DNA from: Owenia fusiformis
Lineage: Eukaryota > Annelida > Polychaeta > Sabellida > Oweniidae
Reading direction: 5' to 3'
Assembly (NCBI GenBank): GCA_903813345.2
Contig: CAIIXF020000001.1
Coordinates: 10,083,598 to 10,147,597, forward strand
DNA length: 64,000 nucleotides
This document shows positions 1-64,000 of the stretch, piece by piece. Under the pieces are notes generated by a model. The model searched no databases and had not been told where the DNA came from. It worked only from the letters and a program-made list of their open reading frames with translations. Numbering within the stretch: the stretch's first letter is position 1; every line of letters begins with the position of its first letter. The translations under genes and the position numbers were made by a program.

Positions 1-2090
1 CACGTTGCTTTCAGAACTCTAAGGTTGTTTTTCAGGGATGTTCCATTTGAATGCTCATTATTCATATTCCTATTGGCTTTTTTGGTCAACTGTTTTCTAT
101 AAGGGAATAAATGTCTTGACATGTATCGGAAATATCTTTGATAGAGTAATACAAAACAGACTTGTTTTTAATGCTGAAATGTTAGACATTCAAGATCCAC
201 TCCAAGGTGCATATAAACCTGGACATCAAACAACAGATAATTTATATATTTTAAATACAATCTTAACCCGTTATAAGCTCATGAAAAAGCCACTATACTG
301 TATCATGATATATTTTAGAAAAGCATTTGACTATGTAAATAGAGTGGCACTTATGTATAAACTTTGTAAATCAGGAATTTCACCTAATTCTAATATATTC
401 AAGGTTATATCTAGAATGTATGAAAAAATCAAAAGCATGTCTAAAATTTAAAGAAGGTATCACCCCTACTTTCGAAACAAATGTTGGAGTAATGCAGGGC
501 TCTGTACATAATACCTATTTATTCAACCATTTCCTTGATGACTTAAAAGATAATTTACCAAAAGAAAATGGTATTCAATTTAATGGAAATATGTTAAACC
601 ACTTTGGGCCGATGATCTTATCTTGATGTCAAATAGTAAAGATGGTGCCCAAACTTTGCTCAATTGCCTTTTTTGATTTTTGTAAGAGATATCATCTCAT
701 AGTTAACACAATGAAGACAAAAGCAATTGTTTTCAACTCAAAAATTGATGCTGTTTTCACATTAGAGAATGTTGAGCTGTACAAATATCTTGGATGTGTA
801 TTCAGTAAAACAAAGAATTTTGACCAGCATGTATTTTACTTGAAAGAGCAAGCAAGAAAGGCTTTGTTTAAAGCAATATAAAAAATTTAATGACATTCCA
901 AATGATGTTGCATTGCACCTTTTCGATTCCTTAGTTGAACCTATTTTAACTTATGCCTCAGAGGTGTGGATCAATGAAAAACATCTGAAGACAATTGAGA
1001 CAATGCACCTATCTTTTCTTAAATGCCTGTTGGGTGTTAAAAAATCAACAGCAACACCAGCAATTTATGGAGAATTGGGACGCTACCCATTAAAAATACG
1101 CTTTGAAATCAAATTAATTAAATATTGGCTCCGTTTACTTCATCTATCACCGTGAAACATTCTTCATAAAACATAAATATATGACCGTGAAATGAGTCAA
1201 TTTGGTTTTAAAGGCACTTGGTCAAACAAAGTCATTGATATATTAAAAAAGTGTGATTTATTATCTTATTGGGATACTCAAAAGATTGATGATGACAATA
1301 TTTTTATCAAGACAATAACAAAAACACTGTATCAGAATTATAAAAAAGAAAGATATATTAAATAACCCTGTCTTGAGAAATGTCTTTGAAAGAGAGAGTT
1401 ATTTAAATATCCAAAATAGAAATTACAGGCAAGCAATTTGTAGATTTAGGCTTAGTTCCAACAAGTTACAAATAGAACTTGGTCGTCATTTGAAGCCAAA
1501 GCCAAAACCTGTAGATGAACGTTTATGTAATATTTGTGGTATTTTAGAAGATGAACAACACTTCATCATGATTTGTAAGAAAAACACTACAGAAAGAAAA
1601 CGTTTGTTTGACACCCTTACACAATTTAATTTTGTTGGCAGCCCTGACATTATTTTTGAAAAACTGATGTTTCACAAAAATTCTTATGTAATTTTACATT
1701 TATCAAAGTTCATCTATCATTCACTCAAAAAACTGGATTAATGTGTCAACGATGCATCACACTGATATTTAAATTTCTGTCAAGTCGTATCTGTATTTTA
1801 CAATTATCTTGTATTTTGTATTCTACATTTGATGATATAATTAGAATTGTATTTTATAACAACTTTATTTTTGTATTCAGTAGTTAGTTTAGTCTTAGGT
1901 CAGTTTTGTAGATTGTAGTTTTTAGTGACTAATATGTCATTGTAATGACATCAGAGAGTCAATAAAAGATATATATATATAAAAGATATATATTTCTAGC
2001 CACATGAAGTATTCTTATGTACATACATTGTAATTAGAATACCTATCAAAACAGTTATAGACAGTGGAACAGCTTTGGTACATCTAAAAA
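1..2090 (-). pseudogene. Decayed GPCR fragment, split by a LINE insertion
   Basis: Bases 1-99 match, on the minus strand, the third-intracellular-loop/TM6 part of the receptor genes at 2178-3223 and 7968-8981. Bases 1993 to about 2085 match the adjoining TM5/loop part, which ends in the codons for ARKQL. A LINE (100-1992) lies between them. No TM1-TM4 sequence follows above about 2090, because the 3' flank of the next receptor begins near 2140. This copy is therefore 5'-truncated as well as interrupted, and the TM5 part has drifted. The rest of its 3' part (TM6-TM7) would lie left of the window. It is a dead member of the tandem receptor array. Confidence 0.8.
100..1992 (+). mobile_element. 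5'-truncated, decayed non-LTR retrotransposon (LINE)
   Basis: Reverse-transcriptase segments lie in several frames. Around 190-360 are the RT motifs QGAYKPGHQTTDNL and YFRKAFDYVNR. A catalytic WADD (YADD variant) followed by LILMS is at 605-631, out of frame with the preceding segment. Thumb/connection-like sequence lies at 760-1150, and a C-terminal part at 1373-1741 carries a CNICG...EDEQHF..IC cysteine/histidine motif. The 3' end is AATAAA-like, then a (ATATAT)-rich tail at 1962-1992. Both flanks carry TTTCTA (94-99 and 1993-1998), a short target-site duplication. Several frameshifts and stops show it is inactive. The exact clade is not resolved. Confidence 0.88.
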
Positions 2091-2177
2091 TGTTTCACTT
2101 GGGAGGTGTTTCGCTCACAGGGGTTAATTTAATATTATTGTGTGAGTATTATGTACTTCAAAGTTCTGAGGGAAGTG

Positions 2178-3223
2178 TTATCTTGTTGAAGGTTCACTTT
2201 CATGTGGATTGTCATTGTCTCTACATACGATTTTCTTGAAGGCAATTTTAAATTCATTTAACCTCACTGCATAGATTATGGGATTCATGCAACTATTGAC
2301 CAGCACTAATAAACAGGAAATATAGTATATAGTCAAATAAGTGGTATCATCGAATAAAGAAGTCTTGACTTTTGAGTGTTGAAAGGTTTTTCCCCATATC
2401 TCACTACTGACCATAATTATAAATGGACCCCAACAAAGGAAAAACAGTCCAATTACAATGCAGGCTGTTTTCAGTACTCTAAGGTTGTTTTTCAGGGATG
2501 TTCCATCTGATTGTTCAATATTCGTATTCCTGTTGGCTTTTTTGGTCAACTGTTTTCTAGCCACTTTAAGTATTCTCATGTACATAATTGAAATACTTAT
2601 GAAAACATTGGACCATACAAGAAACCCAATATTCTTGAGTCTTCCTCCAAGTTTGCACTATATATACAGTCTTGTTTTTCTTTGCTCTGCTGTAGAACAA
2701 AATACCAGTCAATGATTGAAACAGTTGTGACTGTAATCACACCAATCCAAACGGCCAGAACTGCAATCCTAGCTCTCTTCTTGGTGACAATAGTTTTGTA
2801 TTGAAGTGGTCGAAATATTGCAATGTAGCGATCTATTGTTATACACAGTAATAGCAGCAATGAAGCAAAACTTGGGATGCCAAAACAAAACTGTCCAATG
2901 GCACAAATGATGAAATTGCCTTTGTAAACAGAGGGAAACACCTGTGACAAAAGCCATAGTATGCTATAGAGTCCAGATATCCCAGCAAATAAGTCTGCTA
3001 TCGCTAATTGTAGTATGAAATAGTTACTTACAGTCCGCAGAGACACATTAGCTCTATAGGCAGCAATAACCAATGCATTTCCAAATACTATACTAAATGT
3101 CATCAAAAAGCATAGTGTCATAAAACCAAGTGCTTCTTTAAATGGTAATGTTGTTACATTGCTTACCGTATTGTTATCAGCTGAGTCAAATGCATCCAAT
3201 GTGCTGGTACTGTTATTTGCCAT
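2178..3223 (-). pseudogene. Rhodopsin-class GPCR copy 1, frameshifted in TM5
   Basis: Intronless 7TM receptor in two frames. 3223-2597 encodes the start MANNST, TM1 with GNALVIAAYR, TM2 with LAIADL, TM3 ending IDRYIAIFRP, TM4, ECL2 with a cysteine, and the start of TM5. 2585-2178 encodes the rest: ARKQLTKKANR loop, TM6 with FFLCWGPF, TM7 with NSCMNPIIYAVR and a serine-containing tail. The intact copy at 5864-6886 has ten extra bases at the break (CTTACTGTTT between TGTTT repeats), so a 10-bp slippage deletion explains the frameshift near 2590. All other receptor landmarks persist, so the lesion looks recent. An assembly error or a rescuing intron is possible but less likely. Confidence 0.82.
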
Positions 3224-4141
3224 ATTGTGTTTCAGTGTTTGAAAAATTTTATTTGTTTATCTTTTTTCCAACTTCCACTTTTCACTCACCGATTTGATTT
3301 AGAGTAAAGTAATACCATCTCATTTAGTGGATCTTTTAGAGATCATCTTGTTCATAAAAGGTTATTACTTTGTGTGGAGGTAATAGCTGTCACTTTTGAT
3401 TAAATAATAGATGATCTAGCTTCAGACACCCATTAATCTAATAGGGGAAATTTGATAATGATTTATTATATAAATTATTCGATACTTTATAAGATTTTAT
3501 CAGAAATCCCATCACATTAGTAAAAGGAGCATCGGATCTTCATCCATTATTCTCCTGTGTCTTTGATCATAAATTAATTGCATGATATCACACAGAGATG
3601 GGAATACGTAACTCTGGTGGTTATTGGGGATGGAATGAATAGTCAGTTACCCTGTAGCAAATAGGGTTGTGGTTATATTCAATTTGTAAAATGATATTTG
3701 TGAAAACTCAAAATGGAGCTTTCTGGTACTTTTAAAATCTGTACCTCTTGTGTCTTAGTGTTCTATAGTTTGTTTAACATTAGTGTATGAGTATGATGTA
3801 CTTTAGATGTAACAGGTGACAGGTCATATCAACCCCAAGTCAACTCAATCCAGTAAAACTCAACCCCAAGTCAACTCAATCCAGTAAAACTCAACCCCAA
3901 GTCAACTCGACCCTGTAAAACACAATTCCAATTATTTCTTCAATGTCTGGATTATTTAGTGCATTTATTTTCAATATTCTATTTTTGTTGCATGATATTA
4001 TGATGACAGCGCTTTGGTAAAATATTCACAGAGTATTCACTATTATTTTATTTAACATTAAAATCAAATTTTAAATAATTTGGAAAATATAATGTTGGCA
4101 ATTGAAAATGTAATATAACTGTTTATGTATATGTACATTTT
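3224..4141. other. Intergenic stretch upstream of GPCR copy 1
   Basis: No coding region found. It holds the presumed promoter/5' flank of the receptor at 3223 and the short tandem repeat listed separately. The 3400-3500 part ('aaataatagatgatct' then 'taatgatttattata') resembles the 5' flank of the next receptor near 7090-7150, so the duplicated unit probably included upstream DNA. Confidence 0.5.
3829..3921. repeat. 31-bp tandem repeat, three copies
   Basis: Three head-to-tail copies of a 31-bp unit starting TCAACCCCAAGTCAACTC begin at 3829, 3860 and 3891. The third differs slightly (CGACCCTG in place of CAATCCAG). It is a minisatellite in the receptor intergenic space. Confidence 0.9.
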
Positions 4142-4313
4142 TAATAGAGAGGTTAAGCTACACGTATAGATGCAAACCGTGAACCTGAACGCGTAAGTCC
4201 ACGCTCAAGTACACGTTTAAGAAAATTTCCTGTTAAGCTACACGTCTGAAACCATGTCAGTGGACGTGGACCTATATGTATGTGGTGACTGTGTCTACAG
4301 GTCACGTCTCTAT

Positions 4314-4372
4314 GGTGTAATGGATAGTACTTCAGACTCGTGTCCGTGTGGCCTGGGTTCGAGTCTAGTATT
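4314..4372 (+). repeat. tRNA-like segment (SINE head or tRNA pseudogene)
   Basis: An A-box-like TATGGTGTAATGGATAGTA is followed at the usual distance by a B-box GGGTTCGAGTC. The 5' acceptor strand GTCTCTA has no good 3' partner, and the anticodon arm pairs poorly, so this is not a working tRNA. It resembles arginine tRNA in its 5' half. It lies inside the 4147-5737 element. Confidence 0.55.
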
Positions 4373-4412
4373 AAAATATTTTGTTTTTTATTTTTGCTTT
4401 ATTTCATAATTA

Positions 4413-5205
4413 AAGGGTCTAGTGCACCTTTCCATTATGATTTCCCCATGAACAAAATATATCATTTTTAGGTGTAACATAAAGAATACAATGTCACATA
4501 ATACTTTGGAAAATATTTAAGCATTTGGTCCCACATGGGCTGAGGTTGAGGTCATTAAGTTCAGCAAGTGTTGACTTTACATTGGATGTGCTCCGTTGAC
4601 TTAACATGTAGATACCATCAGATTCCAATGGAGGACATTGGTTTCTATTGATTTTCACAAAAATACCTAAAATACACTATGACCTGAATCGATTGCAAAT
4701 TAAATGATTTCACAATATGACACAAATGGTATATCACATCAGATGTGCAAATATTAAGTTTGCAATCGATTCAGGTCATACTTCAAATTAGAAAATTATA
4801 CATTTTTTCATCATTTTTTCCTCCAAAATGGCTATAGAAAAATGCTTCAAAAGCAACTTTTACACTTATGAAATCCCATACAACTTTGTAAATCCAATGA
4901 TTATACTGTTATATTTCATCAATTAATAACATATTTGAATAAGACGTAGGGATGTGTAGGATGCAAATGGATTTTGACAGACACAAAAAGACTTCCTGGT
5001 TTGGCATCTCTACCCCTGTACACTTTATGATTGAATATCGGCCCTAATAAGTGGCCCATTCATCAATACAGTGCTGAATATAGGTCAACAAGATACTAGT
5101 GTACATATAAATGTAATAATAAAAGCAGTATATTTATTTTGAAAAATCAGATGAATTTATTTTTGTTCATGGGGAGATCATAATGGAGGGCGCACTAGAT
5201 CCTTT
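4413..5205. mobile_element. Nested foldback element with an internal perfect palindrome
   Basis: Arms of about 45 bp are inverted: AAGGGTCTAGTGCACC at 4413 and the complement of AAGGATCTAGTGCGCC ending near 5205. Both arms continue through a CATTATGATTTCCCCATGAAC-like stretch. Inside, 4678-4699 and 4759-4780 form a perfect 22-bp inverted repeat around TGACCTGAATCGATTGC. No open reading frame of note. It is inserted in the larger 4147-5737 element. Confidence 0.7.
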
Positions 5206-5863
5206 CTTGCCCTGGTTGTCATTTCATTTCGTTTAGTATACATATTGTACTAAGCCCCGGGTATCAAATTGGCCTTGCCAATTTATATTGTACGGAATGA
5301 ACAAACGATCACATTTAAAGTTGTCATTTACCCATTAAAATGTATTCTTATTTCCAATTAAGGATTGGGGTTTACCCATATAACAAGCACGATTGTCTGT
5401 ATCAAATATGGGCTCCCGGGCCATCCTAGAACATAGCTAAAATCAATCACGTAATGAGCGACGTGTAATCACTCATCTACACGTAAAAACCTGTAACTTT
5501 CATGCTTACCTGTAGAAAATAGACTAATCTGACGTCATTTTCCTGCGCGCGCATAGAAGTACACGTTCATGCTTTGTTGAACACGCGTCTGTTAATTGCA
5601 CGAATATGAAAATCTCATGTAAAAACCTGTAAACTTCACGCTGGCCCACAGGAAATAAACAAATCTGACGTCATTTATCTGCGTGCGCATTGAAGTTCAC
5701 GTTCAAGTTTCGTTAAATACGTGTAGCTTAACCTCTCTAATATATTATAACATTAACTTGTCATACTTGAAGGGTTTGGATAAAGGACCTACAGTAAGGG
5801 AAATATTATCTTCCTAAGGGTCCATGGGGACTGATTACCGCATTATCACTTTCATGTGGATTG

Positions 5864-6886
5864 TCATTGTCTACACAAGATTTTCTTAAAAGCAATTTTG
5901 AATTCATTCAACCTCACTGCATAGATTATGGGATTCATGCAACTATTGACAAGCACTAATAAACAGCAAATATAGTATATAGTCAAATAAGTGCTGTCAT
6001 CGAATAAAGTCTTGACTGTTGAATTTGGAAAGGTTTTTCCCCATATCTCAGTACTAACCACAATTATAAATGGACCCCAACAAATGAAAAATAGTCCAAT
6101 TACAATGCATGCTGTTTTCAGTACTCTAAGGTTTTTCAGGGATGTTCCATCTGATTGTTCAGTATTTGTATTCCTGTTGGCTTTTTTCTTCAGCTGTTTT
6201 CTAGCCACATTAAGTATTTTTATGTACATAATCAAAATACTTATGAAAACAGTAAGAAACATTGGAGCATATAAGAATTCCAGTATTCTTGTGTCTTCCT
6301 CAAAGTTTGCTCTATATACACAGTCTTGTTTTTCTTTGCTCTGCTTTTGAACAAAATACCAGTCAATGATTGTAACAGTTGTGATTGTAATCACACCAAT
6401 CCAACTGGCCACAACTGCAATCCTAGCTCTCTTCTTGGTGACAATAGTTTTGTATTGAAGTGGTTGAAATATTGCAATGTAGCGATCTATTGTTATACAC
6501 AGTAATAGCAGCAATGAAGCAAAACTTGGAATGTTAAAACAAAACTGTCCAATGGCACAAATGATAAAATTGTCTGTGTATATAGAGGGGAATATCTGTG
6601 ACATAAGCCAGAGAATGGCATAGAGTCCAGATGTCCCAGCTAATAAGTCCGCTACAGCTAATTGTAGTATGAAATAGTTGCTCACAGTCCGCAGAGATAC
6701 ATTAGCTCTATAGGCAGCAATAACTAATGCATTTCCAAATACTATACCAAATGTCATCACAAAGCATAGTGTCATAAAACCAAGTGCTTCTTTAAATGGT
6801 AATGTTGTTGCATTGCTTACCGTATTGTTATCAGCTGAGTCTAATGCGTCTAATACACTTGTATTGTTAGCCATTTTGTTGGTCAA
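5864..6886 (-). CDS. Rhodopsin-class GPCR copy 2 (orphan, intronless)
   Basis: Complete 340-residue seven-transmembrane receptor in one exon. Landmarks: N-glycosylation sites in the short N-terminus (MTNKMANNTS), TM1 GNALVIAAYR (N1.50), TM2 LAVADLLAG (D2.50), TM3 from the CAIGQ cysteine (C3.25) to DRY, TM4 SWIG, an ECL2 cysteine, TM5 YAPMF, TM6 FFICWGPF, TM7 NSCMNPIIY. It is amine/adenosine-receptor-like overall, but position 3.32 is Phe rather than the Asp that binds amines, so the ligand is unknown. The loops are short. Compared with copy 1, a 2-bp loss (TGTAGACAATGA against TGTAGAGACAATGA) creates an early stop after KILCRQ and drops the DNDNPHES tail, which persists as untranslated sequence. 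Two in-frame starts exist (MTNKM); either is possible. Confidence 0.88.
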   Translation of the reverse strand: MTNKMANNTSVLDALDSADNNTVSNATTLPFKEALGFMTLCFVMTFGIVFGNALVIAAYRANVSLRTVSNYFILQLAVADLLAGTSGLYAILWLMSQIFPSIYTDNFIICAIGQFCFNIPSFASLLLLLCITIDRYIAIFQPLQYKTIVTKKRARIAVVASWIGVITITTVTIIDWYFVQKQSKEKQDCVYRANFEEDTRILEFLYAPMFLTVFISILIMYIKILNVARKQLKKKANRNTNTEQSDGTSLKNLRVLKTACIVIGLFFICWGPFIIVVSTEIWGKTFPNSTVKTLFDDSTYLTIYYICCLLVLVNSCMNPIIYAVRLNEFKIAFKKILCRQ

Positions 6887-7019
6887 TATTCAAAATACAA
6901 AAATGTTATTCTATTTATTTTGGTCTCTTCCACACTATGAAGACATTCTGGTTTTTCAAATCTCTGATTGAGTTTATTAGGATGAAACATACCCATCCCA
7001 TTCTTTTTCATGGATCTTT

Positions 7020-7930
7020 TCAGTGATTGTTATTCCACAAAAGACTATTAGATCATTTGTTTAGAAGTAATACCTATCAGCTTTTATTAAATAATAGATG
7101 ATCTACAGACATCCATTTAACTAAAGGATGAAGGTTGATAATGATTTGTTACATTTATTAATAATGATTTCATTATTCCAATCAATGATGTTCAATGTGG
7201 ATACCTGTAGTGAAGCTCTCCACCAATTTGTCACTCCATTAGTCCATCTAACCATCCTCCATCGAGAATTGTCTACAGGTTTCCAGCCAAACAGATTCAT
7301 CTGAAATTTTCAGGGATGTTTCCACATATGAAAGTTTAGAGCTGATAAGTTTTTTGGCATTCTGGGTAAATGTTTTCCATCCTAAATCTTGTCTGTCCAG
7401 GCTCGTGTACAGGTTTCCAGCCAAACCATTTCAGGGATTCATTTTTCCACCTATCAAAGTTTAGAACTGATTAGTTTTTAGGCATTCTGGATAAATGTTA
7501 AGATGGCCATTTTGGAAGAAGAGATTTTCAAGATGGCTCCTGAATTTCAAAATGGCCACCATTTTTCATAAAAACATATTCTTTGTTAACTCAAATACCA
7601 TTTGACGGATTTGGTTCAAATTTTTAATCCGTATGCCTAGAGACAAAGAAGCTCTGCTTGAGGAGACATTTTTAAGATGGCTACTGATTTTTAAAATGGT
7701 GGCCATTTTCTGCTAAAAAAGTAATCTTTGATATTTCAAATATCATTGGACAGGTTTGGTTTATATGCCAATGCCTAGGGACAAATGAGCTCTGCTTGAG
7801 AAGAAATTTTCAAGATTTCAGTTGAATTTCATTTTTGTAAAAAACGTAAACTTAGATGGACAGATTTGGTTTAATTTTTATATGCTAATGCCCAAAGATA
7901 AAGGAGCTCCTCTTCAGTAAAGTCATTATG
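7020..7930. repeat. Interspersed 'AAGATGGCC...TTTGGTTCAAAT' repeat
   Basis: Blocks near 7500-7930 repeat a theme: 'ttcaagatggctcctgaatttcaaaatggccaccattttt', a poly-A/T stretch, 'gacggatttggttcaaatttt', and 'gacaaagaagctctgcttgag'. It occurs about three times, degenerate, and a similar block is at 12,120-12,330. No coding capacity is seen. It forms the 3' flank of GPCR copy 3. Confidence 0.7.
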
Positions 7931-7967
7931 CTATGATTACAATTAGCACGATTTTCTGAATTCCAAT

Positions 7968-8981
7968 TCATAAATATAATGTTCTATAATTGTTTCTACA
8001 CAACATGTTCTTAAACGCATTGTTAAATTCTTTCAACCTCACTGCATATATGATCGGATTCATGAAACTGTTGCTAAGTACAAGTAAAAATGACATATAG
8101 TATAAATACAAGAAGTTGTTATTTGGAATAAATGCCTTGAAAGTTGGCAAATGCAAGGCTGTTTGCCAGATCTCAATAGTTACAGTCACTACAAATGGAA
8201 ACCAACACAAAAAGAAGAGTCCAATTACAATGCATGCTGTTTTCAGTACTCGAAGGTTGTTTTTCAGGGATGTTCGATCTGTTTGTTCATTATTCGTATT
8301 CCTATTGGCATTTTTGGTCAACTGTTTTCTAGCCACTTTAAGTATTCTTATATACATGATTAGAATACTTATGAAAACAGTGGTAAACATTGGAGCATAT
8401 AGGAGACCTATAACTCGAGAGTCATTCTCAAAATCATTCCCATGTACACAATGTGACCTTCCCCTTTTCTTTAGATCAAAATACCAGTCAACTATTGAGA
8501 TAGCTATGACGGACAATGTCCCAATCCAGACAGCCATAACTGCAATCCTCGCTCTTTTCTTAGTGACATTAGTGACAATAGTTTTGTATTGAAGTGGTCG
8601 AAATATTGCAATGTAGCGATCTAATGTTATACACAGTAGTATCAGTAATGAAACAAAACAAGGAACGCCCATAACAATTTGTCCAATGGCACACATGGCA
8701 AAATTCTCAATGTATTCAAAGGGCAGAACCTGGTATATCCCTCCATACACTGCTGACAGCCCAGCTGATATGTCCGCTAAAGCTAACTGTAAAATCAAAA
8801 AGTTGCTCACTGTCCGTAAGGCTTGGTTGTTCCTATAGGCTGAAATAATCAATGCATTTCCAAAAACGATGGAGAATGTAATAAGACACAAAAGTGACAT
8901 TATAGGAACTGCAACAGAAAATCCATGTAGACTTGCCATGTTTCGATATCCTCTAGCAGCCAATGAAGAATTGTTTTCCAT
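7968..8981 (-). CDS. Rhodopsin-class GPCR copy 3 (orphan, intronless)
   Basis: Complete 337-residue receptor in one exon, starting MENNSSLAA. TM1 GNALIISAYR, TM2 LALADISAG, TM3 CAIGQIVMG through LDRYIAIFRP, TM4 VWIG, ECL2 cysteine (SHCVHG), TM5 YAPMF, TM6 FFLCWFPF, TM7 NSFMNPIIYAVR. Position 3.32 is Met, so again there is no amine-binding Asp. The second intracellular loop has an extra three residues (IVTNVTKKRAR against IVTKKRAR in copies 1 and 2), a 9-bp duplication of GTGACAATA-like DNA. Copies 3 and 4 share the first intracellular loop RNNQALRTVSNFL and form a subgroup distinct from copies 1 and 2. Confidence 0.9.
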   Translation of the reverse strand: MENNSSLAARGYRNMASLHGFSVAVPIMSLLCLITFSIVFGNALIISAYRNNQALRTVSNFLILQLALADISAGLSAVYGGIYQVLPFEYIENFAMCAIGQIVMGVPCFVSLLILLCITLDRYIAIFRPLQYKTIVTNVTKKRARIAVMAVWIGTLSVIAISIVDWYFDLKKRGRSHCVHGNDFENDSRVIGLLYAPMFTTVFISILIMYIRILKVARKQLTKNANRNTNNEQTDRTSLKNNLRVLKTACIVIGLFFLCWFPFVVTVTIEIWQTALHLPTFKAFIPNNNFLYLYYMSFLLVLSNSFMNPIIYAVRLKEFNNAFKNMLCRNNYRTLYL

Positions 8982-9689
8982 GTTGGTGCTTTAATTATCT
9001 TTCTTGTGTAATTAAGTTTCATCCATGTGTCTTTCATATATCTCATTGTCTTGAAACGTTTTCATTTAGCATGCTCAAAGTCATCTCATTTTGGACACAA
9101 AATGTTTTTGTGATATCTGACAAAGATATAGAACTGTGCATTCATTATTGTTTGGACTTTGATTTTGATGCGACATTCTGCCAATATATGTGTTTCAGTA
9201 TAAAACAAAAGTAGTGTTCATAGTGTTATTTTATTGTGCTAAATAATATATGACTTGTCATCATACTTCTTTTAATGGTTTCCCTTGTCGTACTAAATAG
9301 ATGACATGATTGATATTCTATTAACAATAATGTGGTTTTTATTTTATTCATGATAGGCCTATCCTTTACAATCCCTAAATGAATTATTTTATTAAAGGTG
9401 AAAAGTTGCATCATCTTAGAGATTATTGCAAACGAGGATCAAAAGAATGATGCTATATGTCCTAAAGGTTTGAACATACTAACGGAAAGCTGAAAGTGTC
9501 ATGAATAAGGATCTGATAAGATTATGGAGCACTGGTGGTTAAGAAAATGTTTATTTAGCCCTTTCATCCACAAGGGCTAATTTTTTAAATAAAATCTTCT
9601 CCTCCTCCTCATTCTTACTAAAAAGCAAGGTAGTCTGTCCAGACATCTTCTCCTAGACTGTTGAACCTTGGGCTCTCATACTTGGTCAA
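8982..9689. other. Intergenic, no gene seen
   Basis: AT-rich sequence between receptor copies 3 and 4. The part just right of 8981 should hold the copy 3 promoter. Short open frames here show no recognisable protein features. Confidence 0.4.
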
Positions 9690-9985
9690 CATACTAAATG
9701 GGTCAATGAGCACTCTACAAAGGTCAGAGGTCATGGTCATTGCAAGATTAAAGGTCAGTTTCTAGGTATTTGCCTTTTTAAGACACTTGGTCTGTGCTGT
9801 GACCCTTGACGACCCAGGATTATGTGACCTGAGGTCAAGATCAGTGTTTATGGGTCAAGGTCATCTCAAGGTCAAAATTCAATATCTAAGTATTTGGCGT
9901 TTTAGGGTCCTTGAGGGCTTCTGTGACCCTTAACGGCACAAATTCGATGACCTAAGGTCAAGGTCAATGTTTTATGCTACTGATG
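9690..9985. repeat. GGTCA-rich degenerate tandem repeat
   Basis: Two and a half degenerate copies of a unit of about 124 bp. 'tctaggtatttgcc' at 9761 recurs as 'tctaagtatttggc' at 9885, each followed by 'ctgtgaccctta/gacg' and then 'gacctaaggtcaaggtcaatgtttt'. GGTCA/TGACC words are very dense. No coding signal. Confidence 0.75.
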
Positions 9986-10161
9986 ATCCTAGGGTACAGT
10001 TTCATACATAAAGAATTATAAAGAATATAGTGATAATGAGTTTCATTATATTGAAATATTACAATAAATATACACTGTATACATTTAGGACCTGGAACAA
10101 TAAGAATTGAATGCTTTGAACATGATCTGATTGGTGTCCCATTTCATTTATGAGAACATTA

Positions 10162-11235
10162 CTATGATCTGCTTTGTAGATTTGATAGCTGTTGACTGTT
10201 AGTTGTTCCTCTCCCTTCACTCTCATGTGCTATATTATTGTTTCTACTAAGTATGCTCTTAAACGCATTCCTGAATTCTTTCAACCTCACTGCATATATG
10301 ATTGGATTCATGAAGCTGTTGCTTAGCAACAACATGAATGACATATTGCGCATAATTGAGGTTCTGGGTTCAGTAAGAACATCTTTGAATGTTGGTAGAT
10401 CCAAGGCTTCTCCCCAAAGCTCAGTACTTACTATCACTACAAATGGAAACCAACAAATGAAAAATAATCCAATTACGATGCACGCTGTTTTCAGTATTTT
10501 AAGGTTCCTTTTCAAGGAGGTTCCAATCGATTGTTCGCTGTTTGTATTAACGTTTGCTTGTTGGGTCAGTTGTTTTCTAGCCACATATAAAATTTTTGTA
10601 TACATGATTGAAACAAAGATGAAAACAGTGAAAAACATTGGAGCATATGAGAAACCCAAGACTTTGGAGTCATATTCCTTGTCAATTCCATCCATGCAAT
10701 GCAGTTTTCCTTGTCTTTGGAGATTTAAATACCATTCAACACATGAGGAAACGACGAGTAAACAGATCCCTGTCCAAATTACAATAACTGCAATTTTTAC
10801 CCTCTCAATTGTAACAATCATTGGATAGTGAAGTGGGTGGAGTATTGCTATGTAACGATCTAGTGCTATACAGAGTAAGAGAAGTAAAGACACAAAACAA
10901 GGGATGCCCATAACAAGTTGTTCAATGGCACACCAAGCAAAATCCTTAATATATTCTATGGGCAGAATCTGGTAAGTGACCCCATACACTCCTGACAGTC
11001 CAGCTGATATGTCCGCTAAAGCTAATTGTAAAATCAAAAAGTTGCTCACTGTCCGTAAGGCTTGGTTGTTCCTGTAGGCTGAAATAATTAATGCGTTTCC
11101 AAATATGATGGCAAACGTCATTACAAACATACAGATTATTATGAAAACTCCAAGAGCTGTACCATGTATAGCAAACATATTACTATAGCCTACTGGAGCG
11201 AAAATCATCTGTGGTATTTTCGTATTGTTTTCCAT
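10162..11235 (-). CDS. Rhodopsin-class GPCR copy 4 (orphan, intronless)
   Basis: Complete 357-residue receptor, the longest of the array, starting MENNTKIPQ. TM1 GNALIISAYR, TM2 LALADISAG, TM3 CAIEQLVMG to LDRYIAILHP, TM4 IWTG, ECL2 cysteine (LHCMDG), TM5 YAPMF, TM6 FFICWFPF, TM7 NSFMNPIIYAVR. Position 3.32 is Met. Unlike copy 2 it keeps the long tail, with HESEGR shared with copy 1's HESEPS, extended by a Ser/Gln-rich end (NSQQLSNLQSRS) that could be phosphorylated. It is the most diverged open copy, for example HPLHYPMIV in place of RPLQYKTIV after DRY. No introns. It is the array's last copy before the ClC gene. Confidence 0.9.
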   Translation of the reverse strand: MENNTKIPQMIFAPVGYSNMFAIHGTALGVFIIICMFVMTFAIIFGNALIISAYRNNQALRTVSNFLILQLALADISAGLSGVYGVTYQILPIEYIKDFAWCAIEQLVMGIPCFVSLLLLLCIALDRYIAILHPLHYPMIVTIERVKIAVIVIWTGICLLVVSSCVEWYLNLQRQGKLHCMDGIDKEYDSKVLGFSYAPMFFTVFIFVSIMYTKILYVARKQLTQQANVNTNSEQSIGTSLKRNLKILKTACIVIGLFFICWFPFVVIVSTELWGEALDLPTFKDVLTEPRTSIMRNMSFMLLLSNSFMNPIIYAVRLKEFRNAFKSILSRNNNIAHESEGRGTTNSQQLSNLQSRS

Positions 11236-12417
11236 TTTGTGGTTTCAGTCTGTGTCACATTGAATTATTGATTGTCTGATTGAAGGTTCTTCATGTCTTT
11301 TAATAGATCTTACTGATTGTTTTTTGTTCAACTCTTTTAATTGAATTTCTCCAGATTATAATAGGTAAAGTAGTTTTTTTGGTTATGAATTATCATTTTT
11401 CGAAAATTGTTATTAATTATGCTCCATTTGTATGATGTCCATGGTGTCCTTATGCTTGACAACTTACTGTTTCTATATATTGTGTTCTAGCTGTTCTGTT
11501 ATGTATACATATTGAAAAATCCTTGTTGGGGACCATGTCCATATATCCACAGTTGTTGTAGAAAACATAAAAGTTACATTTTGGCATCCTCCTAACACAG
11601 GCCTCCAGAACAGGTACCTACTTCTTCCAGAACAAAAGAAGGAACTTAGTGGATGATGTCTGGAACTCTGCATTCGGAGGATTCATTTTGGGAAAGGGAG
11701 TAAGTGAAAATCTCAGATGTGATGCTAGTAAGGTATCTTGTTTTAGCGAGTATTAATTTCTTATTGATATATTTCTCAATTTTCATGAGAGGTAGGGGGG
11801 AAATCAGAACAAAATAAACATGTGCTTCCACATCTGATATTTTGATATGATCCCATCTGCCATTCAATACAACACTCATCACTCATGTAAAATGATAAAA
11901 TGATGTCAGCAAGTGATGAGCTTTGTTAAACGATAAAGAAGACTACTAATGGACCTTAATGAGTAGAGCTTGATATCATCAACAATTACGAATAACAATG
12001 TGGGTGTACTCTGATCCATCACCTATCTAATCATGGGGGAAAAGATGACGCATTATTACAATAAACTGTTGATTGGAGTTAGTAAGTGCTTAGGTGTGTT
12101 TATTGTCCCACCTTAATGAAGTTAGTTAGGGATATAGAGAAGTCATCTGTCTGTCCATTCGTTTGTTTGAACTGGGTGACAGATTTGGTTCATTCTATAG
12201 CCTCGTGTCTTTTCTAAGGTAAAGGAAGTCTTCTTGGAAAGGAATTTCAGTATGGTTGCTGCAATTCAAAATGGCCACCATTTTTCGTAAAAAAATGTAA
12301 TCATCGATAACTCAGATACTGGTTGTTTAGTTCAAGTTTTATTGCCTTATATCTTAGAATTAGAATAAAACCAGCATAACGCCTTTTTTTACCTAACCTA
12401 TATTCCTGTGCTTACAG
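11236..12417. other. Gap between the GPCR array and the ClC exons
   Basis: No exon of the channel's membrane domain or of the start of CBS1 could be found here. 12,120-12,330 contains another copy of the 'AAAATGGCCACCATTTTTCGT' interspersed repeat. The last 40 bases form the splice acceptor (pyrimidine-rich tract, CTTACAG at 12411-12417). Confidence 0.5.
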
Positions 12418-15400
12418 AGTCCATGGTTCTACTTGGTTCAATACCACGCATAGAGCTTTGTAGACTGTTAGATTGGCTGCTTGGCTGGCAGAGGAGGCAG
12501 ATTGCTAAAAAGGAAATGCTGCAGGATGGAAATAGAAGTAGAACATCCAGTCGTTTTGAAGTGACGCCATCTAATGGCAGTGGGGACCAAGCTGTTGTGG
12601 ATGTTCATTCACATGTAAGTGGAAGATCTTGGATGTAACATATCATCATTTTATGAGTCACTGGCATACCTATACAGTATGTTTGTGAATTTTATTAATG
12701 AAAACCTTTGCATATACCACAGTATATAAAATATTTGTATGGATAAATGAACTTTTTTTTGTAGTCCTCAAATGGCAAAAATCTTACTGTAGCAGATACT
12801 AGTCAGAACAGGAGCAGTTCTAAGTCAGGTAGGTAGCATAATGTATACAACCAATCAGTTCTGTATAAGCTACTTAATCAGTCACAGAGTATCAGGAGAA
12901 GCTCTTGTATTCAAATTAACTTTTTAACATTAGGTTTAATAATAAACAATGCACATAAAATTCAAAATGGCCACCATAAAATTACTCTATATGGCCAAAA
13001 ACTAATCTGTTCTAGATTTCCATACCAAGAAATATACCTGAAAGCCTGGCCTGAAAGTTTAAATCAATCTGTCAATCAATTTTCTCAGGAAATGTGGAGA
13101 CAAGAAAAATGAGATGCCACCTCACTGGTCCAAGTTTGACCAAAAAAGAGCAACAAATTCAATGTATTGAATTACTATTCTAGTATTTCAAATTGAAACA
13201 TCATTTGTAATTTTCATTTCAGGTCGTTCAAGTCCATTCAGTAATCTCTTCTCAGGCCCCCCTGAAGATGAGCAAGCTTCCCCTGACCCAGCACTGGAGA
13301 TGACTGCAGATGAGGTATACTCAAGTGCCAGTAATAAATCAGTTCAGAAATCAATTAAGTGAAAAATGCTGTTCAGTTTTGATCATACCCTTGATCCACT
13401 ACTACTATACCCTAATATGGGGATCAAAATGCTTCCTATCTTTATATAACAAACAAAATTGGTTGCTTCACATTTTTGCTTGATTATGAAACGTAACTAT
13501 GTCATAAAAAAAACTATGTAAACTTAATCATTAGTTATTTTCAGGCCTAAAAGTATATAATCACCTTTTGCGACCATACTTCTCATTCTTTGAAACAAGG
13601 AAGAACACTAATTTCTGGTGACATACTGTAGTCTCCAACTTTTTTTGTGGACATTTTTCGGTGATTGGTGTTCGGCTATCAGAGTCTGTAATAAATGGTA
13701 GGTAGTGACATTTTGCTAATTTTGTTAATGACTTGTTTGTTGTTGTTGTGAGCAGCAGGAGAGATGGGAAGATGAACAGTTGAATCAGACCATAGATCTG
13801 GACATGTGTCAAGTTGACCCCGCCCCCTTCCAGCTAGTAGAGCGCACCTCACTTTACAAGGTAAGCCTGTTTACACTGTTTCACTCTATTGATATAGCAG
13901 GGGTTTCATTAGCAGCTAGCAACATGCGATTTTCAATGTTTTTTTTCACAAAATCGCCAGTTGTTTTCTAGTGAAACCCCTGTACAGTTAGAGTATTCAT
14001 GTTTCACAAGAGATGTTTCATTATGAAATTCCTGGGAAATTGACATAGTCTTATGTGACCTTAATATGATACTTGAATTCAAGTTTATCTTGGACACATG
14101 TTTATGGTTCTAAATACAGCATAAGAGATACAGGATTTTGTATTTGACCTTTCCAGTGACCATGACTTTGTGTAACCCCAACACTGTCAAGTGTCAAACA
14201 AGGTCAACTGTAATATGTTTATCAATAACTTTGACCTCTCTGACCTTATATGCCTCAGTCATTTTGACAATTTCCTCTCTCTCATGTGTACTTGTGAGTA
14301 CATAACTGGAAAACATCATTATGTTAAATTGACATGAGTTTAATATATTTTTCATTGTGTTTCAGGTTCACTCATTGTTTTCACTACTGGGTCTGAGCCA
14401 TGCATATGTCACCAACACAGGGCGCCTTGTAGGAGTCATTGCTCTGAGAGAGGTGGGTACAAGGTCTATGTAACATTAGTACATTTAAAGATATCACATT
14501 TTTAGCAAGTTGATAGAATCAAGGAAAAGTTGAATTGATTAAACAAATACTCTGATTTTGAAAAAAATGAATAAAATGTTTTCATGAATTACACTTAAAA
14601 CTGATTTTAGTAATAAGGTCTTACATACAATTTTGAACATGCTTTATTGAAGAGCTTGTTTAATTTACTTCTTCAAAATATTAGGCCATAAGATCCAGAT
14701 TACATTTTGTTATCGTAGAAGGAGAAACGTAAGAAAAACTGATCCTGATTCTGAACTTCTGCATTTGGAGAAATCTTAGTATAGACTGGAAATATCTATT
14801 AATGTGTATTATATTACTGTATGAAATATTGTTTTCTTGTTACTCATAGATTCAGAAGGGTCTGTTTGACCATTCTCTGTCTAACACTGTCAGGTAGTAC
14901 GTTTGTGCAAACATAATCTCTGTTAATATGTTGTAACAATGTGGTTTACAGATCATTCAAGTTCTGTTATAAATTCGCCCAATTGAGTATATGCTGCGCG
15001 GTAATTATTACCCATTTTCCAATAACAACCTATATGACCCGTCAATCCCCAAAATGCTAGATCTCATTTTTCAGTTACAACCTATGTGACCCCCAAATCC
15101 CTAAAAATGGTCAAGATGTTCTGAATTATTTGAACCAATGGTCAAATAGAGTAACACATGAATATTAGCCTCATTCTAAAATCAAAAAATAGATAATACA
15201 GACAGCAATGCAAAACACATATTTTATATATTTCCTGGATAGATTTGAAACAGAAGGTTAACTCGATTCTGCTTATTTTGTTTGATATCTCTAAGTTAAC
15301 ATTCACTGTGATTTCAATATTGAGCTTTTCAGTTCACTGCGCAAAATGCAATACTTATCTGAAAATAATTGTATTTGAAGTTTGCACTAGGTTTGAAGTT

Positions 15401-16746
15401 TTGCACTAAACTCAGCACGTTGTTTGAAATAATCTGATTCTGATTTTTTATCATAACAACATGGCAGTCCATAGTTGAAGGCCCCAGGCGAATCTGGACA
15501 ATGTTTGCTCGATGTGATATGATATTTTTTATATTAAAAGTATTTTTGTGAGCCTATGGGATTAGGTAGGCCTTTGTCCATAATTATAGGAGTGTGTTAT
15601 ATTAACTTAAGTTGTTAAAATGGTGAAAGATTCAATTGCGCAAATAAAAGGTAGTATTATTTGTACATTGAAAGACATTATCCCCACCCATGTCCAGTAG
15701 TAGACCTCAATTTATAGTTTTCCTTATTCTCATAGTTTTCAGGATTTTCACTGTCTACTCATCTGTTTATCAAACTTCTCTGTAGACTGTTTTAGCTTAT
15801 TTAGTACCCCCAGTGTTGACTTACCAAAAATCTAGTGAGCTTATTTCTTCTTGGTATAGGTATAAACTTTTTACAACTACATGTACATTTATCCCATACT
15901 TGGACACGATTGAGGTACATAAATCAGGTTTGCAAATAGTCAGTGGGCAGGATATAGCTTTACAGGCTGAGTAAACACTTGCACCGAATTTCAGCAATAA
16001 GAACAATGAGTGTATGGGATAAACAGATCATCCTATAGTCTGTTCAGGATATCGCCCAATATAATAAAACTGCTCTTGGGACCTATGGCCCTCGGGGGAG
16101 ATATGTTATATTCACCTCTGGATAATCTCAATATCCTGAACCTCATATAGGATAATCTATGTGTATATAGTGCTGGATGTTGCTGTACTTCAATTTTACT
16201 GTTGTTTCAAGTAAATAAGGTCTTGGGTGTCTTCATTATAAATATATCATGCAAACACTTTGTTTTATATGCCTCTGGCGCACATAATATTGAGGTAAAA
16301 GAATTTAATGTAGATTCTATATGTTTTAAATGGCTTGTTTGGTAATGATAAGTGCATGACAAAGGGTAAAGCATCTAGCAAGGAAACAGGGGATGCAAAC
16401 AAGTGTACATTCTCTTGGAATAGATTTTTTGATTTAGTACATTTTTTGAACAGTAAACCAGTAAACGTCACTAGTGTCTCCAATATGAGTCTATCATCTA
16501 CTCTATGTATTGTGCATTACCCCCAAATGCAACAACCCAAAATTACATTTAGATAATGCAACATGTGCTTGTTATTATTGCATGTTTAATTTTATATGTC
16601 AATCTTATCTGCAGGTGAGGTTAGCTGTTCAGGGTAATATGAGTCCCACAGTTGAAGGAGATGAAAATTTGGAGCCTAAAGAGCATCACACAGATTCACA
16701 CGTCCCTGGCGAATTTCAACTTGATGTACGAGACTCTAGTGCTTAA
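12418..16746 (+). CDS. ClC-2-like chloride channel, last six coding exons (partial)
   Basis: Exons: 12418-12614, 12765-12828, 13223-13314, 13756-13860, 14366-14452, 16615-16746, all with AG/GT borders and continuous phase. The first starts with the SMVLLGSI stretch that ends CBS1 in ClC-1/ClC-2/ClC-K channels. Next comes a variable Ser/Asn-rich linker (VVDVHSH, SQNRSSSKS, FSGPPEDEQ). Then CBS2 begins LDMCQVDPAPFQLVERTS, continues SLFSLLGLSHAYVTNTGRL and GVIALRE, and ends VRLAVQG, followed by a 37-residue tail ending RDSSA. CBS pairs sit in the cytosol and regulate gating of the dimeric channel. The 13756 acceptor has a CAGCAG option (one Gln more or less). The membrane exons must lie left of 12,418, so either the receptor array sits within an intron or this is a detached fragment. 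The open, phase-consistent exons argue for a live gene. Confidence 0.85.
16029..16160. mobile_element. Foldback MITE in the last ClC intron
   Basis: Inverted arms: CATCCTATAGTCTGTTCAGG at 16029 pairs with CCTGAACCTCATATAGGATA ending near 16155. GTTCAGGATATC and AATATCCTGAAC form the best-conserved inner pair. The loop is GC-rich with GGGACCTATGGCCCTCGGGG. About 130 bp, no ORF and no clear TSD. A structurally similar foldback occurs at 30282-30425. Confidence 0.6.
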
Positions 16747-18520
16747 GGATTATGTGTTACCTATTATGTTAATAGAGATTGTATTACTGGTGCAATGTTT
16801 CAAGCTATTATTGCTAATGCATTGCTAGACACCACTGCGTTTTCATCATTATATTGAAATGAATGGTCACAGAATTCATCCTGGACTTGTTTAACATTGT
16901 GTGAAATGGATTGTCTCAACAGTTCCATTTAACAATTCATGCTTTAAAAAGCAGATTTCAAAATTGAATTTGCATTTCACAGAAACCTTTCAGAAGTTTA
17001 CCACTGAAATGTACAATGGTTAAATGAACATAAAAATGATTCAAATGCATAAATATTTTATTCCACATAAATATTTTGGAATGTAGGCTAGGCTATATTA
17101 ACAGTAATATTGCATTATAGTCCTTTCTCAAAAATGGGCTTCTTTCTGTTACTTTTATTGATCCATCCAGAGGATGTGTCATTATTATGAAATATTTGGG
17201 ACCAGCTATAACATGATACTGTGTATATAGCCCATAGTAGTATACCATGAATATCCTGGTCAACAAATTGTTAAAAAAGAAAGATTTGAGACTCATTCTG
17301 TCAAGAATATCTTATATCTAAATTGCTAAATAGGCATATTTCTGTACTTACACTTAAGGAAATATATTATATTAAATAGAGATCCCTCCATGGGATACAC
17401 CCTGGATATGAATAGATATAAAATTGTGTGATATTGAATACATCAAGTAACATCGATGCTAACACTAGTGTCTCACACAAATCATGAGCCATGGGGGTAA
17501 ACTCGTCATGTAAGTGCCCGCATAATATAATAATTAAAGACATTGAGTGTTACTAGGTTTTTGATTGACCAGTCAAATTGTTACTAGGTTGCAAACTGTC
17601 TCATCAGTGATTTGAGTTATGTATGGCTTCGATGAACTCTATAGTACTATTTGTTAAACCCCCTATAACAAGAAAAAGTATTGGGTAAAAATTTACATTT
17701 TTGAGCATTCCACTTCGCATTGATTAGCCTTTTTAACATGTAAAGTCAATGAGAGCCTATGTATAGGCATTTAGGCGTTCTTCCATAATACTTATTTTTG
17801 AAATAAAGATGGTGCCTTTATATTATATAAAATAGAGATAGAGACATTGGAGAAGTATTTCTTTCCATTTTACTTAGCTAAAGATACTTTTACTGGTTTT
17901 AGGTCGCATACTTATGATTTACTTTACATGTTGTACATAATTTGATATTGCTGTTTGGTGTTGACTTGCCTTAAATGATAGAATGAAAGATTGTAGAGTT
18001 TTAACCAATTACTTGATGAATGTTCAGGAATACCTGAAACACCTTTGTAAGTGGAACACCTCCATAAGCGGAACACTCTTTTGGAGTCCAGTTACCATAT
18101 TGACTTATGTAAAATCAACCTATGTAAGTGGAATACTGTACCTTGCAAGTGGAACACTTCTGAGGTACCACAGGCATTCCACTTACATGGCTTTCGTTGT
18201 ATATTTTATAAGCTTAAGACATTTACAATGCAATGCCAGGCTCTTAGTCAGGATTTGCCAAGGGGGTGTCCACCTTTAGATATGTTTAACAGGTTGTGCT
18301 GATTGCTAAGTCACTGTAAATATATAAAAATGTATCTATGTATTTCTATATAGATGGAGCATGTTAACGCAGTGAATTGCTGGTATATTTCAATGAACTG
18401 CGCTGCAATGTTTAATTTGAAAGAATGTACATAGATGTAATGTAACTTCAACAATTACTGTAATTGCAAGAGCACAAAATAGCACATTTGTGCTTCAAAT
18501 AAAGAAGATTAATATATATA
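16747..18520 (+). other. Probable ClC 3' UTR / downstream region
   Basis: There is no further exon after the ClC stop. AATAAA at 18498-18503 ('caaataaagaag') is a candidate poly(A) signal, and others occur upstream (near 17800). 18035-18195 contains decayed copies of the 'TAAGTGGAACACC' repeat motif of the TACAGTAAAACC MITE family. Confidence 0.45.
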
Positions 18521-18542
18521 ATTATTTATTATCATGTTTATT
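18498..18542. terminator. Facing poly(A) signals of convergent genes
   Basis: AATAAA on the plus strand at 18498-18503 and its complement TTTATT at 18525-18530 and 18537-18542 face each other. They could end the ClC transcript (+) and the SHIPPO-protein transcript (-) within about 50 bp. This is motif evidence only, in AT-rich DNA. Confidence 0.35.
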
Positions 18543-19336
18543 TCTATAATTGTATAAAAACAGTTTAAATCTTTTCATTAATATATGAGTACATCACTTT
18601 GGTCTATAAAATATTTCCATATTTTAAATTAAAAAAATAATTTCTTTAAAATTTCATGAAAATCATATTGAACACTTGTTGTAGTTCGTTCGTTGGATAC
18701 ATTAAATTACATTAAAATACATTGTAATTATGTATCACGATTACAATGACATTGATACACACCAGTAAGATCAATAAATGTAATGACAACTGTAGCCTAA
18801 CTACATATTAATATAATATTAATACTGATTGCTCAATTTCTTAATGTCCATGGACTGACAGAAACAAACATGAATTTGAAATATAGAAATGACATTGACA
18901 TGAGAATGAAATTTTGTACATAATGAAAATATGGGCAAGATTATACATAATCATGATTTTTGGTTTATATAAATACTGATTCAAAACATATTGCATCGCT
19001 GATTTTGAAATACTATGTACACATTATTAATAGTCCCCTTTCGCTAGGGTATATCTCTTTGGATTGTTCAGCTATCCTGAGATTTCAGCTACTGTTCATA
19101 ACAATATAAAAGTATATGATGAATCATCGTAAATTTGGCTGACATTATGGCTTGTTCTCAATTTCATATGACTTCATGGTGATACTCTTCTAATCTTTTA
19201 AATTGGAAGATATTAAAACATGATTAAGGGCGATTTATCTCATATCTGCCTGCTTTAAAGCTTTGTCATCACTGCATATTATGTGGAAATCATTAAAACC
19301 ATTCCTTTTAATAATCCAAGTTTGAGAGATTCAGAT

Positions 19337-22300
19337 TTATGCAATAGTTGCGGCCCTCTGAGCTGCAAACTGCGGTGTATCGTTGTATGAATAGCTGTAT
19401 TTGTTAGGTGCACCAGGCTCAACAATATACACTTTGTCCTTTGGTCTAATGTCTTTTCCTCGTATCCTTTCCTTGAGGAATTTCTCCATAGTGGCATTTG
19501 GTTTAGCAGTCTTTGATCTGAATATACTGTCGTGTCCATTCTTGTGTTGGGCCTCTTCCCATTTTTGGATATCATAGCGACCTGCACCAACTGGGTTCTG
19601 CAATAAACAAATATTTTATAAGATTCTGTACCTCTTAGTAATGATGCCAAAACCATGAGCCCCAGTTCATCTATTCAGTTAAACATATCATTTACACCCT
19701 GGAATAGATTTTGATATTAACAACTTTAATGTACTTACAAAGTTCCTAGTGAAGAATTTCTGTGATAGTCTGTCATTTCTCTGTGCAGAAGAGAGGAAGC
19801 CTGGTGAGAACTTCGCCTGCATCAATGGTTTTGTCTGAGCTTTAGGATCATATTGACCTGGGCCAGGGAATGTCTGAAAACATTAGACATAAATCTTTCA
19901 TAAATCTCAATACTCATACTAGGATAGCACAAATTATTGCAATAGACCATAGCTTATTACAATATGCCATGGAGCTCTATAGCAAGAGCATAAACGGATT
20001 CGTAAGCAATGTTATAATGCATGATTCCGAACTGAATAACTAATAATCAGATCAAGTGACTTTTTATTGAAATTGAACTGCACTTTGCAATGCATACATA
20101 TAGCACTGAAAATTACTTGTAGTATTAATAAGCCATGTACTTACAGCTTCTTTAGGGCATTGTGATAGAGTATGGCTGAATATTCTCTCTGAGTTAGAAG
20201 TAGGGTATTGTGCAACTTTGCCAAACTTTCCTTGTTTCTTCTTGTGTTCATTTACCAGTTCTTCATTGAACGACTTGATCTCATACTGCCCTGGGCCAAG
20301 ATTGGCATTTTGCTGAAATAGGGAAAAGATACTGTTATTAAAAATGCATCCAGTCATGAAAATTATATCCATAATGGGCCTCTAGACTACTCCTGTCTAA
20401 ATACATATTGGTACATTACAAAAACTTAAATACAAGAAATACAAGAGCTTAAATAAATAACTATTATCTGTTCACCATGTAAACTATGATTTATACTCAT
20501 TTGGGTTTTACTTTGTTGTTTATTATCTTTTAAAATTCTTAATATAAATAACTACTAATAGTACTAGACAAATGAACTACTTACAGGTGCTGCGAGATGG
20601 CCAGTTTTGATTGGTTTATTTCTGTCGCCACTGAACAGATCATAAGGACCTCTTACACTTGTAAGTTTTTTATGTAAAACATCTGTGAAACTGTCAAACT
20701 GGTAGCTGCCAGGTCCAAGATCTGAGCCCTGAAATAAATGAAAGACATCATCATCTGAATCAAGAATGGGAGAACACAGTGAAGACACATGAAAGAAACC
20801 ATCAACAGATACACTGCTTCATCTGAATCAACAATTGATTACTTGTTTTACTATCTCTTTCAATTCACGATTAACAGAGAATACAAGAGAAATTTTACAC
20901 AAGGGAACCAACAAACAGACATCCTACATGTATACCATCTGAATCATCTGAATTAGGTATTCATGTTTACTATTTATTTTAAATGATGAGTAGTAAAACA
21001 ACTTACCACAGTTGGAAGTGACCTTGGGAAGGATGAGCCTGCATCTAGGAGACCTATTGTGCTTATAGATTTCTTATCTTTCACTTCAATAGCTGAATGT
21101 GGGATGCCTCCATCGCCATATGTGCCTGGTCCTGGTGTTACATTCTGAAAGAAGAGTTGGGAAATGTAAAAATTGCCATGTTGAATGGGACTATAGTACA
21201 TTCAAACAAATGATGCAAATAACAGTTGAAAAGAGATGGATACTCTTTAAAGAGAGAATCAGAGATAGCGAGCAGGCTAAACAAAAAATTGTTACAATTT
21301 TAGAATATTTTTGGCTCATGTCATTCCTTGTCATGTCTATTTTCTAAAAATCACAAAAGTGCATACTTTATTCAAGGAAAACTAAAGAATTTTACAATAA
21401 TGTATTATTTTTTGGTTACCATTCTTATTATTTGGGAGAATTTAAACATTTTTCACCAATTTTTGCACTTTGAATCATTAATAACTTCACCAATTTATAA
21501 CATATTGTGAATCTTTTAGGAGATATTGTATTTGATATTGTAAGGAATAGATTGGTAGGTTAATTATGCAAGTTGCTTGTAATTTTGTCACCCCCTATAG
21601 ATCTGATTCTGCCTTTAATAACTAATTATAAAAAAAGTTATTTGCCTATATTTATGTACAGTGAAATCGGCAAAGTCCAACACCTATAGAAGTGGAACAC
21701 CTCTGTTAGTGGAACACTTTTCAGAGTCCCAAGACTAACTGACTTCAATGTTAAATGAACCTCTATAAGTGGAACACCTCTCAAGTGGAACACTTTTTAT
21801 TTATAAGTAGCAAAGGTGTTCCATTTAGATAGGTTTTACTGTATTTCATTTAAGTTGTATGAGTGTATAAATGTATGATGACATCATCATTTGTTGATAG
21901 CAGCTGTAGTTATTGTAAAATACGAAAATCAAACTTACGCTCATTGTAACTGGTTCTTTAAATCTTTTGTCTTTTGTTTGGCAAATTCCTCTCATACTAC
22001 GAGGCTTTTCATCAGATGATTCCAAAAAATCTTTGATTTCATAACTACCAGGCCCCAATTTTCTTTTCTGAAAAATTAAATTCCTTCATATTAAATAATT
22101 GAACATGTTATGTACTTAAGCTACAGTATTACTCTATTTCATTTGTACTGTCGCTGTACTGTATTTTATTGTTTTTGTCTGAAGTGGTCTTTTATCAATA
22201 AAAAGTGCTGGGTAGGGAAATGAACATTCCCTTTGCATTATAGATCAATTAAATCAAAGCTTTACCTTAATTTCAACTTACTAATAAGTATTGATATTGT

Positions 22301-23580
22301 AATAGTGTATTGATTTTCTTTGAACAAGGGTCTAATTTATCAATAAAGGTGCTGGGTTGTGAAATGAACATTCCTTTTGCTTTATAGATCAATTAACCCA
22401 AAGCTTTAGCTTCATTTCAACCTACCAATAAACGCTTTAATTCCCATTGTTCTTTATGTAGTAGATGTGGCAATGCAGCCATACGTGCTACTTCATAAGC
22501 CCTTGCCCAGCCCGGCCCATCTGCCCTTTCTTCTACAGCCTGTGCATTAAAACTACCCGTCTCAACATTGTAGCTACCTGGGCCCAACTTTTTACTCTGA
22601 AAATACAAAGTAGACAAAAATAGTGATCCATAAAGACTACAACAGTGCAGAAGATAAAATGTCTGCATTTCAACATTTCCTAGTAACATGAAATTTGAGT
22701 AAAATTGGAAATACTATTTTTTGACAAGTATTTAGAATTGCATTAACAATATTACAAGCTTCAATAATTATATAAATTCAACTTGTGAATGTTTAATATT
22801 ATTCACTATAAAATATTTATGTATACTGTGCATGTATATAAACGGAATATAAAAGCATCCATTATTTTCATGGACTGGTTAATTAGTCATATTGTAGTAA
22901 AAATCATGTTATTTACCAGTGTACTCGTTGCTTTTCTGCAATAAGGAGTCTGTGTGAATGTTCCTGGCATTTTACTCTTTGGATGAACACCTGATACATC
23001 AAACCTGAAAATCAAAATTAACATACCTTTTACAGTTCTTATTGTCATGTAGAATATGTCATATTAGAATGGACATATTTTAGAAGTCCATATTAATAGG
23101 AGTAAATTTGTTATTCATGGTATATACATTGTAAATAGGGGCTAGATTACTAGATATTGAGGTGGCAAATACTCCACATATGGCAGAATTTTTCTTGGGA
23201 AATACGTCCTAAAGATCACTGTCTTTAGGAGGTATTTCCTAATAAAAATTCTGATATCTATGAAATACTTGTCTATGATTAATTATTTCATGTAATGGGT
23301 AGATCTACTTGGTTACCCAAAAAGGAGGCTATAAACCATCACAAGCCTAATCTAGATTATTTGACTAGTTTGTCCATTTGATAAAGCTATATTAAGTATG
23401 GACATCAGGGTAAAAACCAGGTCAATTACTGTGTTGAACAAAGTTGGAAGTTGCTTATCATTCTCAGATTCTGGCCTGAACTGAACATCAACATTGAAGT
23501 TGAACATCATGAACATTATAAATATTTTACCTTGCTGTCTGAGTCCCAAATGGGCATCCCTTGAACTTCTTATCAGCCAT
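19337..23580 (-). CDS. SHIPPO/STPGR-repeat ciliary protein, LEXM/CIMAP2-like (complete)
   Basis: Nine coding exons, all with consensus splice sites: 23580-23531, 23004-22917, 22596-22426, 22067-21939, 21144-21007, 20728-20585, 20312-20145, 19873-19739, 19597-19337; 427 residues. Start MADKKFKGCPFG, then RFDVSGVHPKSK. Exons 3-9 each open within a few codons on a Pro-Gly-rich repeat: LGPGSYNVE, LGPGSYEIK, PGPGTYGDG, LGPGSYQFD, LGPGQYEIK, PGPGQYDPK, VGAGRYDIQ. These are the sperm-tail PG-rich (SHIPPO) repeats of ODF3/CIMAP-type proteins that associate with axonemal microtubules. Length, the GPGWARAYEVAR block and seven repeats fit lymphocyte expansion molecule (LEXM, now CIMAP2). The assignment to that member is from memory of the family and less sure than the repeat class. 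Expected site: cilium or sperm flagellum. Confidence 0.88.
21657..21843. mobile_element. TA-flanked MITE, TACAGT ends (intron of SHIPPO gene)
   Basis: 187 bp, beginning TACAGTGAAATC and ending TTTTACTGTA. Inside are four copies of a 'AAGTGGAACAC(C/T)' motif, one of them inverted near the right end (GTGTTCCATTT). Ends plus TA borders suggest a Tc1/mariner-type non-autonomous element. Related copies: 45178-45317, 54749-54913, about 38958-39145, and fragments at 18035-18195 and 63236-63290. Confidence 0.75.
23100..23365. repeat. Foldback hairpin in intron 1 of the SHIPPO gene
   Basis: GGCAGAATTTTTCTTGGGAAA at 23183 onward pairs with the complement of 'ggtatttcctaataaaaattctg' (about 23230-23252), around a core of 'cctaaagatcactgtcttt'. 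Outer parts ('ggctagatta' near 23139 and 'taatctag' near 23348) also pair. Likely an old MITE. Confidence 0.5.
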
Positions 23581-25227
23581 CGTTAGTTAGAATTAATCCT
23601 TATGATCCTTGCGTGATGATCCGATGTGATATGGCTAATTTCACAACATTTATAGTGAGATAAACTAGAAAATCGAAGCGGATTACAACGCTGGTAGCAC
23701 TCTTACTTTTGATTACAATGCTCACATGACAACGGCCTCAATAATATCTAAAAGTAAAACTGCAAAAACGAAATTGTACTATTAATAATGTTTTCACGAT
23801 TTAATGATCGTTAATTTTGGGAAAAGTTAATGATTTTCTTTCAAATGAAGTTGTTGTTGTATATTTTATTAAATGTTGAGATTTTAAGCATATTGAAAAA
23901 ACAATTTCCAATGTAAATTCCCTTGCGGAGTTTGACATTTTGATGACGTCATATGTAAACAGAAAAGCACGTGGTCTTTATGCATCTCACACAGAAAGTT
24001 TATTTTTGAGCGATTTGGATTATGGACGTTCAAGTTATCCATACATCTTTCTAATTAGGTAGAGGCATGGTCATTTATCCCACGATCATTGATTGTGGAA
24101 TGTGTATGAAAACCTTATTTCTTTTATAGCATGGACTTCTGGCTGGAATAAGCCCATGATAAGCAGAAATAAATAAAACAGAAGTCGATTTTCTTATTTT
24201 ATTTTTTATAATTGTACATTTAATTTCGTTGTGGATAAGTATGTAAAATTAATAATAAGCCTTTTTATGTTTGCATTTTTATTTGCATTATCTGTAAAGA
24301 AAAATTTAATTTAGGGCTGAAAATACAAATTGAAATCATTTCCAGAAATTACAATAGACATATCTGATGGATTTTTGAAAATCAAAATTCCCATGTAAAC
24401 CAAAGGGAAATTGTATATTTGCCGCAAGTCATATGACAATTGAATTTGCCTGAAACTTTATTTATTAAAAAAATGTATGTGTTTCTTCCGATTCAACGAT
24501 GTTATACTTAGTATCCATAATCCAAAGTCAAAATTATTTTTTAAGAAACCTCTCCCTTTGAAATAATACGTACAAAGGAGTCGAAAAAAATAATTTTCCA
24601 AATTTACTTTGAAGCGTTGTGACTTCACAAAATACAATAAAATTAATGTGCAAAAAAAGTTAGATTTTGAAGAATAGTTCTCAAATCTGACTTAGCAAAC
24701 CCAATGTATCGCATAAGTTAAAAATGGAAATGACGATTTTCAAAAGGTCATCACCTATTGTTATAAAAAAAATGGGAAAATGTGGGACGTACAGGAAAGA
24801 AAGTAAAGTTTCCACCGTTATCATGGCTCATTGTAGATTACATAAATAAAAGATCTAACACAATGGGGGGGGGGGGCAAGGTTGCCAAACTTTTGAAGGG
24901 GAGTGTACCCGTACCGTCGTTCAAATAACGGGGTGGGAATGTGACGATTCTGGTACTTATAAAACTTTCCATTAGGGTCAAACAGTTATTTTAAACGCCT
25001 ATTTTAAAACATGGAAGCCCATGGAAGCCTTCCTCATTCTTCTGATCTCTCGGAAGACGTATTTATTTGAAGTAGCCAATTACGAGATGTTTTGAAAGCG
25101 CGTGGTCATTGTATAATTATTCATTCGAATACAAAATGCAAGTGATTGAGAAAATAGGATTGTTATAGTCCGCGTTCATCCAAGCAAAATATTAAAACAA
25201 CCATTTATATTTTGAACAGTTCTGACA
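23581..25227. other. Upstream flank of SHIPPO gene, no gene seen
   Basis: The region just right of 23580 is the presumed promoter of the SHIPPO-repeat gene. The rest is AT-rich with a poly-G run at 24866-24876. No exon with paired splice sites was found on either strand. Confidence 0.45.
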
Positions 25228-25330
25228 CCTGAGCAGGATAGCCTAGTGGCGTAGACTGGGTTTACTTTGCGGTCAAACGTCCCAGAGGGATATGGAGGTC
25301 CCGCGTTCGAGCCTCAGGCACGGCGTTGTA
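25228..25330 (+). repeat. tRNA-like SINE head
   Basis: An A-box-like GGATAGCCTAGTGGCGTAGA and a B-box-like GCGTTCGAGCCTC lie about 70 bp apart (25238 and 25303), wider than in a tRNA because of an insert (GGTCAAACGTCCCAGAGG). GC-rich sequence continues to about 25510. Probably a tRNA-derived SINE, not a functional tRNA. Confidence 0.5.
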
Positions 25331-25522
25331 AATCATAGTTCTACAGAACACCCGGTCTGATTGTGAGACTGTAGGTTGGTTCATCCACTGACGGGCTATA
25401 GGAGGCGCCGGTATTCATACAGAATGGTAGCGAGCCCCCACCAAGGGCAGTAGTGGAACGACACGAATCAGTCCCAGTATGGTTGCCTTGCAACAGAAGA
25501 GACTCAAGGAAGAGACTCATGG

Positions 25523-25802
25523 GGCCCGCCCCCCCCCCCCCCCTAAGTTGTGCCAAGAAAAAAATTGGGTTCAAAGAAAATTTTGGGCCAAAAAAGGCCT
25601 CAGGGCCCGAAAAAGTGGGCCTTTTTTGTCATTACTGGGCATTCCAAGGCCTTATTTTTTAATTTCAGACAAAATCTTGAAGAAAATGGGCCTTAATATA
25701 TCAAAATTTGGGCCCACTTTCGGTTTTAGGGGCCCAAATTTTTTTTCCGCGCAAGCCTGGAATTTGCCCCCCCCCCCTTGTTGGTTCCTGGATCCGCCCC
25801 TG
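25523..25802. mobile_element. hAT-like MITE with poly-C tracts, left end degraded
   Basis: The right end reads, on the minus strand, CAGGGGCGGATCCAGGAACC, typical of hAT-type inverted ends. Poly-C runs lie near both ends (25528-25542 and 25767-25777), and many GGGCC/GGCCC words lie between. The left end (TGGGGCCCG) no longer matches, and no TSD could be matched to the TATTA on the right. Same general class as 40511-40674. Confidence 0.65.
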
Positions 25803-27584
25803 TATTATGTATGTAAAACTACAAGTTGCACGTTTACATTTTACATTAAACTGATGTTTTATTATGTCAACACCACAAATGGTGACATATTGTTATGATC
25901 TCTAACCTTTTTTGGGTGGTGACATGATTCAGTGTTAATGTCTTGTATTTATTTGAGTTGGAAGGTGGCTTCATTGGAAACAGTCAAGTCTTGTTTTTCG
26001 GTCATCTCGTCTATACTGTCTAAATGTTATACCATTGCAATTCCTCAAGGGCTATCAAGGCATGGATACAAACAAGTTAACCCTGCCTTATTTTTAAAAA
26101 TTTTGATGAAACCATAACAGAACTTCTAAAATGAATGACTTTCTGATTACCCAAAAAATTTGTGTGAATCTGAAAATACTAGTGTCTAAAGGTGTGAGAG
26201 TGAAAAGGTGTGACATGGACCAATTCTGTAACTTTATTTCCTTTTGTACTGATTCTAATTTTCAATTTTTTATTTACTGCATAAAAACATTGACCAGACC
26301 ATATACCCTCAGATTGTGGTAAATGCCAACATTAAGGAATTTTATTTGGAACATGTCACATAGTTAGATTCATCTTTGGCCTCCAATTTTTCAATCAGGG
26401 CACCCCTCCCAATTTAATCTAGGAAACTCCTGCATGTAATTGGAATAAAAACAGCCTACATGTAGCTACGCCTCCGAAACAGATCATGGATGTCAGTCAG
26501 CTATTACAGATAAAATGATCAACAGTTTTCAAGATGGGCACCATGTTCTTTTACAAGTACTTTTAGGATACTCAGATCGGAGGATATTCAATGTAAATAT
26601 GACAGTTAATTACATTTGAAATTCACTTCCAACATAACAAATGTGACTTGGTTGATTTCTCACAATTAAAAGATTTATTACATAAATATATAGAGATACA
26701 CATTGCTTCTTGACAATAATAAAATGCATTCAATTAAAATGCTCTATAGAATTGGAATGCTGCAACCAATATTGAATGTTAATTTTACATGCTAATTTCA
26801 CCTTAAGAATCCAATAGGGATTGGTACTTGACATCTCCTAACAATCATATTTGTAATGGTAATGTAACATGTTATGGAAAATGTGACTTGATGCTAACAG
26901 GCGTGGCCACTTCATTGAATGTATGTATTAATTGGTAGTCTATGGGTGTAAGAATATTACAATTTTTGCAAACCTAGCAATCTTCACATGTACCTTTTAT
27001 ATATGTATAATGGCATCATATTTTAAGCTCCATAAAAATTCAAAATATATAACATTTGCAATACATTTGATATTTGATCTATAATTATAACATATTGATA
27101 GAATCTTCTAATAAGCTGGTGATTTTGAGATTGAAGACAAACCATTGATTTGCTATTTCAGTATTGAACATTGCTGTAAGGTGGCTCATATTATACAATT
27201 ACATGTATGCCATAATATAGTTCTATATTTGCTTAATTTAGTACTACTCTATATACATTCTGGTAGTAAAAGCAGATTTTCTAAAAGCATATACTAGGCC
27301 AAGGGAACATGATTTATAAATAGAAAATACACCGAACAACCATTTATGGGTGGGTCAAAATGTTTGCATTTTCTCAAAAAAATTCAAACAAAAAGTTCGA
27401 CATTCCCTTTCATTTAAGCTTATGGAAATTGAAATGACATTACTAGTGTGAAATTATACCCCAATTAAATGTCCTTACTTTCAAAGGTAAACATAAGTGG
27501 GGCTTTATTCACTTAATTCACTGTCAAAATTACCTTTGTGAAAAAATGCAACATATGACCTGGCCCAAATAGTGGCTGAAAATG
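25803..27584. other. Gene-poor stretch
   Basis: AT-rich. Short open frames show no family features or consistent splice borders, and there is no clear repeat structure apart from short low-complexity runs. Confidence 0.45.
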
Positions 27585-28165
27585 AGACATTAGAGTAGCT
27601 CCCTTGCTGTAGTATGAAGTTGACTGGTAGTAGTAGCTCATTTCTTGCATATCTACAATAAAGTCCACTCGTTGTTCACTTGTTGCATTACTACAATAAA
27701 ATCCCACCAGTACCTCACTTGTATTACTACAATAAAGTCCACTGGTAGTTCACTTGTTGCATTACTACAATAAAATCCCACCAGTAGCTCACTTGCATTA
27801 CTACAATAATGTCTACTGGTAGCTCAATTGTTGCATTACTACAATGAAATTCCACCAGTGCCTCACTTGCATTACTACAATAATGTCCACTGGTAGCTCA
27901 ATTGTTGCATTACTACAATGAAATTCCACCAGTGCCTCACTTGCATTACTACAATAATGTCCACTGGTAGCTCAATTGTTGCATTACTACAATGAAATTC
28001 CACCAGTACCTCACTTGCATTTCTTCAATAATGTCCACTGGTATCTCAATTGTTGCATTACTACAATGAAATTCCACCAGTACCTCACTTGCATTACTAC
28101 AATAATGTCCACTGGTAGCTCAATTGTTGCAGTAATACAATTGCGTCCACTGTATATATTCAATT
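27585..28165. repeat. 74-bp satellite-like tandem array (dimer of ~37 bp)
   Basis: About seven and a half units. The exact period is 74 bp in the centre (TGTCCACTGGTAGCTC at 27884, 27958 and on). Each unit is two diverged halves of 36-38 bp: CCACTGGTAGCTCAATTGTT then GCATTACTACAATGAA, and CCACCAGTGCCTCACTT then GCATTACTACAATAAT. Outer units on the left are more diverged. No protein-coding pattern: the open frames follow the repeat period. Confidence 0.92.
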
Positions 28166-28811
28166 GTCATAACTCTGACAGATATGATATGTTTCTTTTG
28201 AATCACCTCACCAATAAACAGTATAAAAATACATTAATTTCTTTCAAGAATACATTAATAAGTACTATTGTTACAACAAATTCTTGCATAACAACCAGCT
28301 TGTTTCTCGATCAGCACACATGAATATAACAGCCTGGGGTAGGTGATAACCCAGAAATTGCATGCAAAATTTATAAGGGCGACGTATGTGTATATAAATG
28401 TAGATTATAAAGTACAAATATTGTGAATGGTCAACTCATTCGCTCTGCATAATGAAGAAGACAACCAATTAGCTATCAATTTCTGTTATATATCATAAAG
28501 GTGTTGAACAACCGTATGGCAATCATAGCTTCCCAAAATCAGAGAAATACGCAGGCATGAAATATAGTGAAAAGCAGTATGATGTAGATTTTCTATCTTG
28601 ATTGTATGAAGCTACAGCCGCCATACACCCAGCATAGAGCAAATGTAACGGAGGCACATATGTTAATCAACAGGCATTGCATGGTGTCTAATGAACTGGG
28701 TGTGAAGGCCTCGTTACTTCTCAAGTTTCTTATTAATTTTATAGAAGAGTTGAGAAGAAACATCAATATACATGTAACTATGTGGAAAATCGGAGATAGA
28801 GTGCAAACATT

Positions 28812-28985
28812 TAGAGATTGTATCGTAACAACCCGCGGCGCCTCCAGGGAGCTGTAGTGAAACAAAGCAGATACTGGACATGAAATGGAGTGTGTTAAAT
28901 TCAATGTCAAGTATGGGAACTGAACCCAGGACCTTCTAGTTCAGAGTCTGATGCTTTAGTGAGTTTGCTACCCAGGGTCGTTACA
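28812..28985 (-). mobile_element. tRNA-derived SINE, copy A
   Basis: Read on the minus strand it has CTGGGTAGCAAACTCACTAA (A-box region), then GGTCCTGGGTTCAGTTCCCA (B-box), GACATTGAATTTAACACAC, a GTATCTGCTTTGTTTCACTA block, and AGCTCCCTGGAGGCGCC. The same order of blocks is present at 63432-63600, so this is a dispersed SINE family with a conserved tail. Confidence 0.75.
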
Positions 28986-29967
28986 CTGTTATAGTATGAA
29001 CTGAGGATTTTGTGCCTTTGACTCCTATTTTATTTAATTTTCACTTCTTCAACCAATATAAATTAATTTTAAAGTCTCTCTGGAGTTACCAAAATGTAAC
29101 TAACATTAACTTTAAATGTTTGGCTCTGGCAAAATGACCAATTCCATGATTCATATTCTTAACTTGTTATAAATCAAACAATTTTCTGTACAACATAATA
29201 TATACATCAATCCCTAGATGGTATCTGCATGAATGGCTGTATTATCACTGACAAAAGGGTAACATTACAACATGCTATATAATACCCTTCACAATATAAA
29301 CAATAAAAATCAATAGTATACTACAGAAACTTGTTTAAGGCCTATCATTACAAGTCTTGGGAAGTGAGAAACTCAATATGACATATAGATTGAACATTTG
29401 TATATCTTTGTGCTAAATGCTCATGGAATGAAATCATTATTTGGTTACATACTGTATTTTGGTCACCTGATCATTCATTATACAGAACTTAATTATTAAG
29501 CATTTCATTCAATCCATTGCTATTCACAGTTATAATCCATTCTATGATGATCACATCACCTTTTTTTACAATAAACTAGAAAAACAGCAACTCCAGGGAG
29601 CAGCAGATCCCACCTAACAAATCATGTAAATCAAACAAATCAATGTTCAAGTTATAGACAAAGGTTAATTTTTAACATTAAATGGCAGCAATTTTATAAT
29701 GAGTGACCCCTAAAGTCATGCAGAAGCAGAAGTCTTATGCTTATATTTAGCATAAGCCTGTGACTGAGTTGTCATTCAGACAGATGGATGATCAGGTGAA
29801 TTCATGAACAGATGGATCAACTAAGTTCTCAATATCCCTACATGAACTTTGTTCGGTGGGATAATTAGATATAAAGTCTCTGTTTTGTCGATTCTTGGGT
29901 ATCTTTCATATCCACATATCACTGTACAAATATACACAAACACAGTAGAAGTGTTGCATCAGATTTG
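28986..29967. other. 3' flank of the GIPC gene
   Basis: No gene seen. This should contain the GIPC 3' UTR on the minus strand. A short 'cagacagatggatgatcaggtgaattc' stretch near 29777 resembles dispersed repeat DNA. Confidence 0.4.
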
Positions 29968-32900
29968 CTAGAATTGTTCATTAAATTCCTGGGCTTTGAC
30001 CAAACGGCCCGATTTGGCATCTGATATAGCGCCCCATAGATCAAACTTAAAGTCATCTGTGAACCCAAATGCGCCAAGGTCCGATTCATCTATAGCTTCA
30101 GCAAAGTTATGGGGATTGTTGAGGTTCTCTCCAAGTTCCCAAATTGTTTGGGCTGCAATAGAAAAAACAGGAATTGAGTCACACTTTTCATGTGAACTTA
30201 TTTTCTCAAATGAAATTGAAAATTCATATAGCATCTACAAGAAATATTCAGTGAAATCTTTTCATACATGCAGATTACCTAAGGCTTATGTACTGGGAGG
30301 TTTTGGATATGGGGTTTATCCAGAGAGATATATGCATAGCTACCTAAGGGACTGTGAGGACCGAAATGTAGATGTGTATATCTCAAGAGGGATAAACTCC
30401 ATATCCAAACCGACCATACATAACTGCTTTATCCTATTCCCAGTGGAGTTTTCAATTTTTTCTCATTTTTTCAGTTTTTCAAATTTTTTCTCATTTTTAA
30501 AAAAAGAAATTTCAAAGCGGGAAGATATGCCCTGGAGCCGGACATACAGAGGTTCTGAATATGGAAACCTCAAACTCAGGATACGAGATATATCTTACAA
30601 ACTTATCTCCCTAAAACTCTACTTGGCATAGTATAAACAGGCTTACATCAGGTCCTTGTGCTATATTCAAATCTTTCCAGAGTATAAAAGTAGAAAATGT
30701 ACAATAGTCAACAAGACACATGATGCAATACTATTGTTGCATCCGGATCTATTCTTACCTAGCTCTTCATCATTGATGCCCATGAATGACTCCAGCAAGT
30801 TATTTATTTTGTCTGTTGCCACGCCAACAACACCATCATCCTAGAAAATAGAAGACAAGAATTGCATCAACTATATAGCCTTGTGTCAGTTCATGAGAAT
30901 TATGGCAAGTTTATAGAGATATGGCATATTTTATAGAGCAATATGGAAATATTATTGTATGAAATCATGTTTTATTGACAACTATACAGGAAGTTTTCAA
31001 TGCATAATGTCTATTCTCAAGTGGTTTGCTCAGTATCTGATAAAACTGAGAGGCTGTGTTTATATAATATAAAGTGAAGTATGAAGTACTGTAGATAGAG
31101 GAAAGTACAGTATGTATAGAAATACACATGCAGGGGCGAGGACAGCAATAATCAAAGGGGGTGCAATTTTTGGGGTTTGCATCACTGCGAGAGATGCGAG
31201 CCCCAAAAAAGGGATATGGTGTTTACCCCTGGAAATTTTCAAAAATTTACATATGGTGCATTCTAAGCATTTCAAAATATAATTTGTCAATGTTCTTCAA
31301 ACCCCCCCCCCCCCTGGCTACACCCATGACATGTCCAACTGCTGATCTGATAAAACTTTCAAATGATACAACATGTGTTAAAATTCTCTTCAAAGTTATG
31401 ACTTCATCAGACACTTCAAAACCTTGGAGATGTCTGATAATATAAACATTTATGTCACCGTATATAAAAATTATCATGGTTATTGTATATTCACACAAGA
31501 CAAATCACTTGAACAGATAACAAAATGAATATGCTTGTACAATCAAAGTTCAAGCTTATCAGCTAGGCCAGGCAAGAGATGTAACCATTGTTTTGATTTG
31601 CTTGTGTTTCAAGATGCTCCACAGAACTAATTATTTGTCCTTAGACGTTACACAAAATGTGAGTCTAAATGACCCTTCTCTAGCTTGGAGTTGAGTAGCT
31701 GGTTAAAATGACACTTAATGCCCATTTTTATGATATATCCCCCTACCATATTGGATACAATTCAAAAAGACTGTTACAGGTAAACCCATTATTATAGTTG
31801 GTTCAGGCCAGGCTGTAAGTGCACAAAGTCATGCCAATTAATGGTAAAATTATTATAGTGACATGGCTAATGTATTACAACAATGGAAATTCAGGATGTT
31901 GCCCTTTGTGCAGTTATTATGTGGGACATGGAACCCATTTTCTGCCAGAGTACCAAATGTTGCCCTTGATAGAAATGGCCAACCTAATGATGAATGGGGT
32001 TGGATTAGCCTTGGTTTAGATTTTAGATCAAGGAGATGTTTTGCAATTATGTATTTAGAACTATGAAAAGGCACAAACTAATCAGTGATCTCCACAGGAT
32101 TTTTTCTCAAGTGGGTGCAAAATTCTCATTTTCACAATTCAGAACAAAATATGCCAATTTTTCATGATTTTTCTCATTTTCAAATGGGTGTAAATGGATT
32201 TTCAGGTGGGTGCAAGTCTATTTTCAAAATCTCAGGGGGGTGATGCGCCCACTTGGTTTAATGCTGGGATGATCACTGCTAATAATTATATAACCTCTTC
32301 TTCCAAACTTCATTTAAATATCTTATACTGCTTGTCATACCATATTAATTTTTTAAAATACTTTATCATATCTAAATATGTAATTACACTATTCATATAG
32401 AATTTAGTAGACGAGTTTCCTTTTTACAGTTGACATTCATCCTTTTGCCAATTATAGAAATCACAAGTTCAGTCTAAATATATGTATGTATATGAGTACA
32501 TGTATGTGTTATATTAGAGCAATGTGCATGGCGCCAGATTGTGTTATGTATGATGTTGTTTGTGCTAGTTTATTCTCATAGCTAGGATCAGTTAAAATAG
32601 GTACAATGAGACTATGTAAGTGCACACTCTAGCCAACATACAATATCATGTAAAGTTCCTTGGACCATCATACATGGACTGACATCTCTGCAAGTCAATA
32701 CTCTAACCAAGTATGAAATTCATGTACTGTACTAATACATAACGTATATGGTTTTACTCAAGGAGAACATAATTTCTGCATTAAGCCTGTCCATCAAGCT
32801 TGAATAATTCTCCACACCATTGCTTTGATTAATAATAAGGTACAACTGAATTAAAAATACAGCTCAACAATTTTCAACCCATTTAATGGCTTCTAAACAT

Positions 32901-35900
32901 GTATATGTTTATATATGATCAGGTTATGGTGCGGCTTTTTGCATGTGTGATTAATTGTCAAAGTTTTATGCAGCATTAGCTGCAACGTTCATGGAAAAGG
33001 ATTGCGTGACTGACTGTCTGTAACCAGGATATGATAACCACAGACACTACCACAAGAGTGAAAATGGCTGAAAGCATTCAAATATCCACATTTATACTGC
33101 AAACAGCACTGTATGTTATCCTGTATACGAGAAATAATGCAATCAGTTAGAAGTATACCAAGTTCTTACCTCTTGAACTGTAGCTGGACCTGTGGACCGC
33201 AACCTCAGTGTTTGTTTGCCTGTTCCTACACTGCCTGATTTCTTGTTTCCGGTGTTTGGCCCAATATTCGCTGAAATTTAAATAAATATGGTTTGAACTT
33301 TAAGCTTTAGAATCAAGATTTTTTAATTTTCAATAATAGACAGCAAACAGCTATATATGGGCATTGTGATAGAATCTGAAATATATAGACTGATAATTTT
33401 TGAAGTTTTGTCAATTATGCTCATATATTTGTGAATTCATGTGGTAAGAAATGTGTTTAAAATGTCATATCATTCTCTCATCAAAGGAACATCCTCAGTT
33501 GTTGCAAAACTATCTCATAGTTCATCAAAATTTGTAAGTGCATGGGCATGTTGTTAAAAAAGTGGAAAGTCAGAGTTCCTATGCAAAAGAATGGTGGCTT
33601 TTATAAAGGTAGGTAGATAGAGATAACCTTAATTGATTACTGCCTAATAGAAAGCATGGATCCTTCATCTGGTAAATTGCTAACCTTCGTTTTATAGCGA
33701 AGCATTATTTGGTATGAATTATGGAATAATTTTTCATACATGAGGTGCTTGTGGATTTTCAATTTTATGAAGTTTTTATCAAATATACAAGGAAAAGGGA
33801 AAAGTGTGTACAGATGAGCTATTATTGTACATGTATATTTATTGGAAAACTCAGTATAACAGTGAGCTACACCATGGTACCAGGAAAAGAGGAAGGCCGA
33901 AGAAACGATGGAAGGACACCGTGAAAGAAGACCTAACCCGCTTTCATATGTCGGATGACTGGCACACGGCTTCACAAGCCAGAGAACTCTTCCGAAGCCA
34001 AATCCACAAATAAAAGCATTTTCTGAAGAACTGCTTTCCACCCATCGTCACACTTGATGGGGACGAAAATGAGGGTCAGTATAACAATTCTAATGGGAGA
34101 CACTTTGTAGTACATGAACCATTTTATAAAGGTACATTTAATAACACTGCAGGAACAGAGACTGCATGGATAATGTAGGTTTCACCATTTGTTAACTTCT
34201 GAGTGAAAAACAATTACAGAATTTCTATTACTCATTAACCTTTTTTATGGTATTCATAGTTTAGTTAATTGGAACTAGAATTTTATACTAACAATTTACA
34301 AATGATTCTAACCCATGTTCTCCAGTTCGCAAGATAATGCTGACTGGACCTTATATGTGGGTCAAGTAACATGAACTATCAACCAGAAAAAGATGGCCAA
34401 AGATGATATTGAGTTCATATAGAAGTCATTGTCAATTTTTCATCATGTCTGTTGCCACATAACTTTCTTAAACTACTTCAAATATGTAGGCCTACAAATC
34501 AGAAAAATAGGGAAGTTTTCCAAATCTGGTTGATCTGACATGACTCCCCTGTATTTTAAATTTAGTAAGCAACTATGAGTTTTCTCAGAAATGCTCAAAT
34601 TGCGCCAAACAGTATCTTGAAAAAGATATCCAAAGGATCAAGACCCTCCTAGAAGTCACTTGTGGCAATATTGTCATCTATATTTGATGGGAAATTTTGA
34701 AAATACAACCCTGTATTTACAAATATGGTATGATGGGCCTGATACTGAAGTAGGATTACCAGTATGGCATATAATCATTACCAATCAATTACATTAGGTT
34801 TGAAATGATTTTTGAACCGGGCTGCCAAGAGCACCTATCATGAGGGTGGGGCTGCTTAACTGTAATATAGTCTATACTACGTAGGCAGAAGGTAGTTTAT
34901 AACTAGACTCTATATGCAGGGAAGGTAATATTAAAAATACAACAAACTGACACAGAATGACAACTTGCCCTGAATTAACTACAGCTACATCTTCATCAGT
35001 ATATAATCTACCAGGCGGTTACTATAGTAACTGACAATAGGATGTCTATTACTCCATCCTCCCTTACATCAGGTGTTTCAACCTTGGATTAAATGAGTGA
35101 TTTGCCTATTTTCAGTTGGTTAAATTGTAAGGGTTCAAAAAAGAGGTTGGGTGATATAAATGTGATGGGATATCAAATGTTAAAGAGATCCTTGATCAAT
35201 TTGATGACACACTATAGATGAGAATATAAAAGAATCGGATCAGGTTCAATATGGTAACATTCATGAATGTCACTTTCACTCACAAAAGGTACAGCAAATT
35301 TTGCTTCAGGACACAGCATTGACTTATAAAATCTATCTAATATTAGGCATCAATATACCTTTAAGGTCAACAATACTCAAGACTTATGAGGGTTCAACTC
35401 AAATATGTTTCCACTTGAAAGGTCACGCCTAACCATCGACAAGGTACAGTCACGTGACAGGTGACAAAATATGCCGTAGTACACTTTTGATGTACTATGT
35501 CACTATTAACTGATTTTGAGCGAAGACCATGATGTAGGTTCGATGCAGGTTTTCAAAAATAAATTTTAGGAGAACACAAAGGATTTTATGTTTGGTTTCG
35601 CGTGCATTCGATTTCAAAGACATTTACTTTTCTAATAACGTGAAAAGATCTTCGAGCAGTGCTCGATTTTTTTCGTTGTTAGTCTACCCATACGATTCTT
35701 CGGTTGGAAAAATGTTGTTTTTTACACATTTCCTTTGATAATTTTCTCCCCTGACGTCTCAGAGTGTCGAATATTTTTATGAGAATGTGTTTCTCTAAAC
35801 TACACAGTTTAGGACAGGTGAACATTTAATAAACATTCATGCATTTGATATAATTTAAAAAATCAGAAATGTACGTTGTCAACTCACAGTGTATGTTGTC

Positions 35901-38900
35901 CCTGTAATTGAAATACATGAGTTATAATATTATACATTGCAATGATTTAATTTCAAAATGCATTAAGGGTTTTATGCGTTACAAGTGATGTTCAACGAAC
36001 ATGCTCCTGTATCCCTAGTACAGATAAACAGGTAAAAGTGATTTTTTCGTTGAATGCTATTTTATTTTATGAAAGTATTAATATGGTGATTAATATGTGA
36101 CCACGGCGTGTTTTCTTCCGACCTCTTTAACCACTCGACGTCGGTACGTTACGTTATGTTTAGTTGCACTTTTATGAATTTTAATAATCTTAAGGAGTTC
36201 ATGGAGAGATCTTTACTAGCTAATCCAAGATGACTTTATGCTACAGGATGTCCCCATAGGCAGACATATACCAATGTCTCCATGTATGTGTCGTATATCA
36301 TTTTAAAGCTCATCCAAAGTTACATTAATTTGCCGAGTATCATGGTTCAACTCACAAATGGAAAAAGTTACAGGAATTTCAAAAGTTAGTGTTTGGACAA
36401 AATTAAAGTCAGTTTTACACCAAAACAATAGTCGGTGTGTCTCCTTAGCCGCCATGTTAACAGCAGCAATACTTTCCATATATGATCTTAAACTGGCTTC
36501 AAATAGGGATATGGCGTTTTGTAATCTTCATAAAACCTTTTGAAGGCATAAGAAGAGTTTCCTTGGAGTATCTACCCTAAACGTCATCTTTTTAGAACTC
36601 GATATCCATATATTATCTTCGAGAATAGCATCCATATTCACATTCAGGTCAGGGCTGTTTCCAGGATACTGAAATGAACTTTTTGGCACAACGCTATTGA
36701 AATGCCTGTTACTTTTTACCATTTGAACCATCATATTTGGCAAATCAATGTAACTTTGGATAAGCTTAAATATGATATATGACACATACTATGGAGAAAT
36801 TGGTATATGTCTGCCTAGGGGGGAAAGTGCAGAAGTTCAAAAGCCAGGGTTATGGAATACTAAAAAATTATTAGTAACATTGAAATTTAATCATATCAAT
36901 GACAATTTTATTGATTAACGTACAAAATATTAGAGTAAATTTTTCGATATGCCAGCCCTATTATTATAAAAAATTATTACTTTATTATCAAATATGTTCC
37001 TTCTATTACAAGTACATTATAGCATTTCATTCATGTAAAATTAACTGTGAATTGAGATCTGTAAGGCCAATGTGACAACATACATTCGAGTTGACAACAT
37101 ACATTATCTGTTTTTCGTAGTAGCATCCAAAGTAAAAAGCGGTTTTGCATTAACTCTGGATGTATATTTGTATACTTATCTTAAGTTGTGTTAGTCGTAG
37201 TTTGGCTGTTATTTGCATAGCAAAACAAAAATTAGAGAGAATTTTGCGAAATTCAGTCAAGATTTAGAGATCCCTGACGTACTGGGTAGATCTATAACAA
37301 GATATTGAAGTTGCTGAGGATCATTTGAAATAGATATGCATATTTGCAACTTAATTACAAATCGAATGCAACAACTGCCTGATGATGAACTGACACAATA
37401 TTGATCAAATCAATGCTAGTTCTTACCTCGCTTCCTCATTCTAGAAAATGGCGATATAAAATGGCGGAAATGACATAGTACATCAAAAGTGTACTACGGC
37501 ATATTTTGTCACTGTCACGTGACTGTACCTTGTCGATGGTTAGGCGTGAAGGTGTAATAATGTAAATTCAATAATCAATTTATTGTGATGGGAGTATAAC
37601 TTCAAGAGATGTTCTCAGAGACTGAGCCATTTGGGAAGTTCATGTATAATTATCCGTTGCCTAGGACTAAAAGTCGTGCAATATGGGAGAATTTGGCATG
37701 TTTAACAGACAAACATAGTATGCCTCTATAAATTCCTGATTATTTTGGGATTCTTTTTATGTATGGGTTAATCAGCAGAATGATCCAATAACACACAAAA
37801 AGTTCAATCATAAACGAAGATTTCCTCATTTTGCCAATTAGCCCATACGATTGGGGATTCAGCTACATGTACATGAAAAGAATCCTTAAATACTCAGGAA
37901 TTTATCAGGGTATGTTACTTTTGTAAGTTTTTTCTCTGATATTGTAATCATACAGACAAAGTATACAAGGATGCTCGCAGAACTATAGTCCAGGAACCAG
38001 ACAACCCTGCATTCAATACAGGTTTATGGAACTTTTACTCAATAATTCAAATATATTAGAACATGACTACCTCATATACAGATATATTTTCATAGATGTA
38101 TCATCTTGAGGATAATGTATGGAGGTGAATAAATCAAACATATCAAGCTCTTGTTTTAACATGTCCGAAGTCTAAGTTGTATAAAATATGTAAGACAATG
38201 AAATAAATACATAGAAAATTATACATTTAAACTAAATCTGAAATATTCATGAATGTAACAAAAGTTTTTTACTTACAGAATCCTGACTGCATTGGTGCTA
38301 CTGTTCGTATGGTGAAAGTTGAGCCTTTTGGGATTTCTTTTAACATTTTTGCCACCTCAAAATGGCGACAGCCTATTAAACTTTTTTCATTAATTTTTTC
38401 AATATGATCTCCTACAGCAATAAAGGGAGTTTTGTCCATAATGCTACCCTCTTTGATGCGTTTAATAAAGGCATATCCTGCACCATTATCTGTGATAGTA
38501 AGTCCTAGTGCATCTTCTGATTTTGTTACATCCAATTCTTTCGGCTGTCCTCGTATATGAGCAAATATGAAATCTTCCAAACCAATTTGACCGCCTAGAA
38601 GCCGCGTCATATCTATCTTGTGTGTGTTAAGTGTACAGAAGAGGATCTGAAAGAAATATCACAATATGTCACTATACAGTTGTGATATGGTAATTAAAAC
38701 CCAAAAATGGCAACACATCCACTAACATCAACATACTAAATGTCAAAATCACTCATAAAATGAATTAATTTGAAATTCAGACATTTTACTCTTGTGATAA
38801 AACATGTTAACATTGAATGTCATGTTATTTATGATAGAGGACTCATTCAAGTCTGTACTTCCTTGTAATTTAATTGTTTTGATTTATCATTGAATATTTT

Positions 38901-41900
38901 GTAAAAGGTTCTTCGGAGCAATAAAGTGGATATGAGAAATTCAGACAAGAATGAAACATAAAACCTGTCTAATCCAAAAACTACTGGGATCAGGCAAAAG
39001 TATACAAATTAGCAAGTGTTCACATTTCAAGATTTTTAAATATGTGGGTTAATGGAAGATATTAAAATTGGGACTAAGAAAAGTGTTCACATTGAGAGGT
39101 GTTCTGATTATATAGGTGTTCAGATATACAGGTTTCACTATACTGTAAATAGTGTGCATCATACGAAATTTTCCCTGATCAAAAATGGAGGTCTCGTTGG
39201 TGTGAATACAATAAAAATATTCCATTCTGCAATATATTATAAAATCTGAAATGCAGGAGTCTTGTAAAAGTTAAAGTAAAAGTTGAAGTTGTGTCTTTGA
39301 AAACTGGTGCAAAAACAGGTGAATTGTAAAGTTTCAAGGAAAAAGAACGAACATCTTCAGAAAAAATGGGGGGAGAGGATTTGGTCTGAATTGTAAAAAC
39401 CATTTGTCATCATTTTCAATCAATCTAAAATGCTGTTGAATCTATAGATCCTTGTACTTGCAAGCTTGGGATTCAGACCAAGTGTTTACCTATCAAAACG
39501 TTATCATTACATGGCAGGGGATCGCACCCCCCCCCCCCCCCCTCTGGCTACGCCTATGCATGGTATGTGAACTCATTACAGACCACCCAGCTTATTCTAA
39601 CAAACTGCAGTGCATATAAACTGTCAATACATTATATACAGCATATTCAATATACATGCACAAACAGTAATTAATTCAACAGTTTAATTATTTTTCATCT
39701 AACACATCTGTTTCATATATTGTTATAGTATACAGGTACATTAATACCATATTAATGTATACAATGTAGTGATTTATTGTTTTTGGAATACTGTTTGTCT
39801 TCTGCATTTTTATAGATATTAGATAAATAAGGAGAGAGTAAAATGAAGGGGTTGGAGAGGCCCAGGTCTATTGTTACTATTGGTATATGAGTATGATTTA
39901 TAGCAAATAAAAACTGATATGGTTCTCAACTTAAAAAAAATCAAAAAAATACAAAACCCAAAAACTGTTTGTTTTATTATATTGACTTCTATAAGAGAAT
40001 TTTTTAACAAGTCTACTCTCTTTACATGTGTAAAGTTAGAGGTGCCACAATAAGCTGAAGTATTACCAACCCATCCTCCTAAGCAGGTATCCAGAATCTG
40101 TACCTCCTTCTTCCCCGCCTGCTATAACCAATTTGGAAGCGCCCGATTAAACTGAATCACGGGATCTTATTATGCGCAATGACTTATACATGATTTCTGT
40201 CGCAGTGTTGCGACAGCCAATCAGATTGCGAGTTCTTAATCTGGGAAATGCTAACTGCTAATCGCAGGGGGTAAAAAGAAAGAATATATTCTGGATTTTG
40301 AAGCCCTGTGATCTGAGGTTGTACCAACCAAAAACAGACCCTTTACCCTAATTGTCTCAGGAGGATTTCTTACATTGAACCTATCCAATATCCTCATTTA
40401 GTTTAATCTATGCCCTATCATAATTACTAATTAGCTGCTATGACAATGATCAGTGATTGTCATGTATCTAGTTTAGAAAATCCTCATACTAATTTGTAAG
40501 ACTATATACTCCGGGGCGGATCTGCGGGAAGCAACAAGGGGAAAAAATTTAGCATTTTCTTCAAAATTTGGCCTAAAATTAAAAATAAGGCCCACTTTTT
40601 GGGGGCCAAAGGCTCTTTTTTCTGGGCCCACACAAGGGGGCTCACCCTGGGCCCCTCCCCCAGATCTGCCAGTGATACTATACTACAATTCACATGGTCG
40701 GGTCAAGAAAATGTGTTGTCAAAATAACTGAATTCCATATAAAAAAAACAAAAAAACTTCTGATTCTAGTAACACCTTGTAAGAGCCTATTCTATTATTT
40801 CTTTTAAATTATTATGATCAAATTTACTAGGCCATTCTTTTAAAGTATTATATGGCTAATAGGAATATATTTTATGGTCAAATGATTCCAAAATAGATGC
40901 TTATCTAAATATTTATGACTAATATTCTTACATCAATTTGAATTTCCAAAAATTGAACTGGTTTAAAAAGTGAATATGTTCTATAAATCTAACACAGAGA
41001 GGCACAAATCAGACGTATTACCCTTTGCATTCGTTTGACTTCACTTCTTAAAAGAGAGCTTCGTCTTCTTTAACTAGACTCTGCACGCAGGGTACAGACG
41101 TATAGGGATGGTGTCTGATTACAAAGAGTTGTGGAAAAACAAAGCTTCAAAATAGTGGTTCAACTCGCTCCCTCTCACCTTATAACTAAAAATCAATTTC
41201 AAAATCAAAGTCAGCATTTACCCCCTCTCCCGAAATAAACTTAGGGTGGGGTATAATAACATCTGGTTGTGGGTTCAATTCCCACCAGGGTGGAGTGACT
41301 TTTTCACATCAGCCCTTGGCATAGGATTTGACCCAATGATCCCTGTTCTTAGATTAACCAATCTTTCACAGCAGAATACCCAGGTACAGAAGTACAGTAG
41401 TAAGTTGAACTGGTTTAAACTTAGTTAACAGGTTAATGTCATGGTGAAATTACATGAGCAACCTACTATTACTACCTACTGACCATTTTCTGAAGAGTAA
41501 AAAGTGAAATCCAAGGGAGTGAAAATATTGCACTATGGTCCTTTGATTGCTGTTTTAATGTTTAATGGGAAAAAAGGTTTGACCGACTCACAAAAATTGA
41601 TTCAAACTATAGGTAAGGGATGGCGTACAATTATCAACAGTTGTGAAATAAAGAAGTTAGTTTCGTTAGAGGGGGTCGGCCGGGGAGGGAGTAAATGATG
41701 GTTTCATTAGCCAACAGTGTCATTGTGATTTTTTTAAATATTCATGTGAAAGACAAACCAACATTTAAAAATTTTGTTAGGTGAGCAGAGGGGGCAAACC
41801 ATAACGAAATCAACTTCTTTTTTCCATGACTGGAGGTACGCTTCTGTAACTGGACACCATCCCAAATCTACAAAGTGAAGGATTGTATGCACAGTGCACA

Positions 41901-42357
41901 CACAAGATCGACCTTGACTACCACTCAACGAATCTATAATGATTAATAAATCAATAGACATTTAGGGTTGATATTGTGCTTTTTACAGATATTCGACACA
42001 CCTGAAATAAAACTGAGCATGAATCAAACAGGGAAACAATCAAACAGGAAGTTAATTTACCTCGCTTGGTGAAATGTCATAGCACTGGGCTATTTTCTGG
42101 TACAATTCCCTCACGTTAGTAAATCCAGATATAATACCAGTGGGACTACCATGAGCCTGTTGACAGTGGAACTTTAATGTGTGTCTCGGTGCAGTAACCT
42201 CTTTCCCAGGGCCCTGAGTTTGTCCCCCTGCCGCCCCATTTGTCCGCTGTGAATCTGTAGCTGGAGTCGAGGGAGGCGCGGACATATTTGGCGGCGGATT
42301 GTCGACTAAAGGAGCGTGAGCCTGCTTCTTCTTGCCGAAGATTGATCCTAAAGGCAT
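29968..42357 (-). CDS. GIPC: GIPC PDZ adaptor protein (complete)
   Basis: Five coding exons: 42357-42061, 38646-38277, 33270-33170, 30840-30759, 30152-29968; 344 residues, splice phases consistent. The N-terminus [12 protein letters not shown] is followed by a Pro/Thr-rich linker and the GH1 region ([35 protein letters not shown]). Exon 2 completes GH1 and holds the PDZ domain: carboxylate-binding loop [10 protein letters not shown] at about 145-154, then [21 protein letters not shown] linker ([18 protein letters not shown]) leads to the GH2 region, [20 protein letters not shown] to the end NEQF. GIPC proteins link C-terminal peptides of membrane receptors (RGS-GAIP, neuropilin, Trk and others) to myosin VI during endocytic trafficking, with GH2 contacting myosin VI. 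Vertebrates have GIPC1-3; this looks like a single pre-duplication type. Confidence 0.95.
30282..30425. mobile_element. Foldback MITE in last GIPC intron
   Basis: Left arm GGTTTTGGATATGGGGTTTA (30299) pairs with the right arm, which on the minus strand reads GGTTTGGATATGGAGTTTAT. Pairing extends about 60 bp each side (TTATGTACTGGG against TTATGTATGGTC). The loop contains GGGACTGTGAGGACCG, which resembles the GC-rich loop of the foldback at 16029-16160. Confidence 0.65.
31131..31328. mobile_element. hAT-like MITE, 198 bp, 5-bp TSD ACATG
   Basis: Begins CAGGGGCGAGGACAGC and ends (minus strand) CATGGGTGTAGCCAGGGG with a poly-C run. Flanks are ACATG at 31126-31130 and 31329-31333. The interior is AT-rich without a coding frame. 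It lies in GIPC intron 3. Confidence 0.82.
32083..32278. mobile_element. MITE with CAGTGATC ends, 196 bp, 5-bp TSD CTAAT
   Basis: Starts CAGTGATCTCCACAGGAT and ends GGGATGATCACTG. CTAAT flanks both sides (32078-32082 and 32279-32283). The interior has 'gtgggtgcaaaattctcattttcac' and its rough inverse, plus a 'ggtgggtgcaag' block. A sister copy is at 51198-51404. Confidence 0.85.
33862..34070 (+). mobile_element. LINE C-terminal remnant
   Basis: 33864-34013 encodes [20 protein letters not shown] then [11 protein letters not shown] and [11 protein letters not shown], the basic, tryptophan-containing tail found after the reverse transcriptase in RTE/CR1-like non-LTR elements (often GKRxRGRPKKTWxD). 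No RT domain is left. It is located in GIPC intron 2. Confidence 0.7.
35424..37548. mobile_element. Non-autonomous DNA transposon, 2.1 kb, ~80-bp inverted ends, 5-bp TSD
   Basis: Left end CACGCCTAACCATCGACAAG at 35424; right end is its complement, finishing at 37548. The inverted ends match over about 80 bp (through the GTACACTTTTGATGTACTA stretch), broken by a small indel near the CACGTGAC. Flanks are AAGGT on both sides (35419-35423, 37549-37553). There is no transposase-like frame between. A separate foldback element (36252-36821) is nested in it. It sits in GIPC intron 2, just inside the 38,277 exon. Confidence 0.85.
36252..36821. mobile_element. Nested 570-bp foldback element
   Basis: Left arm CCCCATAGGCAGACATATAC pairs with the right end (minus strand CCCCTAGGCAGACATATACC). 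The arms run at least 150 bp, through 'atccaaagttacattaatttgcc' and 'gttacaggaatttcaa', with good conservation. No coding content is supported. It is inserted in the 2.1-kb element. Confidence 0.75.
38958..39145. mobile_element. Decayed TACAGTAAAACC-type MITE
   Basis: The right end on the minus strand reads TACAGTATAGTGAAACCTGT, followed by ATATCTGAACACC. The left end is the weaker 'aaaacctgtctaatcc'. Interior 'gtgttc' words match the family at 21657-21843. It lies in GIPC intron 1. Confidence 0.5.
39515..39558. mobile_element. 44-bp minimal MITE with 5-bp TSD CATGG
   Basis: Just two inverted ends and a C run: CAGGGGATCGCA, about 16 C residues, CTCTGGCTACGCCTATG. CATGG lies on both sides (39510-39514, 39559-39563). 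The ends match those of the elements at 31131 and 57704 (minus-strand CATAGGCGTAGCCAGAGG). It looks like an internal-deletion derivative that kept only its ends. Confidence 0.75.
40511..40674. mobile_element. hAT-like MITE, 164 bp, 5-bp TSD ATACT
   Basis: Left end CCGGGGCGGATCTGCGGG; right end on the minus strand CACTGGCAGATCTGGGGG. ATACT flanks at 40506-40510 and 40675-40679. The interior is rich in GGCCC/GGGCC words like 25523-25802. It lies in GIPC intron 1. Confidence 0.82.
41240..41400 (+). repeat. Possible tRNA-derived SINE fragment
   Basis: A B-box-like GGGTTCAATTCCCACCAGGG (41271) is followed by SINE-like sequence 'ggtggagtgactttttcacatcagccc'. The A-box is not clear. Not the same family as 28812 and 63432. 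Confidence 0.4.
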
Positions 42358-42989
42358 TGTGCTATTTGTTCCTGACTGAATTATATTACAAATGTGCTAA
42401 ATCTCTACCAGGATTGGCTGGAATCGCTGCATCTAAAATTAATGTCAATCGTCATCGGCGGCCATACTAGATATGTGACCCTACAGGTATACAGGTGCGA
42501 ATTCTCAATTACGAAAATGACGTCACATCCCTTTTTCAATTCACTCTTAAAAATCAGTCTGTAAGTTGATTTTGCACACATCGATACTTAAATCAACTTT
42601 TCCACATATTATAAAGTTAAATTAAAGCGTAAGTCAAAACAAATCATGTTCAAGAATAAATTGTAACTGATTGATTGGATTTACTTTCAAGTCACATATT
42701 ACCTGATGAAACAGGTGTTTTAATTGGCTATTCATTCTGGGTGTACCCCACGACTAATTTCACTACAAATCAATATTTAGAAGAGAAACAATGGAACATC
42801 TCTGTCCAAGTTATCTATTTATAATTACATGTGCTTGTGCACAGTATACATATATCTTGTGTTTCAAGAAAATAGATTGACACACATACATTTTAGTAGG
42901 ATGTAATAAATCATTAGTTCAATTAATAATTTTGAACTGTACTTTGGCTATGACTAATCCATCTTCTCGTGGGAGGTTTAAATCATGAC

Positions 42990-43191
42990 TTTATATTTAC
43001 TTTAAATGGTTCAAGAATCACCATCAGTTTCTCATTGTGGTAAACCACGCCTTTCCCATCATTCCATGCAACAGAGAGTTGCCAGTTTTTGATCATCGTG
43101 ACAAATGACACGATGTGAGTCTCTATATGCTGGTCTTTTAGTGTAACAACAAAAGTGGTTTCATTGAATGAAAAAAGGAAATATAAATCAT
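42990..43191 (-). other. Candidate orphan exon or exon relic
   Basis: The minus-strand frame reads NETTFVVTLKDQHIETHIV, then NWQLSVAWNDGKGVVYHNEK, and ends at a good donor (AAA then GTAAAT at about 43004). The W-x-L-x-V-x-W...G...Y.N pattern recalls LamG/concanavalin-like strands. The only AG acceptors are inside the frame (near 43150-43160), and no partner exon was found. It lies between two unrelated genes, downstream of the 44,482 stop. Confidence 0.3.
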
Positions 43192-43225
43192 TATTTTTAT
43201 TGTTAATGCTACAAATGACAAACAT

Positions 43226-44481
43226 AAAAAGTATTTTTTATATAAAATTTATTATAAAATAATGGAATGTAAATCCAATACAGTGTTTACATGCATGGTG
43301 TGTATTAAAACCATTATATGTGGATTATAATGAACGAGCCTGATTTCATGTCACACTATTGAATTAAAAATAACCTTGGTTCTAAAGGTCACATGATATG
43401 CCTATTGGCTATTGCCTAAAGATGAGAAGCTTTTTCTAATCTTAGAAATTACAATCACTACACTAATGATGTTAAAAATAATTTGGTAAAAGATATATTT
43501 TGTTTTTAAAAAATCAGCTATGTACAAATTATAAAATAATGGCCATTTTATTTCACATTTTATGTTCAGTCAGTTAAAGATCATGAAAATATGTGATTGA
43601 AAATGTTTCATAAAATCTACATCATACTGTTAACTAATATATAAAGTTGATGGAATGAATCATTGACGGATTACAAGATTAATATCTCATTGACAGTCGC
43701 AATATTTGCAAATCATTTGCCAATAATGCCATGCTTTACATGATAATTTCCAAAAATATTTACATACAGGTATTCCTTGTTTATCATACATGTTACTATA
43801 TACTAAATATTTACATTTTTTGCATAATGAAGACAAGTTTTAAAATGTCTAAATACATAAATATACTATATGAAGATTTCAAATTTCTTCTGAGCCAGTA
43901 AAAACTGGTGTATACTTTAATGAATGATAACAAATCAATTTCCATAAAGCTAGAGGTATTTTCTGGTACTGATTTTTGCCTTTTCTAAAACTGACGTGAA
44001 CTGCCTAACATTCCCCAAAAATTATTCATATTCAAGATATTTGGCATTCATTTTACTACTATTCCATTATTGCTTTCAAATGAATGATATACACCCAATC
44101 TGCTATTAAATCAAATGGTCAACCCTGCTGATTATAGTACTATATACCTTCCTTTCCAAAAATTTACTATTTGGAAATGAAGCATATTAAAACTGAACAC
44201 AGTCATAACCTGTAATGCTAATTTGACAAGGTGGATGCATGGTATATCAATTAGTAATTTCTTAATTGGAATGTCCTATCCTGTTAATGGAATGTTTTCT
44301 TGTGTAAAGTACAGCACTTTCCCATTATGTTCAGATACTGGTGAGCAATATCACAAGACAGAGAACACAATTCCAATCAAAACCGTTCATTAAAGGGGCA
44401 ACATTGTTTTATAGGTTTCTTGTATTCTCCAATCATCTTCAAATGAAAGGAATGTTAGAGTGACAATCTCTGATACAATGT
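43226..44481 (-). other. Probable 3' UTR / flank of the secreted-protein gene
   Basis: AT-rich with no exon seen. It lies directly downstream of the stop at 44,482 on the minus strand. Confidence 0.4.
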
Positions 44482-47400
44482 TTATGATAGGTTAAGGTGC
44501 ACTATGACTAAACTTAGTGCTAGAGATATGGTTGTGATGATATTTGCTTGTATGTTCCCTGCTGCTCCTAGAACCCACACAGTCTCTGTCTTCTCCCATG
44601 GGTCACTACCATCATTAAAATACTGTGGACACTCATCAACTGAAATCAAAAATTGTCATTATGTAAGTCTGTACACTTAGTGATATAATCAATTATGTGA
44701 CATGGGGGTCTAAAACACCTTCTCAATTAAGGTGATAAAATCAAAATACTGTATGAGCTGGACACAAATAAAAGATTGATGTGTTCATATTATGAATTTG
44801 TGTACTTGTAGCCATTATTCAGAACTGACCCATGAATTTACATTTAATAGAATTATATTATGAATTTAAAACAAACAAATGTATTCAACTGGCAGTGAAC
44901 TACTTACACAATCTTTCATTTTCATAAAGTTTTAAATGAAGACTGGCCCCTTCACTGGGAGAGAAGCTCTCAGCTGTTTGCAAGTCGCCACACTGAGCTC
45001 TAGTTGCACGTGAGATAATAAGGTTGCGCCAATCAAGACGCTGGTATACCTGGAAATATAGTAAAAATGTTCCTGTAATGTCTAGATTTGCTTTTTACAA
45101 TACAATACAACATGGTTAAATGTACAAGAAACATTCTGAACAATGTGACACCAACTGATAAGACACAAGATGTCATATACAGTAAACCTGTATAAATGGA
45201 ACACCTTTGGTATATCCAATACAGTGTTCCACTTGCAGTTGCAATTAGAGATTCATTCAACGTGAGACTGAAAAAGGTTCCACTAACAGAGGTGTTCCTC
45301 TATACAGGTTTTACATAGCAATACTTAGGGAAGTAGAAATCTCTTTAAGATAAAGACCCCTTGTAATAGTACGTTTAACAGCCCTTTTTATGCAATTTTA
45401 GGATAAACATAATGTTCAGGGCAAGAGTGTGTACAGAACAAGATATTAGTTTAAAAAACATGGCCAAGCTTGCACAACAAATACAGCAAAGAAATTCATT
45501 GTATTTACCCAACATCTGTATCTAGTTATGGCATCTTCCTCATCATAAGTGATCAAGTAGGACTTCATATCCTCCATCCAGTAGCCGACACATCTCAGTT
45601 CCCGATCAGGTTCATCTGGATACACAAAATTACATTATATTTGCCATAGAATAAATTACTTGGTCTCTGATTATTTATCAGTACACATGCACTTTTGAAG
45701 AATAATTGAGGAGGTTCTGACAAGAAGGTGGTATGTCTCCATTTAATTGCAGCTTTGTACACAAAATTAATTTTCTTTGTATCAGACACACGCTGCATGT
45801 ATACTGTACTGCAAAATAACCAGTAGTTAAACCTGTTAATAGCAATAAACTGAGGATGAAAATATGACCCATTCTTACCATATTCTCCAACTGGTCTGCC
45901 GGTGTAGTCCACAGTGGAACAATATTCTGAGTCAACAAAGATGGTCTTGATGTCCTTGCTACACACTTCAAACACACTCTCAGTCTCTCTGCAGTCAATG
46001 CGATGACGAGGCCTGTCTGTGATACCTCTGATACGAGTGGTGAAGTGTTCCTCTTTGGGACCATGTTGTGTGAACTGGTACCTCCCTGCTATGGGGCACA
46101 CAATGGGGGAAGGAGGGTCCACTGGAAATATCAAAAAAATTTGATGATTAATTTTTTATTACCAAAGTATGTTGGTAAGAAATTCTAATTTCTTCTTACT
46201 AAGAATTGCCAAAGTTTAACTGAAGCAATAACCTTGACTTGCTCATAATAGTATATGTGTTTATAACTAATTTTTATTATCTAACCAGAGTAAATCAAAC
46301 TATTTCACACTTACAGATATAGGTTCTGTATTTCCATTCAACATTGTCCCTGTCAAATGTAAATGAAGACCAGGTACAAGCTTGTCTGAACTTGCGCACC
46401 ATGAAGTTAGGTTGGTCCATCTCATCTTTGGTAATACGGAAAGGTTTGCCCATACGGAACCTAATGATATTGTGATGACGAGGGAGGAAGTCAAAGCAGA
46501 TGAAATCAACCTCACTGAAAAAGATCACAACATATATCAACACATATTTCAATGTGATGTGATAAATACTATCAAGAATCCAGGACACAATAAGTAAAAT
46601 TATGCTTTAGCAAGACATAGCAGTGAAAAGTATGTTTGAAATTAATTTTTTTCTCTTAAATCAGAACTTGAATGCATTAGGTATAACCAAATTATAATCC
46701 AAGGTGATTTCAACTTTACATGTGGTATTTAAGTATTACGAGTCCTTAGACCTTTATTTCAGATTGCAATAAAAATGGCTGCATGGACACTGTGTCAATA
46801 ACTCACTTTTCCACATTCTACTACATCATACTTACCACTTGCCCACAGTTACAGCTGTGGTGAGGAAACGAGAGTCTCTTGTCTGCTGGCAAGTGAAGTA
46901 GGTCTCAATATATGTGAACGCATCAATCTTGGTCTTATAGTAGATATGTGTTGAGTTGATGTACACCTGAGTGTCATATTCCCCAACGGTGAACCACTTC
47001 CCTGTGTAGTTACGGGGCAGGTTACAATGTGGTGTTACCATCTGATCCATTGGCACAACTGGAATTAAGATTGGCCACATGAGCAACAAAGCATTATTAC
47101 AATGAGGTTGTGCTTTTGGAAACACTTTCACTTATCACTTTTAGTAACACCTAAAATAACACTCATATATATAGTGTTCATTTTAAAAGCTTCTAGATTT
47201 TAAAAATACATCAATCTACTTAGGTGGTTCAAAAAGTTTTGCAGTTGATGCCATAACTTCAAGGAAAATAGGACTTTTGCAATGAAACTTGGTACACATA
47301 TGTGTTATACATGTATATTTATACATTATATGGTAAAATTTGGGACCTCAATTCTGATTGGTTCTTGAGATATGGTTGCTATGGTAACCACAGTGGTGGG

Positions 47401-50400
47401 TACCATGTTCAACCCGAAATTACGTTTTTCCAAATAGTTTTCTTGCTTGAATAAACTCTTTGTAAAGTGGCAATTAGCAGGTTAAGTGTCTTTGGATACT
47501 TAAAAAGATAAAAAAAAAGATAAAAGTTCTTATAGAGCAGGACAGACATATTTCATTCGAGGAAATAAGTGATTTTTACTGGATATATCTAAGGGGTCCT
47601 GCCATACAATTGTCACAAAGATCTTGAAAAAGCGGTATGTTGCAGCAAAGTGGGTTCCAAAGTTCCTCACAGTGGAGCAAAAGGAAGCGCGTCTTGCAGC
47701 ATCTAGGCAATTTCTGGATACGTTTTTGCATCATTTCCAAATGCTCCCTGAACCAGTTCATAAGTCTCTTGCAAAGTCTTGCCATTTTGAACCATGCACT
47801 GTATCAGATTTCTATGCTTCCATTTCACCAATTTGGTTGGTGTGGACACATCTGCCATTTTGGAAATTTTGGAAAAAAAATTCAAAATTTCCTCACTTTT
47901 CCATCTCAATTTTTCAACTGGGTTTTGGACAGTATACATCACAAAGGAACTTATCGTGTCACTTGTCTATTGTGATGTCATAGACACAATTAGAAAAATT
48001 GAAGAATTTGAAGAAAAATAGCCAACCAAAAAAAGTAAAAGTCTTATTTTCCTTGAAGTTATGGCATCAACTGCAAAACTTTTTGAACCACCTAAGTATA
48101 CAATAAAGTATGTGTTTGATATATGTATGTTCAACAATAAGATACATAGTTAAGACACAAAGTGATAAATATGGCACTCTGAGGAGCAAAATGGCCACCA
48201 TGTTATTAACCAAGCATGCCAAAAACTTGAACAGATCTTGGCACTAGTCTGCTCTTGCACCTGTAAATTTTTAACACATACACACAAGTTAAGTGGTTTT
48301 CCGGGAATTTTGCTGACAAGATTTAGGAGACATCTACCCACCTAACCAGATGCATGCATGCCCAGCAGCACATCCACAAATATAGCAATTTTTCAAAGTG
48401 TGATAAAAATCATATTGTCTTGTAAAGTGCCACTGAACAACTCACCTGGATTAAGTACCAGCCTGAGAGGACCATCGTAAGGACTCTTCAAAGTAGAGCA
48501 TTCAGGGGTGTTTGACATGGTATATCTACGCTTGTTGTCAGTACGTTGCTGGTCATCTCGAGTCAACTGAAAATATACAAGAGAAATTTAATCATTGCAA
48601 TGTGTATAACAAGACATTTTAACATGCAAAATGTCACCACCTGGCTTGTTACAGATGCTTAACCCCAATCACCAAACACCAACTGCCGAACATTCACAAA
48701 AAAAGTTGGGAGACCACTTTTGGTGGTGACATAAGAACATGGTAGCTAAATGTGAAATTGGAAGCATTTCAACTAATCAAAACCAGAGTCAAAAATCCTA
48801 TCAGTTTGTCAAGTATTTCATCTTGATTTGCAGAGATTTTGCGACATGAATCCAAAATGACAACCTTCAGATTTACACCCATTATGCCAGAAAACTAATA
48901 ATCAGTCGTAGATTTTCATACCCAGAAACATAACTAAAAATGCACTAACAAAACTGTGAATGGAAGTATACTCACAAAGCATCTAAATCTCTCCCTGATG
49001 ATTTCCTGTCCCGTATTTAAAGCTGCAGCAAATACGTTGCCATAGTTATCTCGCCAGCTTCCCATACATTGGAACCGAATTTCTGAAAAATACATATACA
49101 ATATGCATAATTTTGTTTTTGTGTATGTATTTGTGCATATACTTTAAAATGTGAATTGTAAACACCTTTTAGATATCCATCTGAATCAGTTACATAAAAG
49201 TATAATTTCAATGAAACAGAAAACCCAAAAATGTCATAAACGATAAATTTTGTTGTATTCAAAATTTTAAAAAATATTTTTAAAATAATGAGTGGGGATT
49301 CCACAAGCTCAAAAGAAGACCCCAAAACATCACTACATCCCAGACCCAAAAATTCATGCAGAAACAAACGTTATGCTTTGAAATGTTACTTCTAGACATT
49401 AACAAAGGGCAAAAGTACATGTATATTGAAAACAAACTTACGATCAGTTGAGGAAGTACTGACATCAGGACAGTACCCAAACTTCATCAAGAACACTTCA
49501 TTGTCCACATAAGGTGAACCAGGCTCCTGACAGGCAACAATTTTACTGGTAGAGCTGTCACAGATACCACCTCCTCCAATGTCTACTTCATATGTAAACT
49601 GGAACACTCCCTCAAACATAGTTTTGCAGTTTACAGTTAATAATGATTTTCCTGAAAGTAAATGATTCAAATTGATTAAAATGTTTGGGAAAAGGAATGA
49701 CTGTTAACTGCTGAACCATTTAATGAGCATAATAAAAAATATTGTAATTTAATTATCAAGGATTATTTTAATGTATGAAGATATGTCCTCCTATGGAAAG
49801 CAAGTGCGAACAATGAAACAATGTATTAGGACAACAATTGAAAGTATAGTAAATAAATCATTTTTTCATAAATCATTAAAAATCAATAAAAGTAATAATG
49901 TTCTGTTTAGTGTAAATGAAGGAATTTCAAGTATTTCTTATGCCTAGTATAGCTAGTCTGTTTGTAAGTTTGTATTTACATCAACTGACATACTTTTGTT
50001 ATATCAGTCTTGTCTTCTTCAAAATTTGATTATTTCTATACATTCGAAAACTTACTGAACATGGTTAACATTGCATTTTGTGGTAGAATATCCCGACAAA
50101 CATCTTCAAGTTTGGCATCAGTACGGGAATCACATGTTGCTGCAATTCAAACAGAAAATCAGTTGAATGAGAGTTGGGACACACATGATGACACAAAAAA
50201 GTGCCATCCACCTCAAATTGAATAACTTTTTTGTCTATATGATTCCTGATTTCTTCTTTTGCACATTTAAACGGACTTCATGGAGCAACTCTTCAAGAAG
50301 TCTCAGATGACAAGATCAATTATGTGGAGTTTTATGATGGTTACAAGATGTGATCTAAATGTCGTCCATTCCATGGCACACTTCTGGATTTTTTATTGGC

Positions 50401-53400
50401 AGTTATTGACCACATTCGCCTGACATAAACCCACAAGATTTTTATCTCTCGGGGTACTTGAAGGATCATATGTGTATGTAACAAACCCCCAAACCACAGA
50501 ACACCTGAAGATAGAGATCACAAGATCCATTTCTGTGGGGAATGTGTTAAGGTTATCAATAACTTTACCCATAGAATGCAGGTGTACCTAACATTTAAAG
50601 AAAATCTTATAAAGCTCATGAAACTGCATCCAGTTGAGCTAGTCATCTGAAACTTCTCGTGGAGTTGCTCCATGAAGTTCAGTTTTACTTTGCAAAAAAA
50701 GAAAGCAAGGAATCATATAGATGAAAAAGTTATTTAACATAATGTGGATGGCACTTTTTTGTGTCACCCTGTACATGTATTCTGATTGTGCATATATCCA
50801 ACTGCAAAAGGTCTTTCTAAATAACTGTACCCTTCTCAGCAACCAATCTTAAACTGTGTGCCTTATTTAAACAAGTTGTCGCAAATACAAACAATTTTGT
50901 TTAGTTGATTTATTCAGAAATGATAGAGCTTTATCATAGGTAAAAAATTTAGGTGAATGAATTTAATCAAATACTGTAGTTCATCTAAATTGCTTATGCA
51001 TTCTTTGTGCTTTTCATTGGAATTTATAATTTTATGTTCCAATCAGGAAAATTGAGCTACTGTGACATGCTTTAAGGATCATATAAACTTACACATTTTA
51101 TTTTCCACTATATTTGGAGTCCTATAGTACAGCTCATAACATTTGTAGCAGTTACTTGATCTGAAAGACAAGATATTATCCATAAGATCAAATATTTCAG
51201 TGATCTCCACAGCATTTAAGAAAGTGGACACAGCAACCACCTGAGATTTTGAAGATAGGCTTGCACCCACCCGAAAATCCATTTGCACCCACTTGAAAAT
51301 GAGAAAAAATCATGAAAAATTGGCATATTTTGGCCAATTTTTGTCTGAATTGTGAAAATGAAAATTTTGCACCCACCTGAGAAAAAAGCCTGAGGTGATC
51401 ACTATATTTACAAGAAAATTATTTTGTGGTCAGACTTAAAAATGAATTTTATAGTTCTTCGATTCACATTCCGCACAGACACATGGTTCAATGTTTAAAA
51501 TCTAAGAAAATTATGAAAAACTGATACCATACTCAAATGAGGCAATATTGTTGAAATATTATTGTTCAAACAAAGTACACTCTTACATAATTTACTAGAC
51601 AACAGCAACCCCAAACGTAGCAAATCCCATCAAACAGCCATGACTGGCATTTTTACATAACAAAAATGGCTACCTTTAAAATTGTCATTAGTCTTAGACA
51701 GTGTGACATGCTTATAGTACAGTTTTCACATACCAAATATGAACTAAATTGCTCCACTGCTTTTCGAGTAATAGTAAAATACGTTAAAATGGTGGCCATT
51801 ATGAAAAATGGCCATCTTCTACCAAAAGTGTCATTAGACAGTTTGCCATGCTTATAGTATTCACACACCAAATATGAACAAAATTGCTCCACTAGTTTTC
51901 GAGTTATAGTGAACATGTTAAAATGGCCCCCATTTTGAAAAATGGCTGCCTTCTACCAAAAGTGTCATTAGACAGTGTGTCATACTTATAGTATTCACAT
52001 ACCAAATATGAGCAAAATCGCTCCACTACTTTTCGAGTTATAATAAAATATGTTAAAATAAAGAGTAAAGGCCGCCATTTTTCAAGATGGCTGCCATGTG
52101 CTTCTTTAATATCTAGATTTCTAGCTTTATTAATACCCTATATAATTTTTTTACACTTAAAACATATTGCTATTACAGTTTTACATATTGTACCTAAATT
52201 ACTGTAAAACCGGCACCAACATGGCCGCCATTTTTAAACGAGCAGCCATTTTGAAAATCGACTTTCGAGCAGAACTTCTATCCCCATAGGGTTTATGTGT
52301 ACAAAATATGAACAAAATCGGGCCAACAGTATTTGAGTTATTGCCTGGACGGATGGACACATTCCCTATATCCCTCCAAACTTCGTCTGATGGGATAATA
52401 ACAATTGAGGCTAAATTTTAATCCAAATACTAGTTCTGCCATTTAATTCAACGAAAACCATCATTTTTATATGTTTTATATTATCCATGAGTTAGTTGTT
52501 GAATCATATACATGGTCACTGGTCAGGACTGTCAGGACTGTACTTACTGGTCATAAAACAATATTTTACTGTCAAACTTTCCATCAGCATCTATTGTCTG
52601 ATTATCATTTCTAATGTCTATACATTTGCCAGTGAAGAGCTTGTTACTGATGCCCTCTGAGTTAATAATGTGATCAATGTCTTCACCATTCTCCATTGTA
52701 TACCAGTCTCCCCAGAAGTGGTCTGGAACTGAACATGATCTAGCTCCTTGTGCATCTAGAAAATAGGAAAGAACAGATTAGATTAATAATATTAATTATA
52801 TACACTTTATGTCGATTACAGTTAAATATTGATATACGTATCTTTAAACTGCTAAAATAGTGTACAGTCTAAGGCAGGGAAATGTAATTCTATCAAACCT
52901 AAAAAGAAACAATTAAAGGTCATGGTGTAATGCAATATAACATGAAACAAGATTTATGGAGCACCCATCCAGATACACGCATACATGCCCATCAGCACAA
53001 GTCAACCAAATAGCACTTTTCATTGTCATTCACATTTTAGGTTAAAATGTAAAAGCGCACTTATTAAAAATTGTACCTTTTGGGAATCTGCAACTGGTTA
53101 AGTATTTTGGTTCAGTTGTAGACAGATATGTACACTCACTGATAAGTCTTCATTGCATGATGTGAAAGTTAAGGGACTCATAAACATGTTAGAAGTCATA
53201 ATTTTGAAAAGGTAGAGATTTGAAAGGACATTTCAAATATTGCCACTCAAGCTTTTTTTTATTTGATTGAAATGTTGACTCATCACGTGTATATATACGT
53301 ATTTAAACGTAATTGGCTTTAAAATACATATTTGGTACTCGTATATACAGTGCTGATACAAAATAATTGATAAGTCGTATAGTTGGCATATTTTCTTGAA

Positions 53401-56400
53401 TTTTAACTTTTAATGTCCCAAACTGCAGAAAAGTATACACTATAAATCATATTTTCCAAAAGAGTGTCTCCAAGGCTTCATACCAACGTATGTATAATGC
53501 ATTTGTCACGAGTTTGAGCTGAAATTTCGCCAAAATGAAGTAAGGGTAATATCCGCCAGGTTTGTTTACTGTGGTTAGCTTTTAGTGGTAAGTGTTCAGA
53601 AGCAAATAATTCATGTGCGCCAAATAATCAAATAATCTGATTGGTTTTAACTTTAGTGTGCATGCGCATGATGTGTGCCATGTTTTTTTTCTTGTGATTT
53701 TGTTTCGTTTCATGGAGTTTGTATTTTAGTGTAACTTCCACAAATATGGTGGACCAATGACAGAATTCACTTCGAAATTTAAGCGACCTTTTTACCTATA
53801 ATAGCAAAACGTTTGTTTTATTTGTATATTCTATCTCACAGGCTGGTATCGAAAAATTTGTCCGCTGTGACGGAGCGTGCTATTTTGCATAGAATCACTA
53901 GGAAATCCACACAATTTATTTTTTTACTCATATGTTTTGCTATATCAAAGAAAATTACTGACTCCATGCAATGGATATATCATTTGCGGGTAACTTTAAA
54001 TTATGTTTGAAGTCTAACAACGTTATGAGTAAAAGCTATTGAAAACGGCGTCGGAGTATCATACTCCAAAATGTACCATTTCTTTTATTTCTTTTTAATG
54101 GTACAATATAGCGACACGATAATATTTACATATGTTTTCAGCATAACTCTGAAGGTATTACTGAGATCTTTATGTATTGGCTATTTTTAATTTTTTTGGA
54201 TAAAAAATAATAATTAATTTTTTTGTCCGCTGTGACGGAGCAGTTTCAAATCTGAAATGCGTTAAGAATTTAGATTCATAATATATTTCTTTACAACTAA
54301 ACTTTAGAGGAGCGAGCGTGTCAAATCTCTTTCGTAAAGTATTCTGAAAAATGAAACGTAATAAAAGTACACAATTCAAATTCTGAGATGTATATACGAC
54401 CACTCTTTAAGCTTCTTTTCTCAGTTTGTACTGCAATCCAACTTATGCATGGTAACTCATGAAAATGATAGTCAACTTCCATTTCAGTAAAGGGTATTTG
54501 CCTTTCGTAGTGCCCTCTGTGGATCCATCCGCCTGACATGGTCATTTTTTACGGTAACTTAATTATTTGAAGTAAAATGATTTGCTGAAGATGAAGCTAA
54601 ATACATATAATGGTATGGACTGTGGATTGTTCTACCCTCTTTAGTCGTTCCAAAAGGTAAGTTGAATGTATCTTGAAATACGAAAATGCAAAATTTGATT
54701 TTAAGATCGTTCTTTATTTGACTAAGAGTTATGGCTATCTGATGCAACTACAGTAAAATATGTGTACAGTGAACACATGTGGAGCCCAACAATGTGTTCC
54801 CAGTTGGTATAGATGTTCACTCCATAGAGGCAATTTCATACAGAAGTCAGAGGAATATTTGATAAGAAGAGGTGTTCACTAGAGAAAGATATTCATTGAT
54901 ACAGGTTTTACAGTGCAGCACGTTTACAAAGACTTTTTTTATATATTATATTTTTTTATGCAAAACGATGAATTTCATGAATTTCAAATAATTGCAAATT
55001 AAATCTGTATTGGGATCATCTTATATACAGTAATATAATATTATGTGGTAAAAGGTTATACATCTGTCGGCATGCACGTCTGTGCGCTATTTCGAATAAG
55101 TAAATTCATATTAGCCCTATTTACACTACACGTGTCATTTCAAGACGTCTAGGCGAAAACGTATTAGAAATATTATGTTGAGTTTACATCATGTTGATTT
55201 CAGTACAAACCTCCGAAAAATACTAAGAGTGGTCATTTTTATATCTCAGATTTACATTACCCCATATCTCCAAGAGGCTGCTTGTCATTATTTAGGAAAG
55301 TGATTTGTGACGTTCTCTCTTCTAAGGGTACTTTTAAAAGATATAATTTGAATCTTAAATTCTTAACTGCTCCGTCACAGCGGACAAAAAATGTAAACAT
55401 TATTTTTTATAAAAAATATTAAAAATACCCAATACATCAAGATATCATTTATACCTTCAGAGTTATGCTGAAAACATATGTAAATATTATCGTGTCACTA
55501 TATTGTACCATTAAAAAGAAATAAAACAAATGGTACATTTTGGAGTATGATACCCTGGCACCGTTTTCAATAGCTTTTACTCTTAGCGTTGTTGGACTTC
55601 AAACAAAAGTTAAAATTACCGCAAATGATATACTCATTGCATGGAGTAAGAAATTTTCTTTGGTATAGCGAAACATATGAGTAAAAAAATAAATTGTGTG
55701 GGTTTCTTAGTGTTTCTATGCAAAATAGCACGCTCCGTCACAGCGGACACATTTTTCGATACCAGCCTGTGTATCTATCTATAAGAGTCTCAGGGGTACA
55801 TAGACAAATCCATTTTGGTAGGAGCTCTCTGTTTAGTTTGAAAACTCACCCTTTATTATTTTGTATCAGCACAATACAAACAATTTATTCCAAATTTTGT
55901 CACTTGTGTTCTTATCAACAGCGATATGTACAGGGATAGAACATTACTGGGCCTCTAGGAAGACCAGTTTTGTACTGATAGAGGGACCCAGAATAAATAT
56001 AGTTTTCAAATCAAATCAAATATCGACTGCGGTAACTCTTTCAACTTTTTAGCCAAGACTATGTTTTGGTCATAATCATTGCTTTGGTGTGTATTGCACA
56101 TTACAAATTTACTTCAGTTGGTTCTGAAAACTCTCAACATTATTTTAACACTAAATCTAAACGCTTTTATGATTACCATTTTTTAAATTCTTCAGGGAAA
56201 AGATTTACACCTTGACCTACTTTTACCTGTGATCAATTACTTGTACTAACTAAGGCCCTTACACTATTTGCCAGTTATTTTGCCGGTTATATTTGGATTA
56301 GGAATAAATGCAACGAGAAATTAACCTTTTTTCAAATGATTTTATAACTTTTCTAAACTTGATTGCAATTTTCAAAGATGGTTGCACAGGTGCGAAAATC

Positions 56401-56577
56401 ACTTCCTGAAAGTCGTTTATCTTCCATTAATACATCTCCATACGTTTTAAAACTCACTAATTAGAACAACAATGCCAAAAGCTCATTACTTAATATAGAC
56501 TTACCTGTATAATGACATAGATGTGCAAGATATAAGACTGCAAATGCGGCCAAGCTCAAGAGTATTTTCGCCGCCAT
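44482..56577 (-). CDS. Secreted, probably GPI-anchored Cys-rich protein (DUF7042-7045-like), complete
   Basis: Thirteen coding exons, all phase-consistent: 56577-56505, 52755-52548, 51160-51093, 50139-50056, 49651-49442, 49082-48976, 48566-48446, 47058-46836, 46514-46315, 46121-45879, 45615-45509, 45049-44908, 44639-44482; 647 residues. Signal peptide MAAKILLSLAAFAVLYLAHL. Modules recur. CSVPDHFWGDWYTM (exon 2) resembles CNLPRNYTGKWFTV (exon 8). FQCMGSWRDNYGN...RFRCF (exon 6) resembles LRCVGYWMEDMKS...RYRCW (exon 11). Exons 5 and 10 carry larger cysteine modules (CPIAGRYQF). The end, GAAGN then a 20-residue hydrophobic tail finishing HLNLS, fits a GPI signal or a single membrane anchor. This architecture recalls uncharacterised invertebrate proteins annotated with DUF7042-DUF7045 (from memory). 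Molecular role unknown; likely cell-surface. Confidence 0.85.
45178..45317. mobile_element. TACAGTAAAACC-family MITE (intron)
   Basis: Left TACAGTAAACCTGTATAAATGG; right end (minus strand) TATGTAAAACCTGTATAGAG. 'GGAACACC' and 'GGTGTTCC' sit symmetrically inside. It lies in the intron before the terminal two exons of the secreted-protein gene. Confidence 0.7.
47217..48098. mobile_element. Rearranged mariner relic, TA-flanked, 882 bp
   Basis: Near-perfect inverted ends of about 50 bp: ACTTAGGTGGTTCAAAAAGT at left and its complement at right, bordered by TA. Inside are two mariner-transposase pieces on opposite strands. Plus strand 47622-47720 encodes KKRYVAAKWVPKFLTVEQ (the segment before the first catalytic Asp). 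Minus strand about 47850-47703 encodes GKTLQETYELVQGAFGNDAK (the N-terminal DNA-binding segment). The catalytic D..D..D core is missing. It lies in the intron between exons 7 and 8 of the secreted-protein gene. Confidence 0.85.
50181..50773 (+). mobile_element. Tc1/mariner-superfamily relic with inverted ends
   Basis: The ends pair for about 120 bp (GATGACACAAAAAAGTGCCA at 50187 against minus-strand GGGTGACACAAAAAAGTGCC near 50770). Plus strand 50416-50466 encodes SPDINPQDFYLSGYLKD, the last catalytic-Asp block of Tc1/mariner-type transposases (usually SPDLNPxDFFLWGYLKD). Stops and frameshifts follow. It lies in the intron between exons 3 and 4 of the secreted-protein gene. Confidence 0.82.
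51198..51404. mobile_element. MITE with CAGTGATC ends, copy 2, 5-bp TSD TATTT
   Basis: Starts CAGTGATCTCCACAGCATTT and ends GGTGATCACTA (last base mutated). TATTT on both sides (51193-51197 and 51405-51409). The interior matches the element at 32083 in opposite orientation ('gcacccacttgaaaatgagaaaaaatcatgaaaaattgg'). It lies in intron 2 of the secreted-protein gene. Confidence 0.85.
51595..52400. repeat. 'AAAATGGCCGCCATTTT' tandem/interspersed repeat
   Basis: About four degenerate units of around 120-130 bp: 'aaaaatggccatcttctaccaaaagtgtcattagacagt', then 'catgcttatagtattcacacaccaaatatgaacaaaattgctccac', then 'ttttcgagttatagtgaaa'. It ends with 'gggccaacagtatttgagttattgcctggacggatggac'. Related to the repeats at 7020-7930 and 12,120-12,330. 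Confidence 0.7.
53837..55771. mobile_element. 1.9-kb foldback transposon with ~430-bp arms, 5-bp TSD TATCT
   Basis: Arms 53837-54260 and 55350-55771 are inverted copies. The ends read CACAGGCTGGTATCGAAAAA, bordered by TATCT on both sides (53832-53836, 55772-55776). Each arm itself has the motif TTGTCCGCTGTGACGGAGC near both its ends, as a direct repeat about 365 bp apart (53858 and 54223 on the left; complements near 55375 and 55735 on the right). The spacer of about 1.1 kb has no recognisable transposase and contains a TACAGTAAAA MITE. It lies in intron 1 of the secreted-protein gene. Confidence 0.88.
54749..54913. mobile_element. TACAGTAAAA MITE nested in the foldback transposon
   Basis: Starts TACAGTAAAATATGTGTACA and ends 'gatacaggttttacagtg', with 'gaggtgttcact' near the right end, like the 21657-21843 element. 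The right border is blurred. Confidence 0.55.
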
Positions 56578-57698
56578 TTTACCTGTTACTCATTCAGACC
56601 CCTTGCATAGTCATAAGAAATGTTTGCAAATAAGAAACAAGAAATCAAACCCAATTGTGTAACTATCTAACGTATGTTTATGTGAGGAAATGTGTCCCAT
56701 AACAATACATTCCTTGAAGATTAGCGAGAGGGTCGTTGTTGTTTGTCATTTATTTCTAAAAAAAAAAAAACTCATCATCACATGTGGGGTCCTTATTTCA
56801 CCTATTTTACCTGTATCTTATGCTGCCATCTTTAAATAAGGATAAAAGTTAAAGCATTTTATAAACCGATACATATGTAATAAGGTAATGTTATTACTGT
56901 ATTACTTTCTCTCCTAAACAATTGAATAATTTACAGCATATCAATATGGTAACTTGCACCATATTAATGATATTAATCAACGATACTTCCCAGTCTTGTG
57001 TTTTTATTGATTTAATTTTAAAAGACAGCCAGTCATCATTTCAGGATCTATAGGACCAATTTGGAATAACAAGCCTTTGTGACTCCCAACTACACATCCC
57101 ATCCTTGCGTTAGGTATTTAGTCTTGTAAAGGAGGGGGGGGGGGCGTCACAGGGATTTGTAGGTAGACTAAATCAAATCTTAGGTCAATTTAGGCAGTTG
57201 CATCTTTCAGCAAAACCATCCAAATGCAGTTTGAGCAAGATAAGAACAACCAACACATTCAGTGTATTTGGGACGAAATGAACTTGATGTAAGTGAATGC
57301 AATTTGTTCTGGTTGTTTACCTTTTATTATTTTAAAACAGAACATGAACAGAACAACATGTTTATAATTATGTGTCGTGATCTAGATCATGCATCAATTA
57401 ATTTCTATTGCTCTGCATGTCACTGATATATTGAAGGAGAAATACATTGCAAATAAATTGCCTTCTCTCAAATCATCTTTGGTAGTGTTGACAGTTCAGT
57501 GGTTATAAACAAAGAAAGGGACAATCTGTATTATTGTTTTATAACATATCATATATTTTATATATATATATCATTTCATTCATAATCAACATTTACATAA
57601 TTTACATTATATGTATCATATACATCTATTCAATTCATATAAAATTGTAAACACCATATGGAACCACACTACTAACAATACTATATACAATAATCACA
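56578..57698. other. Upstream flank of the secreted-protein gene
   Basis: The bases just right of 56577 form the presumed promoter/5' UTR. No coding region. It has a poly-A run near 56760, a poly-G run at 57134-57144, and an AT microsatellite at 57555-57571. Confidence 0.45.
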
Positions 57699-57703
57699 TA
57701 TAT

Positions 57704-57885
57704 CAGGCCCGTAGCCAGGATTTGCCAAGGGGGGGTTCAGTTTTCAAAAATTTCCAGGGGGGGGTTCACATTTGACAATTTTGGCTCAAATATGGCTAAA
57801 ATCACTTGAGAAGTGCTCAAAATGGTGAAAAACCGCATGATTTTGAAATAATTTTTGGCCAGGGGGGGTTACGGCTACGGGCCTG
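57704..57885. mobile_element. hAT-like MITE, 182 bp, 5-bp TSD TATAT
   Basis: Perfect 13-bp inverted ends CAGGCCCGTAGCC and GGCTACGGGCCTG, flanked by TATAT (57699-57703 and 57886-57890). The interior has G-runs (GGGGGGGTTCA twice) and 'gattttgaaataattttt'. No ORF. The flank is AT-rich, so the TSD is less secure than the ends. Confidence 0.85.
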
Positions 57886-59284
57886 TATATGAGGGTTGTT
57901 TTAATGTAACATTTACAAGACACTTGGAAACTGATGAATACTATTCATATATCAATTTACCCCATACTAAAACAGATAATAATGCTAATTATGATAAATA
58001 ATGACCTAACATCAACTTACTTATTGAGTAACATTAGCAGTATAAAATAAAACATTTTATAAGCTTATTGCCTCTTTAAATTGTTAATTTGATATGATTA
58101 TGTTTACATTATTATTATAATCAGGAAATCTAGCAGGGTGGAGAGACTTTTATTTTGTGATACCATTGATTTTTGCAATATAGAAGTCTTAGATTAGTAA
58201 AAGTTCTAGATTCATAATGAAGAGTTCAAATATATTGAAATACATTGATGTTTTGCCCCGATCCCTGATCTAAATTCCATTTACAATGAAATAACCATTT
58301 AGGTTTTAGTATGAAAATATATATTGAAAAACATTGATGGTTTGCCCTTATCCCTGATCTAAGCCAAAAGTCCTAGATTTAATATGAAACTACCATTCAA
58401 GGCTTTAGTATAAAGAGGAGTAAAATATATTGAAAGACATTGATGTTTTGAAAGCAAAATCAATCAATGATATAGATAAATATGATACTGCATATTGGCA
58501 GTATTCTATTCTAAGCAGATAAATATTCTAATATGTATATATATTTTTGGAATTCAAGAAAGTCTCAAGTCAGACTTTGGTACAAGTATCACCAGATCTT
58601 TTTTCATGAAAGACAAAAAAACTGTTGAGCTGTTGAGGGCAGACATATTTTGTATATCCTCTAAGGATACCAATCCTGGCAAGAGTGATCAGATCATTTA
58701 GATAATATTTCTATATTATGTCAATATGAGATTGTAATATACAGCTGTCACATGTTGGTTTACTGTCTTTAATATTGTAAAAATTCATAACTTATTGTGC
58801 TCCTTTTTAAAATTGATTTAGCATACAAAATAATTCTAAGTTTGGGTCTAAAGGGGCAGCAAATGATAGTTTAACATGGTGGAATCAATATTTTCAAAAG
58901 ACGTGTCAATGAGCCCTTTTTAAAATCTGAAAAAATATTGAGAGATGTCCGATTAAATATGGCAGTGTGTTGTTGTGAACTTGCACAACATGATTTTATT
59001 TAGATTAAATGTGTAATATCATAATAAAAACTAAGGCATTTGTCAGAGTTCTTCGAATTTCTAGATATACACATGATAAGGTAATTGGTAAAAAGCTACT
59101 CTCAGCTTATCTCTCTTATTTGCTGCCTCTTTAACCCTAACCGCATATAATCTATTCACATTATAATATGCATGTACTATGGAAATAGCAAGTGATTGAC
59201 ACAATGTCACATAAATAACCATATCTACTACAATAACCTATTCACCAAATAATATACAATTTCACATGCCTACAAGTACCATGG

Positions 59285-59367
59285 TTACAAAAAATCCACT
59301 AAAGCAGACAAAATATATGAGAAATACTCCTCAATCTGTACATTTTTTTCATTTTCTGATTCAGAGC
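59285..59367 (-). other. Candidate alternative terminal exon
   Basis: On the minus strand an acceptor CTTGTCTTTTGCAG precedes 83 bases that read SESENEKNVQIEEYFSYI then LSALVDFL and a TAA stop. Its phase joins exactly with the small candidate exon at 61029-61070 (…GGETG then SESEN…). No family is recognised and both frames across this junction are open, so this is weak. Confidence 0.22.
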
Positions 59368-59444
59368 CTGCAAAAGACAAGGTGAGGATAATATAAGCAC
59401 CTAGTGCAGAGTCATCAGTCATTTTTGAATTTGAATGTATGATA

Positions 59445-59717
59445 TAGGGGAAATCCGTCTAACTTCGACGATGGGGTTACTTCGTCATAGGACTATTTTG
59501 ACCATGGGGCTATTTTCGACATTTGCTCACATTTCTGATTCACGAAGTCCACCATGTTTGTTTTTGAAAAATTTTAAATCTCCAACAGGCGAGATCTTAA
59601 TACAAGATGGATGACCCCGGAAATATGAATTATCGGCAATTGTCGAAATAACCCCATGGTCGAAGTAGCCCCATGACGAAGTAACCCCATACGTCGAAAT
59701 TCAATGGATCTCCCCTA
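59445..59717. mobile_element. MITE with ~75-bp inverted ends, TAGGGGA termini
   Basis: TAGGGGAAATCCGTC at 59445 pairs with minus-strand TAGGGGAGATCCATTG at 59717. Pairing continues through CTTCG/CGAAG-rich stretches (GGGGTTACTTCGTCATAGG against GGGGTTACTTCGTCATGGGG). The GGGGCTA-TTTTCGACA words recur. TA borders suggest a TA-type insertion. Confidence 0.82.
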
Positions 59718-61028
59718 CATGTATTTTAAAATCAATTAAACAGGGTTAATGAAAGTTTTAAAAATGTAATTCATTTTATAGTCACATAGTGGGCATTAAA
59801 CCTCTCTCCCACATATGACATTTTGTACCACAAACATGTACATATAACATAATTTAAAACACAGCTGTTTGAATATGACTGTTGGCACCGCACCGAGGGC
59901 TCAATTATCTGCACCAGGTGATTTTAGCTGGCTCAGACTGCACAGGGTGTCGTTGGTGACTTGAAAAATGGCAAGCCACAACTTGGTTTGATTCTTATGT
60001 ACTGGATAAGCATGTAAACATTGCTCAAATAAAACAAAAGGTGATGGTCAAACTAAAAACATTTCAGATGCGTACCTGAGTTTTTACATGAAGGCAGATT
60101 GAATATCGATTAATTTTGTAACATGCTATTTAGCACAAAGAGAAACTCGCAAAAGGTTGCCATCTATTGACCTTAGATTATTTCAACTAACTTTGCCAGT
60201 ACATCTTACAATTCCAAGGAGTATATGAATGTTGGGTGTAAAAAAGCAGACTAATTTTGGAATGATGACAAACAATATTCCATACTTTCTAGCAGATCTT
60301 ATTTACAACTCTGTAAAAGATTTATAAAATACATTCAGAGTATTTATAATCTATTTTCGGAAAAATATATGTCTGAAAATTCTGTTGTGTATTAAACAGT
60401 TACAACTGCAACCATTCACCATAGTAACTGTAGAGTGAAACATCTAATGGCATTCTTATTAAACATATATTTTAAAAAATAGTATGCTATTTGTTTTTAC
60501 AAAGCTTTATAATGTACATGTATCAATATACAAATACACTTGAAATGTATTTTCTAGATTGGATAAAATTGGAATAAACGTACAAGTAGGTCAATATAAG
60601 CAAGGATGACCTTTGTATTTGGGACTCGCATCTGGGTTCTACCTTATTCCTCAAACCAAAAGCATGACATCTCAAAGAAGAAATGACAGAATTGGTACAT
60701 TTATGTCGGGCTACTTCATCAAACAAGTGCTAATTTACGCCATCATATCGTAAAATGAGACCAATGTCGTAATTATGACTATGGACTGTGGAACTATCAG
60801 ATATTAAAATACTATAGCTTGAATAATACATTCACTGGTATTTTGTTGCATTGCAATTTTATCAAAAGAGATGCTAACATCTAATTCACCGTAGTAATAT
60901 CTAACGATGTACATGTATCTGCAAAAAGTCATTTCAATAAAAAAAAATACGGATAAAAATATTTTGTTTGTATAAGTTAATGTTTCAACAAAACTATGTC
61001 AAAAACTCAGATGCGAGTAGGTAGTTAC

Positions 61029-61070
61029 CAGTTTCACCACCAGGTGACTCATTCGGGTCAGATAACATGG
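61029..61070 (-). other. Candidate 42-bp exon
   Basis: Minus strand: acceptor TATACCAG, then 42 bases in phase for MLSDPNESPGGET, and donor GTAACT. It is acidic and Gly/Pro-rich, unlike random AT-rich DNA here, but very short. It pairs in phase with 59285-59367. Confidence 0.2.
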
Positions 61071-61532
61071 CTGGTATAGTGGAAAGTTCCCCTTTAACTC
61101 AAATATTCATCAGTTTCAGTGGTTCAATTTTCATATCAACCTTATGTATCTAATAGTTATGCAAATCAAAATATGTCCAGTGAAAGAAAATATTATCTAT
61201 CCAATACAGAAAAGATATTTCACTTTTTGTGATTTTATTTAATGACGATTATTCCTACTCGCACCTATTCTAATAAAGCTTCTGACAAAAAATTAACATT
61301 TTTAAAAAATGTAAAATAAAATCATGGTTTATACTTCCATATCATCCATTTCAATATCACAGAATTGCAGATGCAACAAAATAATACCATGGTGATGACA
61401 CATCTTTTTGATATCTCTCATTCATTTTTCTTCAAAATGTACATGTAATACTCCGCAAATATGACTATATATGATTATGGCTCCTTGTAGTCATGATGAT
61501 GATTACTTTGATGTGGTCATGGCCATTCAGAT

Positions 61533-61586
61533 CTATTCAAACTGGTCATAACCGGAACCTGTCCCCACGTCATCCTTAAAGCTTGG
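61533..61586 (-). CDS. Candidate terminal exon of an unknown gene
   Basis: On the minus strand a strong acceptor TTTCTGTTTCAG is followed by 18 codons, PSFKDDVGTGSGYDQFE and stop. The acidic, Gly/Ser-containing, aromatic-ended peptide is typical of a cytoplasmic C-terminus. The rest of the gene would lie right of the window. The protein is not recognised, and 54 bases could be chance. Confidence 0.35.
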   Translation of the reverse strand, partial: PSFKDDVGTGSGYDQFE

Positions 61587-63235
61587 CTGAAACAGAAAGC
61601 ATTTGGTTTTTATAATCAAAAGCAATTAAACATGATACATGATAAGTATTGTTTGTAACTACACACTGTTCACAAAAGGAACTAACTGTGTCTAGTTGAT
61701 AGCACATAATACATGCATACCATATCATACCAAATTGTAGCTAAACTTCGGAACTTTTTTCATAGTAGGGGGGATTTATTTCAAGTTTGTAGAAAATATG
61801 AAGGTACATAACATAGACACTGCATGTATTGGCATTGAAGGACCTAATCCACCACCATTCAATAATCAATATAGGTAGGGGGACATCTAAAGATGGTACA
61901 ATTTTTTTTATCTTTATTGTTAGGTTATTGGTTTATTTTCAGCCTAAACACATATTATATAGTTTACAATAATGTTGAGGACCTAGGCTAAAGAATCATT
62001 AATGGGGCCCCTCATGACGTAAACTTTTGTTAAAAAAATAATAAGACAGTTCAGTATGTGAAATGTACAGCAATGACAGATGGATGGTATCCAGGTCAGC
62101 CATGTTACCCAGAGTATGAATGATGAATCTTGGGATGGGGGTGATAGGGTCATTGTAATATCCCATCTATGGATATGAATATAATGGCAGCATTGCTCTT
62201 TACCCCACTCATCTGAAGTTTTTTCGTTCAAACATTTAAAGAGTTTAGCTTTGCTAGTATCAAATACAACAAAACTAGACAGTGAAGGCTACTATGTAAT
62301 GAAGCCGAAGTGTTCTCTGGGGCAGTGCCATGAGATAGCATGTGACAATTTGGAATCATGATTTCAGTTCAGAATGAAAAAACACCATTCACTAAAATTT
62401 TTGTTTTTTCATGCTTTAGAACATAAATGCATCTACAACAAAATAAGATAAGAAAAGACTGTCAACATTTCAGATATTTGACTGAGATGGAGAATTATTT
62501 GCCTAAAACAAGGTACACGGTATGTACAGTACATTGAGATTGGATTGAGAGAGTTCCCTTATTTACTATCTCCATAATCACGGTGCCCGATACTACCCAA
62601 CGTAAATCATTCCGGACTTGTTTTTCACTTGTTTTTCATAACCATTTGGACTCATTTTGAAAGGGAATGAGATGAGTCATTCAGCAGAATGGCTCAAAAA
62701 GATATTGCAATTCAATCGTTTAGAAAAATACATATATTAACTTCTACCTAAGACATTCTTTTTCATACCCACGTATCTATTTTGGCGATTGTGCCATCAT
62801 AGATCATATTTATCGGCATTAAATAACAAAAAGTGCCAGAAATATGCTCTAAATCTCCATTAGTGTCATTTTACCAGGTTTAAACAAAAAATCATTTTAT
62901 ATCGTGGAACACTATCCACTACATTAAAGATCGTGTTAATATCTTAAGTATCTGTACCTTCAATTTGCCATAAATGTCCGAAATGAAAAAAGTTGAGTTA
63001 ACGACGGCGAATGGTCATTATTCTGACACGGACTTGTCTTGTTATCACTGGGTGAACGACTGTGAATTGTAAACTTAATGCTTTCGACGTAATAAAAATA
63101 TAATGATTTGGAATTGTCTTGTATTCATACGTTCTGTTGCTTGATAATTTGTCTATTCTTTTGGAAAAGTTGCATTTGGTATGTTTTTGTATTCTTTTCA
63201 AAAAATATGTGGGGCTCAAATTATTACTGTAAGTT
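61587..63235. other. No gene seen
   Basis: AT-rich. Short open frames lack recognisable features. If the 61,533 exon is real, this is part of its upstream intron. Confidence 0.4.
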
Positions 63236-63290
63236 TACAGTAAATCCTGTCTTAGTGGACACCTCTCTCGTAAAGAGGTAAAACCTATAG
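63236..63290. repeat. TACAGTAAA MITE end fragment
   Basis: 'TACAGTAAATCCTGTCTTAG' followed by 'tggacacctctctcg' matches the left end of the 45178-45317 element. The other end was not found. Confidence 0.5.
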
Positions 63291-63431
63291 ATTTAGGCCA
63301 TTAAATAATTTAGTGCATTGAAAGTTAAAGGGAGAGTCTAAAGTTGTTAACAATCCAGAGGCAAACTAGTTGATTTTTAACAGTGTAATGACCTTCGTTA
63401 TCAAGTCGCTACTATAGTCTCAGCTGTGGTG

Positions 63432-63600
63432 GCTAACCTTTATGGCTCAGGGGTAGAACGTCTGACTCGAGAGCGGGAGGTCCTGGGTTCGATTCCCGTA
63501 CGGGGCGTTGAATTTAGCACATCCTCTTTCGAGTAGTATCTGGCTTGGTACACTATAGCTCCCTGACTAGCGTGCCCAGGGGCCGTTACAACAGTAAATA
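63432..63600 (+). mobile_element. tRNA-derived SINE, copy B
   Basis: A-box TGGCTCAGGGGTAGA (63444) and B-box GGGTTCGATTCC at tRNA spacing, then CGTTGAATTTAGCACATCC, a GTAGTATCTGGCTTGG block, CACTATAGCTCCCTG, and GGGGCCGTTACA. The same block order as the minus-strand copy at 28812-28985. The tRNA part is better preserved here, suggesting a younger insertion. Confidence 0.8.
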
Positions 63601-64000
63601 ACGATTAAAACTGATTATTTCTTCTCAACTTTCACTAGACTTCTTGCTTAGCATTAATGTGAGCATGGAAGTCAGTTTAAAGCCAATAAGGGTGTTTTAA
63701 AGTCTTATTTGAGGCAAACTTATGCTCACATTTTTCATATTCAAAATAGCGACGAGTGTCTTTAAAAAAGCGAAGAGGCAAAACACAAGATAAAGTAAAA
63801 AATCAATTTTTCTCTCTACATGCATTCTTGCCCCTTGAAAGTATCAAGTAAAGAACAATAACGACAATTGCTACTCATTTAAACCATTTTAAATCATGAT
63901 TTTCGTTCACAATATGGCTACTTTCATTATGAATCGGTGTATTCATTGGATACAAGGCAGGCTGGTGATTATCTATCAAAATGAGCAGAATCGCTCACAT
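63601..64000. other. Right edge, no gene seen
   Basis: AT-rich DNA without recognisable coding or repeat structure. Confidence 0.4.

Follow-up and report, generated by a model that had tools for sequence, protein, structure and literature searches.

Six short elements with identical 5-bp flanks

The window is a stretch of 64,000 nucleotides of the Owenia fusiformis genome (C1:10083598-10147597), which we compared with the whole genome of 498,259,871 bases in 525 contigs. Between positions 2600 and 11235, four open frames that match PF00001 make up a small local cluster of rhodopsin-type receptor genes. Further on lie six short elements (Table 1), for which an earlier note made from the letters of this stretch had described CAG-type inverted ends, with a CCGGGG variant in the element at 40511, and identical 5-bp flanks. 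When we re-read the window, all six (6/6) were at their places with identical flanks, and their end sequences agreed with that description. Open frames of at least 110 codons overlap none of them (0/6). We refer to the elements at 32083 and 51198 as family B, to that at 57704 as family D, and to that at 40511 as family E; the elements at 31131 and 39515 have what we call A-type ends.

Table 1. Features of the window, with family ends in the first column and the ends read in the window in the fifth
Feature	Position in window	Strand	Length	Ends in window	Duplication or remark
Four open frames matching PF00001	2600-3223, 5867-6886, 7971-8981, 10165-11235	-			E values 8e-29 to 1e-47
Empty-site relative of family D copy L060	21708-21760	-			One copy of the 5-mer at the junction
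Further family E copy	25525-25802	-		CAGGGGCGGATC at 25802, the only clear end	Left end not found
ACATG duplication of the 31131 element	31126-31130 and 31329-31333				Flanks read in the window
MITE, A-type ends (CAGGGGC... / CATGGGTGTAGCCAG)	31131-31328	+	198 bp	CAGGGGCGAGGACAG / CATGGGTGTAGCCAG	ACATG
MITE, family B (CAGTGATCTCCMCAG ends)	32083-32278	+	196 bp	CAGTGATCTCCACAG / CAGTGATCATCCCAG	CTAAT
Remnant, A-type ends (left CAGGGG, right CATAGGCGTAGCCAG), C run between	39515-39558	+	44 bp	CAGGGGATCGC / CATAGGCGTAGCCAG	CATGG
MITE, family E (CAGGGGCGGATCTG / CACTGGCGGATCTG ends, here CCGGGG variant)	40511-40674	+	164 bp	CCGGGGCGGATCTG / CACTGGCAGATCTG	ATACT
MITE, family B, orientation opposite to 32083	51198-51404	-	207 bp	CAGTGATCTCCACAG / TAGTGATCACCTCAG	TATTT
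MITE, family D (CAGGCCCGTAGCCAGG ends)	57704-57885	+	182 bp	CAGGCCCGTAGCCAG / CAGGCCCGTAGCCGT	TATAT; shortened near right end

Repeat families in the genome

DNA searches of the genome were run with five of the elements, the one of 44 bp at 39515 being too short for this. They returned at least 41 matches for the element at 31131 (best 40 of 444 candidates scored), at least 40 each for those at 32083, 51198, and 57704 (best 40 of 2853, 2683, and 2820 candidates scored, respectively), and at least 46, mostly partial, for that at 40511 (best 40 of 629 candidates scored). These numbers place each of the five in a repeat family, and since the elements at 32083 and 51198 match many common places on opposite strands, we assigned both to one family. 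Exact motif places across the genome numbered 4018 for the family D ends, 1710 for the A-type end CAKRGGCGTAGCCAG, 1299 for the family B ends, and 980 for the family E ends, and the reversed-pattern control gave 0 in every case.

Four groups, namely families B, D, and E and the matches of the 31131 element, were each sampled with 20 fetched copies. The chosen copies measure 194 to 208 bp in family B and 204 to 216 bp in family D; the element at 57704 is about 24 bp shorter than its family D relatives, the loss being near its right end. The families have the attributes of MITEs: they are short, have inverted ends and a target duplication, and occur in many copies of similar length. Mean pairwise identity among chosen and window copies was 98.5% in D, 93.7% in B, and 79.7% in E, so that within these best-match samples D looks youngest and E oldest (98.5% versus 79.7%).

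Two other pieces of these families were seen in the window. The further family E copy is 82% identical over 224 bp to genome copy L063 and 77% identical over 299 bp to L077, and it contains long C runs. A 36-bp piece at 18237-18272, which is 86% identical to family D copies and adjoins CAGGCTCTTAGTCAGGATTTGCC, is probably a decayed fragment.

Target-site duplications in genome copies

All 20 family B copies have both ends (CAGTGATCTCC), and 18 of them carry an exact 5-bp duplication, the exceptions being one copy with 3 bp and one without duplication (n = 20); mismatched pairs, used as a control, gave a 5-bp match in 2/380. Family D (CAGGCCCGTAGCC) likewise has both ends in 20/20 copies, with a duplication of exactly 5 bp in 18/20 and of exactly 6 bp in the other two (L041 and L047), against 0/380 for mismatched pairs. 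For family E (CAGGGGCGGATC), we used the 12 of 20 copies that have both ends and dropped the other eight. At least four of the five bases are kept in 10 of these 12 pairs, three of them being exact (control, 5/132), and mean flank identity is 0.75 at length 5 and 0.25 to 0.42 at lengths 3, 4, and 6 to 9.

Among the 100 of the 1710 CAKRGGCGTAGCCAG places that were listed, we found facing pairs in which CAGGGG stands at one end and CATGGG or CATAGG at the other, the same asymmetry as in the elements at 31131 and 39515. Ten such pairs were fetched: eight are short (98 to 281 bp), L150 spans 933 bp, and L151 spans 3304 bp. The CAGGGGCGTAGCC / CATRGGCGTAGCC end pair, as in the two window elements, is flanked by an exact 5-bp duplication in 7/8 of the short copies and by none in L147, with 0/42 in the control. 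The duplication of the 98-bp copy L149 is CATGG, like that of 39515, and L150 keeps 4 of 5 bases. L151 was rejected as a real pair, its flanks matching at 1 of 5 bases. The seven exact pairs include L142 (C1:8452870) and L143 (C1:8456059), which are copies of one duplicated stretch: one A-type insertion, together with its near flanks, is found twice, 3.2 kb apart, which probably reflects a local duplication after insertion. We also observed that CATAGGCGTAGCCAG is repeated on C1 in one orientation at a spacing of about 3 to 5 kb (e.g., 9688514, 9693203, and 9697892), as though a longer element carried it in its tandem or terminal direct repeats.

No 8-bp duplication was found among the paired copies of families B, D, and E or of the A-type ends in any sample. 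Across 67 duplications, into which the two 6-bp family D copies entered with five of their six bases, the only target preference is a slight one, for A at position 2 and T at position 4. The expectation that copies across the genome would show 5 bp is thus borne out, with mismatched-pair controls, in the sampled B, D, E, and A-type copies.

The element at 31131 requires separate treatment. The eight short A-type copies have a mean identity of 88.6% among themselves, and the 31131 element is 53 to 56% identical to seven of them and 73% identical to the 98-bp L149; having the A-type end pair but another interior, it forms a family of its own. Thirteen of its 20 fetched matches have no end pair, and one of the other seven (L001, GAAAT) has an exact 5-bp duplication. 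In 17 of the 20 (L002-L005, L007-L015, and L017-L020), found on many contigs, the left flank is the same or closely similar (GTAAACATACATGTA or similar), which marks them as copies of one larger repeat with an A-type element inside, not as independent insertions. Duplications of 8 bp or none in most copies, or ends lying within longer repeats, had been named beforehand as observations against the 5-bp claim, and observations of that kind were made in part, for the 31131 element alone. The evidence for its 5-bp duplication consists of the window copy, L001, and the type of its ends.

Empty sites and the possibility of chance matches

Empty sites had been suggested as a check, and we found them for two MITE families (B and D) and for two hAT copies described below. 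The joined flanks of ten sites, including the six window sites, were used as a genome-wide query, and the matches scored were all those of the family B copy L021. Joined over a single GAATA, its flanks gave 119 candidate places, the best 40 of which all span the junction, at 95 to 99% identity over about 90 bp. The other comparisons were made within fetched sequences. The joined flanks of the family D copy L060 match a place in the window (Table 1) at 83% over 53 bp, 16 of them beyond the junction; those of the hAT copy L098 have two matches in L126 (83% and 78%) and one in L098 itself (83%), each over 107 to 110 bp; and those of the hAT copy L094 match L095 at 83% over 58 bp, 9 of them beyond the junction. 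The empty-site matches represent sequences related to the target, as distinct from alleles of one site.

These results bear on whether the flank matches are coincidences picked from an AT-rich window. When the window was screened for pairs of ends that agree at 9/14 positions or better and have identical 5-bp flanks, 20 pairs came out, compared with 12.85 on average in 40 Markov shuffles, an excess small enough to favor coincidence; at an end match of at least 11/14, there were 3 pairs against 0.35 in the shuffles. By itself, the window is a weak case for 5-bp duplications, and it is the genome-wide copies that decide whether they are real. In the face of those copies and the mismatched-pair controls for the B, D, E, and A-type ends, together with the empty sites, coincidence is hardly credible. 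Four of the six elements pass the looser screen; that at 51198 fails because its right end is TAG, which the screen disallowed, and that at 39515 fails because its left end has little in common beyond CAGGGG. For the latter, both points would suit an origin without transposition, as a chance C run beside a broken A-type end. We find this rather doubtful, given that CATGG stands on both flanks, that the right end, one of the 1710 CAKRGGCGTAGCCAG places, matches the A-type end exactly, that the object aligns at about 84% to L145 over 39 bp and to L149 over 37 bp, and that L149 itself is a 98-bp element with the same end pair.

hAT transposase loci with 5-bp and 8-bp duplications

A PF05699 profile search of the genome gave 138 hAT dimerisation-domain matches, and 60 hAT loci were sampled in three sets of 20. 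Thirteen of the first 40 hAT-domain loci have CAGnnGCGTARC ends and an exact 5-bp duplication, their ends being CAGGCGCGTAACCAGG or CAGTGGCGTAGCTACG, related to the A-type and D ends and not identical to them. L094 extends over 4630 bp (positions 400-5029) between the ends CAGGCGCGTAACCAGG and CAGCGGCGTAACCAGG, with the duplication CTTTT, and holds DUF4371 (8e-14) and Dimer_Tnp_hAT (4e-13) in two long open frames; its left end shows 2 differences from the family D end in the first 15 bases. L089 and L098 have CAGTGGCGTAGCTACG / CAGAGGCGTAGCTAGC ends, AATAT and AATAG duplications, and a hAT-domain fragment inside. The L094 protein has 75 matches in the genome, and 10 of the 20 loci fetched from these have the same two end kinds with exact 5-bp duplications. 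L106 and L110 have CAG-type ends with imperfect duplications, and L102 has a single degenerate CAG-type end. L120 (127-4397; 4.3 kb) has the ends CAGAGGTCGCGCTAGC / CAGTGATAGCGCTAGA and the duplication CCGAT and contains, in three frames, a C17orf113-type zinc finger, a DUF4371 match below threshold, and a hAT domain. L118 combines a weak left end with a right end, CATGGGTGTAGCCAGG, that resembles the one of the 31131 element. The transposase-bearing copies that we found comprise two sub-lineages with different ends plus these two weaker candidates (L118 and L120). The third set of 20 loci, 12 of which are short pieces, contained no CAG-type end pair with a 5-bp duplication; L139 in this set carries a single L098-type right end. 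An end-motif scan of 20 hAT loci returned isolated ends here and there and nested MITEs (e.g., in L088 and L090); the transposase-bearing copies came from a scan for paired ends that demanded a 5-bp duplication.

Six hAT loci of the first set (L081, L083, L084, L091, L092, and L093) have TAGnG-type ends and exact 8-bp duplications. Four others (L086, L087, L088, and L095), whose hAT matches cover profile positions 16 to 82 or 16 to 66, were rejected as MITE partners, having TAGAG ends and 8-bp duplications. We built a tree of 40 loci from about 90 residues (91 columns) around the dimerisation motif, with 17 rows unlabelled. The 13 five-bp and 10 eight-bp rows fall on the two sides of a 100/99 branch, with a long-branch warning that makes the deeper order unsure. 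The labels need one change, a number as low as in 0/500 label shuffles, a clustering that near-identical copies inflate.

Proposed mobilization of the MITE families

We propose that the six elements are, very probably, non-autonomous MITEs moved by hAT-superfamily transposases of a hAT5-like group that duplicates 5 bp. The ends of L094 and L098 are similar to the D and A-type ends, and the L098 end has CAGnGGCG in common with the E ends. hAT enzymes cut an element out and insert it at staggered breaks in the target. Here, a transposase with a zinc finger, DUF4371, and a hAT dimerisation domain, as in the fuller copies, would recognize CAnnnnCGTARC ends or a relative of them, excise the element, and link it to target strands whose cuts lie 5 bases apart; repair of the stagger would leave the 5-bp duplication. 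The 5-bp stagger is read from the duplications and the empty sites; we infer the cutting steps, the pairing of transposase with family, and the place of family B in the same group.

The earlier note had suggested that one hAT5-like class cutting 5 bp apart could have spread all six elements. As a class, this is supported by the duplications, the empty sites, and the hAT loci with related ends; a single transposase as the mover of all six is not, as there are several sub-lineages, none of them found with CAGTGATCTCC ends. The search for an autonomous element that it called for gave a similarly divided answer: hAT-bearing copies with related ends are present, but no transposase-bearing copy with exact family B, D, or E ends was found among the 60 sampled hAT loci.

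Family B may instead have been moved by another, unseen transposase class that leaves 5-bp duplications at CAGTG ends, the A-type, D, and E elements being hAT5-like. Its ends have little in common with those of the hAT-bearing copies beyond CAG-G, and a hAT-bearing copy with CAGTGATCTCC ends was found at 0 of the 60 sampled loci (138 domain matches being known in the genome), both as this alternative would have it. We nevertheless consider it quite unlikely, since A2 and G5, the usual positions in hAT ends, are kept in the B ends, and the hAT-domain locus L120 combines a CAGTGAT end with a 5-bp duplication. On the side of hAT5-like movement, we raise as a tentative idea, more probably wrong than right by some distance, that one hAT5-like transposase lineage moves, within a single genome, several families of MITEs with hardly more than CAnnG in common at their ends; recognition would then be unusually loose, and B, having no autonomous copy itself, would be cross-mobilised.

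Two hAT loci have B-like ends nearby. L131 was rejected as an autonomous family B element, as a B-like element begins just past its hAT fragment. When L131 and L141 are joined, positions 5972-6875 form a 904-bp element with the B-like ends CTGTGCTCTCCC / CAGTGCTCTCCCCAG and the duplication GAACT; it has E-type ends inside, about 105 bp apart, and the hAT fragment lies outside. L099 has one B-like end with 2 mismatches, for which no left end flanked by an identical 5-mer was found.

Relation to known hAT groups

The 8-bp hATs of the same genome have the hAT dimerisation domain in common with the 5-bp loci and differ from them in their TAGnG ends, their 8-bp duplications, and their position on the other side of the tree. 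Mar of Drosophila also makes 8-bp duplications. It resembles the MITEs described here in consisting of short non-coding hAT-derived elements and differs in falling in the Buster family (PMC3517528). hAT families with 5-bp duplications have been named hAT5 (Kapitonov and Jurka 2007, cited in PMC12730594), and PMC12730594 places hAT5 in a lineage that includes Blackjack. In PMC9004415, hAT5 is assigned to some invertebrates and fish and called unusual for its 5-bp duplications. The elements described here are like hAT5 in combining a hAT transposase with a 5-bp duplication, a likeness to the published description. The literature already has a name for the kind; this is a known, uncommon transposon group (since 2007), not a new system. 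Two candidate parallels were rejected: the elements numbered hAT-5 in PMC6004678 have 8-bp duplications, and the 5-bp duplication in PMC3630058 belongs to an LTR element. No published report of these MITE families was found in a literature search of partial coverage.

One genome thus holds a 5-bp-duplicating hAT lineage and abundant MITEs alongside 8-bp hATs. As the sampled 5-bp and 8-bp loci separate cleanly by sequence, the change in cut spacing can be compared in one host, and with it the residues that go with 5 versus 8 bases within the hAT superfamily.
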